A stretch of 63,457 nt of DNA from Candidatus Zixiibacteriota bacterium (GTDB taxonomy: Bacteria; Zixibacteria; MSB-5A5; GN15; FEB-12): assembly GCA_028289585.1 (NCBI GenBank), contig JANQPI010000023.1, positions 1 through 63,457 on the forward strand. Direction: 5' to 3'. The notes beneath the pieces were generated by a model. That model made no database searches and was not told the origin of the DNA. It worked only from the letters and a program-made list of their open reading frames with translations. The translations under genes were made by a program, and so were the position numbers. Positions 1 through 63,457 of this stretch are shown here, piece after piece; within the stretch, counting starts at the first letter, position 1; the number at the start of each line of letters is the position of its first letter.

Positions 1-99
1 CGGGTGCCAATTCCGCCCGACGTGAAGTTTCTTTGCGCCCACAACTCCAGGGAAAGGTGCTTGACGGTCAACACCAGCGTCGGAGGGCGGGACATGGAC
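1..99. repeat. Terminal direct repeat, left copy (circular closure)
   Basis: These 99 bases are identical to the last 99 bases of the window. A gene starting near the right end continues in frame through this copy, so the ends belong together. The length is typical of a k-mer overlap left by an assembler on a circular contig. It could also be a genuine short terminal redundancy; the sequence alone cannot separate the two. Confidence 0.95.
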
Positions 100-249
100 T
101 ACATCGAACTCCGCTGGGACGGAGTCGTCGTTGGCGGGGGCCATAGGGTCCCCTGGGAGATGTTTGTGGAGGCTATGGCCTACGCATCCCAGCAGGCCAA
201 GCGGATAGAAGTGGCCTCTCAGGATCAAAACAAGACGGAGCCGGGCTGA
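1..249 (+). CDS. Hypothetical protein, 3' part of a gene split by the window ends
   Basis: This is the C-terminal part of a small protein whose start lies at 63302 (ATG) or 63266 (TTG) at the other end of the window. The codon CGG at 1-3 matches the codon at 63359-63361, so the frame continues exactly. The joined product from the ATG is about 100 residues and acidic-to-neutral, with a stretch rich in Trp and Gly in the middle (ELRWDGVVVGGG) and a Gln-rich helical end. No family was recognised. It lies directly before another hypothetical gene in what looks like one transcription unit. Confidence 0.75.
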   Translation, partial: RVPIPPDVKFLCAHNSRERCLTVNTSVGGRDMDYIELRWDGVVVGGGHRVPWEMFVEAMAYASQQAKRIEVASQDQNKTEPG

Positions 250-253
250 TCAA

Positions 254-787
254 ATGGTGATTATTAACACCGAGACCTACGACATCGAAATCGAAGAGGT
301 CGACGACGAGGGCGTGTTGCAATGCGGCATGCGTCAAGAGTGGTTGACCTCCTCGCAGGCCGTGTTGTGTCACGGTATCGCGTCGCCTTGGCTGGTCGTC
401 AAGGTGATGAGGGAGGATGGCCAGTGGAGGCACTTCCGGGCCAACATGGGAGCGTTTCTCCAGTCGTTCTACGAAGCGGTCGCGGATGGCCCTGGCTTTG
501 CGGCATCGAAGGACGACATGAATTCGGTCGCATACATCGCCAATGCCTTCCGCGACGAGCCTAGCGAGGCAAATCGATCTGGGGCCGAACTGCTAATGGA
601 TTGTGATACAGATGATATCGCGAAGCATCTAGACGGCGTGGACCCGTGGCCGGAAGGCGATGTCCACGACTGGAGAAATTATTTGCCGGAGCCAGTGCGG
701 GAGGTTTGGTGCGACCTGACCTACTCGGCAAGGCTGGTTGCCTACGCCATTGCGTCTCCACTCGCCGACTCGGAGGAGTGGGAGTAA
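254..787 (+). CDS. Hypothetical acidic protein
   Basis: A 177-residue acidic protein starting at ATG 254, four bases after the previous stop, so the two are probably translated together. The N-terminus (about residues 4-25) is rich in Glu, Asp and Ile, suggesting a beta strand followed by an acidic turn. No transmembrane segment, cysteine cluster or catalytic motif stands out. Function is unknown. It is the largest gene of the small-gene cluster at the left end. Confidence 0.7.
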   Translation: MVIINTETYDIEIEEVDDEGVLQCGMRQEWLTSSQAVLCHGIASPWLVVKVMREDGQWRHFRANMGAFLQSFYEAVADGPGFAASKDDMNSVAYIANAFRDEPSEANRSGAELLMDCDTDDIAKHLDGVDPWPEGDVHDWRNYLPEPVREVWCDLTYSARLVAYAIASPLADSEEWE

Positions 788-805
788 GGAGAAAGAGGGG
801 AGTCC

Positions 806-1012
806 ATGAAGATACTCAAAGAGGATGTCAAGAAATTTGCCTGGAGTTGGGTGGAGGTGTCGGTTGGCATGTGCATTGCGCTCATCGGGTGGAGCATGCT
901 GCTTTGCCTCACCGTGATGGCAATCTGCGAAATCTTCTCGTGGGCGAATTACTTCCTGGATTGGCGATACGGCTACGACTTCAACGATTTCAGTAAAGGT
1001 CGGCAAAACTAG
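806..1012 (+). CDS. Small membrane protein
   Basis: A 68-residue protein with one long hydrophobic segment at about residues 17-45, preceded by a Lys-rich amphipathic stretch and followed by an acidic, aromatic tail. The start is ATG 806, with an AAGAGGGGAG Shine-Dalgarno stretch just upstream. Its stop codon lies directly before the -35 box of the next promoter. The role is unknown; small phage inner-membrane proteins can be lysis or superinfection-exclusion factors, but nothing here decides that. Confidence 0.7.
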   Translation: MKILKEDVKKFAWSWVEVSVGMCIALIGWSMLLCLTVMAICEIFSWANYFLDWRYGYDFNDFSKGRQN

Positions 1013-1013
1013 G

Positions 1014-1042
1014 CTTGACCGCCAGAGTACACAATGTACGAT
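1014..1042 (+). promoter_or_regulatory. Sigma70-type promoter with GTACA-N3-TGTAC operator
   Basis: The -35 is TTGACC (1014-1019), the spacer 17 bp and the -10 TACGAT (1037-1042). An inverted repeat GTACA CAA TGTAC (1027-1039) covers the spacer and the first half of the -10. The same arrangement recurs at other promoters in this genome, so this is read as a promoter controlled by a phage-encoded DNA-binding protein. The predicted transcription start, near 1049, precedes the Shine-Dalgarno of the gene at 1075. Confidence 0.85.
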
Positions 1043-1074
1043 ACCCGTCGTAGATCTTGCAGGGAGATTTCCAG

Positions 1075-1254
1075 ATGATCTTTGCGTTTACGCTGTTTGT
1101 TTCGCTGGGTGCACCCATGCTGTTGGCCACGATCATCATGCGGGACGGCATCGAAGCGGACAGCGAGAACCAAAGAAAGGACCGCGTCTTGGCTTATGAA
1201 TTTCTGACATACCTGGAGAAGTCCGAGAGGCGCAACCGGAAAGGTGGCAAGTGA
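1075..1254 (+). CDS. Small membrane protein
   Basis: A 59-residue protein with an N-terminal hydrophobic segment (about residues 2-21) and a charged, helical cytoplasm-like tail rich in Glu, Arg and Lys. ATG 1075 was chosen because a GGGAG Shine-Dalgarno lies about 8 bases upstream and the operator-promoter at 1014-1042 lies just before it. It is the first gene of that transcript and overlaps the next gene by ATGA, so translation is coupled. Function unknown. Confidence 0.7.
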   Translation: MIFAFTLFVSLGAPMLLATIIMRDGIEADSENQRKDRVLAYEFLTYLEKSERRNRKGGK

Positions 1255-1517
1255 TGCTGTTCGAGCTTGGCTCAGTCTGTGTATTCTCTGGCGGCCAGCT
1301 TGACGGCGAAGTGTTCGGGCCAACCGTCAAGCCTCGAACCATGATCCAGTATCGGGAGGCGCTGATCAAGATCGACGGCGGCCTGGACGAAGTGGCTTTC
1401 ATTCACATCGCTGCACACGATGATTTCGTCCTCGACACGATCATCGAGTCGGGCCCCGGAAGGCTTATGGTGGAGTTGTTTTGGCGATCAATCAGGTTTA
1501 CTGGGTTCTTGCCATAG
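1254..1517 (+). CDS. Hypothetical protein
   Basis: An 87-residue protein that starts within the stop codon of the preceding gene (ATGA at 1251-1256), the usual sign of translational coupling. The N-terminal phrase FSGGQLDGEVFG resembles the next protein's FIGGPWDGRF, so the two may be distant paralogues of a small phage family. No catalytic residues or membrane segments are evident. Confidence 0.65.
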   Translation: MLFELGSVCVFSGGQLDGEVFGPTVKPRTMIQYREALIKIDGGLDEVAFIHIAAHDDFVLDTIIESGPGRLMVELFWRSIRFTGFLP

Positions 1518-1530
1518 GAAAGGACTGACA

Positions 1531-1902
1531 GTGGCTGAACTGATGCGGCATTATTTCTTTATTGGTGGCCCGTGGGACGGGAGGTTTTCGCATATCCCAG
1601 GCTGGCTGGATCGCTTCGAGACGCCAACCGACCTCGACGACCCTCCACGCAGTACCGACCTGCACACCTACCTCCCAAATAAACTCAAGATCCCATCTGG
1701 AGTGGACAAGCATTTGATCTTGACACTGAGCGAGCCAGGGGCAAGGGAAGAGGTTGAACTGGCCAAGGATCACATTGCTTTTGCTCGCGCGATGATCTCA
1801 GAGGACGACAAGGAGTTCATGGACCCAACTTTAATACGGGACAGAATCCTATCGATGCTGGACTTTACGAAATTCTACAGGGAGGGACGACGTGTTTTTT
1901 GA
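1531..1902 (+). CDS. Hypothetical protein with FIGGPWDG motif
   Basis: A 123-residue protein. GTG 1531 was chosen because AGGAAAGGA lies 7 bases upstream; a longer upstream extension would run inside the previous gene in another frame. The N-terminal FIGGPWDG motif recurs in small phage and bacterial proteins of unknown function. The C-terminal half is helical and charged. It overlaps the next gene by 11 bases, again suggesting coupling. Confidence 0.65.
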   Translation: MAELMRHYFFIGGPWDGRFSHIPGWLDRFETPTDLDDPPRSTDLHTYLPNKLKIPSGVDKHLILTLSEPGAREEVELAKDHIAFARAMISEDDKEFMDPTLIRDRILSMLDFTKFYREGRRVF

Positions 1903-2281
1903 GAAGGAACTCATCGGGGAGAAGATCAACGGCAAGCACTACCTCATCCGCTGGACGCTGTTTCGTTGCAGCAAGTTCGTGGTGTATCTCCACAAGTTCT
2001 GTCGGTCGGACATGGCCCGCGACATGCACGACCATCCAGCCCCATTCATCTCCATCGGCCTCTGGGGTAGCTACCTGGAGCACACGCCAAGACTCGACCG
2101 ATACTGGAGCGCGCCCTGGTTCCGTCGCTTTCCATCAAAGCACATCCACCGCATTACCACGATCGGCAAGCGTGGCTGCTGGACGCTGTGCATCACGTTC
2201 CGGCCACGGGAGCGCGAGTGGGGGTTCTGGGTGAAGGGTGCCTGGGTCCCGTGGACTCAGTACCACGAAAAAAAGAATTGA
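1892..2281 (+). CDS. Cupin-like phage protein
   Basis: A 129-residue protein starting at GTG 1892 with GGGAGG upstream, inside the end of the previous gene. Residues 45-63 carry MHDHP followed by a glycine turn and a Glu, and residues 85-89 carry HIHRI. This spacing of His and Glu is typical of a small cupin-like barrel with a metal site. Aromatic residues are abundant (WGFW, WVPW). Proteins of this type are common in phages with no established role. The stop codon overlaps the -35 box of the next promoter. Confidence 0.6.
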   Translation: MFFEKELIGEKINGKHYLIRWTLFRCSKFVVYLHKFCRSDMARDMHDHPAPFISIGLWGSYLEHTPRLDRYWSAPWFRRFPSKHIHRITTIGKRGCWTLCITFRPREREWGFWVKGAWVPWTQYHEKKN

Positions 2282-2306
2282 CCATCTATCGTACATCATG
2301 TACAAA
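2278..2306 (+). promoter_or_regulatory. Promoter with GTACA-N3-TGTAC operator, near-leaderless
   Basis: The -35 is TTGACC (2278-2283), the spacer 17 bp and the -10 TACAAA (2301-2306). The inverted repeat GTACA TCA TGTAC spans 2291-2303. The predicted start near 2313 leaves only about three bases before ATG 2316, so transcripts from here would be almost leaderless. The Shine-Dalgarno AAAGGAG before that ATG would be used only on read-through transcripts. The -10 is poorer than at sister sites, so it may be a weak promoter or mainly an operator. Confidence 0.65.
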
Positions 2307-2315
2307 GGAGCCAGC

Positions 2316-2525
2316 ATGCAAACCAGGGCGTTTGTAGTGGACTGCGGCGGCACGGATTATCGACCATTCCATAAGCGAAACGACGCCTTTGTCTATCGGG
2401 ACCAACGGAAGGAAATCGACAGACACAGGCAGGTCTCGGTCTACGAGATTAATTGCAAGGCGTGCAGCGTGATCGAATTGAAGATCCTTGGAGAGGATGA
2501 TGTCCGAAAGCTCTCTGATTTGTGA
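2316..2525 (+). CDS. Hypothetical protein
   Basis: A 69-residue basic protein with two cysteines in its second half (CKAC near residues 50-53). ATG 2316 is preceded by AAAGGAG at a good distance; the ATG at 2298 lies within the promoter and was rejected. It overlaps the next gene by about 26 bases. Function unknown. Confidence 0.65.
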   Translation: MQTRAFVVDCGGTDYRPFHKRNDAFVYRDQRKEIDRHRQVSVYEINCKACSVIELKILGEDDVRKLSDL

Positions 2526-2697
2526 TCAGTGCGGGGACTCGCCTTGTCAGTGCTGCAAGGACTGCAAGGAGCCGCCCGAGATGTGCGAGTGCACGTTCTG
2601 CCCGAAGTGCATGCGGTATCAAAAAAACTGCGTCTGCTGTCCGGTGTGTGGCTGGGTCGGCAGGGACTGCATCTGCCCCGAGAACGACTGGAGGTAG
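2500..2697 (+). CDS. Cysteine-rich zinc-ribbon-like protein
   Basis: A 65-residue protein with about 16 cysteines arranged as repeated C-x2-C and C-x-C pairs across its whole length, as expected for two or three small zinc-binding knuckles. ATG 2500 follows GGAGAGG; ATG 2497 is possible. It starts inside the end of the preceding gene. Such proteins often bind nucleic acid or a host protein, but no specific target can be inferred. Confidence 0.7.
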   Translation: MSESSLICDQCGDSPCQCCKDCKEPPEMCECTFCPKCMRYQKNCVCCPVCGWVGRDCICPENDWR

Positions 2698-2699
2698 CG

Positions 2700-2852
2700 T
2701 TGGTAAGCAAAAGGCAATCTGACAATGTCCGAGACTATTTCCTCATGTTGGCTGGGGTCTGCTTTGCCATCGTGTGCGCTGGTGCAGCGTTAGGAGCGGC
2801 AACGGCACTGGCGTTTGAGGTGTGCGAATTTATTAGCGGAGTAAGTCGTTGA
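2700..2852 (+). CDS. Small membrane protein
   Basis: A 50-residue protein starting at TTG 2700, with GGAGG about 5 bases upstream. A hydrophobic, Ala/Cys-rich segment at about residues 15-41 predicts one transmembrane helix, preceded by a basic N-terminus. It ends in a TGATG overlap with the next gene. Function unknown. Confidence 0.6.
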   Translation: MVSKRQSDNVRDYFLMLAGVCFAIVCAGAALGAATALAFEVCEFISGVSR

Positions 2853-3208
2853 TGGACAAAAAGCGCGTCGCGTGTGCCTACTGCGGGGAATGGACCGACA
2901 GGGGTTGCGTGGCAAAGTGCCGCAGGTGTTCTGGAATGCCTGTCGGCAGATCGCCACGAGCAATGACCGACTTTGAGGATTGCATCCTGTCCTTTTTGCG
3001 TAACCGTGAAAATGAGTCCTGGACAGCCAGGGCGATTGCCTCCATCGTCTTTCCTGAGAGGTGGGCAAACCCCTCCGGCCATGCGGCGATGGTCGGGCAC
3101 GTACAGAGGGCTTGCAGGAATTTAAGCAATGTCATAACCGAGATTCCACCAAGAAGTGGTGATCGCTGGGATCGTCCTCACTTTTGCTATCGATTGAAAG
3201 GGAAGTAA
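2852..3208 (+). CDS. Zinc-knuckle protein with helical C-terminal region
   Basis: A 118-residue protein starting at ATG 2852 within the previous stop. The first 30 residues hold two CxxC pairs (CAYC, CRRC), a zinc ribbon. Residues 40-115 contain helices and a strand-turn segment that could form a winged helix, so a DNA-binding role is possible but not shown. It overlaps thyX by one base (TAATG). Confidence 0.6.
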   Translation: MDKKRVACAYCGEWTDRGCVAKCRRCSGMPVGRSPRAMTDFEDCILSFLRNRENESWTARAIASIVFPERWANPSGHAAMVGHVQRACRNLSNVITEIPPRSGDRWDRPHFCYRLKGK

Positions 3209-3942
3209 TGACCAGGGAGATCGAATTCAAGTCAGATATTACCGTCAATGCCATCCAGTCCATGGGCGGAGATCATATGGTGGTGGCTGCCGCCAAGGTT
3301 TCCACATGCGGAAATGACGCCTTGGATTTTACTGACCCCGAGAGGGCGAACGAAAACCGAGGCTTGATCAATTACCTAATGAAGCATCGACACGGCACGC
3401 CGTTTGAGCATGCGGCCATGACGTTCTTCGTGCATGCTCCGATCTTCGTATGGCGTGAGTGGCACCGCCACCGCATCGGGTTTTCGTACAACGAGGAGAG
3501 CGGACGCTACAAGACCCTCGATCCGATCTTCTACCTGCCCAAGTATGGACGCCCGATGATGAAGGTCGAAGGCTGGAAGCCGGGGAGGCCGAAGTTTCTC
3601 AAGTGCGAGGACGACGATATCCACGTCAGCCTGGAGGACAACCTCCGCAGGTCCTACAAGATCTCATACGAGATGTACGAGCGAAACCTAGAGCTTGGAG
3701 TCGATCCAGGACTAGCCAGGGCATGCTTGCCGGTGGGGATCTACTCTGGGTGTTGGGTGACGTGCAACCCTCGATCGCTGATGGCGTTCCTATCTCTTCG
3801 TACACATGAGCCAAATGCAACAGCGGTCAGCTATCCGCTGCATGAGATGGAGCTGGCGGCCAGGGCATGCGAGGAGACCTTAGAGGTTGGCTACCCACTC
3901 ACCTATCAGGCGTTTAACGCAAACGGTCGAGTGGCTCCGTAG
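3208..3942 (+). CDS. thyX: Flavin-dependent thymidylate synthase ThyX
   Basis: ThyX converts dUMP to dTMP using methylene-tetrahydrofolate, FAD and NADPH, supplying thymidylate for phage DNA synthesis. The 244-residue length fits the family. Diagnostic signatures are HGTPFEH (62-68), the R87-H88-R89 motif followed by NEESGRY (95-101), and the C-terminal pattern with CLPVGIYSGCW followed by an Arg-rich NPRSLMAFLSLR segment. The spacing between RHR and the conserved Ser is eight residues rather than the classical seven. ATG 3208 overlaps the preceding stop and has AAAGGGAAG upstream. A repeated hairpin element follows the stop. Confidence 0.95.
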   Translation: MTREIEFKSDITVNAIQSMGGDHMVVAAAKVSTCGNDALDFTDPERANENRGLINYLMKHRHGTPFEHAAMTFFVHAPIFVWREWHRHRIGFSYNEESGRYKTLDPIFYLPKYGRPMMKVEGWKPGRPKFLKCEDDDIHVSLEDNLRRSYKISYEMYERNLELGVDPGLARACLPVGIYSGCWVTCNPRSLMAFLSLRTHEPNATAVSYPLHEMELAARACEETLEVGYPLTYQAFNANGRVAP

Positions 3943-3943
3943 T

Positions 3944-3973
3944 TACCCGCCATCGAACGGGCGGAACCTGGAG
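3944..3973. repeat. 30-bp repeat with GC-rich hairpin, copy A
   Basis: Thirty bases here are identical to 60608-60637. Both copies begin just after a TAG stop (thyX here). Within the repeat, CCGCC (3947-3951) can pair with GGCGG (3960-3964) around an 8-base loop. There is no T-run, so a simple intrinsic terminator is unlikely. An RNA-processing or 3'-end-stabilising element is possible. Confidence 0.8.
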
Positions 3974-4016
3974 CGTTGGGCCTAACGAGCCGTATGTCTC
4001 AACCTCTGCTCCTCAC

Positions 4017-4040
4017 GGCCAAGGGGGTGACTGCTTGGCC
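4017..4040 (+). other. Intergenic hairpin downstream of thyX
   Basis: GGCCAAG (4017-4023) pairs perfectly with CTTGGCC (4034-4040) across a 10-base loop. No T-run follows. It lies in the 154-base gap between thyX and the next gene, which otherwise holds the repeat at 3944 and a ten-codon basic reading frame (4061-4093) with no clear ribosome site. Confidence 0.45.
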
Positions 4041-4096
4041 ATTGATACACCGGGGGCGTCATGTCCAGGAAGAAAAAGAAGCGGAGGCGATGACAG

Positions 4097-4261
4097 ATGC
4101 CAAGAACGTACAAGGAAATCTTAAAGGACGTGCGTGCCTACGAGTCAAAGGCCATATCCGAACTCTGCGAAAACGATTACCACGCCTACCTGGAGGAACG
4201 CATTGCGGATGCTGCCGGGTGGGAAATGGTCCTAGAAGAAGCTGACGCGGAGCGCGAGTGA
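4097..4261 (+). CDS. Small helical hypothetical protein
   Basis: A 54-residue, highly charged protein from ATG 4097 to TGA 4261, with GGAGG about 9 bases upstream. It is predicted fully helical with many Glu and Ala. The gene fits snugly between the thyX intergenic region and the zinc-ribbon gene that begins one base after its stop. Function unknown. Confidence 0.6.
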   Translation: MPRTYKEILKDVRAYESKAISELCENDYHAYLEERIADAAGWEMVLEEADAERE

Positions 4262-4262
4262 C

Positions 4263-4751
4263 ATGGCGAGTTCATGGGATTGGCACACAAGAACGGTTTG
4301 CCCGAACTGCGGTTGGCATCACTATCTGTCATTTCGAGATCAGTTCCATTTGCACTACGAGGTCTGCCCGGAGTGTGGCATCAGCACCGATCGCTACGAG
4401 AAGTTCTGGGAATCCAAATGGCAGCACAAGACAATGCGGCTTGCACTAAGACCGCTCAAGCGGATCTGGTGGAATCCAATCACTTGGTTTGGGTTCGAGG
4501 AGTTCTGGCAGTATTGGCACAACCACGACGACCCAGAAAATCAAACTGACATCGATTGCCAGAAATGCAGACTTGGAAAGCTGTACTTTGACATCGATCG
4601 AACCGCAGAGCGCGGCCGCGATGATCCAGTAACGATGCGCTGCACACACTGCCGGTGGCATGTCGTACTAGATCCACTTGAGGCCGAAAGGTCAATGCAG
4701 GCTTTTATTGATGAGTTCATGGAGATCGACAGAGGGAGAACCGTAACATGA
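4263..4751 (+). CDS. Zinc-ribbon protein with four CxxC pairs
   Basis: A 162-residue protein containing CPNC, CPEC, CQKC and CTHC pairs, which would make two four-cysteine zinc ribbons, one at each end. The middle is rich in Trp, His and Phe. ATG 4263 directly follows the previous stop. It overlaps the next gene by four bases (ATGA). Two zinc ribbons in one small phage protein suggest nucleic-acid binding, but no family was recognised. Confidence 0.65.
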   Translation: MASSWDWHTRTVCPNCGWHHYLSFRDQFHLHYEVCPECGISTDRYEKFWESKWQHKTMRLALRPLKRIWWNPITWFGFEEFWQYWHNHDDPENQTDIDCQKCRLGKLYFDIDRTAERGRDDPVTMRCTHCRWHVVLDPLEAERSMQAFIDEFMEIDRGRTVT

Positions 4752-5032
4752 CAGACGAAGCAACTCGCCCCATCGACACTACGCCGTACGACATCACCAA
4801 CGATCCCATAAAGATGGTGAACCTCCACAAGGCAATCAGTATTCGCGCGCGTGTCGCTCCTGGCGACATGATCCACGAAGAGTGTGATCTGGACACGCAT
4901 GCCCTGCTGGAATTGACCCAGTGCTTGTGGGACGCCTTGAAGTTTGAAAAGATCCAGCACACCAACACACTAAAGAGTCACGCCAGCGATCTCAGCAAGG
5001 TTATCGAAATCCTGTCCTACCGAAGACTGTAG
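4748..5032 (+). CDS. Hypothetical protein
   Basis: A 94-residue, mostly helical, acidic-to-neutral protein that starts within the preceding stop (ATGA). The C-terminal half has heptad-like hydrophobic spacing. No motifs were recognised. Confidence 0.65.
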   Translation: MTDEATRPIDTTPYDITNDPIKMVNLHKAISIRARVAPGDMIHEECDLDTHALLELTQCLWDALKFEKIQHTNTLKSHASDLSKVIEILSYRRL

Positions 5033-5041
5033 GGGTTCACC

Positions 5042-5290
5042 TTGAGAGACGATAAAGAAATCCGCGAAGCCTACGAGTTGTGCGGGATGTTCTGCAACGC
5101 CTTGGCCCGCGGGCAAGTCACCGCTGATGATCAGGTCGCCGTCTTCTATCGGCACATGAGGGAGTGCCTACAGTGGGTCCTCGATGGAGACCCGGAGCAC
5201 GAAGGGTGCCAGCACAGCTTCGACGACCTCATCAGGAAGTTAAAGCGCATGAGGAATGGCTTGGAAATGTACGACAGGTGGAACCGATGA
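5042..5290 (+). CDS. Hypothetical protein
   Basis: An 82-residue protein starting at TTG 5042, with AGGGG upstream. It contains three cysteines and a helical, basic C-terminus. It ends in an ATGA overlap with the membrane protein downstream. Function unknown. Confidence 0.6.
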   Translation: MRDDKEIREAYELCGMFCNALARGQVTADDQVAVFYRHMRECLQWVLDGDPEHEGCQHSFDDLIRKLKRMRNGLEMYDRWNR

Positions 5291-5901
5291 AAAGAATTGC
5301 CAAGCGAATCAAATACCTATACACCAAGTACGAGCTATACTTCTTACTGGCCACCATCGTGTCTTGTGTGGTGATTTACCTCGTGCTACAGGTGGCCGCC
5401 CTGAATCTATTCGACCGGCTGGACAGAACACAGGAAGCCATGAAGCTTGCCGGAGATCTGCTGGAGTACCAGCGAACCGAGATCGACCCCTACGAGATCC
5501 GCGAGTGGAGGTGGACGATCCCTGGGGTCGACACCGGGCCCGGGCTGGCCGTGTACGCCACGATACCACCCAGCGACGCGCTGACCAGCCTCAACGTGTG
5601 GCTGTCGTACCAGGACGACATCGAGGATGACTGGGAGATCCTCTGGGTTCGAGGCGGCCAGCTACAGGAGGATGGCCGGGTCAGCCAGGACGAACTCACG
5701 GCCCCAGGCGTGCGACCCCGCCAGTGTCGCTGGGATCGCCTCTACGCCACGCTGCCGGAACGCGACTCCCAGGAAGTCTATACCGTTCAGGTGCTCTTAC
5801 GCTGGCGACAGGCCGCAGCCAGGACCCACCCAGAGGATCTCATCGAGAAATTCAAGAAAGATCCAAGGGGTGTGATCGCAATTCAGTGGCTCCACCCCTA
5901 G
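5287..5901 (+). CDS. Membrane-anchored protein with extracytoplasmic beta domain
   Basis: A 204-residue protein with a basic N-terminus, one transmembrane helix at about residues 19-41 and then a soluble domain rich in strands, Trp and Asp. ATG 5287 overlaps the previous stop, so a longer upstream frame was rejected. The topology (positive residues before the helix) places the large domain outside the cytoplasm. It is the last gene of the left rightward cluster and faces a leftward operon across a 33-base gap that contains a repeated element. Confidence 0.65.
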   Translation: MKRIAKRIKYLYTKYELYFLLATIVSCVVIYLVLQVAALNLFDRLDRTQEAMKLAGDLLEYQRTEIDPYEIREWRWTIPGVDTGPGLAVYATIPPSDALTSLNVWLSYQDDIEDDWEILWVRGGQLQEDGRVSQDELTAPGVRPRQCRWDRLYATLPERDSQEVYTVQVLLRWRQAAARTHPEDLIEKFKKDPRGVIAIQWLHP

Positions 5902-5903
5902 CG

Positions 5904-5947
5904 GGTGGAAAGGTGGCAACGTTGCCATGTGCAATTAGTGTGCCAAT
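5904..5947. repeat. 44-bp repeat with 14-bp palindrome and sigma54-like motif, copy A
   Basis: Forty-four bases are identical to 30781-30824. The element contains the perfect palindrome TGGCAACGTTGCCA. Read on the minus strand it contains TGGCAC-N5-TTGCA, an exact match to the sigma54 -24/-12 consensus, pointing leftward. Here it spans the gap between convergent genes and includes the stop codon of the leftward gene, so part of the match is also coding. Confidence 0.85.
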
Positions 5948-6621
5948 AGCTCCATATATTCAGAAATGGTTGCCTTGTCGGTGTCTGCTTGGAGCACTTT
6001 TCGCACGCAGTGATAGATCTTCATAAGGTCGTCAGTGTCCAGAAGCTTCCAGGCTTCGATGCATTCTTCGGGCATGCCGCCACGCTGGATGCGATCGCAG
6101 AAGTAGTCTAAAACCTCGTCTGGCATGGGAACCACCGACCCGGAGGCGCGTCTTGCCATGTGACCGGCGAAAGTGTCGGTCCACATCGCCAAGGCGTCTC
6201 GCTTCGCTGCCTCGTCTTCCGACAGCGCAGGTTCTTCTGCGGTCGGTTCTGTGTGAGCAACATCTTGCGGAACCGGAATCCCCTGGGCAAGAAAGTCTAC
6301 GCCAGCAATACTCGCGCCCTTGAAGTCGGAAGCCTTGCGGACCTCTTGGAGTCGTGGCCACATGGCGTGGGACGCTGACGGGTCGTCGCAATCATCGATG
6401 ACATTCTCGATGGACTGGCAGCACGAGAGGTGGTTATTTAACTCCATGATGAGGTCGATGATCTCCTGCGTCCACTTGACCGAGCGACCGGTGGGCATGC
6501 CCTCCAAGTCTTTCTCCATCATCAGGCACAGAGCCCTCCAGGCGAGAGGGTATTTGCTGGCGATCGGCCACTCCCCCTCCAGGTTCACTCGGATCACATG
6601 GTCTGATTTCTTCTTGGTCAT
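5935..6621 (-). CDS. Hypothetical protein
   Basis: A 228-residue, mainly helical acidic protein, the last gene of the leftward operon. It starts at ATG 6621, overlapping the preceding gene's stop by four bases. The central part (about residues 115-150) is rich in Glu, Ala and Pro and looks like a linker between two helical regions. No family was recognised. Its stop lies inside the 44-bp repeat. Confidence 0.65.
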   Translation of the reverse strand: MTKKKSDHVIRVNLEGEWPIASKYPLAWRALCLMMEKDLEGMPTGRSVKWTQEIIDLIMELNNHLSCCQSIENVIDDCDDPSASHAMWPRLQEVRKASDFKGASIAGVDFLAQGIPVPQDVAHTEPTAEEPALSEDEAAKRDALAMWTDTFAGHMARRASGSVVPMPDEVLDYFCDRIQRGGMPEECIEAWKLLDTDDLMKIYHCVRKVLQADTDKATISEYMELLAH

Positions 6622-6908
6622 ACGGCACCCCTGTCGATGTTGGTCATATTGCCCATCTGTCGTTCAGTCCATCCACGGTTCGCTCCACTGTTCACAAACA
6701 GCCGGGCCCACTTGGGACCCGATGAGCGAATGAGATACCTGCGGTCTGCCTCCCGCATCACCTTCGCGATGTCCGGCAGGCATCCCCTGCGGATCAGCAT
6801 GGTGAATCGGGTTCGATCATTGCGGTTCAGCTTTCGCTTGATTAGTTCGATCTCTCGCTGCGATAGGTCGCGATCGCTGACGCTGGTTGTTCCTGTTGCT
6901 TTGCTCAT
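6618..6908 (-). CDS. Small basic hypothetical protein
   Basis: A 96-residue basic protein starting at ATG 6908, with AAAGGAA upstream on the minus strand. Residues 15-60 form charged helices rich in Arg, and the C-terminus holds a WTERQMGNM segment. It could bind nucleic acid, but no known HTH pattern is clear. It is part of the leftward operon. Confidence 0.6.
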   Translation of the reverse strand: MSKATGTTSVSDRDLSQREIELIKRKLNRNDRTRFTMLIRRGCLPDIAKVMREADRRYLIRSSGPKWARLFVNSGANRGWTERQMGNMTNIDRGAV

Positions 6909-6921
6909 GTCGATTCCTTTC

Positions 6922-7161
6922 TTAGTTCACGCTGGGCTTGATCATTAGGAGTAGCATGTCATACGGGAAGGCAGTGCAGATTGGCTTGAGGTGTGGGTGC
7001 GTCTTCCCGAAGATCACCTCCTCACTTTTTGAGACGATGTAGCCGTGCATTAGGCCGCCGATGGCCACGTCGACCGTGGTGCCGTTCTTGTAGGTCAGCT
7101 TCGCCGTGTGAGGCTCGAAGGTCTGACGAAGGAACGCGCGTTCTTTGTTGCTAAGATTCAT
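6922..7161 (-). CDS. Small hypothetical protein
   Basis: A 79-residue protein starting at ATG 7161, inside the end of the upstream gene. The central segment (LTYKNGTTVDVAIGGLMHGYIV) reads as a beta hairpin barrel-like fold. A longer reading frame upstream is the shadow of the neighbouring gene. Function unknown. Confidence 0.55.
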   Translation of the reverse strand: MNLSNKERAFLRQTFEPHTAKLTYKNGTTVDVAIGGLMHGYIVSKSEEVIFGKTHPHLKPICTAFPYDMLLLMIKPSVN

Positions 7162-7555
7162 CGTCTCCTGCCCACCACTGCCGGAGGTTGTCGCGTTGAT
7201 CGTCTCCATAGCCCGGAGTCCACAGCGGATTTTCTTTGGTGTCCGGGATAACGTCGTCCTCGAATATCGAGACAGCACCATCGAAGATGCTGCCTCGCGC
7301 CGGACGCCTCATGATCGAAATCCACACATACGACATGCAGGCATGGTAGACGGCGTCCCTGGCTTCGTCGGTTAGGTCGTACCAATGAACCATGACTCCA
7401 ATCGAATCCAGGTGGTGACGCCAATCGAATCGATCCTTCGGCCTCCGATCTCGATCGATGTCGACATAGCGTAAGGCCCATGGCAACATCGTGCATAGAC
7501 TGGGGTTGCACTTACTATTGCCGTTGAAGTCTCGCAGCGGGTTAGTCTCCATCAT
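7151..7555 (-). CDS. Hypothetical protein
   Basis: A 134-residue protein starting at ATG 7555 (or 7552), with AGGAG about 10 bases upstream on the minus strand and a short overlap with the preceding zinc-ribbon gene. It is rich in Asp, Arg and Trp. No family was recognised. Confidence 0.6.
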   Translation of the reverse strand: MMETNPLRDFNGNSKCNPSLCTMLPWALRYVDIDRDRRPKDRFDWRHHLDSIGVMVHWYDLTDEARDAVYHACMSYVWISIMRRPARGSIFDGAVSIFEDDVIPDTKENPLWTPGYGDDQRDNLRQWWAGDDES

Positions 7556-7790
7556 CGAAGTCGAACTCCTGATAGAAGTCATATTCGTAATCATCTTCGC
7601 AGTCACACGTCCCGTCACTCAAGAGGGGCAGGCCGCAGAGGTCGCAAAACAACTCCGACTGGTGATAGACCTCTCCGCACATGTCGCACTTGAACTCCAC
7701 GGCATCGGAGTTGTGGTGAATGCCGTTCATAGGATCAAGCACGGGGTCCAGGTAGCCACCGCAGTCTGCCAAGCACCTAAGCTGAGACAT
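7542..7790 (-). CDS. Zinc-ribbon protein with acidic tail
   Basis: An 82-residue protein whose middle carries CDMC and CDLC pairs, a four-cysteine zinc ribbon, plus further cysteines at both sides. The last 20 residues are almost entirely Asp, Glu, Phe and Tyr. Such acidic tails can act as nucleic-acid mimics, but this is only a suggestion. It overlaps the upstream gene by 14 bases. Confidence 0.65.
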   Translation of the reverse strand: MSQLRCLADCGGYLDPVLDPMNGIHHNSDAVEFKCDMCGEVYHQSELFCDLCGLPLLSDGTCDCEDDYEYDFYQEFDFDDGD

Positions 7791-8121
7791 TGCTGGCCGC
7801 CTCCTTCTTGGCCTGTCGATCCAATCGCTTCTGCATGGCCTCGTGTTCGTAGCGATTGATCAGGGCGGCCACCTCCCGCATGGCTTCGGGTGACGAGTTG
7901 ATGACATGGCTTCGCGGGAGCCTCATGTATTGCGCCTCCGTAGAGGTGCTGATGTTGGTGCCGTCACACTTGAGATACATCTGCATCCAGACCTTGCTGG
8001 ACTTGATGAGCATCGGCCCCACGCCTAGCAGTCGACCGACAACAAGCGTTCTGCATGCCCGATCAAACGAGGACCATAGGCGGCCACTGCTGTCTCGAAC
8101 AAAACCGTCTTTGAGTGCCAT
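7777..8121 (-). CDS. Hypothetical protein
   Basis: A 114-residue protein with a mixed alpha/beta first half and a long basic C-terminal helix (about residues 80-110). The start at ATG 8121 has AAGAGGAG directly upstream on the minus strand. It is the second gene of the leftward operon. Function unknown. Confidence 0.65.
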   Translation of the reverse strand: MALKDGFVRDSSGRLWSSFDRACRTLVVGRLLGVGPMLIKSSKVWMQMYLKCDGTNISTSTEAQYMRLPRSHVINSSPEAMREVAALINRYEHEAMQKRLDRQAKKEAASNVSA

Positions 8122-8144
8122 CTCCTCTTCACCTTTCCTGCCCC

Positions 8145-8954
8145 TTAAACAGAAATCTCCCCGGTCACCTTGAGGAACTTGCCTTTTCCGTACGGAATGG
8201 CCGGGAACCCGTGGAATTGGATCTGCAATTCATCGCGACCCAGGAATGTTTCGCCAACCGAATCCGTTACTACCCTCATTGCATCCGAGAACGAACCCGC
8301 GTTAATGCGGAGCCTTTTGTCGTCGTCGATCAAGTCCGCGCGAAAGAGAGCGGACTTATCAGAACGAAAGATGAGGCCGTCGTCCTGCCTGCCCATTAGC
8401 TCTTGCAGTCCGCCCAAGATGGCATCGCCAGTCTGTCGACGTGGTATGCCATACCTTTCCTCGAAATCTTCGGCGGAGTCTTTCCAGAATCCGCCGCAAT
8501 GAAATATCGACCCCCCATCAATCTGGGAATTCCATGCCACAAAGGAATCGACGTTTGCGCCATCCAGCGTCGCCTCAATAATAAGCACAAGGACTCCACT
8601 GTCGTCCTCTACGATAGAGTGCTGGACGGCATCTGCTTTTATAGACTGCTCTGGCGGCGATTCGTCCGGCATGCACTCCGCCAGCTTCGACAACTCTTGC
8701 TGTCTAGCTAATGCACGGGGAATAGCCCACATAATCTCCCGGTATATCTCATCGGTGGATATCCCGGCTTTGCCAGAGGCTTCATGAACACGAGCCCCCA
8801 CGACGCCCATGGCGTGAGGCCTGTCAGCCATTGGGTAGTCAGTTGACCAAGCCAGAAAGCCTGCTATCCGTGCACTAAGTTCGTCTTGAATCTCCACGAG
8901 CAGATCAACCTCCACCCCCCTGTCTCTAAGCCTTGTCACACATTGATTTCCCAT
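8145..8954 (-). CDS. Hypothetical protein, first gene of leftward operon
   Basis: A 269-residue protein. ATG 8954 was chosen because CGGAGG lies 8 bases upstream on the minus strand; an in-frame extension upstream would read through the promoter. The middle and C-terminal parts alternate strands and acidic turns. No recognised domain. It is transcribed from the leftward promoter at 8995-9023. Confidence 0.65.
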   Translation of the reverse strand: MGNQCVTRLRDRGVEVDLLVEIQDELSARIAGFLAWSTDYPMADRPHAMGVVGARVHEASGKAGISTDEIYREIMWAIPRALARQQELSKLAECMPDESPPEQSIKADAVQHSIVEDDSGVLVLIIEATLDGANVDSFVAWNSQIDGGSIFHCGGFWKDSAEDFEERYGIPRRQTGDAILGGLQELMGRQDDGLIFRSDKSALFRADLIDDDKRLRINAGSFSDAMRVVTDSVGETFLGRDELQIQFHGFPAIPYGKGKFLKVTGEISV

Positions 8955-8975
8955 CGTTAAGCCTCCGTATTGTGA

Positions 8976-9004
8976 TTGACACTCCAGACAACCAATCGTA
9001 CAAT
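8976..9004 (+). promoter_or_regulatory. Rightward half of a divergent promoter pair
   Basis: The -35 TTGACA (8976-8981), a 17-bp spacer and -10 TACAAT (8999-9004) make a near-consensus sigma70 promoter. The operator GTACA ATG TGTAT (8998-9010) overlaps the -10 through its left arm. The start is expected near 9011, ahead of the Shine-Dalgarno for ATG 9044. Confidence 0.85.
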
Positions 9005-9023
9005 GTGTATTATTGTTCGTCAA
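8995..9023 (-). promoter_or_regulatory. Leftward half of a divergent promoter pair
   Basis: On the minus strand, TTGACG (9023-9018), a 17-bp spacer and TACGAT (9000-8995) form a promoter for the operon 8954-5935. Its -10 abuts and overlaps the -10 of the rightward promoter, and both share the operator at 8998-9010. One bound regulator could block or choose between both directions. Confidence 0.85.
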
Positions 9024-9043
9024 TCAAGAAAGGATCTTGCGGC

Positions 9044-9193
9044 ATGGCTAAAGAAAAAGACTCCGTCGATGGCTTCTTTGAGGCTATTGGCGTGTTGCTG
9101 TGGCTTTTAGTGGTGTGCATTGCAGGCGGATCGGGACTCCTGTTGCTGGTTGGCTTGACGATCCTCGTCTGGAGGCTGGCTCTCGGGCTGTAG
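9044..9193 (+). CDS. Small two-helix membrane protein
   Basis: A 49-residue protein with a hydrophobic region from about residue 14 to 47, interrupted by a Gly-rich turn (AGGSG), so probably two short transmembrane helices. ATG 9044 follows AAAGGA. It is the first gene of the rightward transcript from the divergent promoter. Function unknown; size and topology are holin-like but not diagnostic. Confidence 0.65.
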   Translation: MAKEKDSVDGFFEAIGVLLWLLVVCIAGGSGLLLLVGLTILVWRLALGL

Positions 9194-9198
9194 GAACC

Positions 9199-9453
9199 TT
9201 GGGGATTGACGTAAACGACATTCAATGGACATCAGTAGAAGCGGAAAGGTGGTGGCGTGATGCGATAGACAAAATGACACAGAGGCCCAGCACGCCGGAT
9301 GAAGAGATGCAGGCGAAGCTGTTGGCCGTGGAGGTGAGGCGCAGGCTTCGGGTGGCAATCCCGGAGCTATACAAGGAGCTTCGATGGCGAGACGAGTTGA
9401 TCGAATCCCAGGAAGAAGAGTTGGACCAGTTACGATCGGAGACCGAAGGGTGA
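9199..9453 (+). CDS. Coiled-coil hypothetical protein
   Basis: An 84-residue helical protein rich in Glu and Arg, likely a coiled coil in its second half (about residues 35-82). TTG 9199 is the best start in frame, although the Shine-Dalgarno (AGGAA) is weak; ATG 9274 is an alternative. It ends in a TGATG overlap with the next gene. Confidence 0.55.
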   Translation: MGIDVNDIQWTSVEAERWWRDAIDKMTQRPSTPDEEMQAKLLAVEVRRRLRVAIPELYKELRWRDELIESQEEELDQLRSETEG

Positions 9454-9707
9454 TGCAATACGTTTTGGATTACATCGTGTACGGATTGATTGCCTTCGGT
9501 GGCTTGTCCATCGTCTATGGCGGCCAGTTCACCAAGCCGGAGGCGGCGTGGCGTAGCCGGTTCTTTTTTATGCTGCTCTGGTTTTCGGTATGGCCTGCCT
9601 GCATCGTCGCCGGTTTCATGATCGTCTGCTCCTGGCTGTTTCTGTGGATGTTCCCAGGCGATGGGATGGAGTTTCGAGTCAGAGAATCCAGACAGGAGAG
9701 GCAATGA
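9453..9707 (+). CDS. Two-helix membrane protein
   Basis: An 84-residue protein with hydrophobic segments at about residues 6-23 and 38-68, the second long enough for one or two helices. ATG 9453 overlaps the previous stop. It ends with a basic, hydrophilic tail and overlaps the next gene by four bases. Function unknown. Confidence 0.65.
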   Translation: MQYVLDYIVYGLIAFGGLSIVYGGQFTKPEAAWRSRFFFMLLWFSVWPACIVAGFMIVCSWLFLWMFPGDGMEFRVRESRQERQ

Positions 9708-10015
9708 AGTTTTCCAAGCGATACACGGTGGTTGCAAGCGACAACCTGGAGGACCTTATCCGGGGGGTGAATGATCTCTTTAAGGACGACTGGGATGTCT
9801 GCGGGGGAATCCAGGCCACAACATGCCCTCTCGCCGAAGGCTACGAAATGATCGGAAGCCCAGACCCAGACCATTGGTTTTACATGATGTACTGTCAATC
9901 GATGTTCAAGATGGTGCTAGAAACACCAGAAAGGAAAGGCGATGGCCAAGAGGAAAGCCAGCCGGACGAGGACGAGAACAGAGGCGCCCCAGACGGAGGA
10001 GGCTCCGAAGATTGA
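9704..10015 (+). CDS. DUF1737-like small protein
   Basis: A 103-residue protein. The first 55 residues (YTVVASDNLEDL, then a short helix and W-DVCGGI) match the pattern of DUF1737, a small alpha/beta domain of unknown function found in phages. The last 35 residues are a low-complexity acidic tail. ATG 9704 overlaps the preceding stop and has AGGAGAGG upstream. It overlaps the next gene by 74 bases. Confidence 0.6.
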   Translation: MKFSKRYTVVASDNLEDLIRGVNDLFKDDWDVCGGIQATTCPLAEGYEMIGSPDPDHWFYMMYCQSMFKMVLETPERKGDGQEESQPDEDENRGAPDGGGSED

Positions 10016-10580
10016 GGAGACGCACGTCCTCAAGATGCACTCGGGTTTTTGTTGGGTGGGTATCGTCGATTCGTCGATGCACGTTTCCAAGTTGGAATTG
10101 AGGGATGCGTTCAAGATCGACCCAGGCGACAACTACGCAGGGATCGACGTTAAGGCGTCTCATGGGGACGTTAGCCTGGAACCCGGAATCAAAATGGTCC
10201 CGCTAGCATTGGTTCCCGAGAAGGATGTCGAGGTCATCTTGACTTGCACGCCTGCCGCGAACGGCTTATGGCGCAAGCTGAGAGAGCAAGCTGCGGGGGC
10301 TATCGATGCCCAGTCCCAGGACGCAGCCAATGCAGAGGAGGAAGGCCCGTTCGAGACATCCGCCATTCGATTCTTGAGGGAGGCGTGCGCGATTCTAGGT
10401 AGAGTCGTTCGGTCGGCAGATGCCACACCGGAGCAACTGGATCAAGCGCAGGCCGATGGCCGCGTCTACATGGACCCCGAGACCAGAGACGTATGGATCG
10501 TTCTACCGTGGACCGAGGAAACCGCGCAGGACGTCCAGCGAGTCACGACACGCATGGCAGAGGCCATCTCCTCCGGCTAG
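9942..10580 (+). CDS. Hypothetical protein upstream of portal
   Basis: A 212-residue protein with a basic, Thr/Glu-rich N-terminal tail (about 30 residues), a beta-rich centre and a helical C-terminus. ATG 9942 has AAAGG upstream. It lies just before the portal gene but is separated from it by an intrinsic terminator, so it may close the upstream transcript. Function unknown. Confidence 0.6.
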   Translation: MAKRKASRTRTRTEAPQTEEAPKIEETHVLKMHSGFCWVGIVDSSMHVSKLELRDAFKIDPGDNYAGIDVKASHGDVSLEPGIKMVPLALVPEKDVEVILTCTPAANGLWRKLREQAAGAIDAQSQDAANAEEEGPFETSAIRFLREACAILGRVVRSADATPEQLDQAQADGRVYMDPETRDVWIVLPWTEETAQDVQRVTTRMAEAISSG

Positions 10581-10662
10581 CCATGCTATTGCGTGAACCT
10601 CCTCGAATTGGTTAGGCTTTTGTTGGCTGTGCCACTTTGCCTTGCCTTGCCAATTTGGCTGA

Positions 10663-10698
10663 ACCAGGGGGCGCTCCTGTGGCGTCCCTTGGTTTTTT
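10663..10698 (+). terminator. Intrinsic terminator just before the portal gene
   Basis: A 12-bp stem (10663-10674 with 10682-10693, including G-T pairs) with a 7-base loop is followed by six T residues. It ends only about 15 bases before the portal start codon. No promoter fits between the two, so the portal mRNA must arise by read-through or antitermination. Confidence 0.85.
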
Positions 10699-10713
10699 CA
10701 CGGAGGATCGGAT

Positions 10714-12294
10714 GTGTCACGCATAGGACAAGCAATTGGCAGGCTGATCTCTCTAGGTGCCTTCGGTGCCTCCCCTCCTCAGATGCAAACCAAGGCCGAA
10801 CCGGGCCCGTCTGGTGACGAGGCATTCCGGATTGCGATGGCGTCCGGCCTCCCTGGTAGTCCCGTCTCCGATCACCGTAAGGAGTCCGAGCAGTTCCGTG
10901 GCTGGAGTTATGTGGCCATCCACACCAAGGCGAAGCAAGCCATGCAGGCGGAGTGCTACGTCTACGAGGACGAGGACGCCGACACCATGGACGGCCAGGA
11001 GGCAGTCAAGCGAAAGTCCATGCGTGCCGCGCGTCGCGACTACCTCCGTAAGGGATACAACCTGGAGCAGAACGAAACCGATCCTCTTGGCTCCGATCAT
11101 CCGCTGGTCAAGATCCTCAAGAAGCCCAACCAGTACCAGTCTGGTGCTAGCTTCCGTTATGAACAGATCATGCAGCTTAACCTCACCGGCACGGTGTTGG
11201 TTTGGAATGTCAGGAACGTTTTAGGAACCGGCATTGCGGAGCGGTACGTCATCCCCAGGGGAATTGTTCGGGCGAAGGAGCCCAGCAACGAGCATCCCCT
11301 AGGGGCCTGGGAGGTCACGCCCGAGAGCGCCTATCGATACGCCACCTCGAACGGCTATCACTCGCTAGGCCGCCTGTTCAGTGTGTACGGCTTTGTGATC
11401 CCCGCCGACGAGATGCAGGTTATCCGCTGGCCGCATCCGCTGACCAAGGACGATGGACAGAGCCCGGTGGAGGCAGGCAAGAAGTGGGTCGACCTGTCGA
11501 ACATGATCGACGATCGGCGGATGAATCACATGATTCAAGGGCCGGAGCCATCCTTCGCGTTCTCTCCGGGGGCAGCTAATCCCTGGAGTCCGTCCATCGC
11601 TAAGCGCGTCAAGATCCAACTCACCCAAGAGATCGGAGGGATACGTAATGCCGGTCAAGTGTTCTGTCTCCCCAAGGATTCAAGGCTCTTTGAATTGGGT
11701 ACGACTCCGCGAGAGATGGCATACGACGAGAGCTTCTCTCAGATGCGGGACACGCAGATGGCTCTGTATGGTACGCCACCCACGGCGGCGGGGATCACGG
11801 AGAGCGCAAGCTATGCGGGATTATATGCGTCGCTGAAACAGTTCTCGTTCTTTACCATGCAGCCGGAACTAGACTTCCTGGCCGCCGAAGATACCGAGCA
11901 GCTTGCGCCGTTCTTTGGCAAGGGGTTGATTGTGGTATTAGAAGCCAAGACGATCGACGATCCGCAGATCAGGGAACACCAGATCAGAAACGATCTCGAC
12001 GCGGGTGCCATGAAGCTGGACGAGTATCGAGCAATGCGTGGGCTGCCTCCAGTGGGAGGCGAAGAGGGCGAGAGGTTCGTAGGTGGCAGGAAGCAGTCAT
12101 CCGGGGCGGACAGGAATAAGGAAGACGACCAGCGCAGCGAAGAGGATGACCCGCGCAATGAACTCAGCCAAGAGGAAGAACCGGACGAGAACTCCACGGG
12201 CGTGACGGGCCCGAATCGAATTAAGTCCTACCTCTATCCGATCCCTGACATCAACAGGATCACGGATGATGGCTGGGGGTCGTCGTACCCGTAG
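10714..12294 (+). CDS. Portal protein (HK97 type)
   Basis: The portal forms the dodecameric ring at one capsid vertex through which DNA is packaged and released. The 526-residue length suits the HK97/lambda-type portal family. The segment DHPLVKILKKPNQYQSG at about residues 127-143, followed by a membrane-protein-like LTGTVLVW strand, is the typical portal core pattern. The C-terminal 90 residues are low-complexity acidic. GTG 10714 has CGGAGG upstream. It is followed at once by the minor head protein gene, the usual order. Confidence 0.9.
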   Translation: MSRIGQAIGRLISLGAFGASPPQMQTKAEPGPSGDEAFRIAMASGLPGSPVSDHRKESEQFRGWSYVAIHTKAKQAMQAECYVYEDEDADTMDGQEAVKRKSMRAARRDYLRKGYNLEQNETDPLGSDHPLVKILKKPNQYQSGASFRYEQIMQLNLTGTVLVWNVRNVLGTGIAERYVIPRGIVRAKEPSNEHPLGAWEVTPESAYRYATSNGYHSLGRLFSVYGFVIPADEMQVIRWPHPLTKDDGQSPVEAGKKWVDLSNMIDDRRMNHMIQGPEPSFAFSPGAANPWSPSIAKRVKIQLTQEIGGIRNAGQVFCLPKDSRLFELGTTPREMAYDESFSQMRDTQMALYGTPPTAAGITESASYAGLYASLKQFSFFTMQPELDFLAAEDTEQLAPFFGKGLIVVLEAKTIDDPQIREHQIRNDLDAGAMKLDEYRAMRGLPPVGGEEGERFVGGRKQSSGADRNKEDDQRSEEDDPRNELSQEEEPDENSTGVTGPNRIKSYLYPIPDINRITDDGWGSSYP

Positions 12295-12302
12295 GAGACA
12301 AC

Positions 12303-13121
12303 GTGCCAGACCTACACGAGAGGTACGCCAAGGAGGACGAACTCGCGGCACTGATCCTTGCGATCTTCATCGCTGCCCGAGATGAAGCAATCCTGCTACT
12401 TGGAGATCCACCCAATGCCAGAAACCTTACCGCAGAATTCTGGAACCGATTGGCTAACGATCTTCGAGAAACCCTCCAGGCCCACATGCTGCGTATCTAT
12501 GGGGTGGCGTTTGATCGGATGCACCGAGACGAGTTCCCGGTCATCGATGATCAGATACGTGACACCCTTGCCGAAGAGTGGGCGGCACAGAAAGCAACTC
12601 AAGTTGTCATCCCCATGATCGGCCACACCAAGGATTTGGTGTCCAAGGCTGTCCAGGATCACGAGCAGAGCGTCTCCGCAGCCACCGCAGCCATCATGGC
12701 CGCCGCGGGCCTTACGGCCATCCAGCAAGCCGAGAGACGGCGAGCAGCGATCCGGGATGCTAACCAGCAACTCAAGGAGCAACTGGAGGGACGTGCCTTC
12801 TCGGAGGAACGGGCCCGAGCAATTGCTGTCACAGAGACCACCGGAGCCGTGACCGCTGGGGAAGTCGGGTTCATCGGTGAGCTAGAAGCGGCCTACGACG
12901 GCTACATCGAGTCCACCTCCATCTGGATTACCGAGAGGGACGAGAGGGTGTGTCCTCTCTGTGAACCTCTGGACGGAAAGCCGGGCAGGATCTGGCGTGA
13001 AGCGTGGCCGTCGGGTCCACCCAGGCACCCGATTTGTCGCTGCCATCTGGAGTGGATTGTGTTCCTATTGCCCAATGATCGGGACCAAAATCCGGACGAG
13101 ATAGTCGTCACCGTTGCTTAG
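12303..13121 (+). CDS. Minor head protein (SPP1 gp7 / Mu F type)
   Basis: These proteins associate with the portal and are often carried into the procapsid. The 272-residue product shows the family's C-terminal signature: a SIWITERDERVCPLC segment followed by HPICRCHLEW, with Cys and His residues probably binding zinc. GTG 12303 has TAGGAGA upstream. It follows the portal, as in most HK97-like phages. Confidence 0.85.
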   Translation: MPDLHERYAKEDELAALILAIFIAARDEAILLLGDPPNARNLTAEFWNRLANDLRETLQAHMLRIYGVAFDRMHRDEFPVIDDQIRDTLAEEWAAQKATQVVIPMIGHTKDLVSKAVQDHEQSVSAATAAIMAAAGLTAIQQAERRRAAIRDANQQLKEQLEGRAFSEERARAIAVTETTGAVTAGEVGFIGELEAAYDGYIESTSIWITERDERVCPLCEPLDGKPGRIWREAWPSGPPRHPICRCHLEWIVFLLPNDRDQNPDEIVVTVA

Positions 13122-13141
13122 CTAGGAGAGAGGGTGCTGGC

Positions 13142-13342
13142 GTGTCGCATCGCAGGGAAAACAATATCCCCACCGAGGAAATGAACGCCTTTCGACGCGA
13201 GTGGGCTCTCAAGAAAGTGGCCGAATTACTCGAAGAAGCAAGCGGAAGCGAAGAGTTTTTTGGCCAGATAGGCTGGACCGTCAGCGTTCGAGGGGGTAAA
13301 TTAGACCGCGTCAAGGTTCACCGCGAATTACATGGACCTTGA
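13142..13342 (+). CDS. Small hypothetical protein
   Basis: A 66-residue protein starting at GTG 13142 after a purine-rich AGGAGAGAGGG stretch. The first half is a charged helix and the second a short beta hairpin ending in a basic segment. Function unknown; it sits between minor head protein and protease. Confidence 0.6.
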   Translation: MSHRRENNIPTEEMNAFRREWALKKVAELLEEASGSEEFFGQIGWTVSVRGGKLDRVKVHRELHGP

Positions 13343-13429
13343 CACGATGTCAGATCCGATCACTTGGGGGTGGCGGAAGACATCCGACTGGCTAGGTTGG
13401 AAGCCTATTCCGGTGCAACTCCGGGGGTC

Positions 13430-13626
13430 AGTCTTTACGAGGTATGCTGCAAACGGTTAAGCACTTCCCTGCAACACTTGAAACGGCTGCCTCGTAACCC
13501 TCAACCGTAGAGAAGCGCTGAAAGAGAAGGCCGATCGACCGCTCTGGGGAACCAGGGCGGTCGGCAGCCTACCGGGTCGATGAATTAGCAAACCCGTGAT
13601 GCCCTAGAGGTGTCGCGGGTTTTTTT
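13430..13626 (+). ncRNA. Candidate structured RNA upstream of the capsid protease
   Basis: The 308-base gap between 13342 and 13651 has no gene but is densely structured. TTACGAGG (13435-13442) pairs with CCTCGTAA (13490-13497). Inside that loop ACGGTT (13453-13458) matches AACCGT (13503-13508) outside it, a possible pseudoknot. Then comes a 12-bp stem (13536-13547 with 13552-13563) capped by a GGAA (GNRA) tetraloop, and finally the terminator at 13592-13626. No known RNA family was recognised and no clear promoter was found, so it may be a leader element or a processed small RNA. Confidence 0.55.
13592..13626 (+). terminator. Intrinsic terminator upstream of protease gene
   Basis: A 12-bp stem (13592-13603 with 13609-13620) with loop CTAGA is followed by seven T residues. 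It lies 25 bases before the protease start codon and forms the 3' end of the structured region. Confidence 0.85.
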
Positions 13627-13650
13627 ATTGGATTAGGAGAATGGCCACGG

Positions 13651-15234
13651 ATGTCCGCTTCTGTCATCCAGCCAGGGGTCAGCTACGACGTTGGGAACCA
13701 TAAGGCTCTCGATTCGGAGCTAGCCCTCTTCTCCGGCGACGGACCGATCAGCATTGACGAGGACGAACTCTCCGTCGCTGCGATCATCAGTCGACAGACA
13801 GAAGACCGAGAGAAGGACCTCTTACGATCTAAGGGTGTCGATCTTTCGCAATACAAAAGCAACCCCGTTGTGTTCTGGGAGCACGGACTCAAGGGGATCA
13901 CGTTTCCGATCGCTAACTCGATCTATCCAGATGGTGAGCTAGCGATCAAGGTGATGGACCAGGAGATTGAAGCGGTAGCGTTTTTTTCCAAGACCCTGCC
14001 GGTTGCAAGGCAGATCTTTGACCTGATAGGTGAACGACTCGTCAACACCACGTCGGTCGGATGGGACCCCAAGGAGAAGAGTGCCTACCCAAGAACACCG
14101 GGACTTGTACGAGGGAAGCGACCAGGACTCAACGTATCGGACTGGTATTTGTTGGAGTGGTCGTTCACAGGAGTGCCAGTTCATCCGGAGGCGTTGGTCA
14201 AGGCTCTTGATCGCCCGTCCATCGCCGGAAACAAATGGGACACCGGGCTAAAGAGCGCGTTGTCCACATACTTGCCACCGCCAAAACGAAATCAGGCTCC
14301 AGGATGGGAGCCCAAGAACACAATGGAGATCAAGTCCATGACCATGCCCAACGATAACACGCCCAAGGCCGTCGGCTTCGACTCGAAGCAATACAGCAAG
14401 GACGCTGCCGAGGCGTGGCTAGACTCTCGCGGCCTCAAGTCCAATGCGTGCTCCGTCAAGGAGGGCTTGTGGTTTTTCCCGCAGATCGACAACCTCCCCG
14501 GCAATCTGGAACCTCACGAGTGGCAGGGCGAGCCGGGCGTCAAGGGCTTCTTGTCGGGCAACGCATCACCTACGTTCAAGAAGAAGAGCGCAGGCGAAGA
14601 GGGTGGCACCGCCACGGCAGAGCTTACCGACGAAGAGGACGGCCTCTCCGATGAGGTGGATGAGATCCTCGGGGATATCGGCGAGATCGAATCGGACGGC
14701 AAGGAGCCCGCAGGCAAGCGAGTCCTGGAAGGTGCCCACGCCAATCTAGGCGATGTGTCCGCCAAGATCAAAGAGGCGGCCAAGCTGTCGGAGAATCCAA
14801 AAGTCAAAGAGGCTCTCGATAAAACGATCGAGAGTCTGGACGAAATGAGCAACACCATCACGGGTGTTTACGATTCAGAGTACCAAGGCGGAACGATCGC
14901 TGGTGGCGGGGAATCGGGAGAGGGTGAAGAGGACGACAAGAAGAAGGGGGGCAAGAAGTCCCTTCTCGGTCAGTTCTTCGCACCGCTTAGCTCTCCCGGT
15001 CGCAATGGTGCCAAGGGGACGGTGGCGTGGCTCAAGCGCGTGGCCAAGACAAAGAGCCTCTCGCGTGAGGTTCGCATCGAGGCGGCCAATCATGCCAAGT
15101 CCCTGGCGGCAACTCTGGTCAGTTCGGAGGAGATGGCTCAACAGCACCAGGAGCTAGAGGGCAAGATGTCCGAAATCGCCGCGAGCCAAAAGTCGATGCA
15201 GAAGATCATCGAAGAACTGCAACCCAAGAAGTAG
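13651..15234 (+). CDS. HK97-family prohead protease fused to scaffold-like region
   Basis: The N-terminal ~200 residues match the prohead protease family. There is a VVFWEHGL segment carrying the likely catalytic His, a later VNTTSVGWDP strand carrying the Ser, and the closing YLLEWSFTGVPVHPEALV motif. The protease matures the capsid and destroys scaffold. Residues ~310-527 are acidic, Lys/Glu-rich and end in a coiled coil, as expected for an internal scaffold (delta) domain. At 527 residues it is far longer than protease alone. ATG 13651 has AGGAGA upstream. The major capsid gene follows. Confidence 0.85.
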   Translation: MSASVIQPGVSYDVGNHKALDSELALFSGDGPISIDEDELSVAAIISRQTEDREKDLLRSKGVDLSQYKSNPVVFWEHGLKGITFPIANSIYPDGELAIKVMDQEIEAVAFFSKTLPVARQIFDLIGERLVNTTSVGWDPKEKSAYPRTPGLVRGKRPGLNVSDWYLLEWSFTGVPVHPEALVKALDRPSIAGNKWDTGLKSALSTYLPPPKRNQAPGWEPKNTMEIKSMTMPNDNTPKAVGFDSKQYSKDAAEAWLDSRGLKSNACSVKEGLWFFPQIDNLPGNLEPHEWQGEPGVKGFLSGNASPTFKKKSAGEEGGTATAELTDEEDGLSDEVDEILGDIGEIESDGKEPAGKRVLEGAHANLGDVSAKIKEAAKLSENPKVKEALDKTIESLDEMSNTITGVYDSEYQGGTIAGGGESGEGEEDDKKKGGKKSLLGQFFAPLSSPGRNGAKGTVAWLKRVAKTKSLSREVRIEAANHAKSLAATLVSSEEMAQQHQELEGKMSEIAASQKSMQKIIEELQPKK

Positions 15235-15306
15235 CACGGGCCACTAGGCCAAAATCTCAGATAGACCTTTAATCACATTCAAAGAGAACCAGGGAGGGAG
15301 AACCTC

Positions 15307-16569
15307 ATGTCCGCGACTCTCATGGACCAAGCCACCGGCCTCAACAAGGATCAGGCCGCGATGCTGGAGCACTTGCAAGAGCTTCAGCATTCAGCCGGTG
15401 GCGTCAAGAGCAACGCCAACACCCCAAGCCCGAGGTACTTCGGGTCCATTCCCTCCACGGGACGCATTCCCAACGAGGCGGATATGTGGGGCTTCAAGTC
15501 GATGGCCCACTTCGTCCACGACGTGGAGATGCACTCCCGTGAGGGCTCGCTGGGCACGATGACCAAGTCCTATGAGGAGGCGGCCATCAAGAGCTTCAAC
15601 ATCCCTTACATCAAGGCTCCCAGCGGCCAGAATGAATCGCTGCTCTCCGAAGGTGCCGCCCTGGTGCCGCCGGAGTTTGCGCGTCAGATTCTGGAGCGTG
15701 CCCACATGGGCGTGGACCTGATGTCAATGTCTGATGCCTACACGGTGTCCGGCAATACCCTCAAGTTCCCCACACTGAAAGAGGACTCCCGCGCGGACTC
15801 CTCGCGGCATGGTGGATTGCTGGGTGCGTGGGACAACGAAGCTGATCAGATCGCCACGACCAAGATCAAGCTGCGTCAGATTCAATTGAACCTGAAGCGT
15901 TTGACCATCTTGGCATTCACCACGCAGGAGCTTCGCCAGGACTCGTCCAACGCCCTGGAGCAGTTCTTGATTCGCAAGGCTGGCGACGAAGTCCGCTTCA
16001 AGGTCGGCGACGCGATGACCAACGGTGACGGCGATGATCGTCCACTGGGTTATCTCAAGAGTCCTGCCCGCGTGACGGTGGACGCCCTCAATGGTGCCGC
16101 CGACACGATCAAGTACCAGAACGTGCTGGACATGTATGCCCGCATGCCCGTGGGTTCCATGCAGCGTGCGGTCTGGCTTGCCAATCAGGACACGCTGCCT
16201 CAGTTGTGGGCCATGTACTTGGCGACCGGAACCTCCGGCCATCCGGTGTTGCTGCCGCCCAACGGAGCAGCCGGTCAGCCCTACATGACCTTGATGGGCC
16301 GCCCGATTATCCTTACTGAGTGGTGCCCGACTCTGGGAACCGAAGGTGACTTGTCATTCGTTGACCTCAATGAGTACATCACCATCAGCAAGGGCACGAT
16401 CGACACGGCCATGTCCATCCATCTGCGGTTTGACTACGCAGAAGAAGCGTTCCGCTTCATCTTCCGTATGGATGGCATGCCCTGGAATCAGGCCCCACTC
16501 ACTCCGTTCAAGGGGACCGCGACGCAGTCTCCGATCGTCACCCTTAACAGCACTCGAACCGGATCGTAG
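15307..16569 (+). CDS. Major capsid protein (HK97 fold)
   Basis: This 420-residue protein is the likely shell subunit. An N-terminal helical arm of ~100 residues is followed by the pattern of HK97 capsids: a LLSEGAALVPPEFARQIL entry into the core, a long alternating alpha/beta P-domain and a late LSFVDLNEYITISKGTI strand pair. Placement after the protease/scaffold gene supports the call. ATG 15307 has GGGAGGGAGAA upstream, the strongest ribosome site in the region. Confidence 0.9.
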   Translation: MSATLMDQATGLNKDQAAMLEHLQELQHSAGGVKSNANTPSPRYFGSIPSTGRIPNEADMWGFKSMAHFVHDVEMHSREGSLGTMTKSYEEAAIKSFNIPYIKAPSGQNESLLSEGAALVPPEFARQILERAHMGVDLMSMSDAYTVSGNTLKFPTLKEDSRADSSRHGGLLGAWDNEADQIATTKIKLRQIQLNLKRLTILAFTTQELRQDSSNALEQFLIRKAGDEVRFKVGDAMTNGDGDDRPLGYLKSPARVTVDALNGAADTIKYQNVLDMYARMPVGSMQRAVWLANQDTLPQLWAMYLATGTSGHPVLLPPNGAAGQPYMTLMGRPIILTEWCPTLGTEGDLSFVDLNEYITISKGTIDTAMSIHLRFDYAEEAFRFIFRMDGMPWNQAPLTPFKGTATQSPIVTLNSTRTGS

Positions 16570-16645
16570 TCCAGCGGCAACCCCGCCGACTGACTGACGT
16601 CCAATCGGGTAGAGTAAATAATCCACCAAACAAGGAGACAATAAG

Positions 16646-17119
16646 ATGCAAGGGTCCATGTTGGAAAACTTGCACGTCATCCAGGGCTTGGCTCCTGTGG
16701 CCGATGCCTTCTCGGGTGCCGTGTTTGGCGATCGGGTACGCACCCGTGACTATGGGGCCATCCTGGCCGTCATCGTGCGTGGTGTGGGCCTCACGGGTAC
16801 GGCTACCGTCACGGTCGAGGCGGCAGACAATGCCGCCGGAGACAATGGCGTTGCCATTCCGTTCCGCTATCGCAAGGTGACAACTGCCAGCGAAGTGATC
16901 GGGGCCATCACGGAGGCCACCGCCTCTGGATTTACGATCGCCGCCGGAGGTGTCGACACTCACATCATCGAGATCGATCCGCGAGACATGCCGGACGGCA
17001 AGACGTTTGTGGCCGTCAATACGGACGAAGTCGTGGACAGTCCGGTGATCGGTGCGATCCTGTACATCATGGGCAAACCTCGGTTTGCTGGCGATACCCC
17101 TCAGAGCGTAACTGCCTAA
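16646..17119 (+). CDS. Probable capsid decoration protein
   Basis: A 157-residue protein, beta-rich with many Thr, Val, Ala and Gly, coming directly after the major capsid gene with AAGGAGA upstream of ATG 16646. Genes of this size and position often encode capsid decoration or head-stabilising proteins, which fits the beta-barrel-like composition. This is inference from context; no family signature was identified. An intrinsic terminator follows. Confidence 0.65.
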   Translation: MQGSMLENLHVIQGLAPVADAFSGAVFGDRVRTRDYGAILAVIVRGVGLTGTATVTVEAADNAAGDNGVAIPFRYRKVTTASEVIGAITEATASGFTIAAGGVDTHIIEIDPRDMPDGKTFVAVNTDEVVDSPVIGAILYIMGKPRFAGDTPQSVTA

Positions 17120-17182
17120 GCCACTACAACTCCGCCCAAATGGAATATGGGCGAGTTCTTGGTAAAGGTTCCTCGTCCGTTG

Positions 17183-17219
17183 CAGGTCGGGTTGGTGAAT
17201 TCCGACCCGGCCTGTTTTT
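17183..17219 (+). terminator. Intrinsic terminator after capsid genes
   Basis: CAGGTCGGGT (17183-17192) pairs with ACCCGGCCTG (17205-17214) around a 12-base loop, followed by five T residues. It separates the highly expressed capsid genes from the connector genes. The next start codon is only 15 bases downstream. Confidence 0.85.
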
Positions 17220-17234
17220 ATAGGTGCCCACGCG

Positions 17235-17924
17235 ATGGCCAACTCACTGACGGATCTGGCTGCCCTCAAGTCTCACATGGGCATCACGACCACCGACGCA
17301 GCGCGGGACACCCGGCTCTCGACGATCCTGGATCAGGTGGTGTCCTACATGCAGCGGAGGATCGGTCGCAAGCTGTTTGAAACCACGTACACCGAGTATT
17401 ACAAGGGCAGCGGTTCGGATACGCTGCTGCTGCGACAGACACCCGTCCAGAGCATCACCTCGGTGCACGTCGACCCTGATGGCTACTGGGGGCAGGGACC
17501 TGGAACCCCGTACGACACCGACGATGCCTTAACGGAGGGTACGGACTTCGCCCTGGACCTCGACGATCAATTGATCTCAGGGACAGCCGTGTCGACCTCG
17601 GGAGCCCTGATGCGAATCGGTGGCGTCTGGTCGATGGAGTCCGGCATCTACTCCAACAACGTCTCCCAGGGAACCCGACCCGGACTGGGGAACATCAAGG
17701 TAGTCTATGTGGCCGGGTATCCGTCCGCCGACATTCCGCCAGAGCTAGTGCTGTGTGCCCATCAGTTGACGGCTACCGTCTTCCATGAGAGCGCCACCGG
17801 CCAATCGTTGAAGGAGAAGGAGTTCGAGGGCTATCGGCGGGAGTTCTTCTCCGCCATCGAAGCCAAGGCCAGAGCCGCGACGTTTGAAGATATCCTCAAT
17901 CAATATGCGGAGGTGTACTTCTAA
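17235..17924 (+). CDS. Head-tail connector (gp6-like)
   Basis: A 229-residue protein with the layout of gp6/gp15-type adaptor proteins that bind under the portal. It has an N-terminal helical segment SLTDLAALKSHMGI with an RLSTILDQVVSYMQRRIGRKL helix, a central beta insertion, then PPELVLCAHQLTATVFHE and a C-terminal helix. ATG 17235 follows a short AGGTG. It overlaps the next gene by one base. Confidence 0.85.
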   Translation: MANSLTDLAALKSHMGITTTDAARDTRLSTILDQVVSYMQRRIGRKLFETTYTEYYKGSGSDTLLLRQTPVQSITSVHVDPDGYWGQGPGTPYDTDDALTEGTDFALDLDDQLISGTAVSTSGALMRIGGVWSMESGIYSNNVSQGTRPGLGNIKVVYVAGYPSADIPPELVLCAHQLTATVFHESATGQSLKEKEFEGYRREFFSAIEAKARAATFEDILNQYAEVYF

Positions 17925-18286
17925 TGTCGTTCGTGGATGAGCTAGGCGGCCTCTATACCGAGATGCCCAACCCGTTGAGCGTCACTTACAAGGTGTCCTC
18001 CTACGCCTCCAGTGGTGGTGGCAAGTCGCTGGACGCTGGCCAGACGGTCGACTACGCGCGATTGCGAAAGAGGACCCACAAGGAGATGGTCGCGCATCAG
18101 TTTCGCGGGGACTCGGTTGTGGCGGTGTGGGACTTCTGGCGGGAGGTGCTGGAAAAGCTGGCAACGCCGATCGTCCCGAAGCGAGGGGACACGATCACCT
18201 ACAATAGCGTTAAATGGATCGTACGGCATGTGGACTCGAATCTAGCTGATCGGGTAGTCTATTGCATATGCGAACAGATCCGCTAA
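17924..18286 (+). CDS. Head closure protein
   Basis: A 120-residue small beta-barrel protein (closing pattern: VPKRGDTITYNSVKWIVRHVDSNLADR) in the canonical position for a head-closure or stopper protein. It starts within the stop of the connector gene (TAATG). Identification rests on size, strand pattern and synteny. Confidence 0.75.
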   Translation: MSFVDELGGLYTEMPNPLSVTYKVSSYASSGGGKSLDAGQTVDYARLRKRTHKEMVAHQFRGDSVVAVWDFWREVLEKLATPIVPKRGDTITYNSVKWIVRHVDSNLADRVVYCICEQIR

Positions 18287-18305
18287 GGAGAGACCAGGGA
18301 CGGCC

Positions 18306-18839
18306 ATGGCAGCGAGGAGCGACACAGTACGATCGGTGCAGGTTTTCGTGGCCATGGAAGGGGTCGCGGAGGCGGTCGAAGAGGTTGCGTCCCATGAGCT
18401 ACCCCAGAGCGTGATCAATGAGATCTTTAGCGTTGTCGAAGGTCTGATTCTCGATAACATCGACAGCAACTTCCATCAGCAGCAGACGGCGTCCGGAGAA
18501 CCATGGCCGCCGCATGCACCCGCCACGGTGGCTCGCTATGGCGTGCATCCCCTGTTGATCCTCGAAGGCCACCTCCAAGAAGCCGCCCTGGGTGGAGCCA
18601 ACAGCGTCCGCGAGATCCGCGACGGGAACACTCTTGTATTGGGCGTGGATGCCGACCAGATCGAGTATGCCCATGTGCAGAACGACGGCTCCCTCGATGG
18701 CCGTATCCCACAGCGAGAGTACATGGCCATTAGCGAGGACACCGCGCAGCAGTGTGCCGAAGTGGCGGCAGAGCTAGGGCAAGAGCACTTCCTGTCGAAG
18801 ATCGACGAAGCCATCGAAAAGGCAGAGGCCGCAGCATAA
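18306..18839 (+). CDS. Virion morphogenesis protein (Mu gpG-like / HK97 gp10-like)
   Basis: A 177-residue protein. The central part shows an N-terminal helix, then a GEPWPPHAPATVARYG segment, LLILEGHL, a beta segment ending in EYAHVQNDGS, and the final RIPQREYMAIS. This is the pattern of the phage virion morphogenesis family (Mu gpG type), tail-completion proteins at the head-tail interface. ATG 18306 was chosen. It precedes the tail genes, as expected. Confidence 0.75.
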   Translation: MAARSDTVRSVQVFVAMEGVAEAVEEVASHELPQSVINEIFSVVEGLILDNIDSNFHQQQTASGEPWPPHAPATVARYGVHPLLILEGHLQEAALGGANSVREIRDGNTLVLGVDADQIEYAHVQNDGSLDGRIPQREYMAISEDTAQQCAEVAAELGQEHFLSKIDEAIEKAEAAA

Positions 18840-18855
18840 CTCTGGAGGCTTGACT

Positions 18856-19434
18856 ATGAGCGACGAGCAACAGCAACACGACCCAGGCGAAACGATCGTC
18901 CCGGACTTAAGTCAGTTATCCCAGGAGGATATCGAGCGGGCCGCGAAGGATGGCCTTATGTTTCGAGAGTTGAACCTTAGCGAGGCGGACCGATGCAAAC
19001 TCACTCCAGCCGCACCGCTGAACGAAGCTACACCCGAGGAGTTGGTTAGGGCCTGCAAGTCCAGTGGAACCGAGTCCCTTGACGTAGTCGAGAAGGGCGA
19101 CGAGATCCGCACGATCGAGCGCAATACGCCAGAGGTGGACAACGAGTTCCGCATCACCAAGGACGGCTTGCCGCGTGGAGGAGTCAGTGCAGGCATGGGG
19201 TTCGAGGTGCACTGGCAAAATGGCCCGATCACCGAGGGCGGAGGACGCAATGGTGCATTCATCGAGGACTTGCTCCAGTGCTGCCTGTCTCGGCTGGAGT
19301 TTTTCCAGGGGACGCGGTTCGCGTGTGAGCACAACCAGCAAGCCATCAATCACATCAAGGACGCTGTCGGTATCCTGAACATGAGAACCACCGAGCGCCG
19401 ACGGCGTGGCGTCGAGGGCACGCAACAGGAGTAG
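18856..19434 (+). CDS. Tad1/Acb2-like cyclic-nucleotide sponge candidate
   Basis: A 192-residue protein starting at ATG 18856 with GGAGG 8 bases upstream. Residues 1-110 are charged and of unknown fold. Residues ~116-190 hold F-VHWQNGP (116-124), NGAFIEDLL (132-140), RLEFFQ (146-151), FACEHNQQAI (155-164) and a closing Arg-rich stretch with RGVEGT (184-189). This resembles the Acb2/Tad1 hairpin domain of phage proteins that sequester the nucleotide signals of CBASS and Thoeris immunity. The match is from memory of the family pattern. The virion-operon location is unusual for an early counter-defence gene. Confidence 0.6.
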   Translation: MSDEQQQHDPGETIVPDLSQLSQEDIERAAKDGLMFRELNLSEADRCKLTPAAPLNEATPEELVRACKSSGTESLDVVEKGDEIRTIERNTPEVDNEFRITKDGLPRGGVSAGMGFEVHWQNGPITEGGGRNGAFIEDLLQCCLSRLEFFQGTRFACEHNQQAINHIKDAVGILNMRTTERRRRGVEGTQQE

Positions 19435-19439
19435 GTCCA

Positions 19440-20060
19440 TTGCCTGCATTAAGTAGAGCAGTCCGAAGCTACAAGGACCTTGACGAATACAATGCGTCAA
19501 CGGATCGCTTGGTGTTCGGAGACAACGAGGGGCTGTCCTTTGGTGCCGGGATCGACCTGGACATCTACAGCGACGGGTCAAGCGGAATCCTTTCCGTGCT
19601 CAATCCCAGCAAGCAACATGCCACACTCGATACGGATCGTTTTGCTATCAAGTTTGGTGGCGTGGCCATCGTCTCCGGTCTAGCCAGTGCCCCCACGGTC
19701 GAATGGAACGCGGGCCACCCTGTGCTAGCCGGGTATGCCGCCATGAAGCACGTTCTATACCTCCTGGGTACAGAGTCCAGCAGCCTGGAGCCGCAGCTTG
19801 TGTTTGCCGACACGTCTGCCCCGGCAACCAATGTTTTCTTTGGGTACACGCAAAGCACCAGACTGCTCTCACTGGAGGGTGACGGGTCCGGAAACTTCTC
19901 CCTTGGTTATTCCGGGGACGATGTGTCGATCATGGGGGTCACGCCCGTGGGTCAGTATACTCACTTAGCCGACCCGGCTGCCGACACATCCGCCTTGGCC
20001 ACATGGGCAGCAAACATCAATACGAGGCTAGAGGGGCTTGGCCTCAACGCAGCAGCGTAG
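19440..20060 (+). CDS. Putative fibre or head-fibre protein
   Basis: A 206-residue protein. Its N-terminal two-thirds is beta-rich with a GDNEGLSFGAGIDLDIY repeat-like strand pattern. The last 40 residues (GVTPVGQ, then Ala-rich helix, LEGLGL) resemble the C-terminal oligomerisation region of phage head or tail fibres. TTG 19440 follows CAGGAGTAGG. Likely a virion surface protein; the exact position on the particle is unknown. Confidence 0.6.
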   Translation: MPALSRAVRSYKDLDEYNASTDRLVFGDNEGLSFGAGIDLDIYSDGSSGILSVLNPSKQHATLDTDRFAIKFGGVAIVSGLASAPTVEWNAGHPVLAGYAAMKHVLYLLGTESSSLEPQLVFADTSAPATNVFFGYTQSTRLLSLEGDGSGNFSLGYSGDDVSIMGVTPVGQYTHLADPAADTSALATWAANINTRLEGLGLNAAA

Positions 20061-20071
20061 GAGTTGTCGCA

Positions 20072-20335
20072 GTGAGAAAGGTTATCTTGTCAGTCACGAT
20101 GGACATGGAAACCGCCGAGAAGGTGGCGGAAGCCATCACGTTCAGGAATCCCGCCCAACACGTCATGACGAAGGAAGAGAAACAGGCCGCCGTCGAGAAG
20201 AGGGTCGGGGAGTTCCTCTTGGCTTCCGTCGCGGATCACGAGAGCATCTTGGCACAAAAGGCCAAGGCTAAGGAGATCATGGATAGCGGGCTCGATATCA
20301 AGGTTGCCCGAGAAGAGGTTGACGTGCCGGAATGA
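20072..20335 (+). CDS. Small helical hypothetical protein
   Basis: An 87-residue, Lys/Glu-rich helical protein starting at GTG 20072 with AGGAG upstream. It opens with a short hydrophobic strand and then two long charged helices. It overlaps the next gene by four bases. Function unknown. Confidence 0.6.
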   Translation: MRKVILSVTMDMETAEKVAEAITFRNPAQHVMTKEEKQAAVEKRVGEFLLASVADHESILAQKAKAKEIMDSGLDIKVAREEVDVPE

Positions 20336-20631
20336 ACGAACAGTCCGAAGAAATAAAAGAACCCGAGCCAGTCGACATCAACGGCATGATCGACGCCTTG
20401 CGTGTGATCTGCGAGGAGTTCCAGTCGCAGTTGGATGGCGGAAACAAGAAGGCGGAGATTGTTTTTGATGCGGCCAAGGATGCTATGCGAATCGGCAGCA
20501 GCAGTTGCGGGATGCTGGGCGAGATGCCAAACGCCGTGGAGGAAATCGCAATCCAGGCCGACTCCATCTCTTCTCGCTACAGTGCGGGCGAAGTTACCAC
20601 CGAATTACTAGAAGACATGCAGAGGCTGTAG
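20332..20631 (+). CDS. Small acidic helical protein
   Basis: A 99-residue acidic helical protein starting inside the previous stop (ATGA). It directly precedes the spike gene; small acidic proteins here are sometimes chaperones for fibres, but that is only suggested by position. Confidence 0.6.
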   Translation: MNEQSEEIKEPEPVDINGMIDALRVICEEFQSQLDGGNKKAEIVFDAAKDAMRIGSSSCGMLGEMPNAVEEIAIQADSISSRYSAGEVTTELLEDMQRL

Positions 20632-20640
20632 GGTTCGCCG

Positions 20641-22875
20641 ATGCCATACGCAATCCATCGTGTTCTCGACTTCGGGCCTAACGGGACCGGCAAAACGCTC
20701 ACGGTCAATCTGTATCCCACAGATTCGGATACGGCGACCGAGACTGACGTGGGGTCGGTGCATGAGTACGACGACGGGTTCTATTGCTGGAAGTATGATT
20801 CCGTGCCCGATAGTTTCGATGGCGCTGCCATTGTCTTCGAGGGTTCCACGCGGGTGATGGCCGAAACCATCACGGCCCCCGACAGAACGATCCTGCAACT
20901 GATGCTCTCGCTGATGGGTGCCAGCGATGTCATCTGGGTGGCGACCACCGGAAACGACTCCAATACCGGACGCGATTTCCACTCGCCAAAGCTTACGCTC
21001 CGCAGCGCGTTAGGCGTGGCCACCTCCGGCGACACGATCATCATGCTACCGGGTGCCTACGCGGACTCGTCTGCCTCGGGGCATGTCATTCCGGCGGGCG
21101 TGAAGGTGAAGGGCTGCGGGTGGGCCACTAAGCTGACACTAAGCAACTTGATCTCCAGCATCCGCATGGGCAACGATTCGGAGCTAGCGGACATCTGGAT
21201 CGATGCCGGGGCGAGCGTGACCAGCGCCATCTATCAGTCCAACAGCGTGACGGCGGAGGCGTCGTTCCGCATCAATAACTGCTGGATCAAGGGTGGGTCG
21301 TACGGAGTCTGGCTGCTCAATGAGACCTACAAGCAGGAGTCCATCATCAAGGACTCGCACATCATTGGCGGGATTGCACCCTATGCCATAGGACAGGCCA
21401 CCGCCACATCACTCCGGCACGAGATGACTATCTACGACTCCTACGGCCTCGCAGACGCTGCCGTGCAGGCTGGGGCGGATAGTATCTCCTACGGGGTCTT
21501 GTGCCAGCAGGGCCGCATGCGGATCTTCAACAGCGTGATTGAGTCGACATCAGCCAAGGCCGCCCAGGCCACGGGGGCCATTCACTGCGGAGACCCGACC
21601 GAAACATTTGGCAACGGGGAGGTCTATCTCGCTGGGACCGCACTCCGCTCGCGGCACACCGCAGGCGGGACGGTCTGGGACATTCTCTCCAAGGACCAAA
21701 ACTCGCAAGTCTGGATCGGGCCCGACTGCAACTACAATCGCTGGAGCGTGGAGCAATCCAACGGCGGACGGATCTTTGATGAACTGCTTAACATCCACAC
21801 CAAGGTCTCCATCTTGCAGGGTGGCGAGTCGATCTACTACGCATCCGCCAATCCAGCCCACGCCAGCAATACGCCGATCTCTCACGGCCACTACGTCCTC
21901 GACTCCTACGACACGATCCAGGGGGCCAATGATGCGGCCAGCTTCGGCGACGCGGTCTACGCCTTACCGGGTGCCTCTGGTGAGGCGTTTGCCGTCACGG
22001 GGTCGACCACCATGTCTACAGGTGTGGACCTGCATGGCGTGGGGATCGATCGCACCAAGATCAGCTACACGGGGGCCGGGGAAGCCGACAGCGTTACCAA
22101 TCCGATCATCGTTCTCTCGGGAATCAATCGCGTGGAAGATCTCACGATCACCGAGAACACCACGACGGGTGTGGGCGGAATCGTGCACCTTTCGGGTGCA
22201 GGAACCATTGTCCTGGATCACGTCAAAGCGAACGTCAAGCGGACGGCGGTGGTATTCAGTTCCACCACAGCCATCGCCGCAGCCGTGGAGAACTGCACGC
22301 TAAAGGCTGGGCAGTACGCCATCCAGGCGGAGGACGCAGCCCACACGATCTACCTTGCCGGAGACCATCAGTTCTTTGATGTTCGCGAGAGCTACTCGCC
22401 CGCGGGCGTGGACCTCGACCTTGCCGCGTTGCATCTGCGCAACGGATCAGATGTCTACGGAGAGGCATGGCTCAACTCGGAGGCCACCACATCTGCCCGT
22501 ACGGTTCATGGCATCGACGCTGGAGCGGGCACCAAGGTTGTGCTGGCCGGGTCGATCGCCACCTCGAACACCGGCAACACGAACAACGAAACCGACATCG
22601 ACGCCGATGGGGCGTTGTGTGTGGTTTGCGTGGCGGGCTGTAACTACGAGCAACGCAAGACGGTCACGGCTAACGGGGGACGCATTCTCGATAGTGCAGC
22701 TCACATGCTGGTGGCTGCGGACAAGGTGGTCGATACCGGTACCACGCCGTATCAGGTGAAACATATTGAGCGCGGCACCACAAATACAATCATGCTCCAG
22801 GATCTAAAAGATCCATCAGATGGGAACGTGACCTCCGAGTCTACGCGAGTCGGTCGACAGGTGACGCCGCCATGA
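20641..22875 (+). CDS. Right-handed beta-helix tail-spike-like protein
   Basis: A 744-residue protein. Residues ~1-95 form a separate beta domain that probably attaches to the virion. From about residue 100 (VWVATTGNDSNTGRDFHSPKLTLRSAL) the sequence has the opening of a pectate-lyase-like beta helix, with many repeats of short strands and small turns rich in Asn, Asp, Gly and Thr. Such proteins bind or degrade surface polysaccharide. Two GDTIIMLPGAY-type strands about 300 residues apart suggest two stacked helix domains. No catalytic residues can be assigned. Confidence 0.75.
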   Translation: MPYAIHRVLDFGPNGTGKTLTVNLYPTDSDTATETDVGSVHEYDDGFYCWKYDSVPDSFDGAAIVFEGSTRVMAETITAPDRTILQLMLSLMGASDVIWVATTGNDSNTGRDFHSPKLTLRSALGVATSGDTIIMLPGAYADSSASGHVIPAGVKVKGCGWATKLTLSNLISSIRMGNDSELADIWIDAGASVTSAIYQSNSVTAEASFRINNCWIKGGSYGVWLLNETYKQESIIKDSHIIGGIAPYAIGQATATSLRHEMTIYDSYGLADAAVQAGADSISYGVLCQQGRMRIFNSVIESTSAKAAQATGAIHCGDPTETFGNGEVYLAGTALRSRHTAGGTVWDILSKDQNSQVWIGPDCNYNRWSVEQSNGGRIFDELLNIHTKVSILQGGESIYYASANPAHASNTPISHGHYVLDSYDTIQGANDAASFGDAVYALPGASGEAFAVTGSTTMSTGVDLHGVGIDRTKISYTGAGEADSVTNPIIVLSGINRVEDLTITENTTTGVGGIVHLSGAGTIVLDHVKANVKRTAVVFSSTTAIAAAVENCTLKAGQYAIQAEDAAHTIYLAGDHQFFDVRESYSPAGVDLDLAALHLRNGSDVYGEAWLNSEATTSARTVHGIDAGAGTKVVLAGSIATSNTGNTNNETDIDADGALCVVCVAGCNYEQRKTVTANGGRILDSAAHMLVAADKVVDTGTTPYQVKHIERGTTNTIMLQDLKDPSDGNVTSESTRVGRQVTPP

Positions 22876-22949
22876 TAGGTGTGATAGACATGGAACTGGT
22901 GCTGATCGTGGTGGCCATCATATTGATTCTGTTTGGTTTCAGCGAGTGA
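22872..22949 (+). CDS. 25-residue membrane microprotein
   Basis: An ATGA overlap with the spike gene starts a 25-codon frame at 22872 encoding an almost purely hydrophobic peptide (residues 7-22), with an acidic residue before and after it. The tight overlap and the clean transmembrane profile argue for a real small gene. Function unknown. Confidence 0.5.
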   Translation: MIGVIDMELVLIVVAIILILFGFSE

Positions 22950-22959
22950 AGTTGAGTCA

Positions 22960-23772
22960 ATGTCCCTTGTTGCCAATCTGCTGCAAAGCCTGGGTCCTGC
23001 CGGAGGCGGGGGCCCTGGACCGACCACCCCGACGCTAACCGTCGCGGATAACGGGGACGATACGGGCGCTACGGCCACGATCGCAGGCGGGGACAGCGAC
23101 AGCACGAACGTGGTCTATACGATCGCCGTGGATAACGACTTTGACTCCGCGCTGCCAGTAAGCTCCGGAACCCGCGTTGGCAACGGCACGGTTGCACTGT
23201 CATCTCTTAGCGCCGGCCTGTACTGGGCGTACAATATCGCTACCTCTCCAGATGGTGGAGAAGTGGTGACGCATCCTGTTTATTTTCGCGTGACCACTGG
23301 CATCGACGCCGTCCACTGGAGGTGCATCACTGACATTCAAGCCAAGATGGTGCTCCTGGGGCTGTCGAGCATTGTCTCTGGTAGCATCATCCTGAGAAAG
23401 CTGCCCATCGAGGAAGGCATCGGGGAGGAGGGGGGTGTGCCACTGCCGTGCGTCATCCTGTCACCCACAAAGGAGCAGATCAAGCACAGTTCAGGGACTA
23501 ACAAGCAAGACGACATTGGCTACGGCGTGCAAGTCGTGGTCCTCTCCAGCACTGGGGAAGAAAGGGAGATCGCACTGGAGAACGGAACCTACATGAAGTG
23601 GAGGGAGGATATCTCCAGGGCATTCAGACACCAGAAGCTCCCCAACGTAGCCGAGAGCTGGGACTGCTACGTCGAGCCGCTAGATTCAATCATACCGCAC
23701 GCATGGTTTAAGGGCTTGGTTGCCACTGCCTTCGTGCTTCGCATATTCTGCCGGGAGACGCGCGGAACATAA
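22960..23772 (+). CDS. Ig-like domain fused to a tail-terminator-like domain
   Basis: A 270-residue protein. After a glycine-rich stretch (GGGGPGPTTP), residues ~22-115 form a beta-sandwich rich in Asp, Thr and Gly, like bacterial Ig/fibronectin folds displayed on phages. Residues ~120-270 (an IQAKMVLLGL helix, then a strand pattern ending in VATAFVLRIFCRETRG) resemble phage tail-terminator proteins and precede the tail-tube gene, as expected. ATG 22960 has a weak ribosome site, so translation may be coupled. Confidence 0.65.
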   Translation: MSLVANLLQSLGPAGGGGPGPTTPTLTVADNGDDTGATATIAGGDSDSTNVVYTIAVDNDFDSALPVSSGTRVGNGTVALSSLSAGLYWAYNIATSPDGGEVVTHPVYFRVTTGIDAVHWRCITDIQAKMVLLGLSSIVSGSIILRKLPIEEGIGEEGGVPLPCVILSPTKEQIKHSSGTNKQDDIGYGVQVVVLSSTGEEREIALENGTYMKWREDISRAFRHQKLPNVAESWDCYVEPLDSIIPHAWFKGLVATAFVLRIFCRETRGT

Positions 23773-23790
23773 CAAAAAGGAGTTTGACCC

Positions 23791-24681
23791 ATGGTATTCA
23801 CACCCACCACCGCCCAGATGGGGCACGTTTCCAATTTCGGGACCTCCGACTCCGGGGCCATCGACGAGGAGTTCTACTTCGAGTCGTGCGACTTCGGCAA
23901 AAACGGAACCGTGATGGAACGCGACGGCATGCGCGGCACGCGGTCGCTATCTGCCGACGACATCAAGGAAGGGATCTTCACATGCGACGGGCCCGTCTCA
24001 TTGGTGCCCACCCCAGAGGATCTCGACATCTGGCTCCCAAGAATCCTGGGGGCTTCCGAAGCCGCGACAGACATCTTCGCGCTGGCCGAAACACTGCCCG
24101 AGTTCAACGTCGGCGTTGACCGTGGCGGGGACGCCTATACCTATGATGGCGTCAAGGTCAACAAGGCAACCTTTCGCTGCTCGAAGGGGGAGCCGTTGCG
24201 ATTGCTACTGGACCTGATCGGCAAGACGGAGACCACCGGCCAGACGTTCCCCACGCTGACACTCAGCAATGCGGGATTCTATGCGATGCACGAGCTAGTT
24301 CTCACCATCGAATCAGTCGAACGAGAGGTTGCCGAAATTGAGATCGTCATCGACAACCAGCTAGTCGGCGATCGACACAACAACAGCCAATCCGTCACCG
24401 ACATCCCCTCCGGCGGTCGACTGATCACGATGAAAGTGGTCATGCCGTTCTCGGGTGCCAACGTGGCTCTGCATAATGCAGCGGTCACAGGTGCCGCCGG
24501 GACTGCCGCGTGGTCATTCGGTGGCTACTCGACCTCGTTCGCCTTCGCGGCCCTCCAGGCTCCCAAGCAGACCCCGCCGGTTCGAGGGAAGACGGAGGAG
24601 ACGATGCTCACGAAAAACTTTACGGCCCGGGCCACTGCCGCCACCAAGGAATTGATTGTCACACACGACGCGGCTGCCTAG
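23791..24681 (+). CDS. Major tail tube protein
   Basis: A 296-residue protein immediately upstream of the tail assembly region, with AAAAAGGAG before ATG 23791. It has the beta-sandwich composition of tail tube subunits: a strand-rich core, a helix around residues 85-100 and a long C-terminal beta tail rich in Ala and Thr. The assignment rests on synteny (tail terminator before, chaperone and tape measure after) and composition. Confidence 0.7.
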   Translation: MVFTPTTAQMGHVSNFGTSDSGAIDEEFYFESCDFGKNGTVMERDGMRGTRSLSADDIKEGIFTCDGPVSLVPTPEDLDIWLPRILGASEAATDIFALAETLPEFNVGVDRGGDAYTYDGVKVNKATFRCSKGEPLRLLLDLIGKTETTGQTFPTLTLSNAGFYAMHELVLTIESVEREVAEIEIVIDNQLVGDRHNNSQSVTDIPSGGRLITMKVVMPFSGANVALHNAAVTGAAGTAAWSFGGYSTSFAFAALQAPKQTPPVRGKTEETMLTKNFTARATAATKELIVTHDAAA

Positions 24682-24736
24682 TCGCATCCAGGATTTCGGG
24701 GCGAATGTTTCACGAGGAATACGAAAGGGATTTGCA

Positions 24737-25489
24737 ATGCTTCGGACAGCAGCAACGATCGCCACTCTCTGCTTGATAGTGACACTCGTCACGCCATCGA
24801 CCATCGCCAAAGACATCTCGGTCGCGGAAAGCGAGAACGCCGTCTGCATGGTGGTGGGAGATGCCACCAACGCCAAGGAGGTGCTACAGCGTATCGATCG
24901 CATGCGAGAGATGTACGCCCCGATGTTCATCGGTCGGCATCTTGACACGGGGGAGGGTTATGTCGATTTGCACATTAATGTCGAAGGCCGGGCGGAGGTA
25001 AGCTCCGAGCGGATGCTGTTGGAGAATAGGCGCAATGGCCGCCCTCACATGGTGTTTATCGATGGAACCGATGCCGAAGATGTCAACGGTATGATTGGCC
25101 ACGCCGTGATCCAGTCCATCCTGATTGCCGAACACGGAGTAAAGGTCCCGCGATGGATTGTGGCAGGTGCCTCCAGTATGGCGGACGACAAACAGCGAAA
25201 GCTGCATCGACTCAATGTGTTATCCAAGGAGATGGGTGCCGGGAGGTCTCCTTCGATTGAGCACATTGCCAGCGCGCAGAGCGTGCGATCGGATGCCGAC
25301 TTTGCCTTCTGTGAATCGCTGGTCTTGTACCTGATTCATACGGGAGGTCACGAGAAGTTTGCAGAGTTCGTGGGTCAGGCAACCAAGAACGGGACCAAGG
25401 CTGCCTTGACCGGCGTCTACGGAGAATCCGTGGACCAGGACTGGAGAATGTGGTCCCGAGATCTGGTGGAGAATTATGCGTCGAAATAG
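24737..25489 (+). CDS. Secreted protein resembling a degenerate gluzincin peptidase
   Basis: A 250-residue protein with an N-terminal signal sequence (about residues 1-24, cleavage near STIA-K). Residues ~120-150 (a GHAVIQSILIAEHGVKVPRW segment and then AGASSMAD) align with the HExxH helix and the PRWLxEGLA segment of DUF1570-type gluzincins. The catalytic HExxH itself is missing, so it is probably inactive. ATG 24737 has GAAAGGGA upstream. A secreted gene inside the tail operon is unusual; a binding or superinfection role is possible. Confidence 0.6.
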   Translation: MLRTAATIATLCLIVTLVTPSTIAKDISVAESENAVCMVVGDATNAKEVLQRIDRMREMYAPMFIGRHLDTGEGYVDLHINVEGRAEVSSERMLLENRRNGRPHMVFIDGTDAEDVNGMIGHAVIQSILIAEHGVKVPRWIVAGASSMADDKQRKLHRLNVLSKEMGAGRSPSIEHIASAQSVRSDADFAFCESLVLYLIHTGGHEKFAEFVGQATKNGTKAALTGVYGESVDQDWRMWSRDLVENYASK

Positions 25490-25682
25490 GAGGGCGTTTC
25501 TAGGGGCTTGTGTTGCTGCGTTCATACCGTCATTCATAAAACCCAGCAATGAGAAAGGCATCCCTGGAACCAGGAAGGCTTGTCACGAAAGGCGTGGCCA
25601 TCTAGTCGAGTCATTTCAGTTCCAGGGAGCGTTTTTTGTCACACGAGAGATGCAGGACGATTGCATCGTCGTGATTGAGTAA
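25476..25682 (+). CDS. Small exported protein with Tat-like signal
   Basis: A 68-residue protein starting at ATG 25476, inside the end of the previous gene. The N-terminus NRRAFLGACVAAFIPSF matches the twin-arginine signal pattern (RR-x-F-L plus a hydrophobic stretch). The remaining ~45 residues have two cysteines and a beta-rich end. Function unknown; it is probably paired with the secreted protein upstream. Confidence 0.55.
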   Translation: MRRNRRAFLGACVAAFIPSFIKPSNEKGIPGTRKACHERRGHLVESFQFQGAFFVTREMQDDCIVVIE

Positions 25683-25714
25683 CCTTTACCACTTGTACGG
25701 AGTTTCGAGCCACG

Positions 25715-26176
25715 ATGGCAAAGCGATACAACTACATCCCGTCAGAGGACTACACGTTCGATGGCTACATTGCCGCTAGGCCGGGGTCGTACGACTTCCC
25801 GACCCGGTTTAAGTTTCACCAGATGTTCACCGAGAAAGTAAGCCCGTTCCTACAGTCCCTGGAGCGTTTTGCCGACAAGGCAGATCAACGCGATAGGGCA
25901 TGCGCTGTGGAGATGGCCAAGCACGTCAAGGAATGGGACATCGTGGACCCGGATGGCAATGATGTCGAGGTCAGTGCCACGGCCATGCTGCGACTGCATC
26001 CGGCGCTATTCAATCGGCTTTTTCGCATTGTGATCACCGGACTGGATGGTTGCGACGTTGACCCCAACGAGGCCAGCATGGACAAGGAGCAGAACTGCAA
26101 CGATGTCCACGACGCAGCCTTGGCGAACGTGTCGGCGGTCAACGTTAAAGAAGAGAACGCGGAGGGAAACTCGTAA
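25715..26176 (+). CDS. Tail assembly chaperone (G-type, upstream frame)
   Basis: A 153-residue acidic protein directly before the tape-measure region. Near its end the sequence GGGAAAC (26164-26170) is in the exact X-XXY-YYZ phase for a -1 ribosomal frameshift. After the slip the frame stays open and becomes the next gene (26191-26583). This is the known arrangement of lambda G/GT-type chaperones, which coat the tape measure during tail assembly. ATG 25715 follows a TAACCTTTACC element shared with two other genes. Confidence 0.8.
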   Translation: MAKRYNYIPSEDYTFDGYIAARPGSYDFPTRFKFHQMFTEKVSPFLQSLERFADKADQRDRACAVEMAKHVKEWDIVDPDGNDVEVSATAMLRLHPALFNRLFRIVITGLDGCDVDPNEASMDKEQNCNDVHDAALANVSAVNVKEENAEGNS

Positions 26177-26206
26177 GGGGGTTATCCCTGATGCTTAACC
26201 ATCAGG
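26164..26206 (+). promoter_or_regulatory. Programmed -1 frameshift signal
   Basis: The slippery heptamer GGGAAAC (26164-26170) is read as GGA-AAC in the upstream frame. A perfect 7-bp hairpin, CCTGATG (26187-26193) with CATCAGG (26200-26206), lies 16 bases downstream and could act as the stimulator. The -1 frame runs CTC GTA AGG GGG TTA TCC CTG ATG into the next reading frame without a stop. Confidence 0.85.
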
Positions 26207-26583
26207 CGGTGGCCTCCCTGTCATGCGACGACTGCGAAGAGTACATGATCTCGGACATCGAGTCCGCAACGTTCATGGAGGTGCGAGGCGAGCGGGTCAA
26301 GCGAAACGGGCCCACGCCGTGCCACAAGTGCCCCAAGTGCGTTGGCATTGATTACAAAAATAGGACTCCCGCAGAGGGAAGAAAGGCAACGCTCAATCGA
26401 GCGAACCTGAATATATTAAGAGCCTATCTAGCGAATCAGGCCACCCACGGGAAGGCACTAAGCAAAGAGGAACTACGCAGCCCGATTGTATTGCGTCGCT
26501 TCGGGTTGATTGAATGGACGCTAAGGGACCACGGCACCAGGGCGATCAACTCTCTGCTGCGGGTCATTGCTGCTAGGGGTTAA
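26170..26583 (+). CDS. Tail assembly chaperone T-domain (frameshift extension)
   Basis: This frame is entered by -1 frameshifting at 26170 and encodes about 137 residues fused to the upstream protein. ATG 26191 could also start it independently, but its ribosome site is poor. It carries two CxxC-type pairs (CDDC, CHKC) that may form a zinc knuckle, then a basic helical C-terminus. In lambda the T domain recruits tail tube protein to the tape measure complex. The tape-measure gene follows after two bases. Confidence 0.75.
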   Translation, partial: LVRGLSLMLNHQAVASLSCDDCEEYMISDIESATFMEVRGERVKRNGPTPCHKCPKCVGIDYKNRTPAEGRKATLNRANLNILRAYLANQATHGKALSKEELRSPIVLRRFGLIEWTLRDHGTRAINSLLRVIAARG

Positions 26584-26585
26584 GG

Positions 26586-28337
26586 ATGGCGGACGCCGAA
26601 CGTAATGTCGTTGTCAAGTTCTCGATTCAGACGGACGGATCGTCTGCCGAGAGCGCCAAGACGATGGCCAACTCCATCAAGGAGGCCCACGAGTCCTCCA
26701 CGGCTGCTGCCACGGGCTCCATTCAAAGGCAACGCGCCGCGGCGGATGAAGCGTTCCGGGCCGCCGAACAGATGCAGCGGACCACGGTGGCCTCCACCAG
26801 GAGGTCGACCGACTCCATTGGCCGCATGTACAAGGACTCCACCGAAGAGGTGGGCTCCAGGATGACCATCTTGGAGAGCGACGTCAAAGGCGTGGAGAAC
26901 GCCATCAAGGAATGGGAGCGGACCAGCCAGGAGTCAGAGCGAACCGTCACCAGGGCCACTAACCAGATGCGGATCGGCTACAACCGATTACTAACCGGCG
27001 TAGAGCAAGTCGCGCGTGGCGTGGTGCTATTGGGCTTGGTGTCGGAGCGTGACCTGGAGAACGCCCTGCGAACCTTTGCCAAGTTCCAGGCTGCCGTCGA
27101 TCTCACGAAGGGAATCATCAACGTCATATCGGGTCTCTCCAGGACCTACGGAGCCCTCTCTGCGTCGATCGACGTGGCCACCGCCTCCCAGGTCCGGTTC
27201 ACTGCCGCGAGCACTGCGGGGGCAGGAGCGTCCGTTGCGGGGACTGCTGGCAGCACGGGGGCCAGGGCATTCGGCGTAGCCGCCCTGTCGGCGGTCGGCG
27301 TGGCCGCCACGGGTGTTGCCGCCGGTCTGGCTGCGATCGTGGCCGTCTCCCCCGGAATGCGAGAGGCCATCCTGGACTTAACCGGGAGCCTCAGTTCGGC
27401 AGCCAGGGAAGCCGAGAAGCGCAAGGAGGAGGCACGCAAGCGACAGGAGGACTTGGAGCTTGAGCAGCTAGCCGGAGATCGCAGCCAGCGATTCGAGCGG
27501 AGGCAGGCCGATCTCAGGCAAGCGCGTTTCGCCTCGAATGACTTTGATCGATTCGTGGACGAGAACACCGGGGGCGGAAGTGTCGAGCGTCAATTGTCTA
27601 ACGCCCTGGCCGGGCTGCGTGACGTGCGGATCGCCTTTGCCCGTCGTCGTCGCGAGAACGAAGAGTCCCCCGACCCTAACTTTGCCGGTCAGCGTGCGAT
27701 CTTCGCCCAGCAAGAGAAGAGTTTCCTTGAGGAGATCATGGCCCTCAAGGTGCGTGGATTCGAGATCGACAAGCGTGGCGTCGAAGAGAGAATCCGGGGT
27801 ACGCAGGACATGATCAACCTTCTCACGCGAGAACGGGACCAACTCCAGCGGCAGGCCGACCAGAACAGGCGACAGCAACAAGACGCCATCCAGCGATTTG
27901 CCGAAGCGTCGCCACAGGATATCCAGCGACTCAAGAACATCAAGGCCAAGCTGGATCGTGGTGACGACCTAAGCTCCGAGCAGATCCGCTTCGCGCGTAG
28001 CTCCGGACTCTTTAATCAGCAAGCCCAGGAGCAAGCCGAGAGGCTGGCCAAAAAGCGAGGCGTGGACGCCTTTTTGACTGATGAACTCGCGGCCGCAGCG
28101 TCACTAGATCGACAGATCCAGGCCAAGACGGTGGAGATCAAAACGCAAAACGACATCAAGATCTCACTGGAAGATAGCGTCGAGGAGATGGTCCGAGAGC
28201 TTCGCGAAGAACTCAGGCCGATGGGCGAGCAGCTAACCAAGACAGTGATCCAGGCCCTCCGCGATGGAGTCACTCAGGACAACAGAAACCGTGCAGTCAA
28301 TCGGCAGGTCCAACAGGAAGTAGCAGCCCAGCAGTAA
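26586..28337 (+). CDS. Tape measure protein
   Basis: A 583-residue protein that sets tail length. At the usual ~1.5 angstrom per residue it predicts a tail of roughly 90 nm. The N-terminal half is helical with Ala, Ser and Gln. A hydrophobic Ala/Gly-rich region at about residues 195-260 is a likely membrane-interacting segment, and the second half is a long charged coiled coil. Position after the frameshifted chaperones is diagnostic. ATG 26586 has AGGGGTTAAGG upstream. Confidence 0.85.
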   Translation: MADAERNVVVKFSIQTDGSSAESAKTMANSIKEAHESSTAAATGSIQRQRAAADEAFRAAEQMQRTTVASTRRSTDSIGRMYKDSTEEVGSRMTILESDVKGVENAIKEWERTSQESERTVTRATNQMRIGYNRLLTGVEQVARGVVLLGLVSERDLENALRTFAKFQAAVDLTKGIINVISGLSRTYGALSASIDVATASQVRFTAASTAGAGASVAGTAGSTGARAFGVAALSAVGVAATGVAAGLAAIVAVSPGMREAILDLTGSLSSAAREAEKRKEEARKRQEDLELEQLAGDRSQRFERRQADLRQARFASNDFDRFVDENTGGGSVERQLSNALAGLRDVRIAFARRRRENEESPDPNFAGQRAIFAQQEKSFLEEIMALKVRGFEIDKRGVEERIRGTQDMINLLTRERDQLQRQADQNRRQQQDAIQRFAEASPQDIQRLKNIKAKLDRGDDLSSEQIRFARSSGLFNQQAQEQAERLAKKRGVDAFLTDELAAAASLDRQIQAKTVEIKTQNDIKISLEDSVEEMVRELREELRPMGEQLTKTVIQALRDGVTQDNRNRAVNRQVQQEVAAQQ

Positions 28338-28349
28338 GGACAAGCCACC

Positions 28350-29090
28350 ATGAAGATCAAATGGGGAAGCTACACCCATCCATCTAATGAGATGATCATC
28401 GCCATCTCGCGGGAAAGCTCCGTCAACGCAGAGGGTGTTGTGGAGGGGGTTCTCCATCGCTGGGACATGCAGGGCTTACTGATGGAGGACTCGCAGTCCG
28501 CACTAGACACAGCCATCGCCAACATAGAAACGCAGTATGCCACTGGAGAGAAAGACCTCAAGCTCCTCTTCGATGATGACAGCGAAGCGGACCATCAACT
28601 CCTGACGGCCTCTTGCAATGGTGGAACCAGAGTCGTCCGCGGGCCATCTTTTCTGGAGGGTCGCGGCGTGGAGTATGCCCTCACGAGAACGTTTTCGGTA
28701 ACGATCGAAGGGGAGATTCTGGACAGCGGTGGGGCCGGGACCGTCCTGGAGTGGCAGGAGACCTTGCAGTTTAGTGGAGGCGGGCCTGCGTTCAGTTACC
28801 TGCAAACCGTCAACGGATTGCCTCAGAAGCAATTGACCGCAGAGGCCACTCCCTATCGGGTCATTCAGCAGGGCAGCGCCAAGGGTCGCGACGCCTACCC
28901 GGCAGCAGCCACACCGCTATGGGCCTCTGATCACCATCAGAACCTGGACAGCATCACCTACGGTTTCCCCAAGAAAATGGGGCGTGGATCTTCGGTGGCC
29001 TACACGATGTACCCGATCTCGTGGCGTTACGAATTCACATCTGATACAGTCCTGGTAGGGACGCCCACGGCGGCCCCATCAGGAAGCTAG
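28350..29090 (+). CDS. Tail protein, possibly distal tail
   Basis: A 246-residue beta-rich protein just downstream of the tape measure, where siphophages usually place the distal tail (Dit) gene. It has an N-terminal segment with WGSYTHPSNE, central strands and a Pro/Ala/Ser C-terminus. No family signature was recognised; the role is inferred from position. ATG 28350 has AAGGACAAG upstream. Confidence 0.6.
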   Translation: MKIKWGSYTHPSNEMIIAISRESSVNAEGVVEGVLHRWDMQGLLMEDSQSALDTAIANIETQYATGEKDLKLLFDDDSEADHQLLTASCNGGTRVVRGPSFLEGRGVEYALTRTFSVTIEGEILDSGGAGTVLEWQETLQFSGGGPAFSYLQTVNGLPQKQLTAEATPYRVIQQGSAKGRDAYPAAATPLWASDHHQNLDSITYGFPKKMGRGSSVAYTMYPISWRYEFTSDTVLVGTPTAAPSGS

Positions 29091-29101
29091 GAGACAACGG
29101 A

Positions 29102-30376
29102 ATGGCGACCAAAATATGGATCGGAGACGCACAGGATATTGCACAGGTCGACACCTTCACGGTCGGCGGCACGATCGAAGTCGGCGACGAGTTCAGCGTC
29201 AAGATCGGCAACCGTACGATAACAGCCGTCGCCACCACGACGGTCGTGGACACCACGGTTGCGGACATCATCACCGCCCTGGAGGGTGCCAGCATCTACC
29301 CCGAGTTTTACGGGCTGATTATCACCAATACCACCGCCACCACGACCGGCACCTTTACAATTACCTACCCCGCCGGTGCATCATACACGGCCACGGCCAG
29401 CACAACGGAGAGCGGTGGAGGTGCCGCCGATCTCCAGACGTTCACCAAGGTGACGACTACCACGGCCACCGGTTCGGCGTGGTGGGATAATGCGGACAAC
29501 TGGGATACCGGCACGGTCCCCGTCAACACAGATGACGTGATCATCGCCAACTCGGCGAGATCGATTACCGAGGGGCTGGATCAATCAGCCGTGACCCTCA
29601 CCTCGCTAAAGATCTTGCAGAGCTTCACGGGGCATATTGGCTTGCCGGAATTCGCTGCTACATCGGTCGGCAGCTACGAAGAGTATCGAGACAAGTATCT
29701 CCAGATTCACGCCTCGGACCTGGAGATCGGAGAGGGTCCCGGAACGGGCTCCGGCAGGATTCGGATCGACAACCTCACCACCGAGATCGATGTCATCGTC
29801 CACAACACCGGGGATCGTGCCGAAACGAATGTCCCGTCCGTGTTATGGAAGGGAACGCATATCGCCAACACGATGACGATCAACAAAGGTTTCGTTGGCA
29901 TCGCCTTCTATCCCGGAGAGGCGGCCGCGCTGGCAAGTCTTAAGCAAACCTATCGCACAAAACCCAAGACGGACACCGATGTCGTGGTCGGCAACGGCGT
30001 GACGCAACTCACGACCGTGGCCAAGAATGGCGGCACGCTGCAACTATCCACCTCCACAACTGTAATGGTCTTGGCTGGATTAGGAACCACCACGGTCCTT
30101 GGGGGAACGCATACAGCAGTCATCATCTACTCGGGGACAATGTATTATCAATCGTCGGGGACGATCACTTCGCTGACGGTGGCGGGCCCCAACTCAGTGG
30201 CAGACTTCGGCAGAGATCTACGACTGAGGACGATCACGGATACGTACATGTTTGCCGGGGGAACACTCCTGGACCCAGAGAAGACAATCACCTACACGAA
30301 CGACGCCTACATCCGCTGCACAATGGCGGAGGTGACGCTCAACCTGGGGACGGATTTTAGACTAGGAATTGCGTAG
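29102..30376 (+). CDS. Beta-rich virion protein (fibre-like)
   Basis: A 424-residue protein extremely rich in Thr, Gly, Ile and Val with repeated short strands. After an N-terminal beta domain, residues ~125-160 contain AWWDNADNWDTGTVPVNTDD, a motif common at the start of extracellular beta-helix passengers. The remainder looks like a beta helix. Likely a surface-exposed tail or baseplate fibre. ATG 29102 has TAGGAGA upstream. Confidence 0.65.
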   Translation: MATKIWIGDAQDIAQVDTFTVGGTIEVGDEFSVKIGNRTITAVATTTVVDTTVADIITALEGASIYPEFYGLIITNTTATTTGTFTITYPAGASYTATASTTESGGGAADLQTFTKVTTTTATGSAWWDNADNWDTGTVPVNTDDVIIANSARSITEGLDQSAVTLTSLKILQSFTGHIGLPEFAATSVGSYEEYRDKYLQIHASDLEIGEGPGTGSGRIRIDNLTTEIDVIVHNTGDRAETNVPSVLWKGTHIANTMTINKGFVGIAFYPGEAAALASLKQTYRTKPKTDTDVVVGNGVTQLTTVAKNGGTLQLSTSTTVMVLAGLGTTTVLGGTHTAVIIYSGTMYYQSSGTITSLTVAGPNSVADFGRDLRLRTITDTYMFAGGTLLDPEKTITYTNDAYIRCTMAEVTLNLGTDFRLGIA

Positions 30377-30378
30377 CA

Positions 30379-30768
30379 ATGAGGCTACAGCCGAACTATG
30401 AATACGTGGGCGAAGTCGTTCGCATCGTGGATGGAGACACGGTCGAAGTCATCATCGACCAGGGCTTCGACAACCTCACCCGGCAAGTCCTCCGACTTGA
30501 CGAGATCGACGCCCCCGAGATGCGAGGCGAAACTAAAGAGGCCGGAGTAGCGTCCCGCCTGCATCTGGTCGGACTGATTGCCGAGTATGGGAAGTTTCTC
30601 TACATGACGACCAGGAAGAAGCGCAGCGGCGACGAGAAGCGTGGCAAGTTCGGTCGGTACTTGGTGACACTCCTTGCCCCTGCGGGCGATCCTGCGGCCC
30701 CTGGTGAGCTTGTGAACCTGAATCACAGGATGGTCCACGATGGCCACGCCCGGTGGCTCGAATACTAA
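30379..30768 (+). CDS. Staphylococcal-nuclease-like (SNase) protein
   Basis: A 129-residue protein with the SNase fold pattern: VDGDTV (residues 18-22, metal Asp20), RLDEIDAPE (Arg39, Asp44, Glu47) and a later RGKFGRYLV (Arg93). These match the calcium-binding and catalytic residues of thermonucleases, which cleave DNA and RNA. There is no signal peptide. Its place between tail genes suggests either a virion-associated nuclease or a passenger gene. The ribosome site is weak, so it may be coupled to the gene two bases upstream. Confidence 0.8.
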   Translation: MRLQPNYEYVGEVVRIVDGDTVEVIIDQGFDNLTRQVLRLDEIDAPEMRGETKEAGVASRLHLVGLIAEYGKFLYMTTRKKRSGDEKRGKFGRYLVTLLAPAGDPAAPGELVNLNHRMVHDGHARWLEY

Positions 30769-30780
30769 CCCCCGCCGGTA

Positions 30781-30824
30781 GGTGGAAAGGTGGCAACGTT
30801 GCCATGTGCAATTAGTGTGCCAAT
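30781..30824. repeat. 44-bp repeat with palindrome, copy B
   Basis: Identical to 5904-5947, including the TGGCAACGTTGCCA palindrome and, on the minus strand, the sigma54-like TGGCAC-N5-TTGCA. Here it fills most of the gap between the nuclease gene and the next tail gene, and no leftward gene uses its TAA. The conservation is therefore not explained by coding. Confidence 0.85.
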
Positions 30825-30836
30825 GGATCAAGACAC

Positions 30837-32636
30837 ATGCCCAGCTACATTGCGTATGCCACGTTTCCGGGGGTTAGCAAGATCGTGGGGGCCACGGCCA
30901 CGATGGGGCACGGGGTCACGCCATCGGTCATGCAATTGGAGCTAGCGCCGCAGCAGAGCTTCTCCGCAGCCGGTGGCACGTTCTCGATCATCTTCTCCAA
31001 CATTCCCGATGGCGGCTCTGACACCATCCAGTACGACTGGCCGGATTGCAAGGTCCTCAAGCATTCCTTCAATCGCGACAGTGGCGGAGAGAAGTGGACT
31101 TTGCAGATCGTGGACCGTCGCTGGAAGTGGGCGCTAGGCCGCGTGAGTGGTGTCTATAACATCCGCGACGAAGAAGGGGAGCTAATCGAGGACCGAGAGA
31201 AGCCCGCCCGCGAGATCATTGAGCTATGCCTGATGGGCATGGGGGAGGATGTCGAAGGCAATCCTAGCGGTTACATCCTGGACGACATCCCCGATGCAAG
31301 GCCGAAGGTGGAATGGGACGCAGAGGACGCAGCCGACGCGCTGGCGGAGATCTGTGACGCCCTGGGGCTGCGGGTGGTGTTGCAGTTGGATAACCGGGTG
31401 GCCATCCGCAAGGCCGGAGAGGGAAATCAACTTCCATCCACAATCACCTATCCGATCGTAGAGAACTCGCTGTCCATCAATCCTCCAGAGCGACCCGACA
31501 AGGTGGAGCTTGTGGCCGGTGCCACAAGGCATCAGGTGGACATCCCCCTGGAGGCAATCGGGTACGATCCCATGGATGAAGAGATCAAGCTGATCGACGA
31601 TCTCTCCTACAAGCCGGACGATGGCTGGGGATCAGTCTTTCCGCCACACTTCCATGGGATCAAGGACCCCGAGAAGAACGAGACCTACGCTAAGTCGTGG
31701 GTGTTTCGCGCGTATCGCTTGAAGATCGGCGAAGATGATCCACTGGAGGTGGCTGGCTGGAGCACCGACGAAGGCGAAGGGGACCCCATTACGAACATCA
31801 AACAGGTGCTGCCCATCTTCGACAAGATGGTGGAAACCGAAAAGGATGATCCCGAGAAGCGTAAAGAGCCGATCGTCTTTGGCCGATTCTGGCCCGGCAC
31901 GGACAGCGGCAAGAACACCATCAAGAAAGATGACGTTGACCCGTCAGCCGTGGAGGACGCGGACCCCACGATCGTTGTCGACTCGGACTTCTCGGTTGAC
32001 AAGAAGAAGGGCATCATCAAGTTTCGCGACCACGTCTACGCCAACACGGAAGGCGACACCGACAACGAGCCGGTCGAGTTCATTACCGGAGAGCCAGACC
32101 TGTGGCTGCGGATCAGCGTGCCCGTACGAGACCCCGATACCTGGGGAGTCAATCGATACACCAAGGACAAGGAGGTGGAGGTCAACGGAGAGCCTGCCAA
32201 CTTCGGCACGCAGCCCAAAACGATCCGACACTTCGAGATCGAGCAAACCTTCACGCCGATCTATAGCTCTGGGTCGTTTAACATCGAAGATGTGGAGACC
32301 AACGAGGCCGACATCGAAGAGGAGGTCGACCACTACATCGATGCAGAGATTGCCAACCTCTCCCCTGCCGAACCGCAAACGATCCAATACGCCAACATCC
32401 TGCCCGGCCTTGAGCTAGACGGGGCCATCAGTCAGATTACATTCAGTACGGGGAGTCACGGGGACAACAATTGCGGAGTGACGACCATCAGCCGCAACGA
32501 CGACCAGACCGACTTCACCATCAGCTACAAAGAGCGGCGAAGGTTGGAGCGAACGTCGCAGGCACTCAAGCAGCAGATCCTCAACAGGCCGGACGTGCTG
32601 GCAGCCACCATCGAGCTACTACGGAAGGGCGAGTAA
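30837..32636 (+). CDS. Tail hub / baseplate protein
   Basis: A 599-residue protein. The N-terminal third (strands, IVDRRWKWALGRVSGVYNIRD, then helices with AEDAADALAEICDALGLRVV) resembles tail hub proteins of the gp27/Tal type, which form the ring at the tail tip. The middle is acidic and beta-rich and the C-terminus helical. It lies after the Dit-position gene, as expected. ATG 30837 has no strong ribosome site. Confidence 0.7.
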   Translation: MPSYIAYATFPGVSKIVGATATMGHGVTPSVMQLELAPQQSFSAAGGTFSIIFSNIPDGGSDTIQYDWPDCKVLKHSFNRDSGGEKWTLQIVDRRWKWALGRVSGVYNIRDEEGELIEDREKPAREIIELCLMGMGEDVEGNPSGYILDDIPDARPKVEWDAEDAADALAEICDALGLRVVLQLDNRVAIRKAGEGNQLPSTITYPIVENSLSINPPERPDKVELVAGATRHQVDIPLEAIGYDPMDEEIKLIDDLSYKPDDGWGSVFPPHFHGIKDPEKNETYAKSWVFRAYRLKIGEDDPLEVAGWSTDEGEGDPITNIKQVLPIFDKMVETEKDDPEKRKEPIVFGRFWPGTDSGKNTIKKDDVDPSAVEDADPTIVVDSDFSVDKKKGIIKFRDHVYANTEGDTDNEPVEFITGEPDLWLRISVPVRDPDTWGVNRYTKDKEVEVNGEPANFGTQPKTIRHFEIEQTFTPIYSSGSFNIEDVETNEADIEEEVDHYIDAEIANLSPAEPQTIQYANILPGLELDGAISQITFSTGSHGDNNCGVTTISRNDDQTDFTISYKERRRLERTSQALKQQILNRPDVLAATIELLRKGE

Positions 32637-33245
32637 TTGTCGCAACCCAAAAGCTTTCAAGACATGATCCGCTACCTGCCATTTATTTGGAAGGGCAGCG
32701 AGCCACTGGTACCCCGTGGGTTGGCGAGAGTGGTAGACCCAGGGCTGGAGACAGATGATCGTGGGAATTTTCTACTGACGCTAGATAAGATTTCTGACAC
32801 CGAGTTCTCCCGTCTGATTGTAGTCAATGGACCCACCGAGGTGCAGCCGGAGGCCAAGAGCGTTTGCACGATGGATTCCCCGGTGGTGGTGGCCACCCAT
32901 GGTGTTCCCGAGATGGGGCAGCCATACGGACCCAGGGCTACGGATGCCCTTGCCGAGAAAGGGCGGCAAGGCTTTACGTGCATCGCCCCGATACCCGGCG
33001 GCATTGAGATGGGGCTGCTGATGCGGGACCCAGTCATGCACGTTGTGGGCAAGATGAAAAACGGCATCTCTGCGCTAAGCGCCGTGGACACCATGGAGGT
33101 CCGCAAAGGGTTGAGTTCGACCGTGGAGGGTGAGATCGAGGATGTCACCTTGCTGTGGGCCGGAGAGGTCACGGACGAGGAGTGGGTCATCGCCTCGTTT
33201 CTCGATCGCTGGAGACTCACGGGGGCCGGGTGCGACAACCCGTAG
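32637..33245 (+). CDS. Tail-associated structural protein
   Basis: A 202-residue protein starting at TTG 32637 directly after the previous stop. It is beta-rich with a C-terminal segment of strands and an amphipathic helix. Its place in the tail-tip cluster suggests a baseplate component. No family was recognised. Confidence 0.55.
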   Translation: MSQPKSFQDMIRYLPFIWKGSEPLVPRGLARVVDPGLETDDRGNFLLTLDKISDTEFSRLIVVNGPTEVQPEAKSVCTMDSPVVVATHGVPEMGQPYGPRATDALAEKGRQGFTCIAPIPGGIEMGLLMRDPVMHVVGKMKNGISALSAVDTMEVRKGLSSTVEGEIEDVTLLWAGEVTDEEWVIASFLDRWRLTGAGCDNP

Positions 33246-33252
33246 GGTCGAT

Positions 33253-34308
33253 ATGCCAAACGTCAATCGATGGTCATTCTGTCCTGGCCCCAACTGTTGC
33301 ATTCCACCGGGGGAAGGCGGGCGGTGTGTGGCGTGCAGCAACGGCAACGTAAAGTACAAGCCGCAGCTCTACTATGATCTAGGTGGCAGCGAGGTTATTC
33401 AGAACGCCCCCTACTGCCCCGATGAGCCGGGCTGGGACTGCGACGATCTTTACAAGGCCCCGAAGTATCTCAAGCTGACGATCGCAAACGTGGCGGATGG
33501 AGATGGGTCGGATGACCCGGTGCATGACATTAGGTTCCACAACTGCGCGTCCGTGCTCAATGGGGTGCATTACCTGGAGAACTGCTGGGGCAGGCTCCCC
33601 GAGTATGAGCCATGGTTCACGACGCCGCACAACGATGGGGATGGGTGTTTTTGGAGTAGCTACATCGACCCGCTATGCACCGGAGAGTGTCAGGACGATT
33701 GGGCGGACAATCACTGCTTCTCACTACCAACCAACACGCCATTCCTGAGAGAGTACGTCTCCTGTAGGCCGAACAAGATTACAGCCTTCGTTGTTGGAGG
33801 CTTCGATCAGTTCGGAATGAGGCAATACTCCTATAACAGGTACCGCATGATGTGGTGGATCACGATCTCCAACACATTGAAGTTTATACGCTCCCCAGAA
33901 GGTGAGCCGGGTTACGACTGGGCGGGAGATGAGCCGGAGTACATACCCTGTCAGGCTGGAGGCACGATTCCGGCCCAGACTTGGTATCACCACATATTAC
34001 AAGAGACAGCAGCCCCAGAAACACCCAACGGAACGCGATACGCCCACTTCGATCCGGCGATTGGGTACACCGAGGCCCCAGGCGTGCCGGGCCACTTCAA
34101 TACCCCGGTTTTTCATGGGGTCCAGGACAATGGACTCTACACGTACAACAAGTTTGCTGACTGCGCGAACATCGACGAGTCCGGCTTCCCGATGAATGGA
34201 TACGCCCAATACCCAGACCCTCCGCTCTCGTTTAAGTGGCAGAACTACTATTGCGACTACTCCAGCACAACCTTTGCGATTGAGGCGGCGGACAGCCTGC
34301 CAAGCTGA
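33253..34308 (+). CDS. Cysteine-rich virion protein
   Basis: A 351-residue protein with about 20 cysteines, many Trp, Tyr and Pro, and a compact opening (CPGPNCCIPPGEGGRCVAC). This composition suggests disulphide bonds or several metal sites and an extracellular, tail-tip location. ATG 33253 follows AGGGTCG. It overlaps the next gene by one base (TGATG). Confidence 0.6.
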   Translation: MPNVNRWSFCPGPNCCIPPGEGGRCVACSNGNVKYKPQLYYDLGGSEVIQNAPYCPDEPGWDCDDLYKAPKYLKLTIANVADGDGSDDPVHDIRFHNCASVLNGVHYLENCWGRLPEYEPWFTTPHNDGDGCFWSSYIDPLCTGECQDDWADNHCFSLPTNTPFLREYVSCRPNKITAFVVGGFDQFGMRQYSYNRYRMMWWITISNTLKFIRSPEGEPGYDWAGDEPEYIPCQAGGTIPAQTWYHHILQETAAPETPNGTRYAHFDPAIGYTEAPGVPGHFNTPVFHGVQDNGLYTYNKFADCANIDESGFPMNGYAQYPDPPLSFKWQNYYCDYSSTTFAIEAADSLPS

Positions 34309-34922
34309 TGGCCAAGAAGAAACGAAAAAAACGAAAAGACATCCCCCTGTTGCCGCAGCACCTGCCGCCCGAGCGGACGTGCTGGACTCCCTGCCGATGG
34401 ATTGAACGCGATGGCGTCAAGATCAAATGCCGTCGCTGTCGGCGCAAGTATCCACACCCTGACCAGCCACATTGCTACATACCGTGCAAGGTACAGTCTC
34501 CATTCGATGACCTCATGCACAGCCGACACGGGCCCGGTCACATTCTGATGTGGTTGCTGGGGTCGATCGGCCTGCATAGCGAGGCGTGGATAGCGATCCG
34601 CAATCGCTGGTATGACGTTGTGGTCCGTTGGTGGGACACCAAGATCAGGCGGCAGGAGTTCCGGGGCATCCCCGAGGAGAAGTGTGGCTGCTGGGGGCGA
34701 TCGAACTACCTCAACAATCGCTGGTTTCGGGCACTCGATGGAATCTACTGGAGGTCGTTGCGAGCGATTGACGCAGCCAAGCGGTTCACGTACACTATGT
34801 ACGGGGGTGTTGCAGGGACAGGAGATGACGATAAAGGACCAGATGATGCCGAAGAAGAAGTCCGCATCCAAGACCCGTTCCAAGAAGACCAACCGCAAAA
34901 CGCCGCAGCAAGTGTTTTGTGA
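34308..34922 (+). CDS. Basic, cysteine-rich protein at the end of the tail cluster
   Basis: A 204-residue protein starting with KKKRKKRK, followed by four Cys pairs (CWTPC, CRRC, CYIPC, CGC) and a Trp/Arg-rich helical middle; the tail is acidic. It may bind nucleic acid or another Cys-rich tail protein. Its 3' end contains the promoter of the HTH gene at 34846, and the two genes overlap by 77 bases in different frames. Confidence 0.6.
   Translation: MAKKKRKKRKDIPLLPQHLPPERTCWTPCRWIERDGVKIKCRRCRRKYPHPDQPHCYIPCKVQSPFDDLMHSRHGPGHILMWLLGSIGLHSEAWIAIRNRWYDVVVRWWDTKIRRQEFRGIPEEKCGCWGRSNYLNNRWFRALDGIYWRSLRAIDAAKRFTYTMYGGVAGTGDDDKGPDDAEEEVRIQDPFQEDQPQNAAASVL
34768..34802 (+). promoter_or_regulatory. 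Promoter and GTACA-N3-TGTAC operator of the HTH gene
   Basis: TTGACG (34768-34773), a 17-bp spacer and TACACT (34791-34796) form the promoter. The operator GTACA CTA TGTAC spans 34790-34802, and its left arm supplies the -10, as at 8998. It lies inside the preceding gene and would start transcription near 34803, just before the HTH gene, suggesting autoregulation. Confidence 0.75.
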
Positions 34923-35118
34923 GAAGTTCGCCGAAGGTCTGGCCGCACGCATGGAGCGCGAAGGCAAGACGATCAATCAGCTAGCCAGCGAGCTGGGCGT
35001 CAGTGTGAGCACAGTCACGCACTGGCGAAGCGGTCGACGCAGCCCCCTCTTTATTCAGCTATTCGGCCTAGCCAAGGCCCTCAACTGCTCCGTGCAGGCA
35101 CTTTTCCCAAGGAAATAA
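34846..35118 (+). CDS. HTH regulator (Cro/CI type)
   Basis: A 90-residue DNA-binding protein. After a Lys/Ser-rich tail, residues ~27-88 form a lambda-repressor-like HTH: KTINQLASELGVSVSTVTHW, with the second helix TVTHWRSGRR as the recognition helix, then helices 4 and 5. It has no C-terminal oligomerisation or peptidase domain. ATG 34846 (or 34843) follows AAAGGA. Its own promoter carries the class-1 operator, so it is the leading candidate for the protein that binds the GTACA-N3-TGTAC sites. Confidence 0.75.
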   Translation: MPKKKSASKTRSKKTNRKTPQQVFCEKFAEGLAARMEREGKTINQLASELGVSVSTVTHWRSGRRSPLFIQLFGLAKALNCSVQALFPRK

Positions 35119-35131
35119 TCGCAAGATCTGC

Positions 35132-35160
35132 TTGACAACTGATAATACATGGTGTACGAT
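35132..35160 (+). promoter_or_regulatory. Promoter with operator variant ATACA-N3-TGTAC
   Basis: Consensus -35 TTGACA (35132-35137), a 17-bp spacer and -10 TACGAT (35155-35160). The operator arms are ATACA (35145-35149) and TGTAC (35153-35157). It lies right after the HTH gene and would drive the recombination/regulation operon that starts at 35202. Confidence 0.9.
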
Positions 35161-35201
35161 ACGTGCATCAGTTAAGTTTATCCAGTTGCAGGGAGATCAG
35201 A

Positions 35202-35489
35202 ATGTCCAGCGAATACACCGACCGCGAATACCAGCATCTACAGGATGTGACCTCGGAGTTTAACGAGATCGCCAAGGCGGTCAGCGACTCTCAGGAGGTC
35301 AACACGGTTCACGGCCTAGAATTCCGCGACATCTCCGACCAGGACGGTGTCGAGTTTGCCGAGGTCTTCATCGAGGCTCATTATGACGTGAGCCACGGGC
35401 CCGAAGGTCTGGCAGCAGTGCTCCGCAGCATTGCCGACGACATCGATCGTCACGCCAATGAGGCCAGGAAGGCGGACGCTGGTGTCTGA
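35202..35489 (+). CDS. Hypothetical protein
   Basis: A 95-residue acidic protein starting at ATG 35202 with GGGAG upstream; first gene of the transcript from the consensus promoter at 35132. It is helical at both ends with a central beta hairpin. It overlaps the next gene by eight bases. Function unknown. Confidence 0.6.
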   Translation: MSSEYTDREYQHLQDVTSEFNEIAKAVSDSQEVNTVHGLEFRDISDQDGVEFAEVFIEAHYDVSHGPEGLAAVLRSIADDIDRHANEARKADAGV

Positions 35490-35955
35490 TTTCAAGTTCA
35501 TGCCAGACGACGAATCGACAGAAGCTCCGGAGGCTCCTCCGGAGCCGTCGATCGATCAGATCGCCTCGCGGATCTACCAACTCAACGAACAGATCGGCGA
35601 GCTATGCGATCAGCGGAACGCACTCCAGCAGCTACTAATTAACAAGCGAGACCCCGAAGGACCCAACACGCAGCGGATACGTGGCAAGGAGTGGGAGGCG
35701 GTTACGGCTGGAGGTCCTGTGAAGTATAGAAACAGCGAGCTTGTCGACCTCTGGAACGACTATCCACAGTTTCGAGGCGAGTGTCTCAAGATCGGCGAGA
35801 TCAAGGTTTCTCAGAAAGATGCCGACATATTGATCCGCACCGAAACCGACGACGAGAAGCTAGCCGAGTTTATCGCCATCCTGGAAGGTGCTAGGCTTGG
35901 ACGCACTGGCAAACCTTCGGTCAAGGTGTCCCTGGTAGAGAAGGGCGGCAAGTGA
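35482..35955 (+). CDS. Hypothetical protein upstream of Rad52-like gene
   Basis: A 157-residue protein starting at GTG 35482 with GGAAGG upstream. After an acidic Pro/Glu stretch, residues ~25-60 form a coiled-coil helix, and the rest is mixed alpha/beta. It overlaps the next gene by one base. Tight coupling to a single-strand annealing protein suggests a partner in recombination, but no family was recognised. Confidence 0.55.
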   Translation: MSDFKFMPDDESTEAPEAPPEPSIDQIASRIYQLNEQIGELCDQRNALQQLLINKRDPEGPNTQRIRGKEWEAVTAGGPVKYRNSELVDLWNDYPQFRGECLKIGEIKVSQKDADILIRTETDDEKLAEFIAILEGARLGRTGKPSVKVSLVEKGGK

Positions 35956-36944
35956 TGGAAAACATACTCAGGCCAGACTTGTCCAAGCTACTGGAGCCAT
36001 TCCATCACTCGGAATTGGAGTGGAGGATCGGCCACGGTGCGATCGGCAGCGACGGCAAGCCATGGGCCATCGCACTACCGTATGTGACCAACCGCTGCGT
36101 CCAGAAGCGACTGGACGCGGTGGTGCTTCCGGAGAACTGGCGGACGGAGTTTCATCCGGTCAGACTTGGCGATGAGAAGAACCGGCAAGGCTTCATGTGT
36201 ACGCTGTACATCCGCATCGATGGCGAGTGGATTGGCAAAACGGACGGCGCTAGCTGCACGGGTGTGGAGCCGATCAAGGGCGGCATCTCGGATGCTCAGA
36301 AGCGGGCGGCGGCGGAGTGGGGTGTCGGTCGGTACCTGTACTGGCTTCCCGACATGTGGGCCAACTTCACCAAAGAGCGACAGGGGAAGTATACCTGCCT
36401 GTTGAAGAAAAACCCCAAAGACAAAAACGAGAGGCCGCAACGTTTCTGGTGGAATCCGCCACGCATCACGGAGAACTGGGCCAACCCAATCGGCGATGGA
36501 ATGCCGCCGGAGGGAGAGGGAGACCGAGACGGGCAGGCATCCGGACCCAACTCCAACGGGGAGACCATTGACGAGCAGTACACGCGATGCAAGGCACACA
36601 TCAGCACGTTGACCGACCTTGAGGGACTAGACAAGCTGGAAAAGTGGATCGCCGACCAGAGCAAGTTCTCCGATGATCGCAAGAGCTACCTCCGCAAATC
36701 CATCAAAGGCCAGCGGAATCGAATCAAGGAAGGCGAGAAGAACCGTCCATCCATGTCCGTGTACGACAAGTGCAAGCATCGCATCGAGGAGCTACGAACA
36801 CTGGAGGAACTCCAGGCGGCGGAGGATTGGATCGAAGGCTCCAACGATCTTGATGCGGACCAGAAGCAATACCTCAAGGAGATCGCCCTCCCCGAGAAGC
36901 TAAGGAAGATTGAGGAAGGCGAAGCCCAGCAAGCGAACGCATAG
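35955..36944 (+). CDS. Rad52-like single-strand annealing protein
   Basis: Rad52-type phage annealases (Sak group) coat single-stranded DNA and anneal complementary strands in recombination-dependent replication. Residues ~5-135 carry the family pattern: LEPFHHSELEWRI, ALPYVTNRCVQKRLDAV, PENWRTEF, IRIDGEWIGKTDGA, and GGISDAQKRAAAEWGVGRYLYWL. The remaining ~190 residues are charged, helical and probably contact partners. At 329 residues it is long for the family. ATG 35955 overlaps the preceding stop. Confidence 0.85.
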   Translation: MENILRPDLSKLLEPFHHSELEWRIGHGAIGSDGKPWAIALPYVTNRCVQKRLDAVVLPENWRTEFHPVRLGDEKNRQGFMCTLYIRIDGEWIGKTDGASCTGVEPIKGGISDAQKRAAAEWGVGRYLYWLPDMWANFTKERQGKYTCLLKKNPKDKNERPQRFWWNPPRITENWANPIGDGMPPEGEGDRDGQASGPNSNGETIDEQYTRCKAHISTLTDLEGLDKLEKWIADQSKFSDDRKSYLRKSIKGQRNRIKEGEKNRPSMSVYDKCKHRIEELRTLEELQAAEDWIEGSNDLDADQKQYLKEIALPEKLRKIEEGEAQQANA

Positions 36945-36984
36945 TGCGAACGCATAACCTTTACCACTGACACCAGGAGGAATC

Positions 36985-37293
36985 ATGGCAACAGCCAGCA
37001 CATCAGACCGAGTCAAGGCCGCAGAGGCTGCGAAGGAGAAGAAGGAAGCCGAGGCGGCGGAGAGCCAAGGCAAGGAAGTGGCGGCACCCACCGAGTTGAC
37101 CGTGAATGTTGGCCAGGAGCTAATCATCAAGGTCCAAGACGGCGGAACCATGCAGGGAACGATTATACTTGCTCCCGGTGGCAAGGTTTCGTTGATGCTT
37201 CCCAATCACAAGAAGCGACCGGAGGCCATGCTGTCGTTTGAAAAGGCAAGCACTTCGATGGAGTATGCGGCGTCCATGATGCGGGGGGCCTAG
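36985..37293 (+). CDS. Hypothetical protein with helical tail and small beta domain
   Basis: A 102-residue protein. An Ala/Glu/Lys-rich helical tail (1-36) is followed by a compact beta domain and a short helix. ATG 36985 has AGGAGGAA upstream and follows the TAACCTTTACCACT element. A helper of the upstream annealing protein is possible but unproven. Confidence 0.6.
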   Translation: MATASTSDRVKAAEAAKEKKEAEAAESQGKEVAAPTELTVNVGQELIIKVQDGGTMQGTIILAPGGKVSLMLPNHKKRPEAMLSFEKASTSMEYAASMMRGA

Positions 37294-37313
37294 AAACTTT
37301 CCGAGAATTTTCT

Positions 37314-37329
37314 TTACATCATGTACGAT
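37314..37329 (+). promoter_or_regulatory. Operator variant TTACA-N3-TGTAC with -10 TACGAT
   Basis: The inverted repeat TTACA TCA TGTAC (37314-37326) ends in the same TACGAT -10 (37324-37329) seen at the other class-1 promoters. No good -35 is present at 16-18 bp, so the promoter is weak or needs activation. The next gene starts at 37368. Confidence 0.6.
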
Positions 37330-37367
37330 TGCCGATAGGCTTACTTCGCGAGTTTGAGATTTAAGGC

Positions 37368-37613
37368 ATGGTCAACAAGGGAAACCGAGTCGGCGATTTA
37401 GGCGGAACCAAACCGGATGGTGTAAGCCGGATGGAGCATCGCCTGTACTTGGTCGGTTGCATTGCCACGGGGCTGCTCGCTGGATGCGGGCCACACGTAG
37501 CGACGCTATCAGAAGAGGATGGGGTAAGGCTTCGTGAGATGACACCACAGGAGTTCGCTAAAGTGGTCGTCCATCGAGCCGATGCGATCCTCGGGGAGTT
37601 ACGGGACGGTTAG
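37368..37613 (+). CDS. Small lipoprotein
   Basis: Up to 81 residues. The segment MEHRLYLVGCIATGLLAGC (from residue 22) is a classic lipoprotein signal with lipobox LLAGC, so the true start may be ATG 37431, although its ribosome site is poor; ATG 37368 has a modest AAGG. The mature part is ~40 residues, helical. It would be anchored in the host envelope; a role in superinfection exclusion is a typical possibility. Confidence 0.6.
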   Translation: MVNKGNRVGDLGGTKPDGVSRMEHRLYLVGCIATGLLAGCGPHVATLSEEDGVRLREMTPQEFAKVVVHRADAILGELRDG

Positions 37614-37623
37614 GAGGCTAATG

Positions 37624-37698
37624 CCGGAGGGTGGTGGTCGTTTCGCCTTGGGCTTGTGATGTTTTTGCCCCGCATTGCAGCCCGCCCTCCGGTCTTTT
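37624..37698 (+). terminator. Possible terminator or leader hairpin before the LexA-like gene
   Basis: CCGGAGGG (37624-37631) pairs with CCCTCCGG (37685-37692), followed by TCTTTTT. The loop is long (53 bases), so efficiency is uncertain. It lies 11 bases before the LexA-like start codon, echoing other terminators placed just before genes here. Confidence 0.5.
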
Positions 37699-37708
37699 TG
37701 GAGACACC

Positions 37709-38092
37709 ATGAAGGCGCTCACGAACAGGCAAAAAGAGATCCTGGACTACATCAGGTGGACAATCGGTGCTTATGGGTATCCGCCTACCGTCCGCGAGAT
37801 CGGGGCCAGATTCAAGATCAACTCACCTAACGGCGTCAACCGTCATTTGCACGCACTGAGGGCCAAGGGTTTCGTCGAGTGGGAACCGTACAAGAACCGA
37901 ACACTAAAAGTCATCAACCCAGACCCGCCGATCCGCGGGCCAGTTAAGGTCATCGAAAAGCCGCACGTCCATTATGCCACGCTGCTGCGGGTTGACGACG
38001 AAGAGGAGCTTGGATTGATATCGGCACACATTGACCGAGCGCAAAGCCTCCAGTACGTGGCAGATCTCATTAATCGAGACCAGGGATTTTAG
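37709..38092 (+). CDS. LexA-like winged-helix DNA-binding protein
   Basis: A 127-residue protein. Residues 1-70 match the LexA DNA-binding domain: LTNRQKEILDYIRWTI, YPPTVREIGARFKINSPNGVNRHLHALRAKGFVEW. The LexA self-cleaving peptidase domain is absent; the last 55 residues are an unrelated short alpha/beta region. It probably regulates phage or host (SOS-type) promoters without autocleavage. ATG 37709 has GGAGA upstream. Confidence 0.85.
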   Translation: MKALTNRQKEILDYIRWTIGAYGYPPTVREIGARFKINSPNGVNRHLHALRAKGFVEWEPYKNRTLKVINPDPPIRGPVKVIEKPHVHYATLLRVDDEEELGLISAHIDRAQSLQYVADLINRDQGF

Positions 38093-38093
38093 G

Positions 38094-38474
38094 ATGTCGA
38101 AGCTGATCGAACTAGAAAGCTCAAGAAGCGACTTCCATGCACATGCTAACATCGTGCAGGAAGACTACAGCCACGCCGCGCCGTTCTTCTACAACCCCCG
38201 AGGAATCCTTGCTCACCGGGTCCGTTCATTGTTCATGCTGGAGAACCAGTTCGGGCGGTGGTGGATCATCGAGTATTGGTGCGGCAACAGCGGCAGATCT
38301 TACGACATCCAGGAAGATCTATTGTTTGACCCCGGCGAGCGGCTGGTCTGCAAGCGATGCGAGGACATGGCTACACAAAAAGGAAAGCCGTCCAGTAGCA
38401 CGCTAGCTGGTCGCCACGTCTGTACAGGCGTATGTCGTCCGGTTAATGTGTGTTGCCCCAACGAAAGCAATTAG
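38094..38474 (+). CDS. Hypothetical protein with Cys cluster
   Basis: A 126-residue protein starting at ATG 38094. The middle (RWWIIEYWCGNSGRSYDI) is Trp-rich. The cysteines (CKRC, and a C-terminal cluster of four) could bind zinc. It lies between the LexA-like gene and the methyltransferase. Function unknown. Confidence 0.6.
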   Translation: MSKLIELESSRSDFHAHANIVQEDYSHAAPFFYNPRGILAHRVRSLFMLENQFGRWWIIEYWCGNSGRSYDIQEDLLFDPGERLVCKRCEDMATQKGKPSSSTLAGRHVCTGVCRPVNVCCPNESN

Positions 38475-38492
38475 AACACGAGGCCACCCCCA

Positions 38493-39374
38493 ATGCCTTC
38501 TGACATGGAAGTCGTCCAGTCCGACGCGCTCTCCTGGCTTAAGAGTCAGCCAGACGATTCCATCGATCTCTTGATGGGGTCCCCTCCTTACGAAGATCGT
38601 AGAACCTACGGCCTGGAGCTTTCCCGCAAGGGTGAGGAGTGGGTCTCTTGGATGTTCGAGCTATGGCTAGAGATGGACCGAGTCTGCAAGGGATTGGTGG
38701 TTCAGGTGGTCGAAGGATTCACCAAGGGTTTTCGTTATTCATCGACCCCGATGTTGCTCCATGCCGATCTCATTCGGGCCGGGGTCTCGATGCGAAAGCC
38801 TGCCGTCTTTTTCCGCTACGGCGTACCCGGTTCGGGCGGGACTGATTTCTGGCGGAACGATTGGGAGTATTGCCTCTGCTCATCCAAAGGCAAACTCCCC
38901 TGGTCGGACAACACGGCCAGCGGAGAGGCTCCCGTCTATGGCCCTGGTGGCAACATCAGCAATCGCATGCAGGATGGCTCCAGGTACGACAAGGCATACA
39001 AGGCCCCCGAGGTCGCCAACCCAGGCAACGTGCTGCGATGCAAGGTGGGTGGCGGCCACATGGGCTCGAAGCTGGCCACCGACAAGAACGAGGCTCCATA
39101 CCCAGAGAGACTCGTGGAGCCGTTTGTGGTGTCATTCTGTCCGCCTGGAGGGATTGTGGCGGATGTGTTCAGCGGCAGCGGCACGACTGCCGTGGTGGCC
39201 CTGCGTTACGGTCGCAAGTTTCGCGGGTGCGATCTGAGGCAGTCGCAGGTGGAGGCCACCAAGCTGCGGTGCCAGAGCGTGCAGAAGGAATTATTTACAG
39301 GGGAAGACAGGCCCAAAAGAACAGAGCCTCTGTTCAGCATCAATCGGAGTAAGTCGCAACAGGAACTATTCTAA
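38493..39374 (+). CDS. DNA methyltransferase (beta class, SPPY type)
   Basis: A 293-residue S-adenosylmethionine-dependent DNA methyltransferase. The catalytic motif IV, SPPY (30-33), comes first, and the cofactor motif I, DVFSGSGTT, comes near the C-terminus: the circular order of beta-class enzymes. SPPY (rather than D/NPPY) suggests N4-cytosine methylation. No restriction endonuclease partner is adjacent, so it is an orphan enzyme, probably protecting phage DNA from host restriction. ATG 38493 was chosen. Confidence 0.9.
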   Translation: MPSDMEVVQSDALSWLKSQPDDSIDLLMGSPPYEDRRTYGLELSRKGEEWVSWMFELWLEMDRVCKGLVVQVVEGFTKGFRYSSTPMLLHADLIRAGVSMRKPAVFFRYGVPGSGGTDFWRNDWEYCLCSSKGKLPWSDNTASGEAPVYGPGGNISNRMQDGSRYDKAYKAPEVANPGNVLRCKVGGGHMGSKLATDKNEAPYPERLVEPFVVSFCPPGGIVADVFSGSGTTAVVALRYGRKFRGCDLRQSQVEATKLRCQSVQKELFTGEDRPKRTEPLFSINRSKSQQELF

Positions 39375-39386
39375 GGAGCCTACAAG

Positions 39387-40256
39387 ATGTCGGCAGGTGA
39401 GGGAGTATCGATCTACAAGCTGAGTATCGCGGACATCGATCTAGATTCTGCGATGGTACGACACAAGGTTGACAATGGAACGGTCGACGATTATTTCCGG
39501 GCACTCAAGGCGGGGGAGGAGTTACCCGAGGGCCATGTCTTTGAGGACCCAGAAACCAATGAGGTCTTCCTAGCGGACGGCAGGCATCGCATTGAGGCAA
39601 GGATTAACTTCAATGAGACCGAGATCGCCATGCACGTCCACAAGGGCACCCTGGACGATGCGATCTGGTTTGCGACTCAGGCAGCCAAGCGGCACGGCCT
39701 CCGGATGACAAAAAGCGATAAACGCAAGGCGGTCAATCGTGCCTGGGACTGCTCGCGCGGCAAGGGGCTGTCCGCCCGAAAGATAGCCGAGCACTGCGGG
39801 GTATCGCATACCTTTGCACGCGCCATCCAAAAGGAGCGGCAGGAGAAGGAGGAGCGTGCCAAGCGCAAGCCGTCCGACTCCGAGCCATCGGCGGAGAACG
39901 TAACCGCCGACGATGTCGAGCAAGAAGAGGAACCGGAAGTCTTGGTCGACAAGTACGATGTCGAGATCCCCGAGCATGCGTTGGGGGTGTTCGCCCTGAT
40001 CCCAGAATGGGAGGCGGTCTATAAGGAGATCGGTGCCTGCATCAGCAAGATCAACGCACTGGCCTCCGGAGAGTCCGGCCAGCACTTCGACAAGACCTCC
40101 TGCATTGCGTCGCTGCGTAACGCACGCAACTCCATCAACCAGCGGATGCCGCACGCCGTCTGTCCCTACTGCCTGGGTAGGCGAAGCAACTGCAAGGCGT
40201 GTCACGGCCTGGGGTACGTCGACAAACTGGTCTACAAGCAAGCCCCCAAGGATTAG
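39387..40256 (+). CDS. ParB/Srx-domain protein with HTH and zinc ribbon
   Basis: A 289-residue protein. Residues ~5-95 hold a ParB-type nuclease/CTPase-like domain with the box LADGRHRIEA. Residues ~125-150 (LSARKIAEHCGVSHTFARAIQKE) form a ParB-like HTH. A charged linker follows and the C-terminus holds a CPYC/CKAC zinc ribbon. It may aid DNA replication, partition or regulation. No ParA is present, so a full partition system is unlikely. ATG 39387 has AAGGAG upstream. Confidence 0.8.
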   Translation: MSAGEGVSIYKLSIADIDLDSAMVRHKVDNGTVDDYFRALKAGEELPEGHVFEDPETNEVFLADGRHRIEARINFNETEIAMHVHKGTLDDAIWFATQAAKRHGLRMTKSDKRKAVNRAWDCSRGKGLSARKIAEHCGVSHTFARAIQKERQEKEERAKRKPSDSEPSAENVTADDVEQEEEPEVLVDKYDVEIPEHALGVFALIPEWEAVYKEIGACISKINALASGESGQHFDKTSCIASLRNARNSINQRMPHAVCPYCLGRRSNCKACHGLGYVDKLVYKQAPKD

Positions 40257-40258
40257 TG

Positions 40259-40720
40259 ATGTACTACACGATTTTCGGCCTGTGCCCACGCGACGACATC
40301 ACCTTAGGCGCTCATGGCTTTATGATTGCCTTGTCTCCGGAATTCAAAGAGGCGGCTGCGCGTAGCGGGATCGGGCAAGAGAGGGTTGACGAGGACCTGG
40401 ACGCCCTCCATCGAAAGTGGCTGGATGCCTGTGGGTACGACAGTCTGTGGACGCCAGACGATTTTGACCTCGACGAATCAGGGAACCCGAAAACCGAATA
40501 TCTGTACGGTCGCGACGCCATCCTAGCCAAGTGGGGAGAGTGGGGCGTGGAGCACATTAGCATCCCTGGGAACGCTTGCGGATTGGATATCGACCGAGGC
40601 ATCGACGGCATGACCCTTGCGCCACACAACGTCGACTCCTGGAAGCAAAAGAATCTCCTCCTGATCGTGTTCACGCACTTTGCCTATCTGATCGAGCTAC
40701 TTGGAACGGACCGTCGCTGA
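40259..40720 (+). CDS. Hypothetical protein
   Basis: A 153-residue protein starting at ATG 40259 right after the ParB-like stop. It opens with MYYTIFGLCPRDDI, continues with acidic helices, and contains a WTPDDFDLDESGN loop that could bind a metal ion. It ends in a TGATG overlap. Function unknown. Confidence 0.6.
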   Translation: MYYTIFGLCPRDDITLGAHGFMIALSPEFKEAAARSGIGQERVDEDLDALHRKWLDACGYDSLWTPDDFDLDESGNPKTEYLYGRDAILAKWGEWGVEHISIPGNACGLDIDRGIDGMTLAPHNVDSWKQKNLLLIVFTHFAYLIELLGTDRR

Positions 40721-41277
40721 TGTACTACGAAAGCGAAAACACAATCACGCTGGTGGAGCCTGGGTTTGGTGGTGCCATCTTCTCTCGGTGCATGAAGTAT
40801 CGGTATGTACTGTGGCGTGATATCGGCGGGCAATTGCCGCAGGGCAGATGGGAGACTGCCGCGTTTGTGGGACTCAATCCATCGACGGCCACACATAAGG
40901 AAAACGACCCCACGATCCGCAGGTGCATCGGCTATTGCGAGCGATGGAGTTACAAGCGGTTTGTGATGCTTAATGCTTTCGGTTATCGGGCCACCGAACC
41001 CAGCGACATGATTGCCCTGGGCCTCAAGGCAGCAAATGGTCCGGACAACGATGCCGCCATCGTACAGACTGTACAAAATGTGGGCTTGGTGGTTGCAGCC
41101 TGGGGTGTTAATATCGCCAAGCTTCCTGGAAGGGAAACGGAGCTATTGGGGATGATTCGCGAACACATCCACATTACATGCCTTGGCAAAACCAACGGCG
41201 GACACCCCAAGCACCCCCTCTATCTCAGGAAGGATCTTACACCCGTTAACATGCAGGGAGGCACCGATGGCGGTTAA
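40720..41277 (+). CDS. DUF1643-family protein
   Basis: A 185-residue protein matching DUF1643: RYVLWRDIG, FVGLNPSTATHKENDPTIRRCIGY, RFVMLNAFGYRATEP, and a late LVVAAWG strand. The family is common in phages and bacteria near DNA-modification genes; its activity is not established. It starts at ATG 40720 within the previous stop. Within its 3' half lies a class-1 operator sequence. It overlaps the helicase gene by 11 bases. Confidence 0.8.
   Translation: MYYESENTITLVEPGFGGAIFSRCMKYRYVLWRDIGGQLPQGRWETAAFVGLNPSTATHKENDPTIRRCIGYCERWSYKRFVMLNAFGYRATEPSDMIALGLKAANGPDNDAAIVQTVQNVGLVVAAWGVNIAKLPGRETELLGMIREHIHITCLGKTNGGHPKHPLYLRKDLTPVNMQGGTDGG
41062..41074. promoter_or_regulatory. GTACA-N3-TGTAC operator within the DUF1643 gene
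   Basis: GTACA GAC TGTAC is a perfect class-1 inverted repeat, extended to CGTACA/TGTACA. TACAAA (41072-41077) could be a -10, but no -35 is present on either strand. By chance such a 10-base pattern is expected well under once per genome, so this copy may be a real binding site before the helicase gene (41267). Confidence 0.5.
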
Positions 41278-42970
41278 GGAGTTCAGTCCACGCGGATATC
41301 AAGCACGCTGTGTGCATAATGTATTCGAGGCATACGAGTGCGATCACCGAGCCCTGGTGGTGATGCCGACCGGAACCGGCAAGACGGTTGTCTTTTCTAC
41401 GATAGCCCGGGACTGGAATCGTGAAGGCCGCATCCTGATGATAGCCCACCGGCAGGAGCTAATCTCCCAGGGTGCCAACGCCATGGCGGCGATCACGGGC
41501 GAGCAGCCGGGCATCGAGATGGGGAAGATGACCTCCAACGAGGCGTCAAGCTGGACCAAGGCACAGACGGTGGTCACATCCGTTCAGACGATGTGCAAGA
41601 AGAACCGACGCGAGAAGTTTGACCCCGAAGAGTTTTCACTGCTGATCGTCGACGAAGCGCATCACGCCGTGTCGCGTACCTATCGAACCGTGATTGAGTA
41701 TTTCGCACAGAAGGGCAAGACGTTTGTCCTTGGTGTCACGGCCACTCCGGATCGGTCTGACGAAGAGGCGCTAGGGCAGGTGTTCCATACAGTTCCCTTT
41801 CAGTACGAGATTCACGAAGCGATCGAGGATGGGTGGTTGGTGGAAATCGATCAACGCCCAGCATTCGTCGAAGGGCTGGACCTCTCGAAGATCAAGACAT
41901 CCAAGGGGGACCTCACGGCAGCCCAAGTGGATGCACTGATGAAACAGGAAGGGCCACTGCATGAGGTGGCATCAACCACGATGCAAGTTGCCGACGGTCG
42001 GCGGACGATGGTGTTTTGTGCTTCCGTGGAACACGCCAAGATGGTGGCCAGCATCATGAATCGCTGGCAGCCTGGGTCCGCCGTGGCCATGGACGGCGAG
42101 ACCGACCCCATGGAGCGGAGGGAGCAATTGGAGCGGTATGCCAATGGGGAATTTCCCTACCTCTGCAACTGCGGGTTATTCCTCGAAGGCTTCGACAATC
42201 CAGGCATTGAGATCATCTCGATGGCCAGACCCACGAAATCGAGATCCCTTTACGCACAAGTTGTGGGACGCGGCACAAGGCCCCTGCCGGGCGTTGTGGA
42301 CGGCTTCGAGGATGAAGACCGAGAAGGACGCCGGGAGGCCATCGCGTGCAGCAGCAAGCCTGCCTGCCTCGTTCTCGACTTCGTGGGCAACACCGGCAGG
42401 CACAAGCTGATCGGCGTGGCTGATATTCTGGGCGGCCAGTATACGCAGGCAGAGATCGATCTGGCCAAGGAGGAGGTGTCCAGGAAGGGTGCCGAGGGCA
42501 TGGACTCCAACATGATCCAGGAACTCAAGGCGGCACGCAAAGAGGCAGAGCGACGCGAGGAGGAACGAAAGAGGCACGTCAAGGCCAAGGCGAAGTATAG
42601 ACTCGGCAACAGCGTGGACCCGTTTGACGTACTCGACATACGCGAGAGCCGGGAGCCTGGATGGGTGAAGGGCAAGAAGCCAACCGATCGACAGCTAGAA
42701 GTGATTCGCAACGCTGGCATCGAGGTTAAAAACAAGGACTCACTGACCTTCCATCAGGCCCAAGGAATTATCGGAGCCATGATGGAGCGACGCGAAAAGA
42801 AGCTCTGCACCTTCAAGCAAGCCAAGCTGTTGCGGAAGTACAGTATCAGTTCCAACATCACGTTTAAGCAAGCTTCCAAGATGATTACCGCCATCAAGGA
42901 ATGCGGGTGGCGAAAGCCGTCGCAATCCGTGATCAACGGGATCATCGGACAAGGAGAGACCGTCTCTTAG
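41267..42970 (+). CDS. DEAH-type superfamily 2 helicase
   Basis: A 567-residue ATP-dependent helicase related to phage SSL2/DEAD-box helicases. Motifs in order: Walker A MPTGTGKT (33-40), DEAH box VDEAH (128-132), TATP (motif III), a C-terminal RecA-like domain, and QVVGRGTRP (motif VI). After residue ~370 come a long charged helix and a C-terminal helical domain with two FxQAxxxI repeats that may bind DNA or partners. It is the only replication-type enzyme recognised here. ATG 41267 follows GGGAGGCACC. Confidence 0.9.
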   Translation: MAVKEFSPRGYQARCVHNVFEAYECDHRALVVMPTGTGKTVVFSTIARDWNREGRILMIAHRQELISQGANAMAAITGEQPGIEMGKMTSNEASSWTKAQTVVTSVQTMCKKNRREKFDPEEFSLLIVDEAHHAVSRTYRTVIEYFAQKGKTFVLGVTATPDRSDEEALGQVFHTVPFQYEIHEAIEDGWLVEIDQRPAFVEGLDLSKIKTSKGDLTAAQVDALMKQEGPLHEVASTTMQVADGRRTMVFCASVEHAKMVASIMNRWQPGSAVAMDGETDPMERREQLERYANGEFPYLCNCGLFLEGFDNPGIEIISMARPTKSRSLYAQVVGRGTRPLPGVVDGFEDEDREGRREAIACSSKPACLVLDFVGNTGRHKLIGVADILGGQYTQAEIDLAKEEVSRKGAEGMDSNMIQELKAARKEAERREEERKRHVKAKAKYRLGNSVDPFDVLDIRESREPGWVKGKKPTDRQLEVIRNAGIEVKNKDSLTFHQAQGIIGAMMERREKKLCTFKQAKLLRKYSISSNITFKQASKMITAIKECGWRKPSQSVINGIIGQGETVS

Positions 42971-43135
42971 TTGTTGTATATATACCAACAACTCAGCCCG
43001 ACCCGCAGAGGGTGACGATACCGGCACTGGAGGCCGGAGAGTTCTGCGGGACATTGCACTGGCGAGCGCATGCCGGGAGACCTTGACGCGGCAAGGGAAC
43101 CCCGGATGGCTATGGCTCCAACGGTTGGACCATAG
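42969..43135 (+). ncRNA. Candidate structured RNA downstream of helicase
   Basis: The 170-base region after the helicase stop is GC-rich and folds locally. AGTTGTTG (42969-42976) pairs with CAACAACT (42986-42993); CCCGCAG (43002-43008) with CTGCGGG (43044-43050), enclosing CCGGC (43021-43025) with GCCGG (43033-43037); CCGGG (43073-43077) with CCCGG (43101-43105), enclosing CCTT with AAGG (43081-43084, 43093-43096); and CTATGG (43110-43115) with CCATAG (43130-43135), enclosing TCCAA/TTGGA. Five consecutive stems in a gene-free gap suggest a functional RNA or leader. No known family was recognised. Confidence 0.5.
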
Positions 43136-43140
43136 TGGAA

Positions 43141-43878
43141 ATGACGCCCCCAAAGAACCTCCCCTGGTGCAATGGTGACATAGTTTTCTTAGGGGGCCGT
43201 GCGCGCCGGATTTCGCCGATGAGTTCAAACAACAAAAAACCAGGAGAGAAGGAACGCGACAGAGGCCGGTCCCGCAGCAAGGCAAGTCGCAGGAGGCCAT
43301 GGTGGTCCAGGTACATCCGAGGAAATCGCTACCATAAGTCGATCTACCGAGACAAGACGGAGCATCGGAAGCGAATCAAGGCGGAGGCCGAAGCGGAGAG
43401 CGAGCCGCAAGAGAAGCCGCGGCGAGATCGATTGCTGCTGGTGATGCACGCCAATGGGTACTGCGAAGTGTTCGGTGATCCGGCGGTCTCCTTCGTGGAG
43501 GTGGTGGAGTTGTACGAGGACGAGGACGCCGACACGGGGCCAACCTTTCAGGAGGCGTCCGAGACGGCCAAGTCGATCTGGTATGCCGGGAACCTGTTGG
43601 CCACGTCAGCCCCAAAGACGAAAGCCACTAGAGCCAGGGTTGATGCCACGCGAAGCATCTATAGCCAGATCGATAACGCCAAGGAAGACTTTGACGCCAT
43701 GCAGCTATCCAGGGAGGTGCGATCGTTGATCTTGGAGCTATCCTTCGCCGCCCAGTGTGGCGTGGATGTGGCCGCCAAGGCAGTCCGCCAGATAGCCAGC
43801 GAAGCGATCAAGGCCAGAGAGGATCGCCAGCGAAGATTACACGCAGCCGACCCAGTCAACAGGATGGATCGATCGTGA
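43141..43878 (+). CDS. Hypothetical basic coiled-coil protein
   Basis: A protein of 245 residues from ATG 43141, or 219 from ATG 43219; neither has a good ribosome site, so the start is uncertain. A Lys/Arg-rich N-terminal third is followed by an acidic linker, a small beta domain (LLLVMHANGYCEVFGD) and a long helical C-terminus. It may bind nucleic acid. It overlaps the next gene by four bases. Confidence 0.6.
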   Translation: MTPPKNLPWCNGDIVFLGGRARRISPMSSNNKKPGEKERDRGRSRSKASRRRPWWSRYIRGNRYHKSIYRDKTEHRKRIKAEAEAESEPQEKPRRDRLLLVMHANGYCEVFGDPAVSFVEVVELYEDEDADTGPTFQEASETAKSIWYAGNLLATSAPKTKATRARVDATRSIYSQIDNAKEDFDAMQLSREVRSLILELSFAAQCGVDVAAKAVRQIASEAIKAREDRQRRLHAADPVNRMDRS

Positions 43879-44072
43879 GAATTGGAACTGAGGAGCATGG
43901 GTTCGACGACGTGTGCAAGGTGTGCTTATGCAAGAAGCTCATCACCAGTGATGGCAGGTATGTCGTCTGCCCCAACGGACACGGAAGGCTCCAGGAGATC
44001 ACGGATAGATTGTGGGCAATTAAAAACAGGCACTTGAAGATAGGAATAGGAGACTCCAATGGAGACCGATAG
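43875..44072 (+). CDS. Small zinc-knuckle protein
   Basis: A 65-residue protein starting at GTG 43875 in the previous stop. CKVC-LC and a later CPNGHG suggest a small zinc site, followed by a basic helix. It overlaps the next gene by 14 bases. Function unknown. Confidence 0.6.
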   Translation: MRIGTEEHGFDDVCKVCLCKKLITSDGRYVVCPNGHGRLQEITDRLWAIKNRHLKIGIGDSNGDR

Positions 44073-44670
44073 AACCTGGAAGCCACCGCGCGAGGAACTG
44101 TTTGTGGTGATGAACGAGAACTCAGACGGGCCCGTCGACAATAAGGCACATCAGGTGTTCGAGGCAGCGCATCTGGCAGCCTGCGAATTGAATGAGGAGG
44201 CCGTCAAGCTGGGTCCACCTCACGAGCCAAACTACTACGTGGCAAAGGTGGAGCTTCCCACGGGCGGCCACATCATCAAGGGGCAACTCTTGGAGTTGCT
44301 CAAGCAGTGGAGAGAGTCCTGGATCGAATGGAAGTCCAACCCGCAGCTAGATCATGTTCCTGTCCTGGCAACGGCCATCGGGGAGATTGCCACTATCGTG
44401 GACTCGCCGAGAACGGATTTTGCCGGGTCCGAAAAGCAACCGCAGCCATTCCTTCCCGAGGATTCGCCGCAGGCATGGGCCATCTGGGACACGATCGACG
44501 GCAAGTGGTTGATGTCCAAGCATTGCATTGCAAGGTTTGAGTCCAGGCTCGATGCCGACATCGCCACAACATTGCTGCCGGGACCTCATGATCGGTGGAT
44601 CGTGAACATGATCTCCACGGTCGTGAGTCCCATTAGGGAAGTAATGGAAACCGGAGTCAGTGGTGGCTGA
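44059..44670 (+). CDS. Hypothetical protein
   Basis: A 203-residue mixed alpha/beta protein starting at ATG 44059 with AGGAATAGGAG upstream. It has no cysteine clusters or membrane segment. It overlaps the nuclease gene by one base, so the two are co-translated. No family was recognised. Confidence 0.6.
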   Translation: METDRTWKPPREELFVVMNENSDGPVDNKAHQVFEAAHLAACELNEEAVKLGPPHEPNYYVAKVELPTGGHIIKGQLLELLKQWRESWIEWKSNPQLDHVPVLATAIGEIATIVDSPRTDFAGSEKQPQPFLPEDSPQAWAIWDTIDGKWLMSKHCIARFESRLDADIATTLLPGPHDRWIVNMISTVVSPIREVMETGVSGG

Positions 44671-45059
44671 TGGGTAAGAAGACGCCAAAGAGATCGACCG
44701 CCAAGGGCTCCAGCAACGCCTGTCGCAGTGACCTGGAGGAGCAGTTCCTGGCCATGCTGGAAAGCCTTGGCGGAAGTCTATCCAAGGGTGTCCGCACAAA
44801 TTACATCCCGTACGACGACGCCAAGTTCGAGATTGACTTCGCGTGGCCGGAGATCCTGGTCGCGGTGGAGATCGATGGGGGCACATTCACTCGGGGGAAG
44901 CATACCAGGGGTACGGGGTACGATATCGACTGCCAGAAAAGAAATCGGTTAACGTCCGATGGCTGGCGTGTCCTGGTGTTTACAACTACAGATCTAAAAA
45001 AGAGATCTCGAATTGTGTTACCTCTTTTGCGAACAATAAAGATTGCGAGTCGGGGCTGA
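44670..45059 (+). CDS. PD-(D/E)XK endonuclease (Vsr/DUF559-like)
   Basis: A 129-residue nuclease of the restriction-endonuclease-like fold. The core is FEIDFAWPEILVAVEIDGG, with Asp in the first strand and Glu-x-Asp in the second, then a GYDIDCQKRNRL helix and the WRVLVFT strand: the pattern of Vsr-like and phage resolvase-like nucleases. Likely roles are Holliday-junction or branched-DNA cleavage, or host DNA degradation. It completes a recombination set with the annealing protein and helicase. ATG 44670 overlaps the previous stop. Confidence 0.8.
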   Translation: MGKKTPKRSTAKGSSNACRSDLEEQFLAMLESLGGSLSKGVRTNYIPYDDAKFEIDFAWPEILVAVEIDGGTFTRGKHTRGTGYDIDCQKRNRLTSDGWRVLVFTTTDLKKRSRIVLPLLRTIKIASRG

Positions 45060-45091
45060 TTTTATTTCGATAGTTACATGGAGGACGAAGG

Positions 45092-45400
45092 ATGGCAGGG
45101 AAGCGAGACAGCAAGAAGACGGCCAAAACCCCAGTGATGCGGTATTGCCCGAACTGCGGGTCCAAGATACCACGCAGTCGTACGAACTCGTGTTCTCGCA
45201 GGTGCTTGGAGGCAATGGGCGAGCTTCCGGAGGTCTATCTCCCAACCCCCGAGGTCATCAAGTCATTCACCGAGATCATCCAAGGCGAATGGAGCGAGGA
45301 TGAGCGGAAACGCCGCACCGAGATCCCCGAGATGCCAGCAGGCATTCCGGAGTGCAGTGTCCTGCTGGGGGATCACTTTGTGGACTATCCCATCGATTAG
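45092..45400 (+). CDS. Zinc-ribbon protein
   Basis: A 102-residue protein with CPNC and CSRRC in its first third, a four-cysteine zinc ribbon, after a Lys-rich start. The remainder is acidic and helical. ATG 45092 follows GGAGGAC. It closes the DNA-metabolism operon. Function unknown. Confidence 0.65.
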   Translation: MAGKRDSKKTAKTPVMRYCPNCGSKIPRSRTNSCSRRCLEAMGELPEVYLPTPEVIKSFTEIIQGEWSEDERKRRTEIPEMPAGIPECSVLLGDHFVDYPID

Positions 45401-45485
45401 CCATGCCGGGGCTATTGCATCCAGTCCGGATTGTTGACAAGATGTACGAAGCACGCAGGGAAGTGCCGCTAATGGGCTGGATGCA

Positions 45486-46091
45486 ATGGCTGTCAAGCCG
45501 ATTCACACATGGCACAAGGTGGTTGCCGGTTTCCTCCAGGATGAGGGAAGGCTCAATGGTTGCGTGAAGCTTTGGCGCAACCTGGATATTGCCCACGGCG
45601 GGCCGGACGATGTGCGTGTCGATTTCCACTCCTGGAACGACAACCCACTAGCAATCGCCGAGCAGATCTGGCGGATGCGTCCCGATGGAGAGCAGCCCAA
45701 GGTATACCTCTACGCATACTCTTGGGGGTGCTACACAGCAACGTTGATTGCCAAGGCTCTAGAGAGGCGTGGCATCCGCGTCTGTGTGATGGTGTTCTCC
45801 GACCCCGTCTACCGCCACTACTATCTCGCCGGTCAATGGCGAGCCCTCGTTCCGTGGACCAAGATCTGGATTCCAGGGAACGTGGAGTATCTTTACTACT
45901 TCTACCAACACGAGCCATTGTTCATCCCGGATGACAAGGTCGTCGTGAATCCTCGGGGTCATGCCTGCGTGAGCAAGTACGCGCAGCGAACGAAGATCGA
46001 GTCCGAGCAGATAAACGGAGTTGCCCACGCCTACATGGACGACTTGGATCACTTCCACGACAAGTGCTTCGAGGTTTCGAGGTGGAGGTAA
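45486..46091 (+). CDS. Alpha/beta-hydrolase-like protein
   Basis: A 201-residue protein. VYLYAYSWGCYTATLIAKAL (residues 73-92) is a nucleophile-elbow segment with Ser79 in AYSWG. It is followed by VMVFSDPV (Asp106) and a C-terminal HAYMDDLDHFHDKC containing a candidate catalytic His. This order fits a serine esterase/lipase fold. Phages use such enzymes (for example LysB-type esterases) to cut host envelope lipids, which fits the adjacent envelope-module genes. Substrate unknown. The ribosome site is weak. Confidence 0.6.
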   Translation: MAVKPIHTWHKVVAGFLQDEGRLNGCVKLWRNLDIAHGGPDDVRVDFHSWNDNPLAIAEQIWRMRPDGEQPKVYLYAYSWGCYTATLIAKALERRGIRVCVMVFSDPVYRHYYLAGQWRALVPWTKIWIPGNVEYLYYFYQHEPLFIPDDKVVVNPRGHACVSKYAQRTKIESEQINGVAHAYMDDLDHFHDKCFEVSRWR

Positions 46092-46097
46092 GGCGGC

Positions 46098-47654
46098 ATG
46101 TGGAAGAAGTACATGCGCAAGAGATCCCGCCGAAGAGTTGAAAGGCTGTCTATGTTTCGCAAGACATGCAGAGAGTTTGGCCGATTACTCGGGCATCCGG
46201 CGGCGGCCATCGTGCTGGCGATCCTTCAAATCGTATTCAGTGTGGCAGCGGTCTCCGGGGACTCTTACTCCGAAGCGATCGACGCCACAGTCCGCATACG
46301 ACACAACATGTACGGCGGCAAAAGTGAAGTCGGGACCGGCTGCATCTTCTATCACGAGACGCAGACCGACACCTACTACGCCTTAACTAATGCCCACGTT
46401 GCCGGTCGTGTTGGCAGCCTGCGAGAGGTGGAGTTCTGGTCGGACGGCTACAAGTCCAATCCAGTCCGAGGCTATACCGTCGCCTCCTGGTACTCGGAGA
46501 GCCCGACGTTTGACATCGCCATTACGGCTATCAAGTGGGGCAATCTGCCCGACAGTACACGCCCTAACGTGATGCGGATTGCTCCGCCGGATTACCGGAT
46601 CTCAACGGGTGACGTGATCTGCACGGTCGGTTGTCCTGGTGGCGAGTGGCCTACGTGCTGGAAGGGCCACATCAATGACGCGGTCGGCCATGGAGATGGA
46701 ACGTTCCTGTTTACCCCGACGCCCCAGGGAGGTCGATCTGGTTCGGCCATCTTTGATGTGGAAGCCAATATGATCGTCGGTTTGATCGCCTGGAAGGATG
46801 GCTATTACGACGCCTATCGAACATTCATACCCGTGCAGGGCAAGGCGCAACGAATAGAAACGATCTACGCCGCCTTCTCCACGTCCAGGCAGGCCACCGA
46901 TATCGTGATGCGCGCTGATCATGCGGCACAAGTGAAGGAACGCAAGCTGGTAGACATCCCATCCCAGTGCGGCCCTGATGGATGTCAGATCTACCCAGGA
47001 CAAGGCCAGGGGCAGTTCGTCCACCCTTACGAATACTACTTCCCGTCTCCTTCACCAGGGCCAAGTCCTGGCCAGCAGTACGATCCATATCAGCAGCAGA
47101 TGCCGCCGGAGTGGAGGCAGCAGCAGCCACCACAGCAGCAGCGGCCACCCGGCAAGGACTGGAGTCAGTATGACCCCTGGCAGGGCGGCACGCCTCCTAG
47201 CAATGACGGCGGAGAATCTGCCGAGACACCACGGCCACCTAATGCCGAATTCAGCGCCCAGATCGACGAGCGATTCGAGGAGTACGAGAAGCGACTCAAC
47301 GAGCACGGCGGACGCATTGACACACTGGAAAAAATTAACGCGAGGGTTGAAGTGCTGGAGGAGAAGATCGAAACCCCGCCCGACTTAAGCCACTACGAAA
47401 AACGTATCCAGCAAACCGAGGAGACCGTTAGCAATATCAGCGAGCAAACGGAGACGTTCGTCACCTCGGAATTTGTCACGGAGTCTGTTAGCAAAGTCGC
47501 CAGCAGAGTCATCAACGTGACGCCATATGCAGGACTAGCGGCGGGAGGTCCCGTGGGGATCGGACTCGCGATTGGATTGACCGCCTTGGCCTACTTACGC
47601 AAGCGACGATCGGAGCCGGGGGTCTCCGGGTCGCAACAGAGCTTTCGAGGATAG
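46098..47654 (+). CDS. Membrane-anchored trypsin-like serine protease
   Basis: A 518-residue protein. A basic N-terminus and a transmembrane segment (about 34-53) precede an S1/trypsin-like domain with the triad His100 (TNAHV), Asp139 (TFDIAI) and Ser214 (GGRSGSA). A Pro/Gln-rich linker (about 300-360), a coiled coil (about 385-455) and a second hydrophobic segment (about 478-500) followed by RKRR complete it. Both ends are therefore membrane-linked, with the protease in the periplasm. It may process envelope or lysis proteins. ATG 46098 follows AGGCGG. Confidence 0.8.
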   Translation: MWKKYMRKRSRRRVERLSMFRKTCREFGRLLGHPAAAIVLAILQIVFSVAAVSGDSYSEAIDATVRIRHNMYGGKSEVGTGCIFYHETQTDTYYALTNAHVAGRVGSLREVEFWSDGYKSNPVRGYTVASWYSESPTFDIAITAIKWGNLPDSTRPNVMRIAPPDYRISTGDVICTVGCPGGEWPTCWKGHINDAVGHGDGTFLFTPTPQGGRSGSAIFDVEANMIVGLIAWKDGYYDAYRTFIPVQGKAQRIETIYAAFSTSRQATDIVMRADHAAQVKERKLVDIPSQCGPDGCQIYPGQGQGQFVHPYEYYFPSPSPGPSPGQQYDPYQQQMPPEWRQQQPPQQQRPPGKDWSQYDPWQGGTPPSNDGGESAETPRPPNAEFSAQIDERFEEYEKRLNEHGGRIDTLEKINARVEVLEEKIETPPDLSHYEKRIQQTEETVSNISEQTETFVTSEFVTESVSKVASRVINVTPYAGLAAGGPVGIGLAIGLTALAYLRKRRSEPGVSGSQQSFRG

Positions 47655-47712
47655 ACAGCCACCACAACCTGCCCCACCGACTCCATCGCCGCAGCCAACC
47701 CGCTACGACCCG

Positions 47713-48033
47713 ATGGATACGACGGGCATGGCACACGACCACGATCGACAGAAATGGAGGGACCGCGCCGCAAGGGTGAACCCTCCGCCACGGCAGGGCA
47801 ACGAAGTCCACTTCAACGTCCAGCCACCACAGGCGGCACCAGAGCAGCCAGTGGACCATCAGTTTGTGGCATACCGAGACCGAGCGCACGACAGAGCGTA
47901 TCGGACAGCCATCAAGAAGGTCTTGGCATTAGTTCCCGATGGAGAACGGATTGCGGACCAAATCTTTGACGTGAAGAAGGTTGCACTCAGCGGCGACCCG
48001 GAAAAACCTTTACCCGAGTTTGGAGAAGTCTAG
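47713..48033 (+). CDS. Hypothetical protein, possible +1 frameshift extension of the protease
   Basis: A 106-residue basic protein from ATG 47713, for which no ribosome site is visible. The same frame is open upstream through 47641-47712 and encodes a Pro-rich stretch that reads as genuine protein (QPPQPAPPTPSP). This hints that the ribosome may enter the frame by a +1 shift near the protease stop, for instance at TTT-C (47644-47647) before the slow codon CGA. The product would then be a protease-Pro linker-basic domain fusion. Function unknown. Confidence 0.55.
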   Translation: MDTTGMAHDHDRQKWRDRAARVNPPPRQGNEVHFNVQPPQAAPEQPVDHQFVAYRDRAHDRAYRTAIKKVLALVPDGERIADQIFDVKKVALSGDPEKPLPEFGEV

Positions 48034-48042
48034 GAGACGACG

Positions 48043-49020
48043 ATGCCAGAACAACAATTAAACGTGGACAACCGGAATGTAGCGCCTGCGGAAAACTACG
48101 CACCCCAGGACGTGCGAAATCTCCACGGAACCGACGAAATCCTTTGGTTTGATGATGGGCGGTGGGGTGGTGCGGGCTACGCCATCCCTAACGCAGGCTT
48201 GAAGACGTGGACCGAAAACGACACGATCTACACCATTCACGATGCGCTGGGTCGAACGCTGTTTGATGTCATGCACCGACAGGCCGTGCAGCTTTCAGAG
48301 CCACCGCACGTCGACATTTTCTTTGATCTTCACCAGGCGCTGACCAAGTTTCGCAAGCGGTTGCGAGATCGTCAGCTTACCCCTGGCGGGCAGAAGCGAA
48401 TCGACCCGCAGCACATCCAGGCCACGCCCAAGACGTTCCTGGTGTACCCGGTGCCGTTCTTTGGGAAACGCATCCGGCAGGCGGACCTCCGCGAATACTG
48501 CCAGATGGCCCTGATCTTGCTGTCCGAGATGATGCAGCACTCCGCCAACGAGAAGCAATACTACATCTCGGATCGGTTCGCCGACATGTGCATCGGCTAT
48601 ATCAACGAGATCGTGTACCTCTTTGCTACAAAATACTTCGGCTACAAGGGGGAAGAAGTTCTAGCCACCGAGGATTTTGTGATCGACCCCGAAAGGTTCA
48701 CCGAGCAGAATTACAGGCCGTATGAAGAGACTACCTCGGTGGAGCGATCGGAGGAACGTCCTCCGCAGCAGTGGTGGCCTACCGAGAACGAGCTATCCGC
48801 CATCAATGGAATCCAGTACACCACGGCATTCCGTTTCGCCAAGCGTTGGCCGCGTGACATTGGCCAGGGTGAGGGCGACTGGGAGAGCACGCTGCCTGGA
48901 CTCGTCAATCGGGTGGGTAGTGGAGATCCGGTGGCCGGTCAGGTCTCGCAGACGCAGAGCGTTGGCGAAGGCGTGAGGGACAATCGCCGCACGGCCCCCA
49001 ATGGTCGGATTATCGGATAA
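48043..49020 (+). CDS. Hypothetical protein in envelope module
   Basis: A 325-residue protein with an acidic N-terminus, a central helical region containing LREYCQMALILLSEMMQHS, and a Gln/Glu/Arg-rich C-terminal tail. No signal peptide. ATG 48043 has TAGGAGACGACG upstream. It may be a virion or cytoplasmic partner of the neighbouring membrane proteins. No family was recognised. Confidence 0.6.
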   Translation: MPEQQLNVDNRNVAPAENYAPQDVRNLHGTDEILWFDDGRWGGAGYAIPNAGLKTWTENDTIYTIHDALGRTLFDVMHRQAVQLSEPPHVDIFFDLHQALTKFRKRLRDRQLTPGGQKRIDPQHIQATPKTFLVYPVPFFGKRIRQADLREYCQMALILLSEMMQHSANEKQYYISDRFADMCIGYINEIVYLFATKYFGYKGEEVLATEDFVIDPERFTEQNYRPYEETTSVERSEERPPQQWWPTENELSAINGIQYTTAFRFAKRWPRDIGQGEGDWESTLPGLVNRVGSGDPVAGQVSQTQSVGEGVRDNRRTAPNGRIIG

Positions 49021-49102
49021 GTTTTTCGCTAAACCGTTTGCAAGGACTGCGGGGAGTTCATAGGTTCAAAATAGCAATTGAAAACCAGGAGGCGGAAACG
49101 CC

Positions 49103-49837
49103 ATGAAGTTCAAGCACAAGAGAACGGGTTCGGTTCATGTGGATACCGTAACCCTGATTGCGTCCTTCGTTGTTTCGATCACCGCACTGATGCTGGCATC
49201 CACTTCCAAGGGTGCAGCAGACAATAACACGATTTCAATCCAGGGCATCAGTGGCGAACTATCTCAACTCTCTCGTATTTCCGGGTGCGATGATGACTGC
49301 CAAGATGCCTGCGATCGTAGCTGCGACCAGTGCCAGTGCGATCGAAACGGACAGGGCCCTACGATCATTGTTATCGAGTCTGGAGAGCAGATCGTCCCGC
49401 CCAGTGATTGTCCACCGGAGGTGCGGTTCGAGGTGCCACCACTGGACGGGAATCCGAATTGGCAGTGGACTCCACCTTGCCCCATGGTACCCCTGAGTCC
49501 TTGCCCTAGTGGCCGGTGTGATTCAATCGAGGAACTCCCCAAGCCTAAACCGACACCCAAGGAGCCCCAGAAACCTTGCACGAGCGATCGGAAGCAAGCC
49601 GGGTTCCATGAGGTATCGTATAGACCGGACGCAACAGAAGGCCGCACAGCGGACGAGGAGGCAACGTTTGGAGTGCTGCCCCCTCGTCGTGTCGTGCCGC
49701 GAGTTGGTCCGGACGGTAGGATCTGGCTCCTCAAGACTCGCGGGGGTCCGTTTGGAGCGGGCATCCTGTGGGGCGTGAGAATCTATGTCCCCATGGAATT
49801 GAACCGCCCCCCATACTACGGAGCCAACGTCTACTAA
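49103..49837 (+). CDS. Secreted Pro/Cys-rich protein with N-terminal membrane anchor
   Basis: A 244-residue protein. A hydrophobic segment at about residues 14-33 acts as signal or anchor. It is followed by a cysteine cluster (CDDDCQDACDRSCDQCQC), then Pro-rich segments and a C-terminal beta region. Cysteines in an exported protein suggest disulphides. ATG 49103 has AGGAGGCGG upstream. Part of the envelope module; function unknown. Confidence 0.6.
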   Translation: MKFKHKRTGSVHVDTVTLIASFVVSITALMLASTSKGAADNNTISIQGISGELSQLSRISGCDDDCQDACDRSCDQCQCDRNGQGPTIIVIESGEQIVPPSDCPPEVRFEVPPLDGNPNWQWTPPCPMVPLSPCPSGRCDSIEELPKPKPTPKEPQKPCTSDRKQAGFHEVSYRPDATEGRTADEEATFGVLPPRRVVPRVGPDGRIWLLKTRGGPFGAGILWGVRIYVPMELNRPPYYGANVY

Positions 49838-49947
49838 GCGTGCGCAGGCAGGACGCCGACTCCGGGCATGGATGCCCATTTTGCATCCGTGCCGAGATGT
49901 ACACAACACACCACAACACAAACGGCACAACATAGGATCTCGAACTC
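49838..49947 (+). other. Gap with a hairpin before the small membrane-protein genes
   Basis: GGATGC pairs with GCATCC around CCATTTT (near 49869-49887). This is followed by an A/C-rich unstructured stretch and then GTG 49948. No promoter or terminator is convincing; the hairpin lacks a T-run. Confidence 0.35.
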
Positions 49948-50259
49948 GTGACTGCCAAAGGGGTAAGCGAGTTGTGGAAAACTGCCGCAACTTATCTAGC
50001 AACGGTTTGCATCTCGCTAGCGGGTGCATGGGTGATGATCGGTAAGGACGCGGTAACGCGAGCCGAAGTCCGGGAAATGATCGTCACGGAGGGACCGTAC
50101 GTCGAGGATCGAAAGATGATCCTCCGACAGCTTGAGCAGAACAGCGAGAACCAGAAGCAACTCACCAACGCCATTCAGGACAACACTACGATGTTGGCTG
50201 AACTCAAGGCGTCGATCGAGCACCTATGGCGTCGCAACGGTGGCCCATCTGGGAACTAA
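49948..50259 (+). CDS. Membrane protein with coiled-coil tail (holin- or spanin-like size)
   Basis: A 103-residue protein starting at GTG 49948. One transmembrane helix (about residues 10-32) is followed by a long charged coiled coil. The layout (helix first, then coiled coil) resembles small lysis accessory proteins such as i-spanins, though no specific family is shown. The next gene begins two bases after its stop. Confidence 0.6.
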   Translation: MTAKGVSELWKTAATYLATVCISLAGAWVMIGKDAVTRAEVREMIVTEGPYVEDRKMILRQLEQNSENQKQLTNAIQDNTTMLAELKASIEHLWRRNGGPSGN

Positions 50260-50261
50260 AT

Positions 50262-50363
50262 ATGATCATTGGACGGTATAGCCTAGACCCATGGGCGGCC
50301 GCGCTGATCTTCTTCTTGCTCGCCGTCATCGCCGCGGGCATCTATCGAGAACTTTGCCACTAG
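50262..50363 (+). CDS. 33-residue membrane protein
   Basis: A short frame from ATG 50262 to TAG 50363 encodes 33 residues with one hydrophobic helix (about residues 10-27) flanked by charged ends. It sits tightly between two envelope genes and shares their direction, which supports it being real. A lysis-related role is possible from size and context only. Confidence 0.55.
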   Translation: MIIGRYSLDPWAAALIFFLLAVIAAGIYRELCH

Positions 50364-50376
50364 GGAGAGTGTGTCC

Positions 50377-51288
50377 ATGACAAATCGCATGCGCGAGTTT
50401 CTGTTCCTGCCGATCATCCTGGCCTACCTGTTGCTTGCCTGTTCGATGGCAGCCGGGGAAGAAAAGCAAGAGGCACCCCAGGCCGCCACGGTCCACATGA
50501 GACTACACGCCAACGAACCATTCTTGGACCGTGCGATCGAGGCGGACCCATCCCGTGTGGCATTCAACTCCATCTGGGCAACGAGAAAGTATTATCCAAG
50601 CTGGCCGGAGGACACGAACAACGGCAACCCAGCCGAACAGGCCAGGGAAGTCCGAGCGATGATGGACAAGGCCATCGAGCATGGCTTCGAGGCACACCCC
50701 GGATTTGGCCTGCACCCGATCAAGTGGCTGGACGCGGATAGCTGGCAGATGCGAGCCGATGCCCTGGAGGAGTTCATCTTGGAGGGTGGCTTCGAGGGGA
50801 CGGAGTTGTCTTTGGACATCGAGGGGTACGGCTACACCACGGTCGACGAGAATGGCAAGAAGAAGAGGACACGAGTACCTCCGCCATACGATGAGGAGGC
50901 TTGGGTCGATCTTGTGGAGGCGTGTGCCCCGGTGCGGCATGTGTTCCTCAAGTATCGGATCAAGCCGATCATCTACCCGGCGGGTGGACCGAGGTTCGAG
51001 CCCTACACCAGGGCTGCCCTTGCCTTGGGTGCCTGGAAGATGGGCGACGAGTATTGCTTTGTGCTAGCAAAGAAACTCAGAGCAGGTGAAACGCTCACGC
51101 GAGATCAATGGCAGTTCTGGCTGAACATCCTACGCAACACAGACCCGGACGATCGTGGCGTCCCCTACATTCCGGGCCTGTACACGTCGAACCTGCAACA
51201 GGCAGTGGATCGGTTCAGTTTATCGGTTCTCGGCATCGACGAAGTCTGGCTGTTCGTGGACGACAAGGATTATCTCAAGCCTGAATAA
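50377..51288 (+). CDS. Predicted lipoprotein with TIM-barrel-like soluble domain
   Basis: A 303-residue protein with an N-terminal lipoprotein signal: a hydrophobic stretch and lipobox LLAC (Cys22). The mature part alternates helices and strands (SLDIEGYGY, IIYPAGGPRFEPY, VLAKKL, and a DEVWLFVDDKDYL end), as in glycoside-hydrolase-like TIM barrels. The acidic residues in SLDIEG could be catalytic, but the family is not established. Being envelope-anchored it could modify the cell wall. ATG 50377 has GGGAGAG 7 bases upstream. Confidence 0.6.
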   Translation: MTNRMREFLFLPIILAYLLLACSMAAGEEKQEAPQAATVHMRLHANEPFLDRAIEADPSRVAFNSIWATRKYYPSWPEDTNNGNPAEQAREVRAMMDKAIEHGFEAHPGFGLHPIKWLDADSWQMRADALEEFILEGGFEGTELSLDIEGYGYTTVDENGKKKRTRVPPPYDEEAWVDLVEACAPVRHVFLKYRIKPIIYPAGGPRFEPYTRAALALGAWKMGDEYCFVLAKKLRAGETLTRDQWQFWLNILRNTDPDDRGVPYIPGLYTSNLQQAVDRFSLSVLGIDEVWLFVDDKDYLKPE

Positions 51289-51291
51289 AAC

Positions 51292-51319
51292 TTGACATAT
51301 ACCGTACATTGTGTACGAT
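51292..51319 (+). promoter_or_regulatory. Promoter with perfect GTACA-N3-TGTAC operator
   Basis: TTGACA (51292-51297), a 16-bp spacer and TACGAT (51314-51319). The operator GTACA TTG TGTAC covers 51304-51316. It drives the zinc-ribbon genes from 51354. Confidence 0.9.
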
Positions 51320-51353
51320 CTTCGGTTGTCACGAATTCTGGAGGCGGGCAATC

Positions 51354-51761
51354 GTGCAATTTAAGAGGATGAAAAATGCAGGGCTACCTGCGTGCCCTGA
51401 ATGTGGTGGCTGCAACTACGATCTTGTGCGGCATCAGGCAGCCAATAGCGTTATACGATGCCAGGACTGCCGCAAGGTTTCTAGAACGCGCAGCGCTGCA
51501 CGTTTTGGCCTGGAGACATTCCCAGAGGACGAAGATCCTCCACAGCGAGCACTGTCTCCGCTCCCTAAGCAGCCGACCGGAGACGGCACCCGGCATGGAG
51601 ACCGGGTCCTGGAGCCCACGGGCACCCCCGGAGAGGCTTACGTGATCGACACGTTTATCCGTAAGCCTGATGGAAAGCGACTTCTCAAGAAGCGACACAA
51701 GGACGGCAAGCCTCGCGTTGCCATCCAGGACAAGGAAGGGCTTTGGTGTTACCGTGACTGA
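51354..51761 (+). CDS. Zinc-ribbon hypothetical protein
   Basis: A 135-residue protein from GTG 51354, with GGAGG 9 bases upstream (ATG 51369 is an alternative). CPEC and CQDC form a zinc ribbon in the first 40 residues; the rest is basic and low in structure. First gene of the transcript from the promoter at 51292. It overlaps the next gene by eight bases. Confidence 0.6.
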   Translation: MQFKRMKNAGLPACPECGGCNYDLVRHQAANSVIRCQDCRKVSRTRSAARFGLETFPEDEDPPQRALSPLPKQPTGDGTRHGDRVLEPTGTPGEAYVIDTFIRKPDGKRLLKKRHKDGKPRVAIQDKEGLWCYRD

Positions 51762-51999
51762 CGACAAAAAACCTCCCATGATCTGCAACTGTGGATCTCG
51801 TCAGTATCGAGACAGTAAGGCCCACGATGGCCAGTCAGTTCGCAGAGACTGTGCTCGCTGTGGCAGGTTCATCCAGTTCCTTAAATGGCATGGGGTGCCT
51901 AGCAAATCTGAACCCAGGCCGGTCGATCTCGTCTCTCGCGAGAGGTGGTGGGAGTTTGCCCACAACGTCCGTACCCCCAGGGTGGCCAGGACGAGATAA
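51754..51999 (+). CDS. Small zinc-ribbon protein
   Basis: An 81-residue protein starting at GTG 51754 in the end of the previous gene. CNC and CARC pairs form a small zinc site, with a WHG segment and a basic tail. Probably a distant relative of the upstream protein. Function unknown. Confidence 0.55.
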   Translation: MTDDKKPPMICNCGSRQYRDSKAHDGQSVRRDCARCGRFIQFLKWHGVPSKSEPRPVDLVSRERWWEFAHNVRTPRVARTR

Positions 52000-52085
52000 C
52001 GCCACAGATTGCCCTGGTATTCTCGCAAGATTTCGGCTCAACTGACGAAGTATTAGTAAAGGGTTGAGGCCACAAATCTTTCATC

Positions 52086-52200
52086 GTACCATATGTACGG
52101 TTGTCGCCATTGTCGTGTGTTTGTGTTGTGGTGGCCCCAGGTGCTTCGAGGTAGCCTTCTCATGGGCTCTCCAGACTCGTTCCCTGGGGCCATCTTTCAT
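52086..52200 (+). ncRNA. Candidate small RNA controlled by a class-1 operator
   Basis: The operator GTACC ATA TGTAC (52086-52098) with -10-like TACGGT (52096-52101) has no rightward gene behind it. About 25 bases after the expected start, TGGCCCCAGG (52132-52141) pairs perfectly with CCTGGGGCCA (52183-52192), enclosing a smaller AGCC/GGCT stem, and then TCTTTCATT follows. This could be a ~90-nt regulatory RNA or simply a terminator between convergent operons. No good -35 was found, so a promoter is unproven. Confidence 0.4.
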
Positions 52201-52449
52201 TCATCCAGGATGAGAGTGGGATCTCTGCGACGCTCTCATTTCTGCGACAGCATACAAGAGGACTTTTTGGTCCAGGCTGTACCGCCCCCAATTCTCTCGG
52301 TGCTTGTCGCTGACGAAATACTCCCAGTGGCCGTGGAATGTCCCGTTTGGTATCCTCTGGCCGGGCCACCTCGGGTTCTCGATGCGTTGCCACTCAAAGA
52401 ACAGCGGCAGATCACTTTCTAGTTCCTCGTAATCCTTCTGCGTTGCCAT
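52201..52449 (-). CDS. Hypothetical protein
   Basis: An 82-residue protein starting at ATG 52449, with GGAGGGC just upstream on the minus strand. It is rich in Trp, His and Glu and ends in a basic tail. It is the last gene of the leftward regulatory block. Function unknown. Confidence 0.6.
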   Translation of the reverse strand: MATQKDYEELESDLPLFFEWQRIENPRWPGQRIPNGTFHGHWEYFVSDKHRENWGRYSLDQKVLLYAVAEMRASQRSHSHPG

Positions 52450-52529
52450 CACGCCCTCCGTTTGGTATAAAACTGCGCGGATCAACCCCAGGCTGCATTC
52501 TGCAAGGTGCGGCCACCTCATCACGAGAG

Positions 52530-52566
52530 CCAGCCCGAGAATTCTACTTGGGCTGGTTTCTTTTAT
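52530..52566 (+). terminator. Rightward intrinsic terminator
   Basis: CCAGCCCGAG (52530-52539) pairs with CTTGGGCTGG (52547-52556), followed by TTTCTTTTA. It would stop rightward transcription from the 51.3-kb promoter before it enters the leftward block. It overlaps the stop codon of the HTH gene. Confidence 0.8.
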
Positions 52567-52777
52567 GCGCTGCGTAGTCGCACATCCGATCGGGCCTCAC
52601 ATCAAGGGCTAGGCAGATTTTGATCAACGCCGACACCTTGGGTTCAGAGTCTCCGTTCTCCCAGCGTTGCAGCATCGAACGGGAGCAGCCAATCTTGTCG
52701 GCGGCATCTCGAAAACTTAGCCCGCGGAGTCTCCGGTAATGTCTGATCTGTGCATGTATCGCGTGGGGATTGCTCAC
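52544..52777 (-). CDS. Second HTH regulator (Cro/CI type)
   Basis: A 77-residue protein with a lambda-repressor-like HTH: IRHYRRLRGLSFRDAADKIG, then CSRSMLQRWENGDSEPKVSALIKICLALDV. The recognition helix is RSMLQRWENG. GTG 52777 was chosen because AAGGTGG lies 5-8 bases upstream; GTG 52786 is possible. It lacks any oligomerisation domain. It lies downstream of the class-2 operator promoter at 53063, so it may autoregulate that promoter and oppose the HTH protein at 34846. Confidence 0.8.
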   Translation of the reverse strand: MSNPHAIHAQIRHYRRLRGLSFRDAADKIGCSRSMLQRWENGDSEPKVSALIKICLALDVRPDRMCDYAAHKRNQPK

Positions 52778-52828
52778 GGCTTCCACCTTGGTTGAATGAA
52801 AAAGGCGGGGATTGCTCCCCGCCAGAAA

Positions 52829-53017
52829 CTACAGCCGACCGAGGACCTCGCCTTCTTCGTCGCGAGTCTCGATCACCCACCACTCGGAACCCTCGCAAGA
52901 TTGGACAGCAGTGTGTGTCCAGTCGGGGTCCGAGTCCTGCATCTCTTTCGCCAATCGCTTGGCGGTTTCTTCTTCGTAGAGAGCGGCAGGTCGGTTGTCG
53001 ATTCGTGTGTGGAACAT
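52829..53017 (-). CDS. Small acidic hypothetical protein
   Basis: A 62-residue protein with a helical Glu/Lys segment and a beta hairpin (EWWVIETRDEEGEVLG). ATG 53017 has GGAGG 8 bases upstream. First gene of the transcript from the leftward promoter at 53063. Function unknown. Confidence 0.65.
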   Translation of the reverse strand: MFHTRIDNRPAALYEEETAKRLAKEMQDSDPDWTHTAVQSCEGSEWWVIETRDEEGEVLGRL

Positions 53018-53062
53018 TTTTCAAGCCTCCAGTTGTTTAGAACTCCTTAACTCCATGCCCCA

Positions 53063-53091
53063 AGTGTACCACAGATAGGGTACAGTGTCAA
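53063..53091 (-). promoter_or_regulatory. Leftward promoter with class-2 operator
   Basis: On the minus strand, TTGACA (53091-53086), a 17-bp spacer and TACACT (53068-53063). Inside lies the inverted repeat TGTACC-N8-GGTACA (53065-53084). The 23 bases 53062-53084 are identical to 53621-53643. It drives the gene pair with the second HTH regulator. Confidence 0.9.
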
Positions 53092-53134
53092 GAAGAAACC
53101 GAGCGGGTTTTTGTCGCCCGCCCGGTTCGATCTC

Positions 53135-53578
53135 TTACAGGCTGCGTCGGCAGTCGCTGTAGCCAGGAAGTTCGTAGATCATCGATTCCTTGACTGCCTT
53201 GGCGAATCTGCAAGCCTCGGAATACTTCCATCCTGGGTGCTCGCAACTCTGGTAGATATAGCAATCCACCAAAACGAGAACCTGAATCGGAGTGAGGTCC
53301 ACATGGCCCGGCCTGCCTTCCCTGTAGACTCGAAACTCGTAGTCGTCAGCCGGTGGGGTGTCTTCTTCATAGCGGAAATTGAAGCTCTTGATATTTTCGT
53401 TCAGGAGCATCGCGCCAATCTTGGACCAAGCATCGACGCCAGCAAGGCCAGACGTACAAGACGCATTGCGAATTTTCCCATCTTCCCCTAACCACGCCGG
53501 GGCGTTGATCTCCTTGACCTTCAGGACTGCCGTCAGAATGGCATCAATGTGGTCATTGGAAACAATAAAGCAACTCAT
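53135..53578 (-). CDS. Phage protein of unknown function
   Basis: A 147-residue protein starting MSCFIVSNDHIDAILTAVLK, at ATG 53578 with GGGAG upstream. It is mixed alpha/beta with several cysteines and a GHVDLTPIQVLVLVDCYIYQSCEH core. I recall similar openings among phage hypotheticals, but the function is not known. It has its own class-2 promoter. Confidence 0.7.
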   Translation of the reverse strand: MSCFIVSNDHIDAILTAVLKVKEINAPAWLGEDGKIRNASCTSGLAGVDAWSKIGAMLLNENIKSFNFRYEEDTPPADDYEFRVYREGRPGHVDLTPIQVLVLVDCYIYQSCEHPGWKYSEACRFAKAVKESMIYELPGYSDCRRSL

Positions 53579-53621
53579 TTGGTTCTCCCTGCAACAAAGT
53601 AACGCTTAACCCAACAACCAA

Positions 53622-53650
53622 AGTGTACCACAGATAGGGTACATCGTCAA
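53622..53650 (-). promoter_or_regulatory. Leftward promoter with class-2 operator, second copy
   Basis: Minus strand TTGACG (53650-53645), a 17-bp spacer and TACACT (53627-53622). The inverted repeat TGTACC-N8-GGTACA is at 53624-53643. It drives the gene 53578-53135. Confidence 0.9.
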
Positions 53651-53707
53651 GTGAATTCCGGAGGGATTTCCTAGGCCACTGTCTGGCGTCAGATTCCGAC
53701 ATCCACC

Positions 53708-53741
53708 TATAATGCCCGGCACGAGGAGCCCCCGAGGCTCC
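53708..53741 (+). promoter_or_regulatory. Probable terminase promoter and 5' hairpin
   Basis: A perfect -10 TATAAT (53708-53713) is present; the -35 region is weak. The expected start near 53720 is followed at once by the hairpin GGAGCC (53725-53730) with GGCTCC (53736-53741). This promoter carries no GTAC operator, unlike the early promoters, so the terminase pair may be regulated differently. The rest of the gap 53651-53816 shows no other element; a packaging site here cannot be excluded. Confidence 0.5.
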
Positions 53742-53816
53742 AGGACCATAAACGCAACCCAGGAAAGAGCACACTCTCGGGCTGTGCCATCCTGCAAGGC
53801 GAATGGGTGATTAGGC

Positions 53817-54308
53817 ATGAATAGCCGACAGCGGAAACGTCTGCGCGATCTCAACTACACCGCAGGCGGAGGGGAACTATCGAAAGATGCCCCTAACGCA
53901 TTGGCCGCCACGGGTGGAGAGATGCCCGGCGAAGGTGGCCTCCTCAGTAACCGAGACGATGCAGAACTCGGCAAAGACATCAAGCTCATCGGGAAAGCAC
54001 TCCGCGAGGGGTGGAATCTCGATAAGGTCTTAATCGATCAAGCCATTCTGCTCTCCATGGCAACCATCACGATGGACTTGGAGGTCTCCGACAAGGTGAG
54101 GATACAGGCGGCCAGAGCCTATGCAGTTGTGCGGGGACTGGACTACAAGACAGAACGCCCCAACGACGACGACAATCCACGAGACGCCTTGCAGGGTAAA
54201 TCAGTCAAGGAAGTGGTCGGAACCCTCTCAGATGAGCAACTGAGGGTACTGGCGGCCATTGACGTCGAGAGCCTCCCCGTAGAGGCCACGGATGGTGTCA
54301 GCGAGTAG
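53817..54308 (+). CDS. Putative terminase small subunit
   Basis: A 163-residue protein directly upstream of the large terminase gene, overlapping it by 17 bases. It has a basic N-terminus, a Gly/Glu linker, then helical segments (IKLIGKALREGWNLDKVLIDQ and a long central helix) and an acidic end: the layout of small terminases, which recognise the packaging site. The call rests on synteny, size and helical content; no HTH signature was confirmed. ATG 53817 was chosen. Confidence 0.65.
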   Translation: MNSRQRKRLRDLNYTAGGGELSKDAPNALAATGGEMPGEGGLLSNRDDAELGKDIKLIGKALREGWNLDKVLIDQAILLSMATITMDLEVSDKVRIQAARAYAVVRGLDYKTERPNDDDNPRDALQGKSVKEVVGTLSDEQLRVLAAIDVESLPVEATDGVSE

Positions 54309-55764
54309 CAATGCCCTGAACATGCCCGCCGGGCAGTTCTTGAGCCTCCAGGATGCCGCCTTGGCGGAGTTGGCAGAGCGTAACCTCTACGACTTCACAC
54401 GGCAGGCGTGGGATCTGGTGGTCTCCAGGCCACTGATCGACAACTGGCACATACAGGCCATCTGCGAACATCTGGAGGCCGTCAGCCGTCGCGAGATCCG
54501 TAGGCTGATCATCAACATCCCCCCGAGGTGCTCCAAGTCTACCTTGGTCTCTGTGATGTGGCCTGCCTGGACGTGGATCAGTAGCCCAGAGATCCAGTTC
54601 CTGGCCGGGACCTACGCCAAGGATCTGGCACTGCGAGACTGCGTTGCCTCCCGTAACCTGATCAACACCAACTGGTACCAGCAGCGTTGGGGTGATCGCT
54701 TTTCGTTTCAGCCGGACCAGAACGCCAAGGGCCGCTACGACAACAACAAGCTAGGCCGTCGGGTGGCCACCAGCGTCGACGGCATGGGTACGGGTGAGGG
54801 TGGAGACATCATTCTGTGCGACGATCCGCACAAAGTGAAGGAGGCCCAGTCGGCAGCCAAGCGGCAGGCCGCGATTGATTGGTGGAATCTGGAAATGTCC
54901 ACCCGTGGCAACGACTCCAAGACGGTCTGTTTCGTGCTGATCATGCAGCGAGTCCACGAGGATGACCTCACCGGCAATTGCCTGGAGGCCGGAGGGTGGG
55001 AGCATCTCTGCTTGCCGATGCGTTACGAGGAGGAGCGGAAGTGCGTCACATCGCTGGGCATACCGGACCCCAGGACCGAAGAGGGCGAACTGCTCTGCGA
55101 GGAGCGATTCCCGGACGATGAGCTAAAGAGCATCGAGGATCGGTTAGGCGACTACGGAACCGCGGGCCAGATGCAGCAGCGTCCAGCCCCGATCGGCGGT
55201 GGCGTGTTTGACCCGTCGTCCTTTGGCGATCCTAAGTCGACCTATCCGTCCAACGTGATACGTGCCGTCCGTTACTGGGACTGTGCTGGGTCAGAGGCAG
55301 AGGGAGACTATACGGTCGGCGTGCTGGGCATCGAGGTCGAGGAGGGGTTCTTCATCGTGGACGTTACGCGCGGCCAGTGGTCCTACCACGAGCGGATCAA
55401 GCAGATCAAGGCCGCCGTCCAAGACGATGTCCACCGTCTGCGAGGCCGCGAAAAGTATACGCTCTGCTTTGAGCAAGAGCCGGGATCATCCGGCAAGGAT
55501 GTGGCGGGTATGATGGTCCGCATGTTTGCAGGCTTCAACGTGAAGGCCATTCCGTCCACCGGAGATAAGGAAGTCCGAGCCATTCCATATGCCCGGCAGG
55601 TTCGCGAGGGGAATGTAACACTGATCAAAGCCTCCTGGAATCGGAAGTATCTCGAAGAGTTGAAGGTCTTTCCCTACGGGACCAACGATGATCAGGTCGA
55701 CGCTAGCTCCGGCATGTTTAACGAGATGACCAGCGGAGAGCCGGATGAGTTGATCGTTGCCTGA
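54292..55764 (+). CDS. terL: Terminase large subunit
   Basis: This 490-residue motor drives DNA into the procapsid and cuts the concatemer. The ATPase half has the deviant Walker A PPRCSKST (77-84), an adenine-binding Gln upstream, and a Walker B-type GGDIILCDDP (170-179). The nuclease half (from ~325) has YWDCAGSEAEGD, then FEQEPGSSGK, then the final DDQVDASS acidic pair, as in RNase H-like terminase nucleases. ATG 54292 lies inside the small-subunit gene. A class-1 promoter begins in its last codons. Confidence 0.93.
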   Translation: MVSASSNALNMPAGQFLSLQDAALAELAERNLYDFTRQAWDLVVSRPLIDNWHIQAICEHLEAVSRREIRRLIINIPPRCSKSTLVSVMWPAWTWISSPEIQFLAGTYAKDLALRDCVASRNLINTNWYQQRWGDRFSFQPDQNAKGRYDNNKLGRRVATSVDGMGTGEGGDIILCDDPHKVKEAQSAAKRQAAIDWWNLEMSTRGNDSKTVCFVLIMQRVHEDDLTGNCLEAGGWEHLCLPMRYEEERKCVTSLGIPDPRTEEGELLCEERFPDDELKSIEDRLGDYGTAGQMQQRPAPIGGGVFDPSSFGDPKSTYPSNVIRAVRYWDCAGSEAEGDYTVGVLGIEVEEGFFIVDVTRGQWSYHERIKQIKAAVQDDVHRLRGREKYTLCFEQEPGSSGKDVAGMMVRMFAGFNVKAIPSTGDKEVRAIPYARQVREGNVTLIKASWNRKYLEELKVFPYGTNDDQVDASSGMFNEMTSGEPDELIVA

Positions 55765-55785
55765 TGATCGTACATGAGGTACAAA
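55757..55785 (+). promoter_or_regulatory. Promoter with operator GTACA-N3-GGTAC overlapping the terL stop
   Basis: TTGCCT (55757-55762), a 17-bp spacer and TACAAA (55780-55785). The operator GTACA TGA GGTAC (55770-55782) has one arm mismatch. Transcripts would begin near 55792, at the first of two strong hairpins, and serve the operon from 55899. Confidence 0.65.
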
Positions 55786-55789
55786 GAAA

Positions 55790-55860
55790 AACCCCGGAGC
55801 GTGGTGGGACGACTCCGGGGCCATGGAGAACGCAGGGTGAGGCTTGAAGCCCCTGCGTCA
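55790..55860 (+). ncRNA. Two-hairpin leader of the 55.9-kb operon
   Basis: CCCCGGAG (55792-55799) pairs with CTCCGGGG (55813-55820), and ACGCAGGG (55830-55837) with CCCTGCGT (55851-55858), with nine bases between the stems. Two 8-bp stems at the very start of a transcript recall the put antitermination RNAs of HK022, though there the stems are almost contiguous. On the minus strand the first stem is followed by TTTTTCTTT and could terminate antisense transcription. Confidence 0.5.
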
Positions 55861-55898
55861 GTAGACCAGATCCTAACCTTTACCGAGGAGAGATTCAA

Positions 55899-56618
55899 AT
55901 GGGACAAGTTATCATTTCGCAGCATCAGCTTGGCGGCCACACCCTGTCCAGGGTGTATCGACTGTCGGGGGAAATGTTCCTGATCGACAGCGGACGCTCT
56001 CTTGTGTGCTGTCGCGATGGCGCGAGGGAGCATAATTCCAAAAACCTCATTGGCGGCATCTATTACCCGATCAACAGAATTGAGAGGAACATTCTCGACA
56101 AGCCGGAGCCGTGGCACGGGGGCCAGTTGTACGAGGGTGCCGTCACGCAAAACGGGAGGTTCTACCAGATCGTCGATATGTGCATCGATCACGCGAGGAC
56201 TGGAGGCCCCTGGCTGGGAATGAATGTGATCGGGTTTTCAGAGGACAATCCGTACGAGCTAGAGAGCGGCCTGGATTATGTCGGAGTCCACGCCAGAGGT
56301 ATTGGGGAAGGCCCTGGGGTGCACTACATGCGAGAGGCCATTCTCTTTGATGGCCGTCCTTCCAAGAAAAGGGAGCTTCCTCGCGATGTCCTAGAGGAAA
56401 TCAGAGGCGACGCCAAGAACTGCCTGTTTCCGCAAGACTCCGATCTGGTTAGCGACTTCTGGAAGGCCACCGAGCAATCCAGGTTCGACGCCTGCGACAG
56501 CTTTGACGCGGATATCCGGGAAGAGACCGGGCTGGTGTATCAGGAGATTATCAAGAAGCTTGGCCCCTGGGTGTCGCCGAGTCACGAGGAGCCGCAGCCC
56601 CTCAAGGAAATTTCCTGA
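55899..56618 (+). CDS. Hypothetical protein
   Basis: A 239-residue protein starting at ATG 55899, with GAGGAGAG upstream and a TAACCTTTACC element before that. It is beta-rich in the first 150 residues with Cys pairs (VCC), then helical. First gene behind the two-hairpin leader. No family was recognised. Confidence 0.6.
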   Translation: MGQVIISQHQLGGHTLSRVYRLSGEMFLIDSGRSLVCCRDGAREHNSKNLIGGIYYPINRIERNILDKPEPWHGGQLYEGAVTQNGRFYQIVDMCIDHARTGGPWLGMNVIGFSEDNPYELESGLDYVGVHARGIGEGPGVHYMREAILFDGRPSKKRELPRDVLEEIRGDAKNCLFPQDSDLVSDFWKATEQSRFDACDSFDADIREETGLVYQEIIKKLGPWVSPSHEEPQPLKEIS

Positions 56619-56623
56619 AACGG

Positions 56624-56651
56624 TTGACAATAATCGTACACCTTGTACGAT
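56624..56651 (+). promoter_or_regulatory. Promoter with full 8-3-8 operator palindrome
   Basis: TTGACA (56624-56629), a 16-bp spacer and TACGAT (56646-56651). The operator is the best in the genome: ATCGTACA-CCT-TGTACGAT (56633-56651), perfectly symmetric over 19 bp. It starts the operon from 56679. Confidence 0.92.
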
Positions 56652-56678
56652 GTACTACCGGAAAGGAGGGATTGGGAC

Positions 56679-56852
56679 ATGTCTAGCCCGTGGGACAAGG
56701 TATACCAAGCGATCGAGGTATACATGGCAAATACTGAGATCAACAGCGCCACTAAGCTCATCTACCTAGAAGAGATTATCGAAGATCTCAATCATAGGCG
56801 AGACGAACTGGAACTGGTTGTCAAAGATCAGGCAGAAGAAATGGGGTTTTGA
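56679..56852 (+). CDS. Small helical protein
   Basis: A 57-residue acidic helical protein, likely a coiled coil in its second half. ATG 56679 has AAAGGAGGGA upstream and lies 20 bases after the expected start of transcription. It overlaps the next gene by one base. Function unknown. Confidence 0.6.
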   Translation: MSSPWDKVYQAIEVYMANTEINSATKLIYLEEIIEDLNHRRDELELVVKDQAEEMGF

Positions 56853-57289
56853 TGCCAAGCCAAGACACAGAACACTTCGGCAACGCCTTTTCGTCAGCCT
56901 GGGAACGGGAAGCCGAGAAGTACGCAGAGTCCGCCACCGAGCTATCCAATAAGCTGGAGGAGTGGGTCGAGTGGATCATCAACATTCCTGGCATCGTGGG
57001 TGCCAGTGTTGATATCAAGCACGACGACAACGAGACCCTAAACGGCTGCCGACTTCGTGTGTGCAAGATGGACAAAGTCGGGTGGACCGTTGCTTTTGTG
57101 GATAAGAAGGATCATCACACGCGGCTGGTTGATTGTGGAGCGATCGCCAAGGGGGTGGCAGCCCAGCATCTCCCCAAGCTGCTGCACAACATGATGTCCA
57201 CTCAGAGAAAAGCACACTCAGATGTCCGCAAGGGGATAGAGGCACTGGGCACATTTAGTCCGTTAGCGGTTCCAACGGAGGACGAGTGA
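56852..57289 (+). CDS. Hypothetical protein
   Basis: A 145-residue mostly helical protein starting at ATG 56852 in the previous stop (TGATG). A central beta segment (CRLRVCKMDKVGWTVAFVDKK) separates two helical regions. It overlaps the PP-loop gene by one base. Function unknown. Confidence 0.6.
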   Translation: MPSQDTEHFGNAFSSAWEREAEKYAESATELSNKLEEWVEWIINIPGIVGASVDIKHDDNETLNGCRLRVCKMDKVGWTVAFVDKKDHHTRLVDCGAIAKGVAAQHLPKLLHNMMSTQRKAHSDVRKGIEALGTFSPLAVPTEDE

Positions 57290-58050
57290 TGCCCGAAACA
57301 AAGCAACCGCTCTGTATCTGCTACGGGATGGGCGTTGATTCCACGGCGCTACTGGTAGGACTGGCAACCATGGGTATTCGCCCGGACCTCATAACGTTTG
57401 CCGACACTGGAGGAGAGAAGCCAGACACCTACCTGTACGCCCCGATTATGCAAGAGTGGCTGCGGGATCAAGGATTCCCACCGATCACAGTTTGCCGCTA
57501 TGTTCCGCCGATCGCCAAGTATAGGACGCTGCTTGGCAACTGCATCCAGAATGAGACCATCCCCTCGCTAGCCTTTGGCCGCAAGGCGTGTTCGCTCAAA
57601 TGGAAGAGAGACGCACAGGAGCCACTCCGCAGGAGGTTGCCCGAGAACGTTCGTGCGTGGTCAGAAGGCTTGAAGGTCCGCAAGGCGATCGGATTTGATG
57701 CCAGCGAAACTCGCAGGACATACGCTGGAGTCGGCAACGAGGTCGATGAGTACGACTACTGGTACCCACTCCAGGACTGGGGCTGGGATCGCAAGATGTG
57801 CGAGAGGCAGATTTGGGCTGCTGGCCTGCCTGTCCCGGTTAAGTCGGCGTGCTTCTTCTGCCCGGCCATGAAGAAGCCAGAGATCAAGGACCTTGCCGAG
57901 AGGCACCCAGACCTACACCAGATAGCACTGGACATGGAGCAGGGCTACAGGACCGGCAAGCATTGGAGGGGCGATGAGGCGTCAACCAAGGGCCTGGGGA
58001 GACGGTTTGCGTGGGGCGATCTCGTCGACGATGGGACGGGGGACGAGTGA
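57289..58050 (+). CDS. PP-loop ATPase (PAPS-reductase-like family)
   Basis: A 253-residue adenine-nucleotide alpha-hydrolase-like enzyme. The PP-loop is YGMGVDST (12-19), followed by ITFADTGGEKPDT (35-47). Cys101 (RKACSLKW) and Cys188/Cys191 (SACFFCP) resemble the cysteines of PAPS-reductase- and DndC-like proteins that may hold a cluster or thiol. Family members reduce PAPS, thiolate nucleic acids or modify nucleosides; the phage versions are mostly uncharacterised. No dnd or other sulfur genes are adjacent. ATG 57289 overlaps the previous stop. Confidence 0.8.
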   Translation: MPETKQPLCICYGMGVDSTALLVGLATMGIRPDLITFADTGGEKPDTYLYAPIMQEWLRDQGFPPITVCRYVPPIAKYRTLLGNCIQNETIPSLAFGRKACSLKWKRDAQEPLRRRLPENVRAWSEGLKVRKAIGFDASETRRTYAGVGNEVDEYDYWYPLQDWGWDRKMCERQIWAAGLPVPVKSACFFCPAMKKPEIKDLAERHPDLHQIALDMEQGYRTGKHWRGDEASTKGLGRRFAWGDLVDDGTGDE

Positions 58051-58334
58051 TGGACGGCAGGACCAGCAAGGACAAGATCACCATAGAGGACATGCTGGCC
58101 GCCCTCCAGAGGATAAAGGGTTGCGCAGACCATCCCACCATACTTGAGCCGAAGGACCTCAAGCGGGTTGTCGTGCCGGTTGAGTTGGGTGCCATCGATG
58201 AGGTTCTCCACAAAAACAAAATCCTCCGCGATGCAATCGAGGGTGCGATTGAGCGTTTGCAGTCGGGATGGGACATTGATCGCACGGCAGAGTATCTACA
58301 CAACGCGCTACGGAGGACGAGTGATGGCGACTGA
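58050..58334 (+). CDS. Hypothetical protein
   Basis: A 94-residue helical protein starting at ATG 58050 in the previous stop. Charged amphipathic helices, no cysteines apart from one. It overlaps the next gene by 11 bases. Function unknown. Confidence 0.6.
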   Translation: MDGRTSKDKITIEDMLAALQRIKGCADHPTILEPKDLKRVVVPVELGAIDEVLHKNKILRDAIEGAIERLQSGWDIDRTAEYLHNALRRTSDGD

Positions 58335-58683
58335 CATGATGCCAGAAGAGGTGCCAATCCTGTCGGCACGACATATGCACAAAGGCAACTACAACCACCC
58401 GACAAAGAAGGATTGCCACTGTCTGGCTGGGTGGCTTCGTGTAGTGTTCGTGGAAATGACGCACCCCTCCGTAGATTTTCCCTTCTTGATAGCGCAGCGA
58501 TCTATCGTGGATGCCAGGGCAGAGGCTGGCTTCCCCAATACTCCGATAGTTGATTTGAACGACCTCTGTGGACTAACCAAGAGCGAGCTAGCCCGCATCT
58601 GGAATCGGGCCATGTACTTGATCGACTACACCGAGGGCAACCCGGAGAGTAAGCCGCTACCCAACATGAGGAGGAAGCCATGA
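58324..58683 (+). CDS. Hypothetical protein
   Basis: A 119-residue protein starting at ATG 58324 behind GGAGGACGAG. It contains HPTKKDCHCLAGW near residues 25-37 and a helical C-terminus. It overlaps the next gene by four bases. Function unknown. Confidence 0.6.
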   Translation: MATDMMPEEVPILSARHMHKGNYNHPTKKDCHCLAGWLRVVFVEMTHPSVDFPFLIAQRSIVDARAEAGFPNTPIVDLNDLCGLTKSELARIWNRAMYLIDYTEGNPESKPLPNMRRKP

Positions 58684-59147
58684 CGCGCCACGGATATGTA
58701 GATAATGGAGACCTCGAATCTCTTGAGCTTGGGCGATGGCGTGGCCGTGTCGCGTCGGCGATACGCGGTAGACGTGGCCAAAAGCTACTGCACCGACTCA
58801 AGGAATCGCTGGAGGCAATGCCGTTCAGGGAGTTGATCCCCGAAGATCTACAGGATGAGCACGGAGGCGTGTGCGCTCTTGGGTCGATAGGCGTCCACGA
58901 AAAACTCGACTTGTCCGAACTTGACCCCGAGGAGTCGGAAGGCGTTGCGGAGTTCTTTGACATCGCCGACCCGATGGCAAGGGAGATCGTCTACGAGAAC
59001 GACGAATACTTCTTCAAGCCAATCTGGAAAGTTCGCATTCAAGAAAAGCTTTTCACTTGGGGTTCGGAGTACAACGAAAACGAGCAGCGCTGGCATTACA
59101 TGTACTGGTGGACGTGCTCCAAGATCAAGGATCTTTACAGCCGATGA
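58680..59147 (+). CDS. Conserved-type phage protein of unknown function
   Basis: A 155-residue protein. The segment VCALGSIGVHEKLDLSELDPEE followed by FDIADPMAREIVYEND recalls a phage/plasmid family of unknown function that I remember with the pattern VCALGAxG...DPED...A.EI.xND. It starts within the previous stop, with GAGGAAG upstream. It overlaps the next gene by four bases. Confidence 0.7.
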   Translation: MTRHGYVDNGDLESLELGRWRGRVASAIRGRRGQKLLHRLKESLEAMPFRELIPEDLQDEHGGVCALGSIGVHEKLDLSELDPEESEGVAEFFDIADPMAREIVYENDEYFFKPIWKVRIQEKLFTWGSEYNENEQRWHYMYWWTCSKIKDLYSR

Positions 59148-59335
59148 GCGACAAAACGAAAACGTGGAAGCCTAGCGACAAGAGCCGCATCGAGATGGTG
59201 GCAAAGAGACTAAAGAAGATCATCAAGGATGCAGACAAGCCATCTACTCTGCCGTATCCATTGGCTTTCATGTACGAGGACGTTGTCGAGGCGATTCAGA
59301 TTCTGGAGCCAGACTTCAACCCTGGAGGCGATTGA
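59144..59335 (+). CDS. Small helical protein
   Basis: A 63-residue basic-then-acidic helical protein starting within the previous stop (ATGA). It shares the MSD-K-W-P opening with the next protein (MSDQPKAWRPGE), so the two genes may be partial duplicates. Function unknown. Confidence 0.6.
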   Translation: MSDKTKTWKPSDKSRIEMVAKRLKKIIKDADKPSTLPYPLAFMYEDVVEAIQILEPDFNPGGD

Positions 59336-59336
59336 C

Positions 59337-59693
59337 ATGAGCGACCAACCGAAGGCGTGGAGACCGGGGGAGTTGTGGGGGATTAAGCGCGACGGTGATG
59401 GCTATATGGTTGAGCCAGAAGACACACTAGAGGAAGCGGCAGTGCTGGCATTCCAGAAAAAGGAAGAAGCCGAAGCGCTGATCGACCTCTGGGTTAAGGG
59501 TAGCGAATTTTCACCCGTCCAAATCATCACCGGCGACCCCGAGCACCTAAAGCGGATTGCCGAGCTGGAAAAAGTTCTTCGGATGCTGAGGGCGGGCGTT
59601 GTGGTCTCGCCAACACTCGATAAAGCGATGGAGTTTGTTCGTCGCATTTCTAGCCAAGCCCTGCAATCGACGGAGGTGCGTGATGGGGAGTGA
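59337..59693 (+). CDS. Hypothetical protein
   Basis: A 118-residue acidic protein from ATG 59337. Mixed alpha/beta first half, then an amphipathic helix pair. It overlaps the next gene by 11 bases; the junction sequence is repeated at the following gene boundary. Function unknown. Confidence 0.6.
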   Translation: MSDQPKAWRPGELWGIKRDGDGYMVEPEDTLEEAAVLAFQKKEEAEALIDLWVKGSEFSPVQIITGDPEHLKRIAELEKVLRMLRAGVVVSPTLDKAMEFVRRISSQALQSTEVRDGE

Positions 59694-59979
59694 GCAGAAT
59701 GTGAATCCACACGAATGGACCGACCGACTCAAGGACTTGAGGTTAGTCCGCAAAGACCTGGATTCACTTCCAGACCATGAGCGTGTGGGCTTGCTGTTGG
59801 TGCTCTGGCCGGAACTTGATTCGTTTGTGGATGCTATTGGAGAACTGGCACCAGATCATAAAGAGTGGTGGCTGCGAGTCCACGCTAAAGCTAGACATCA
59901 GTTTACCGAGGGATTAACGCACGGATTTGAGGAGAGAAATCGAGAGCGAGACTCCGAGGGGGTGTGTGATGGGGAGTGA
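59683..59979 (+). CDS. Hypothetical protein
   Basis: A 98-residue helical protein starting MGSEQNVN at ATG 59683, with GGAGG upstream. It ends in the same CDGE-type tail and TGATGGGGAGTGAGC junction as the gene before it, a sign of local duplication of the gene boundary. Function unknown. Confidence 0.6.
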   Translation: MGSEQNVNPHEWTDRLKDLRLVRKDLDSLPDHERVGLLLVLWPELDSFVDAIGELAPDHKEWWLRVHAKARHQFTEGLTHGFEERNRERDSEGVCDGE

Positions 59980-60196
59980 GCGGGCTGCAACAGTTCGAGA
60001 CGATTGGAACGACCCAAGGACCGAAGCCGGATGGCGGCTGGTAGCGGTTTTCGATGGCGATGGCTGCTACTTGATCGAAGAAGATGAGAGCGGGGAAGTA
60101 GTCCACCCCATCGAGGGCGACTGGTGGCCATTCAACGAGCCCAAGGCCGGTGAGAACGACTTCCGGAAACTCGGTATCGATGTCGAGCACGCCTAG
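59969..60196 (+). CDS. Hypothetical protein
   Basis: A 75-residue protein starting MGSERAAT at ATG 59969. The middle (AGWRLVAVFDGDGCYLIEEDE) forms a beta sheet. It overlaps the previous gene by 11 bases. Function unknown. Confidence 0.6.
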   Translation: MGSERAATVRDDWNDPRTEAGWRLVAVFDGDGCYLIEEDESGEVVHPIEGDWWPFNEPKAGENDFRKLGIDVEHA

Positions 60197-60217
60197 GCAA
60201 AGCTAACGAGGCCCCAA

Positions 60218-60424
60218 ATGACTAACGACCAGCGGTGCCCTAGTTGCGGATCTGCTCGCAGCTACGAACTGACGTATGACGAACTTGGCGAGCGTGACGA
60301 CCGCATAACGGATTGCAAGTGCATTTACTGCGGCAAGAGCTTGGTGACTTTGTTTGAATTCGATGGGGCTACACAGTGGTTCGCGTGTGAGGATTGCAAC
60401 TATGCAGTCAAGGCTGAAGACTGA
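60218..60424 (+). CDS. Zinc-ribbon protein
   Basis: A 68-residue protein with CPSC, C-K-C-IYC and CEDC, forming one or two zinc ribbons. ATG 60218 follows CGAGGCC. A 25-codon frame at its 3' end repeats its QRCP-CG opening. Function unknown. Confidence 0.65.
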   Translation: MTNDQRCPSCGSARSYELTYDELGERDDRITDCKCIYCGKSLVTLFEFDGATQWFACEDCNYAVKAED

Positions 60425-60479
60425 CCAGCGGTGCCCGGAGTGTGGGGGAGAATTTTTGATCACAGGAGAAACGAGATGA
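60402..60479 (+). CDS. 25-residue CPEC microprotein
   Basis: A frame from ATG 60402 to TGA 60479 overlaps the end of the zinc-ribbon gene and the start of the next. Its TDQRCPECGG core copies the NDQRCPSCGS opening of the upstream protein, and the DNA (CAGCGGTGCCC) is repeated too. It may be a remnant of tandem duplication or a coupling peptide. Confidence 0.4.
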   Translation: MQSRLKTDQRCPECGGEFLITGETR

Positions 60480-60607
60480 GTAAAGACCTGGAAGAGTTTA
60501 ACGAGTTTGTTGGTAAGGCTGGAAATCTGATCGGCTACACCATCGTGGTGGCCATAGCTTGTACTGCTCTAGGCATCTGGATCGGTTCGCTGGATCGCTT
60601 GTGGTAG
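60476..60607 (+). CDS. 43-residue membrane protein
   Basis: A frame from ATG 60476 to TAG 60607 with AGGAGAAACG upstream. An acidic N-terminus precedes one transmembrane helix (about residues 16-37). The clear ribosome site supports it. The 30-bp repeat follows one base after its stop codon. Function unknown. Confidence 0.6.
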   Translation: MSKDLEEFNEFVGKAGNLIGYTIVVAIACTALGIWIGSLDRLW

Positions 60608-60637
60608 TACCCGCCATCGAACGGGCGGAACCTGGAG
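60608..60637. repeat. 30-bp repeat with GC-rich hairpin, copy B
   Basis: Identical to 3944-3973, and again directly after a TAG stop. It lies between the small membrane gene and the Mini-A-like gene. The final bases (CCTGGAGGG here) could add to the ribosome-binding region of what follows. Confidence 0.8.
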
Positions 60638-60662
60638 GGTGGGTGGATGGGGAAAGGATGAG

Positions 60663-61577
60663 ATGACAAAAATCGAATACGTTCCGAAGATGTTCAGGTC
60701 CGAGACGCTGGACTTGATCGACCTTGCCAGTGACATCATCGACGAGTACCAAGGCCAAGGCTTCGTCCTCACGCTGCGTCAGTTGTATTATCAGATGGTC
60801 GCCCGCGACGTGATCCCTAATACAGAAAGGAGCTACAAGCGAATGGGCTCCATTGTCGCGGACGCTCGTCTGGCTGGCCTCTTGAGTTGGGAAGCCATCG
60901 AGGATCGCACGCGCAACATTCGACACAACCCACACTGGGACAAGCCGCAGGACATCATTCGCGACGCTGCCGAGCAGTTCCGCATCGATGTGTGGGCCGA
61001 TCAGGAGTGGGCACCCGAAGTGTGGATCGAAAAGGACGCACTTGTCGGGGTAATCGAGAGGGTATGTACGCGGCTGGACATTCCCTACTTTTCCTGCCGT
61101 GGCTACACATCGCTATCCGAGATCTGGAACGCAGGCCACCATAGGATCAGAGGGGCGATCGACGCTGGCCGCAAGCCGTTGATCATACACCTCGGGGACC
61201 ATGACCCATCGGGGATCGACATGACGCGGGACATTATCGAGCGGCTGGAGATGTTCGCCGGAGAGTCGATCCTCGTATCTCGCATCGCGTTGAATAGAGA
61301 CCAGATCGACCAGTACAACCCACCGCCCAACCCCGCGAAGCTAAGCGACTCTCGATGCCGCCGATACATCGCGGAGCATGGGTCATCATCGTGGGAGCTA
61401 GATGCCCTGGACCCATCTACGATCGAGAGGCTGGTGGAGGATGAGGTCATGATGTACGCCGACCCCGATCTCCTCGATGCGTCGATCGCCAGACAGGAGG
61501 TTCATCGCAAGAAGCTGGCAGAGGTTGCCAGTCGGTTCGATGAGTTTACTGGAGGCGATGATGGCCAAGAAGATTGA
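60663..61577 (+). CDS. Spo11/TopoVIA-like protein (Mini-A type)
   Basis: A 304-residue protein resembling the A subunit of type IIB topoisomerases without a B subunit. Residues ~35-46 (LTLRQLYYQMVA) fit the winged-helix RxxYY motif with the DNA-attacking tyrosine (Tyr42 or Tyr43). The Toprim domain shows WIEKDALVGVIE (Glu123) and HLGDHDPSGIDM (Asp179, Asp181). No ATPase B-type gene was found, as in the Mini-A group described on mobile elements. It may make double-strand breaks or nicks. ATG 60663 has GGAAAGGA upstream. Confidence 0.8.
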   Translation: MTKIEYVPKMFRSETLDLIDLASDIIDEYQGQGFVLTLRQLYYQMVARDVIPNTERSYKRMGSIVADARLAGLLSWEAIEDRTRNIRHNPHWDKPQDIIRDAAEQFRIDVWADQEWAPEVWIEKDALVGVIERVCTRLDIPYFSCRGYTSLSEIWNAGHHRIRGAIDAGRKPLIIHLGDHDPSGIDMTRDIIERLEMFAGESILVSRIALNRDQIDQYNPPPNPAKLSDSRCRRYIAEHGSSSWELDALDPSTIERLVEDEVMMYADPDLLDASIARQEVHRKKLAEVASRFDEFTGGDDGQED

Positions 61578-61776
61578 ATCGGCCATGTCAGGCGAGATAC
61601 GAAAGGGCTTCCTCGATGCACAAGAGGACTTCAACTCCATGTTGAGTTGCGCTGCATGTCGCGGCAAGGAATACCTGGAGGCAACGAAGTGCGAGAGCCC
61701 TAGCGATTATCTCCGTGGGTGGCGTCTGGTAGCGATTGACGCGAAGCATTCACCCCACACTTGCGAGAGGGTTTAG
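61561..61776 (+). CDS. Small Cys-containing protein
   Basis: A 71-residue protein from ATG 61561 with GGAGG 5 bases upstream, overlapping the end of the previous gene. It contains CAAC, KCE and a final TCERV, so a zinc knuckle is possible. Tight coupling to the Mini-A-like gene suggests a functional link. Function unknown. Confidence 0.6.
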   Translation: MAKKIESAMSGEIRKGFLDAQEDFNSMLSCAACRGKEYLEATKCESPSDYLRGWRLVAIDAKHSPHTCERV

Positions 61777-61778
61777 CC

Positions 61779-62096
61779 ATGGTCGGCGGGCGAGTTGTCG
61801 AAGTGTCAGAGGTCAAGAATCGACCGGACGTTCTGTACGTGGACTGTGCCGACTTTCAGTATAGACGCAAGCGACCCGATACGTGTGCCATCTACATCGA
61901 GAAAAACAGAACCAGCGAACTGATCGAGATTGGCGATTCTCTCTGGTGGCAAGGTCGATTTGCTATGTGGACTCCCCTTCGCAACTGCGTGCCGGAAGAT
62001 GGGGGAGAGGATCTTCGCTGTGGCATCGATTACGACATCGAGATCCCGAGAATCGGATACTCCGGGGTTGATCATCCGGATAGGAGTAAAGACTGA
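61779..62096 (+). CDS. Beta-rich hypothetical protein
   Basis: A 105-residue protein from ATG 61779. Alternating strands and an SLWWQGRFAMWTP segment suggest a small beta barrel. It overlaps the next gene by one base. I recall similar small proteins in phages, but with no assigned function. Confidence 0.6.
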   Translation: MVGGRVVEVSEVKNRPDVLYVDCADFQYRRKRPDTCAIYIEKNRTSELIEIGDSLWWQGRFAMWTPLRNCVPEDGGEDLRCGIDYDIEIPRIGYSGVDHPDRSKD

Positions 62097-62527
62097 TGAC
62101 GCATCGCGTTGATTGGACTGATGAGGCCGCTTTGGAGTGGTTGGAGGCGTTTGCACCTGAAAGCGTCGTGTGTACCGCGCTGCCCGGATTCAAGGTTGAT
62201 CCGCTGTCTGGTGAATGCGATGAGCTATCCTCGTGGGTTCTAATTCAATGGGACAAGGAGACCTTGGCGTCCATTGGCTCACTGGAACCCCGCGAAGCGG
62301 TCGCGATTTCCTCCACCCTCGAAGCCCTCCCGCAGTTGATCGAGAAGCACGGCAAGCAAGCCGCAGAGATTTTAGATCTAAAAAAGAAGCTGTCCGAGAT
62401 CGCGGACACGATCAAGGAGTCCTTGAAATATCACGACGCATGGGAGGAGGGTGGCGTTTGTCTAGAGATGGATATGGGGGATCTCCTTGACAGCCTAGAG
62501 GACTGCAACGAAAAAGATTCCACTTGA
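62096..62527 (+). CDS. Helical hypothetical protein
   Basis: A 143-residue protein starting at ATG 62096 in the previous stop (TGATG). The second half is a coiled-coil-like helix with Glu, Lys and Leu. Its stop overlaps the -35 box of the next promoter. Function unknown. Confidence 0.6.
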   Translation: MTHRVDWTDEAALEWLEAFAPESVVCTALPGFKVDPLSGECDELSSWVLIQWDKETLASIGSLEPREAVAISSTLEALPQLIEKHGKQAAEILDLKKKLSEIADTIKESLKYHDAWEEGGVCLEMDMGDLLDSLEDCNEKDST

Positions 62528-62552
62528 CGCTGACTCGTACATAGTGTACGAT
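62524..62552 (+). promoter_or_regulatory. Promoter with 7-3-7 operator palindrome
   Basis: TTGACG (62524-62529), a 17-bp spacer and TACGAT (62547-62552). The operator TCGTACA TAG TGTACGA spans 62535-62551. It drives the gene at 62600 and perhaps those across the window junction. Confidence 0.9.
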
Positions 62553-62599
62553 GTGTGCAGTCAAGAAAAAACGAGGCTTCAAGCGAAAGGTGGAATCAA

Positions 62600-62911
62600 A
62601 TGTCGTCGCTGTATACTGCTGCGGTCAGGTACTTGCCGTCAGGCAAAACTAGACTGGAAGACGCCAAACTGGTTGGGGTCTGCAAATTTGTGGATGTCCC
62701 AAGGAAGGGCGACTCCGTCGCCTTAAGCCTTGCGATGATCAGTAAAATTTCCGAAATAGAGATCGCAGAGAGCAGGGATACGGTGTCATCGATATACCTG
62801 CCCGTTTGGGAAGTTGCATTCGATCCGGTCGACAGGCAGGTCACTTCCGATCCACTGCAAGAGATCGTTGGATTTACAGTCTTTTTGAGTGACGCCGAAC
62901 GCACGATGTAG
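62600..62911 (+). CDS. Hypothetical protein
   Basis: A 103-residue protein from ATG 62600 with AAAGGTGGAA upstream. It alternates strands and loops, with an acidic end. It is the only gene between an operator-promoter and an intrinsic terminator, so it is probably expressed early and alone. Function unknown. Confidence 0.65.
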   Translation: MSSLYTAAVRYLPSGKTRLEDAKLVGVCKFVDVPRKGDSVALSLAMISKISEIEIAESRDTVSSIYLPVWEVAFDPVDRQVTSDPLQEIVGFTVFLSDAERTM

Positions 62912-62929
62912 CAGTCCACCTTAGCTGGG

Positions 62930-62962
62930 CCTCGGTCCCTCCGCTTGGGGCCGGGGTCTTTT
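62930..62962 (+). terminator. Intrinsic terminator
   Basis: CCTCGGTCCC (62930-62939) pairs with GGGGCCGGGG (62947-62956), allowing two G-T pairs, around a 7-base loop, followed by TCTTTT. The next gene starts 18 bases downstream. Confidence 0.8.
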
Positions 62963-62979
62963 ACCTGAAAGGTTGATCC

Positions 62980-63249
62980 ATGGAGTTCAAGCGCATTCGC
63001 AAGCAAGGCATGAGGGCAAAAACCCGCAAAGTGTGGATCAGTGAATGCGGTCACTATCGCATCATGTGGAGTAACAACATCCACGGCGTCGATGTCAAGC
63101 CGTACTACCACGCGAGCATCAAGCGGTATCGGGACGATGGCTCTGCGTGGTGGGACTATGCCGGAGAGCGCCGCCACTATCGCACGTTCAACGCGGCCAA
63201 GTCTGCCTGCGTGAAGCGTGGCCGCCTGGAGAAGTCGACCAGCAGCTAG
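62980..63249 (+). CDS. Basic hypothetical protein
   Basis: An 89-residue basic protein from ATG 62980, rich in Arg, Lys, Tyr and Trp, with a beta-hairpin core and a helical end. It could bind nucleic acid, but no motif is specific. The ribosome site (AAAGG) overlaps the tail of the terminator. Function unknown. Confidence 0.65.
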   Translation: MEFKRIRKQGMRAKTRKVWISECGHYRIMWSNNIHGVDVKPYYHASIKRYRDDGSAWWDYAGERRHYRTFNAAKSACVKRGRLEKSTSS

Positions 63250-63301
63250 CCGCAGGAGGTGTGTTTTGTCGGATTACGTTCCGTACTTGAGGGGAGAACT
63301 C

Positions 63302-63457
63302 ATGTTGCCAGATGATGAGAAATCGAAGGTGGAGCAGGGAGGGAAGGGGCGTAGGATTCGGGTGCCAATTCCGCCCGACGTGAAGTTTCTTTGCGCCCAC
63401 AACTCCAGGGAAAGGTGCTTGACGGTCAACACCAGCGTCGGAGGGCGGGACATGGAC
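63302..63457 (+). CDS. Hypothetical protein, 5' part of a gene split by the window ends
   Basis: This is the start of the gene that continues at 1-249. ATG 63302 has GGGGAG upstream. An in-frame TTG at 63266 has a stronger AGGAGGT site 7 bases away and would add 12 residues, so the true start is uncertain. The N-terminal region is charged and probably disordered (KSKVEQGGKGRR). Confidence 0.7.
   Translation, partial: MLPDDEKSKVEQGGKGRRIRVPIPPDVKFLCAHNSRERCLTVNTSVGGRDMD
63359..63457. repeat. Terminal direct repeat, right copy (circular closure)
   Basis: Ninety-nine bases identical to 1-99. Removing one copy leaves a closed sequence of 63,358 bp in which the flanking gene is uninterrupted. 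Confidence 0.95.

Follow-up and report, generated by a model that had tools for sequence, protein, structure and literature searches.

The circular phage contig analysed here carries 12 copies, exact or with one mismatch, of the 13-bp inverted repeat GTACA-N3-TGTAC (motif 1), most of them set into the core of sigma70-type promoters. With a probability of about 0.8, we read these sites from the DNA sequence as the dispersed operators of one phage-encoded dimeric repressor. The window, i.e. the whole stretch of DNA that was analysed, is the 63,457-nt contig JANQPI010000023.1 (GCA_028289585.1) from Candidatus Zixiibacteriota bacterium, forward strand, positions 1–63,457. The location of each feature is presented in Table 1.

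The phage contig

Bases 1–99 of the window are repeated as bases 63359–63457, which marks the contig as a complete circle. Matches to PHROG families revealed genes for portal, head and terminase proteins, and further phage genes specify an Erf-like annealing protein, a DNA methyltransferase, a ParB-like protein and a topoisomerase-family protein; gene starts are the output of a simple custom gene caller. Searching the scanned proteins with the PF00589 and PF00239 profiles, we found no tyrosine or serine integrase, the gene by which an integrating temperate phage would be recognized. No close relative was detected by megablast against phages, and only distant relatives were returned by IMG/VR searches with the terminase, capsid, helicase and topoisomerase-like proteins, or by searches of the host's class with the capsid and terminase. 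Motif 1 as a set was absent from all of the distant relatives found.

A number of other features were observed in the contig. These include a ThyX-type thymidylate synthase gene (PF02511; 3208–3942), a phosphoadenosine phosphosulfate reductase-like gene that is a possible auxiliary metabolic gene (phrog_424; 57289–58050), and two pairs of direct repeats. The first pair (5904–5952 and 30781–30829) is 49 bp long and 96 % identical, with 25 kb between its two intergenic copies, whilst the second (3944–3979 and 60608–60643; 36 bp, 94 % identity) lies beside the ThyX gene and the topoisomerase-family gene.

Table 1. Putative operators, promoters and candidate regulators of the phage contig, with positions in the window
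Feature	Position	Strand	−35 match to TTGACA	Promoter, context or evidence
Complete circular phage contig, 63,358 bp	1..63457	.		99-bp identical terminal overlap; large terminase, portal and major head protein families
Putative operator, exact	1027..1039	+	≥5/6	TTGACC-16-TACGAT (1015–1042)
Putative operator, exact	2291..2303	+	≥5/6	TTGACC-17-TACAAA
Putative operator, one mismatch	8998..9010	.	≥5/6	Common to two overlapping divergent promoters: plus TTGACA-17-TACAAT (8976–9004); minus TTGACG-17-TACGAT (9023–8995)
Weakest putative operator, exact	34790..34802	+	≥5/6	TTGACG-17-TACACT (34768–34796); 22 bp before HTH gene at 34825
XRE/HTH_3 protein, 97 aa, candidate binder	34825..35118	+		Pfam HTH_3 5.3e-11; PHROG transcriptional repressor families
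Putative operator, one mismatch	35145..35157	+	≥5/6	TTGACA-17-TACGAT (35132–35160); upstream of operon with Erf-like gene
Putative operator, one mismatch	37314..37326	+	None convincing	TACGAT; closest upstream site to LexA-domain gene
LexA DNA-binding-domain protein, 127 aa, candidate binder	37709..38092	+		PF01726 84.6 bits
ParB-like DNA-binding protein, less likely candidate binder	39387..40256	+		phrog_1033 1.1e-10
Putative operator, exact	41062..41074	.	None convincing	No promoter; within gene 40720–41277; 190 bp before helicase gene
Putative operator, exact	51304..51316	+	≥5/6	TTGACA-16-TACGAT (51292–51319)
Putative operator, one mismatch	52086..52098	.	4/6	Weak plus promoter TTGAGG-17-TACCAT, antisense into minus operon
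XRE/HTH_3 protein, 80 aa, candidate binder	52544..52786	−		Pfam HTH_3 4.9e-14; PHROG transcriptional repressor families
Promoter with motif 2 (TGTACC-N8-GGTACA)	53063..53091	−		TTGACA-17-TACACT; strict scan
Promoter with motif 2 (TGTACC-N8-GGTACA)	53622..53650	−		TTGACG-17-TACACT; strict scan
Putative operator, one mismatch	55770..55782	+	4/6	Weak promoter TTGCCT-17-TACAAA; 6 bp past terminase gene
Best putative operator, exact	56636..56648	+	≥5/6	ATCGTACA-CCT-TGTACGAT; TTGACA-16-TACGAT (56624–56651)
Putative operator, exact	62537..62549	+	≥5/6	TTGACG-17-TACGAT (62524–62552)

Enrichment of motif 1

An earlier reading of the sequence, made without database searches, had proposed 12 operators. 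All 12 were found at the positions given there, seven as exact copies and five with one mismatch. In the window as a whole we identified 17 copies at one mismatch or fewer (the seven exact copies and 10 others), compared with 0.56 expected and a maximum of 4 in dinucleotide shuffles; thus, the similar number of sites in shuffled sequence that would have pointed to chance did not appear, and motif 1 shows the many copies beyond chance across a phage genome that characterize dispersed operators. Motif 1 was also the commonest inverted repeat with 5-bp arms in the window when spacers of 0–20 were considered (seven copies, against a maximum of five in 60 shuffles), whilst no copy of the GTACA and TGTAC arms was found in the window at any other spacer of about 0–9. 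The remaining 3.09 Mb of the same genome contained three exact copies and 53 at one mismatch or fewer; the host chromosome thus has no counterpart of the phage-wide symmetric set as a whole.

When a symmetric weight matrix was derived from the 12 sites, exactly these ranked first, with scores of 18.6–28.0, compared with 14.2 for the next-best site and 16.9 for the best of 30 shuffles; as such, the selection of these 12 was sound. The matrix extends motif 1 to ATCGTACA-N3-TGTACGAT, with ATC on the left flank in six sites, GAT on the right flank in six, and at least one exact flank in 11 of the 12. In the best copy, which had been described as a 19-bp perfect palindrome at 56633, two perfect 8-bp arms are indeed present, but the CCT spacer is not self-complementary. 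The five one-mismatch copies outside the set of 12 (9470, 9880, 11376, 29000 and 52270) are coding, and possess neither a −35 box nor an ATC or GAT flank. Leave-one-out scores for the 12 sites ranged from 14.1 to 26.9. The lowest belongs to site 34790; as this value falls below the shuffle maximum and the site overlaps an alternative ORF, it could be a chance occurrence.

Motif 1 within promoters

For eight of the 12 sites we detected a −35 box matching TTGACA at five or more of six positions and lying 16–18 bp before the TAC of a motif arm, an arrangement seen at 5 % of random positions and at 7 % of other GTAC positions. In most of these promoters motif 1 sits between the −35 and −10 boxes, with one arm providing the TAC of the −10, and the association with promoters is again that of dispersed operators. 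The original prediction, that a TTG box and a TAC-containing arm occur together at most sites, therefore stands for these eight, whilst the other four have a weak −35 box (52086 and 55770) or no convincing one (37314 and 41062), and so count against the operator reading. At 8998 the predicted plus-strand promoter using the left arm is present, but an additional minus-strand promoter had been overlooked. When both strands were scanned under strict sigma70 settings (a TTG-type −35 of at least 5/6, a TA...T −10 of at least 4/6 and a spacing of 16–18), 11 matches were returned: eight with motif 1, at seven sites, two with a second inverted repeat, and one within a gene. Direct observation thus covers the sites and their symmetry, as well as their enrichment and their location within promoters.

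A second motif upstream of an XRE gene

The second inverted repeat (motif 2) lies in two 47-bp repeats (53046–53092 and 53605–53651) that are 83 % identical, and fully so over 23 bp on the −10 side, each containing a minus-strand promoter. Both promoters are upstream of the XRE gene at 52544–52786, whose operon is the only one under motif 2, and neither carries motif 1. As the only good promoters escaping motif 1 are those that carry motif 2 and drive this operon, their position outside motif 1 control suggests a two-regulator switch.

Alternative explanations for motif 1

The right arm supplies the −10 hexamer TACGAT in most of the promoters, as it would if motif 1 were a phage-specific promoter consensus, i.e. 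an extended −10 read by RNA polymerase or by a sigma factor of the phage, with no separate protein. This is quite improbable, however, given that the left arm, despite falling in the spacer, is as well conserved as the right, that the −10 can be drawn instead from the left arm or from the minus strand, that site 41062 has motif 1 but no promoter, and that the motif-2 promoters combine a −35 of the same type with a TAC-type −10 while lacking motif 1. Moreover, the left ATC that extends half of the sites, a promoterless one among them, is not explained by a plus-strand −10 box, and argues instead for a dimeric DNA-binding protein, which is the natural reading of the symmetry of motif 1. Such a protein could be the ParB-like one encoded by the contig, with motif 1 serving as its partition or silencing sites, as for KorB of plasmid RK2, a repressor that belongs to the ParB family and has its operators on a single replicon (PMC11790492). 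Nevertheless, no ParA was recognized among the proteins scanned, and KorB operators are located upstream of the promoter or far from it (PMC11790492), whereas motif 1 is within the promoter core, making this explanation very unlikely.

The binder could also be host LexA, with the phage belonging to the host SOS regulon as does phage GIL01, and in host lexA promoters the LexA box likewise occupies the interval from −35 to −10. In disagreement with this, the boxes that precede lexA in the host's class (L006 and L061–L071) approximate to CTGNNC-N4-GNNCAG, a different word with a different spacing, and only two loose matches to the LexA box were found in the window, both away from the putative operators. 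In addition, motif 1 is missing from host promoters, as the three exact chromosomal copies are inside ORFs (L001–L003). The phage sites thus do not conform to the host LexA box, and we rejected host LexA as the binder, a reading that is barely credible; this comparison presumes correct assignment of the contig to the genome bin, with which its G+C content agrees (0.57).

Candidate binding proteins

We infer binding, repression and a single binder for motif 1, and the candidates for that protein can be ranked only tentatively from sequence. Foremost, although still doubtful, is the LexA-domain protein at 37709–38092, which matches the DNA-binding domain PF01726 only and shows no LexA peptidase domain for self-cleavage; a structure model, of modest confidence overall and uninformative as to the binding site, has the winged-helix order of elements, with the C-terminal part not confidently predicted. 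Favouring this candidate, cyanobacterial LexA boxes (consensus AGTACWNWTGTACT) have the same GTACA half-site with an N2 spacer (PMC3091678), and gp6 of phage GIL01, likewise a peptidase-less LexA DNA-binding domain, binds a palindrome of its own, GaCACA-nn-TGTGaC (PMC6182141). Against it, the N3 spacer of motif 1 is one base longer than the cyanobacterial spacer, and the LexA-family boxes cited all have a spacing of an even number of bases. Ranked behind it as a possible binder is the XRE protein at 52544–52786, which is attractive in that its operon alone escapes motif 1. The XRE protein at 34825–35118, whose gene has putative operators on both flanks, is an unlikelier choice than either, and binding by some other protein, for example the ParB-like one, is improbable.

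Phages with LexA-domain proteins had no matching repeat set, the host's class yielded only homologues of both XRE proteins that were too distant for sites to be transferred, and the solved structures compared were generic relatives only. A scan for the full promoter–operator pattern returned one phage contig (L013:13333–13345), in which the match is just upstream of an XRE repressor gene but is compatible with chance, and single matches in four bacterial contigs (L018–L021), estimated to be at or below chance. Separately, in Hafnia phage yong2 (L074:8106–8211) we observed that GGACA-N3-TGTCC recurs three times without mismatch in a stretch of about 105 bp, and in this phage a LexA-domain-only protein adjoins the integrase.

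Discussion

The nearest known systems to the motif 1 set are the operators of phages phiC31 and P1 and the repressor sites of cluster A mycobacteriophages. The conserved inverted repeats (CIRs) bound by the phiC31 repressor are symmetric and dispersed over the phage genome near promoters, as is motif 1; however, their operator word differs, motif 1 occupies the region from −35 to −10 in consensus sigma70 promoters, and no phiC31-type repressor was recognized among the window proteins scanned. The C1 repressor of phage P1 has 22 operators dispersed on one genome (PMC8546580), resembling the single repressor that we propose here, but these are 17 bp long and asymmetric, in contrast to motif 1, and P1 is a plasmid prophage, a state that is hypothetical for the present phage. 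Cluster A mycobacteriophages (L5, Bxb1) have 20 to 30 repressor sites genome-wide, some inside promoters (PMC6550527); unlike motif 1, which is symmetric and mostly inside promoters, these sites lack symmetry, point in the direction of transcription and for the most part lie outside promoters. GIL01 gp6 is, like the LexA-domain candidate, a phage-encoded LexA-type domain without peptidase, with a palindrome unlike the host LexA box (PMC6182141), but it acts as the activator of a late promoter, at a site covering the −35 (PMC6182141), whereas here binding is predicted at 12 sites.

If the 12 sites are operators of a phage repressor, each half-site would be TGTACGAT read outward from the centre. 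Given that the operator lies between −35 and −10 and that an arm supplies the TAC of the latter, we propose that bound repressor would exclude RNA polymerase from the promoter core. In this way it would shut down nearly all plus-strand operons along with the minus-strand operon at 5.9–9.0 kb, which would probably allow one DNA-binding protein of the phage to silence almost all phage transcription. In the proposed switch, one regulator would silence the motif-1 promoters, whilst another would control the operon of the first. Such a switch might serve the timing of the lytic cycle or lysogeny, the latter, as no integrase was found, as an extrachromosomal prophage. A specific version, which we consider unlikely although conceivable, is that a peptidase-less phage LexA domain, with a half-site of cyanobacterial type and odd spacing, holds a private regulon over almost every promoter and is paired with a second operator type controlling the only operon outside it.

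Dispersed-operator control is a known style among phages, whilst the phage itself, having no close known relative, is new. It comes from a little-sampled bacterial class and has its putative operator placed within the core of the promoter; should the operators function as proposed, nearly all of its promoters would be governed by a single protein. Furthermore, the sites form a compact and fully mapped set, the candidate regulators number three or four, and a second motif is at hand, so that the switch could be reconstructed outside the host.
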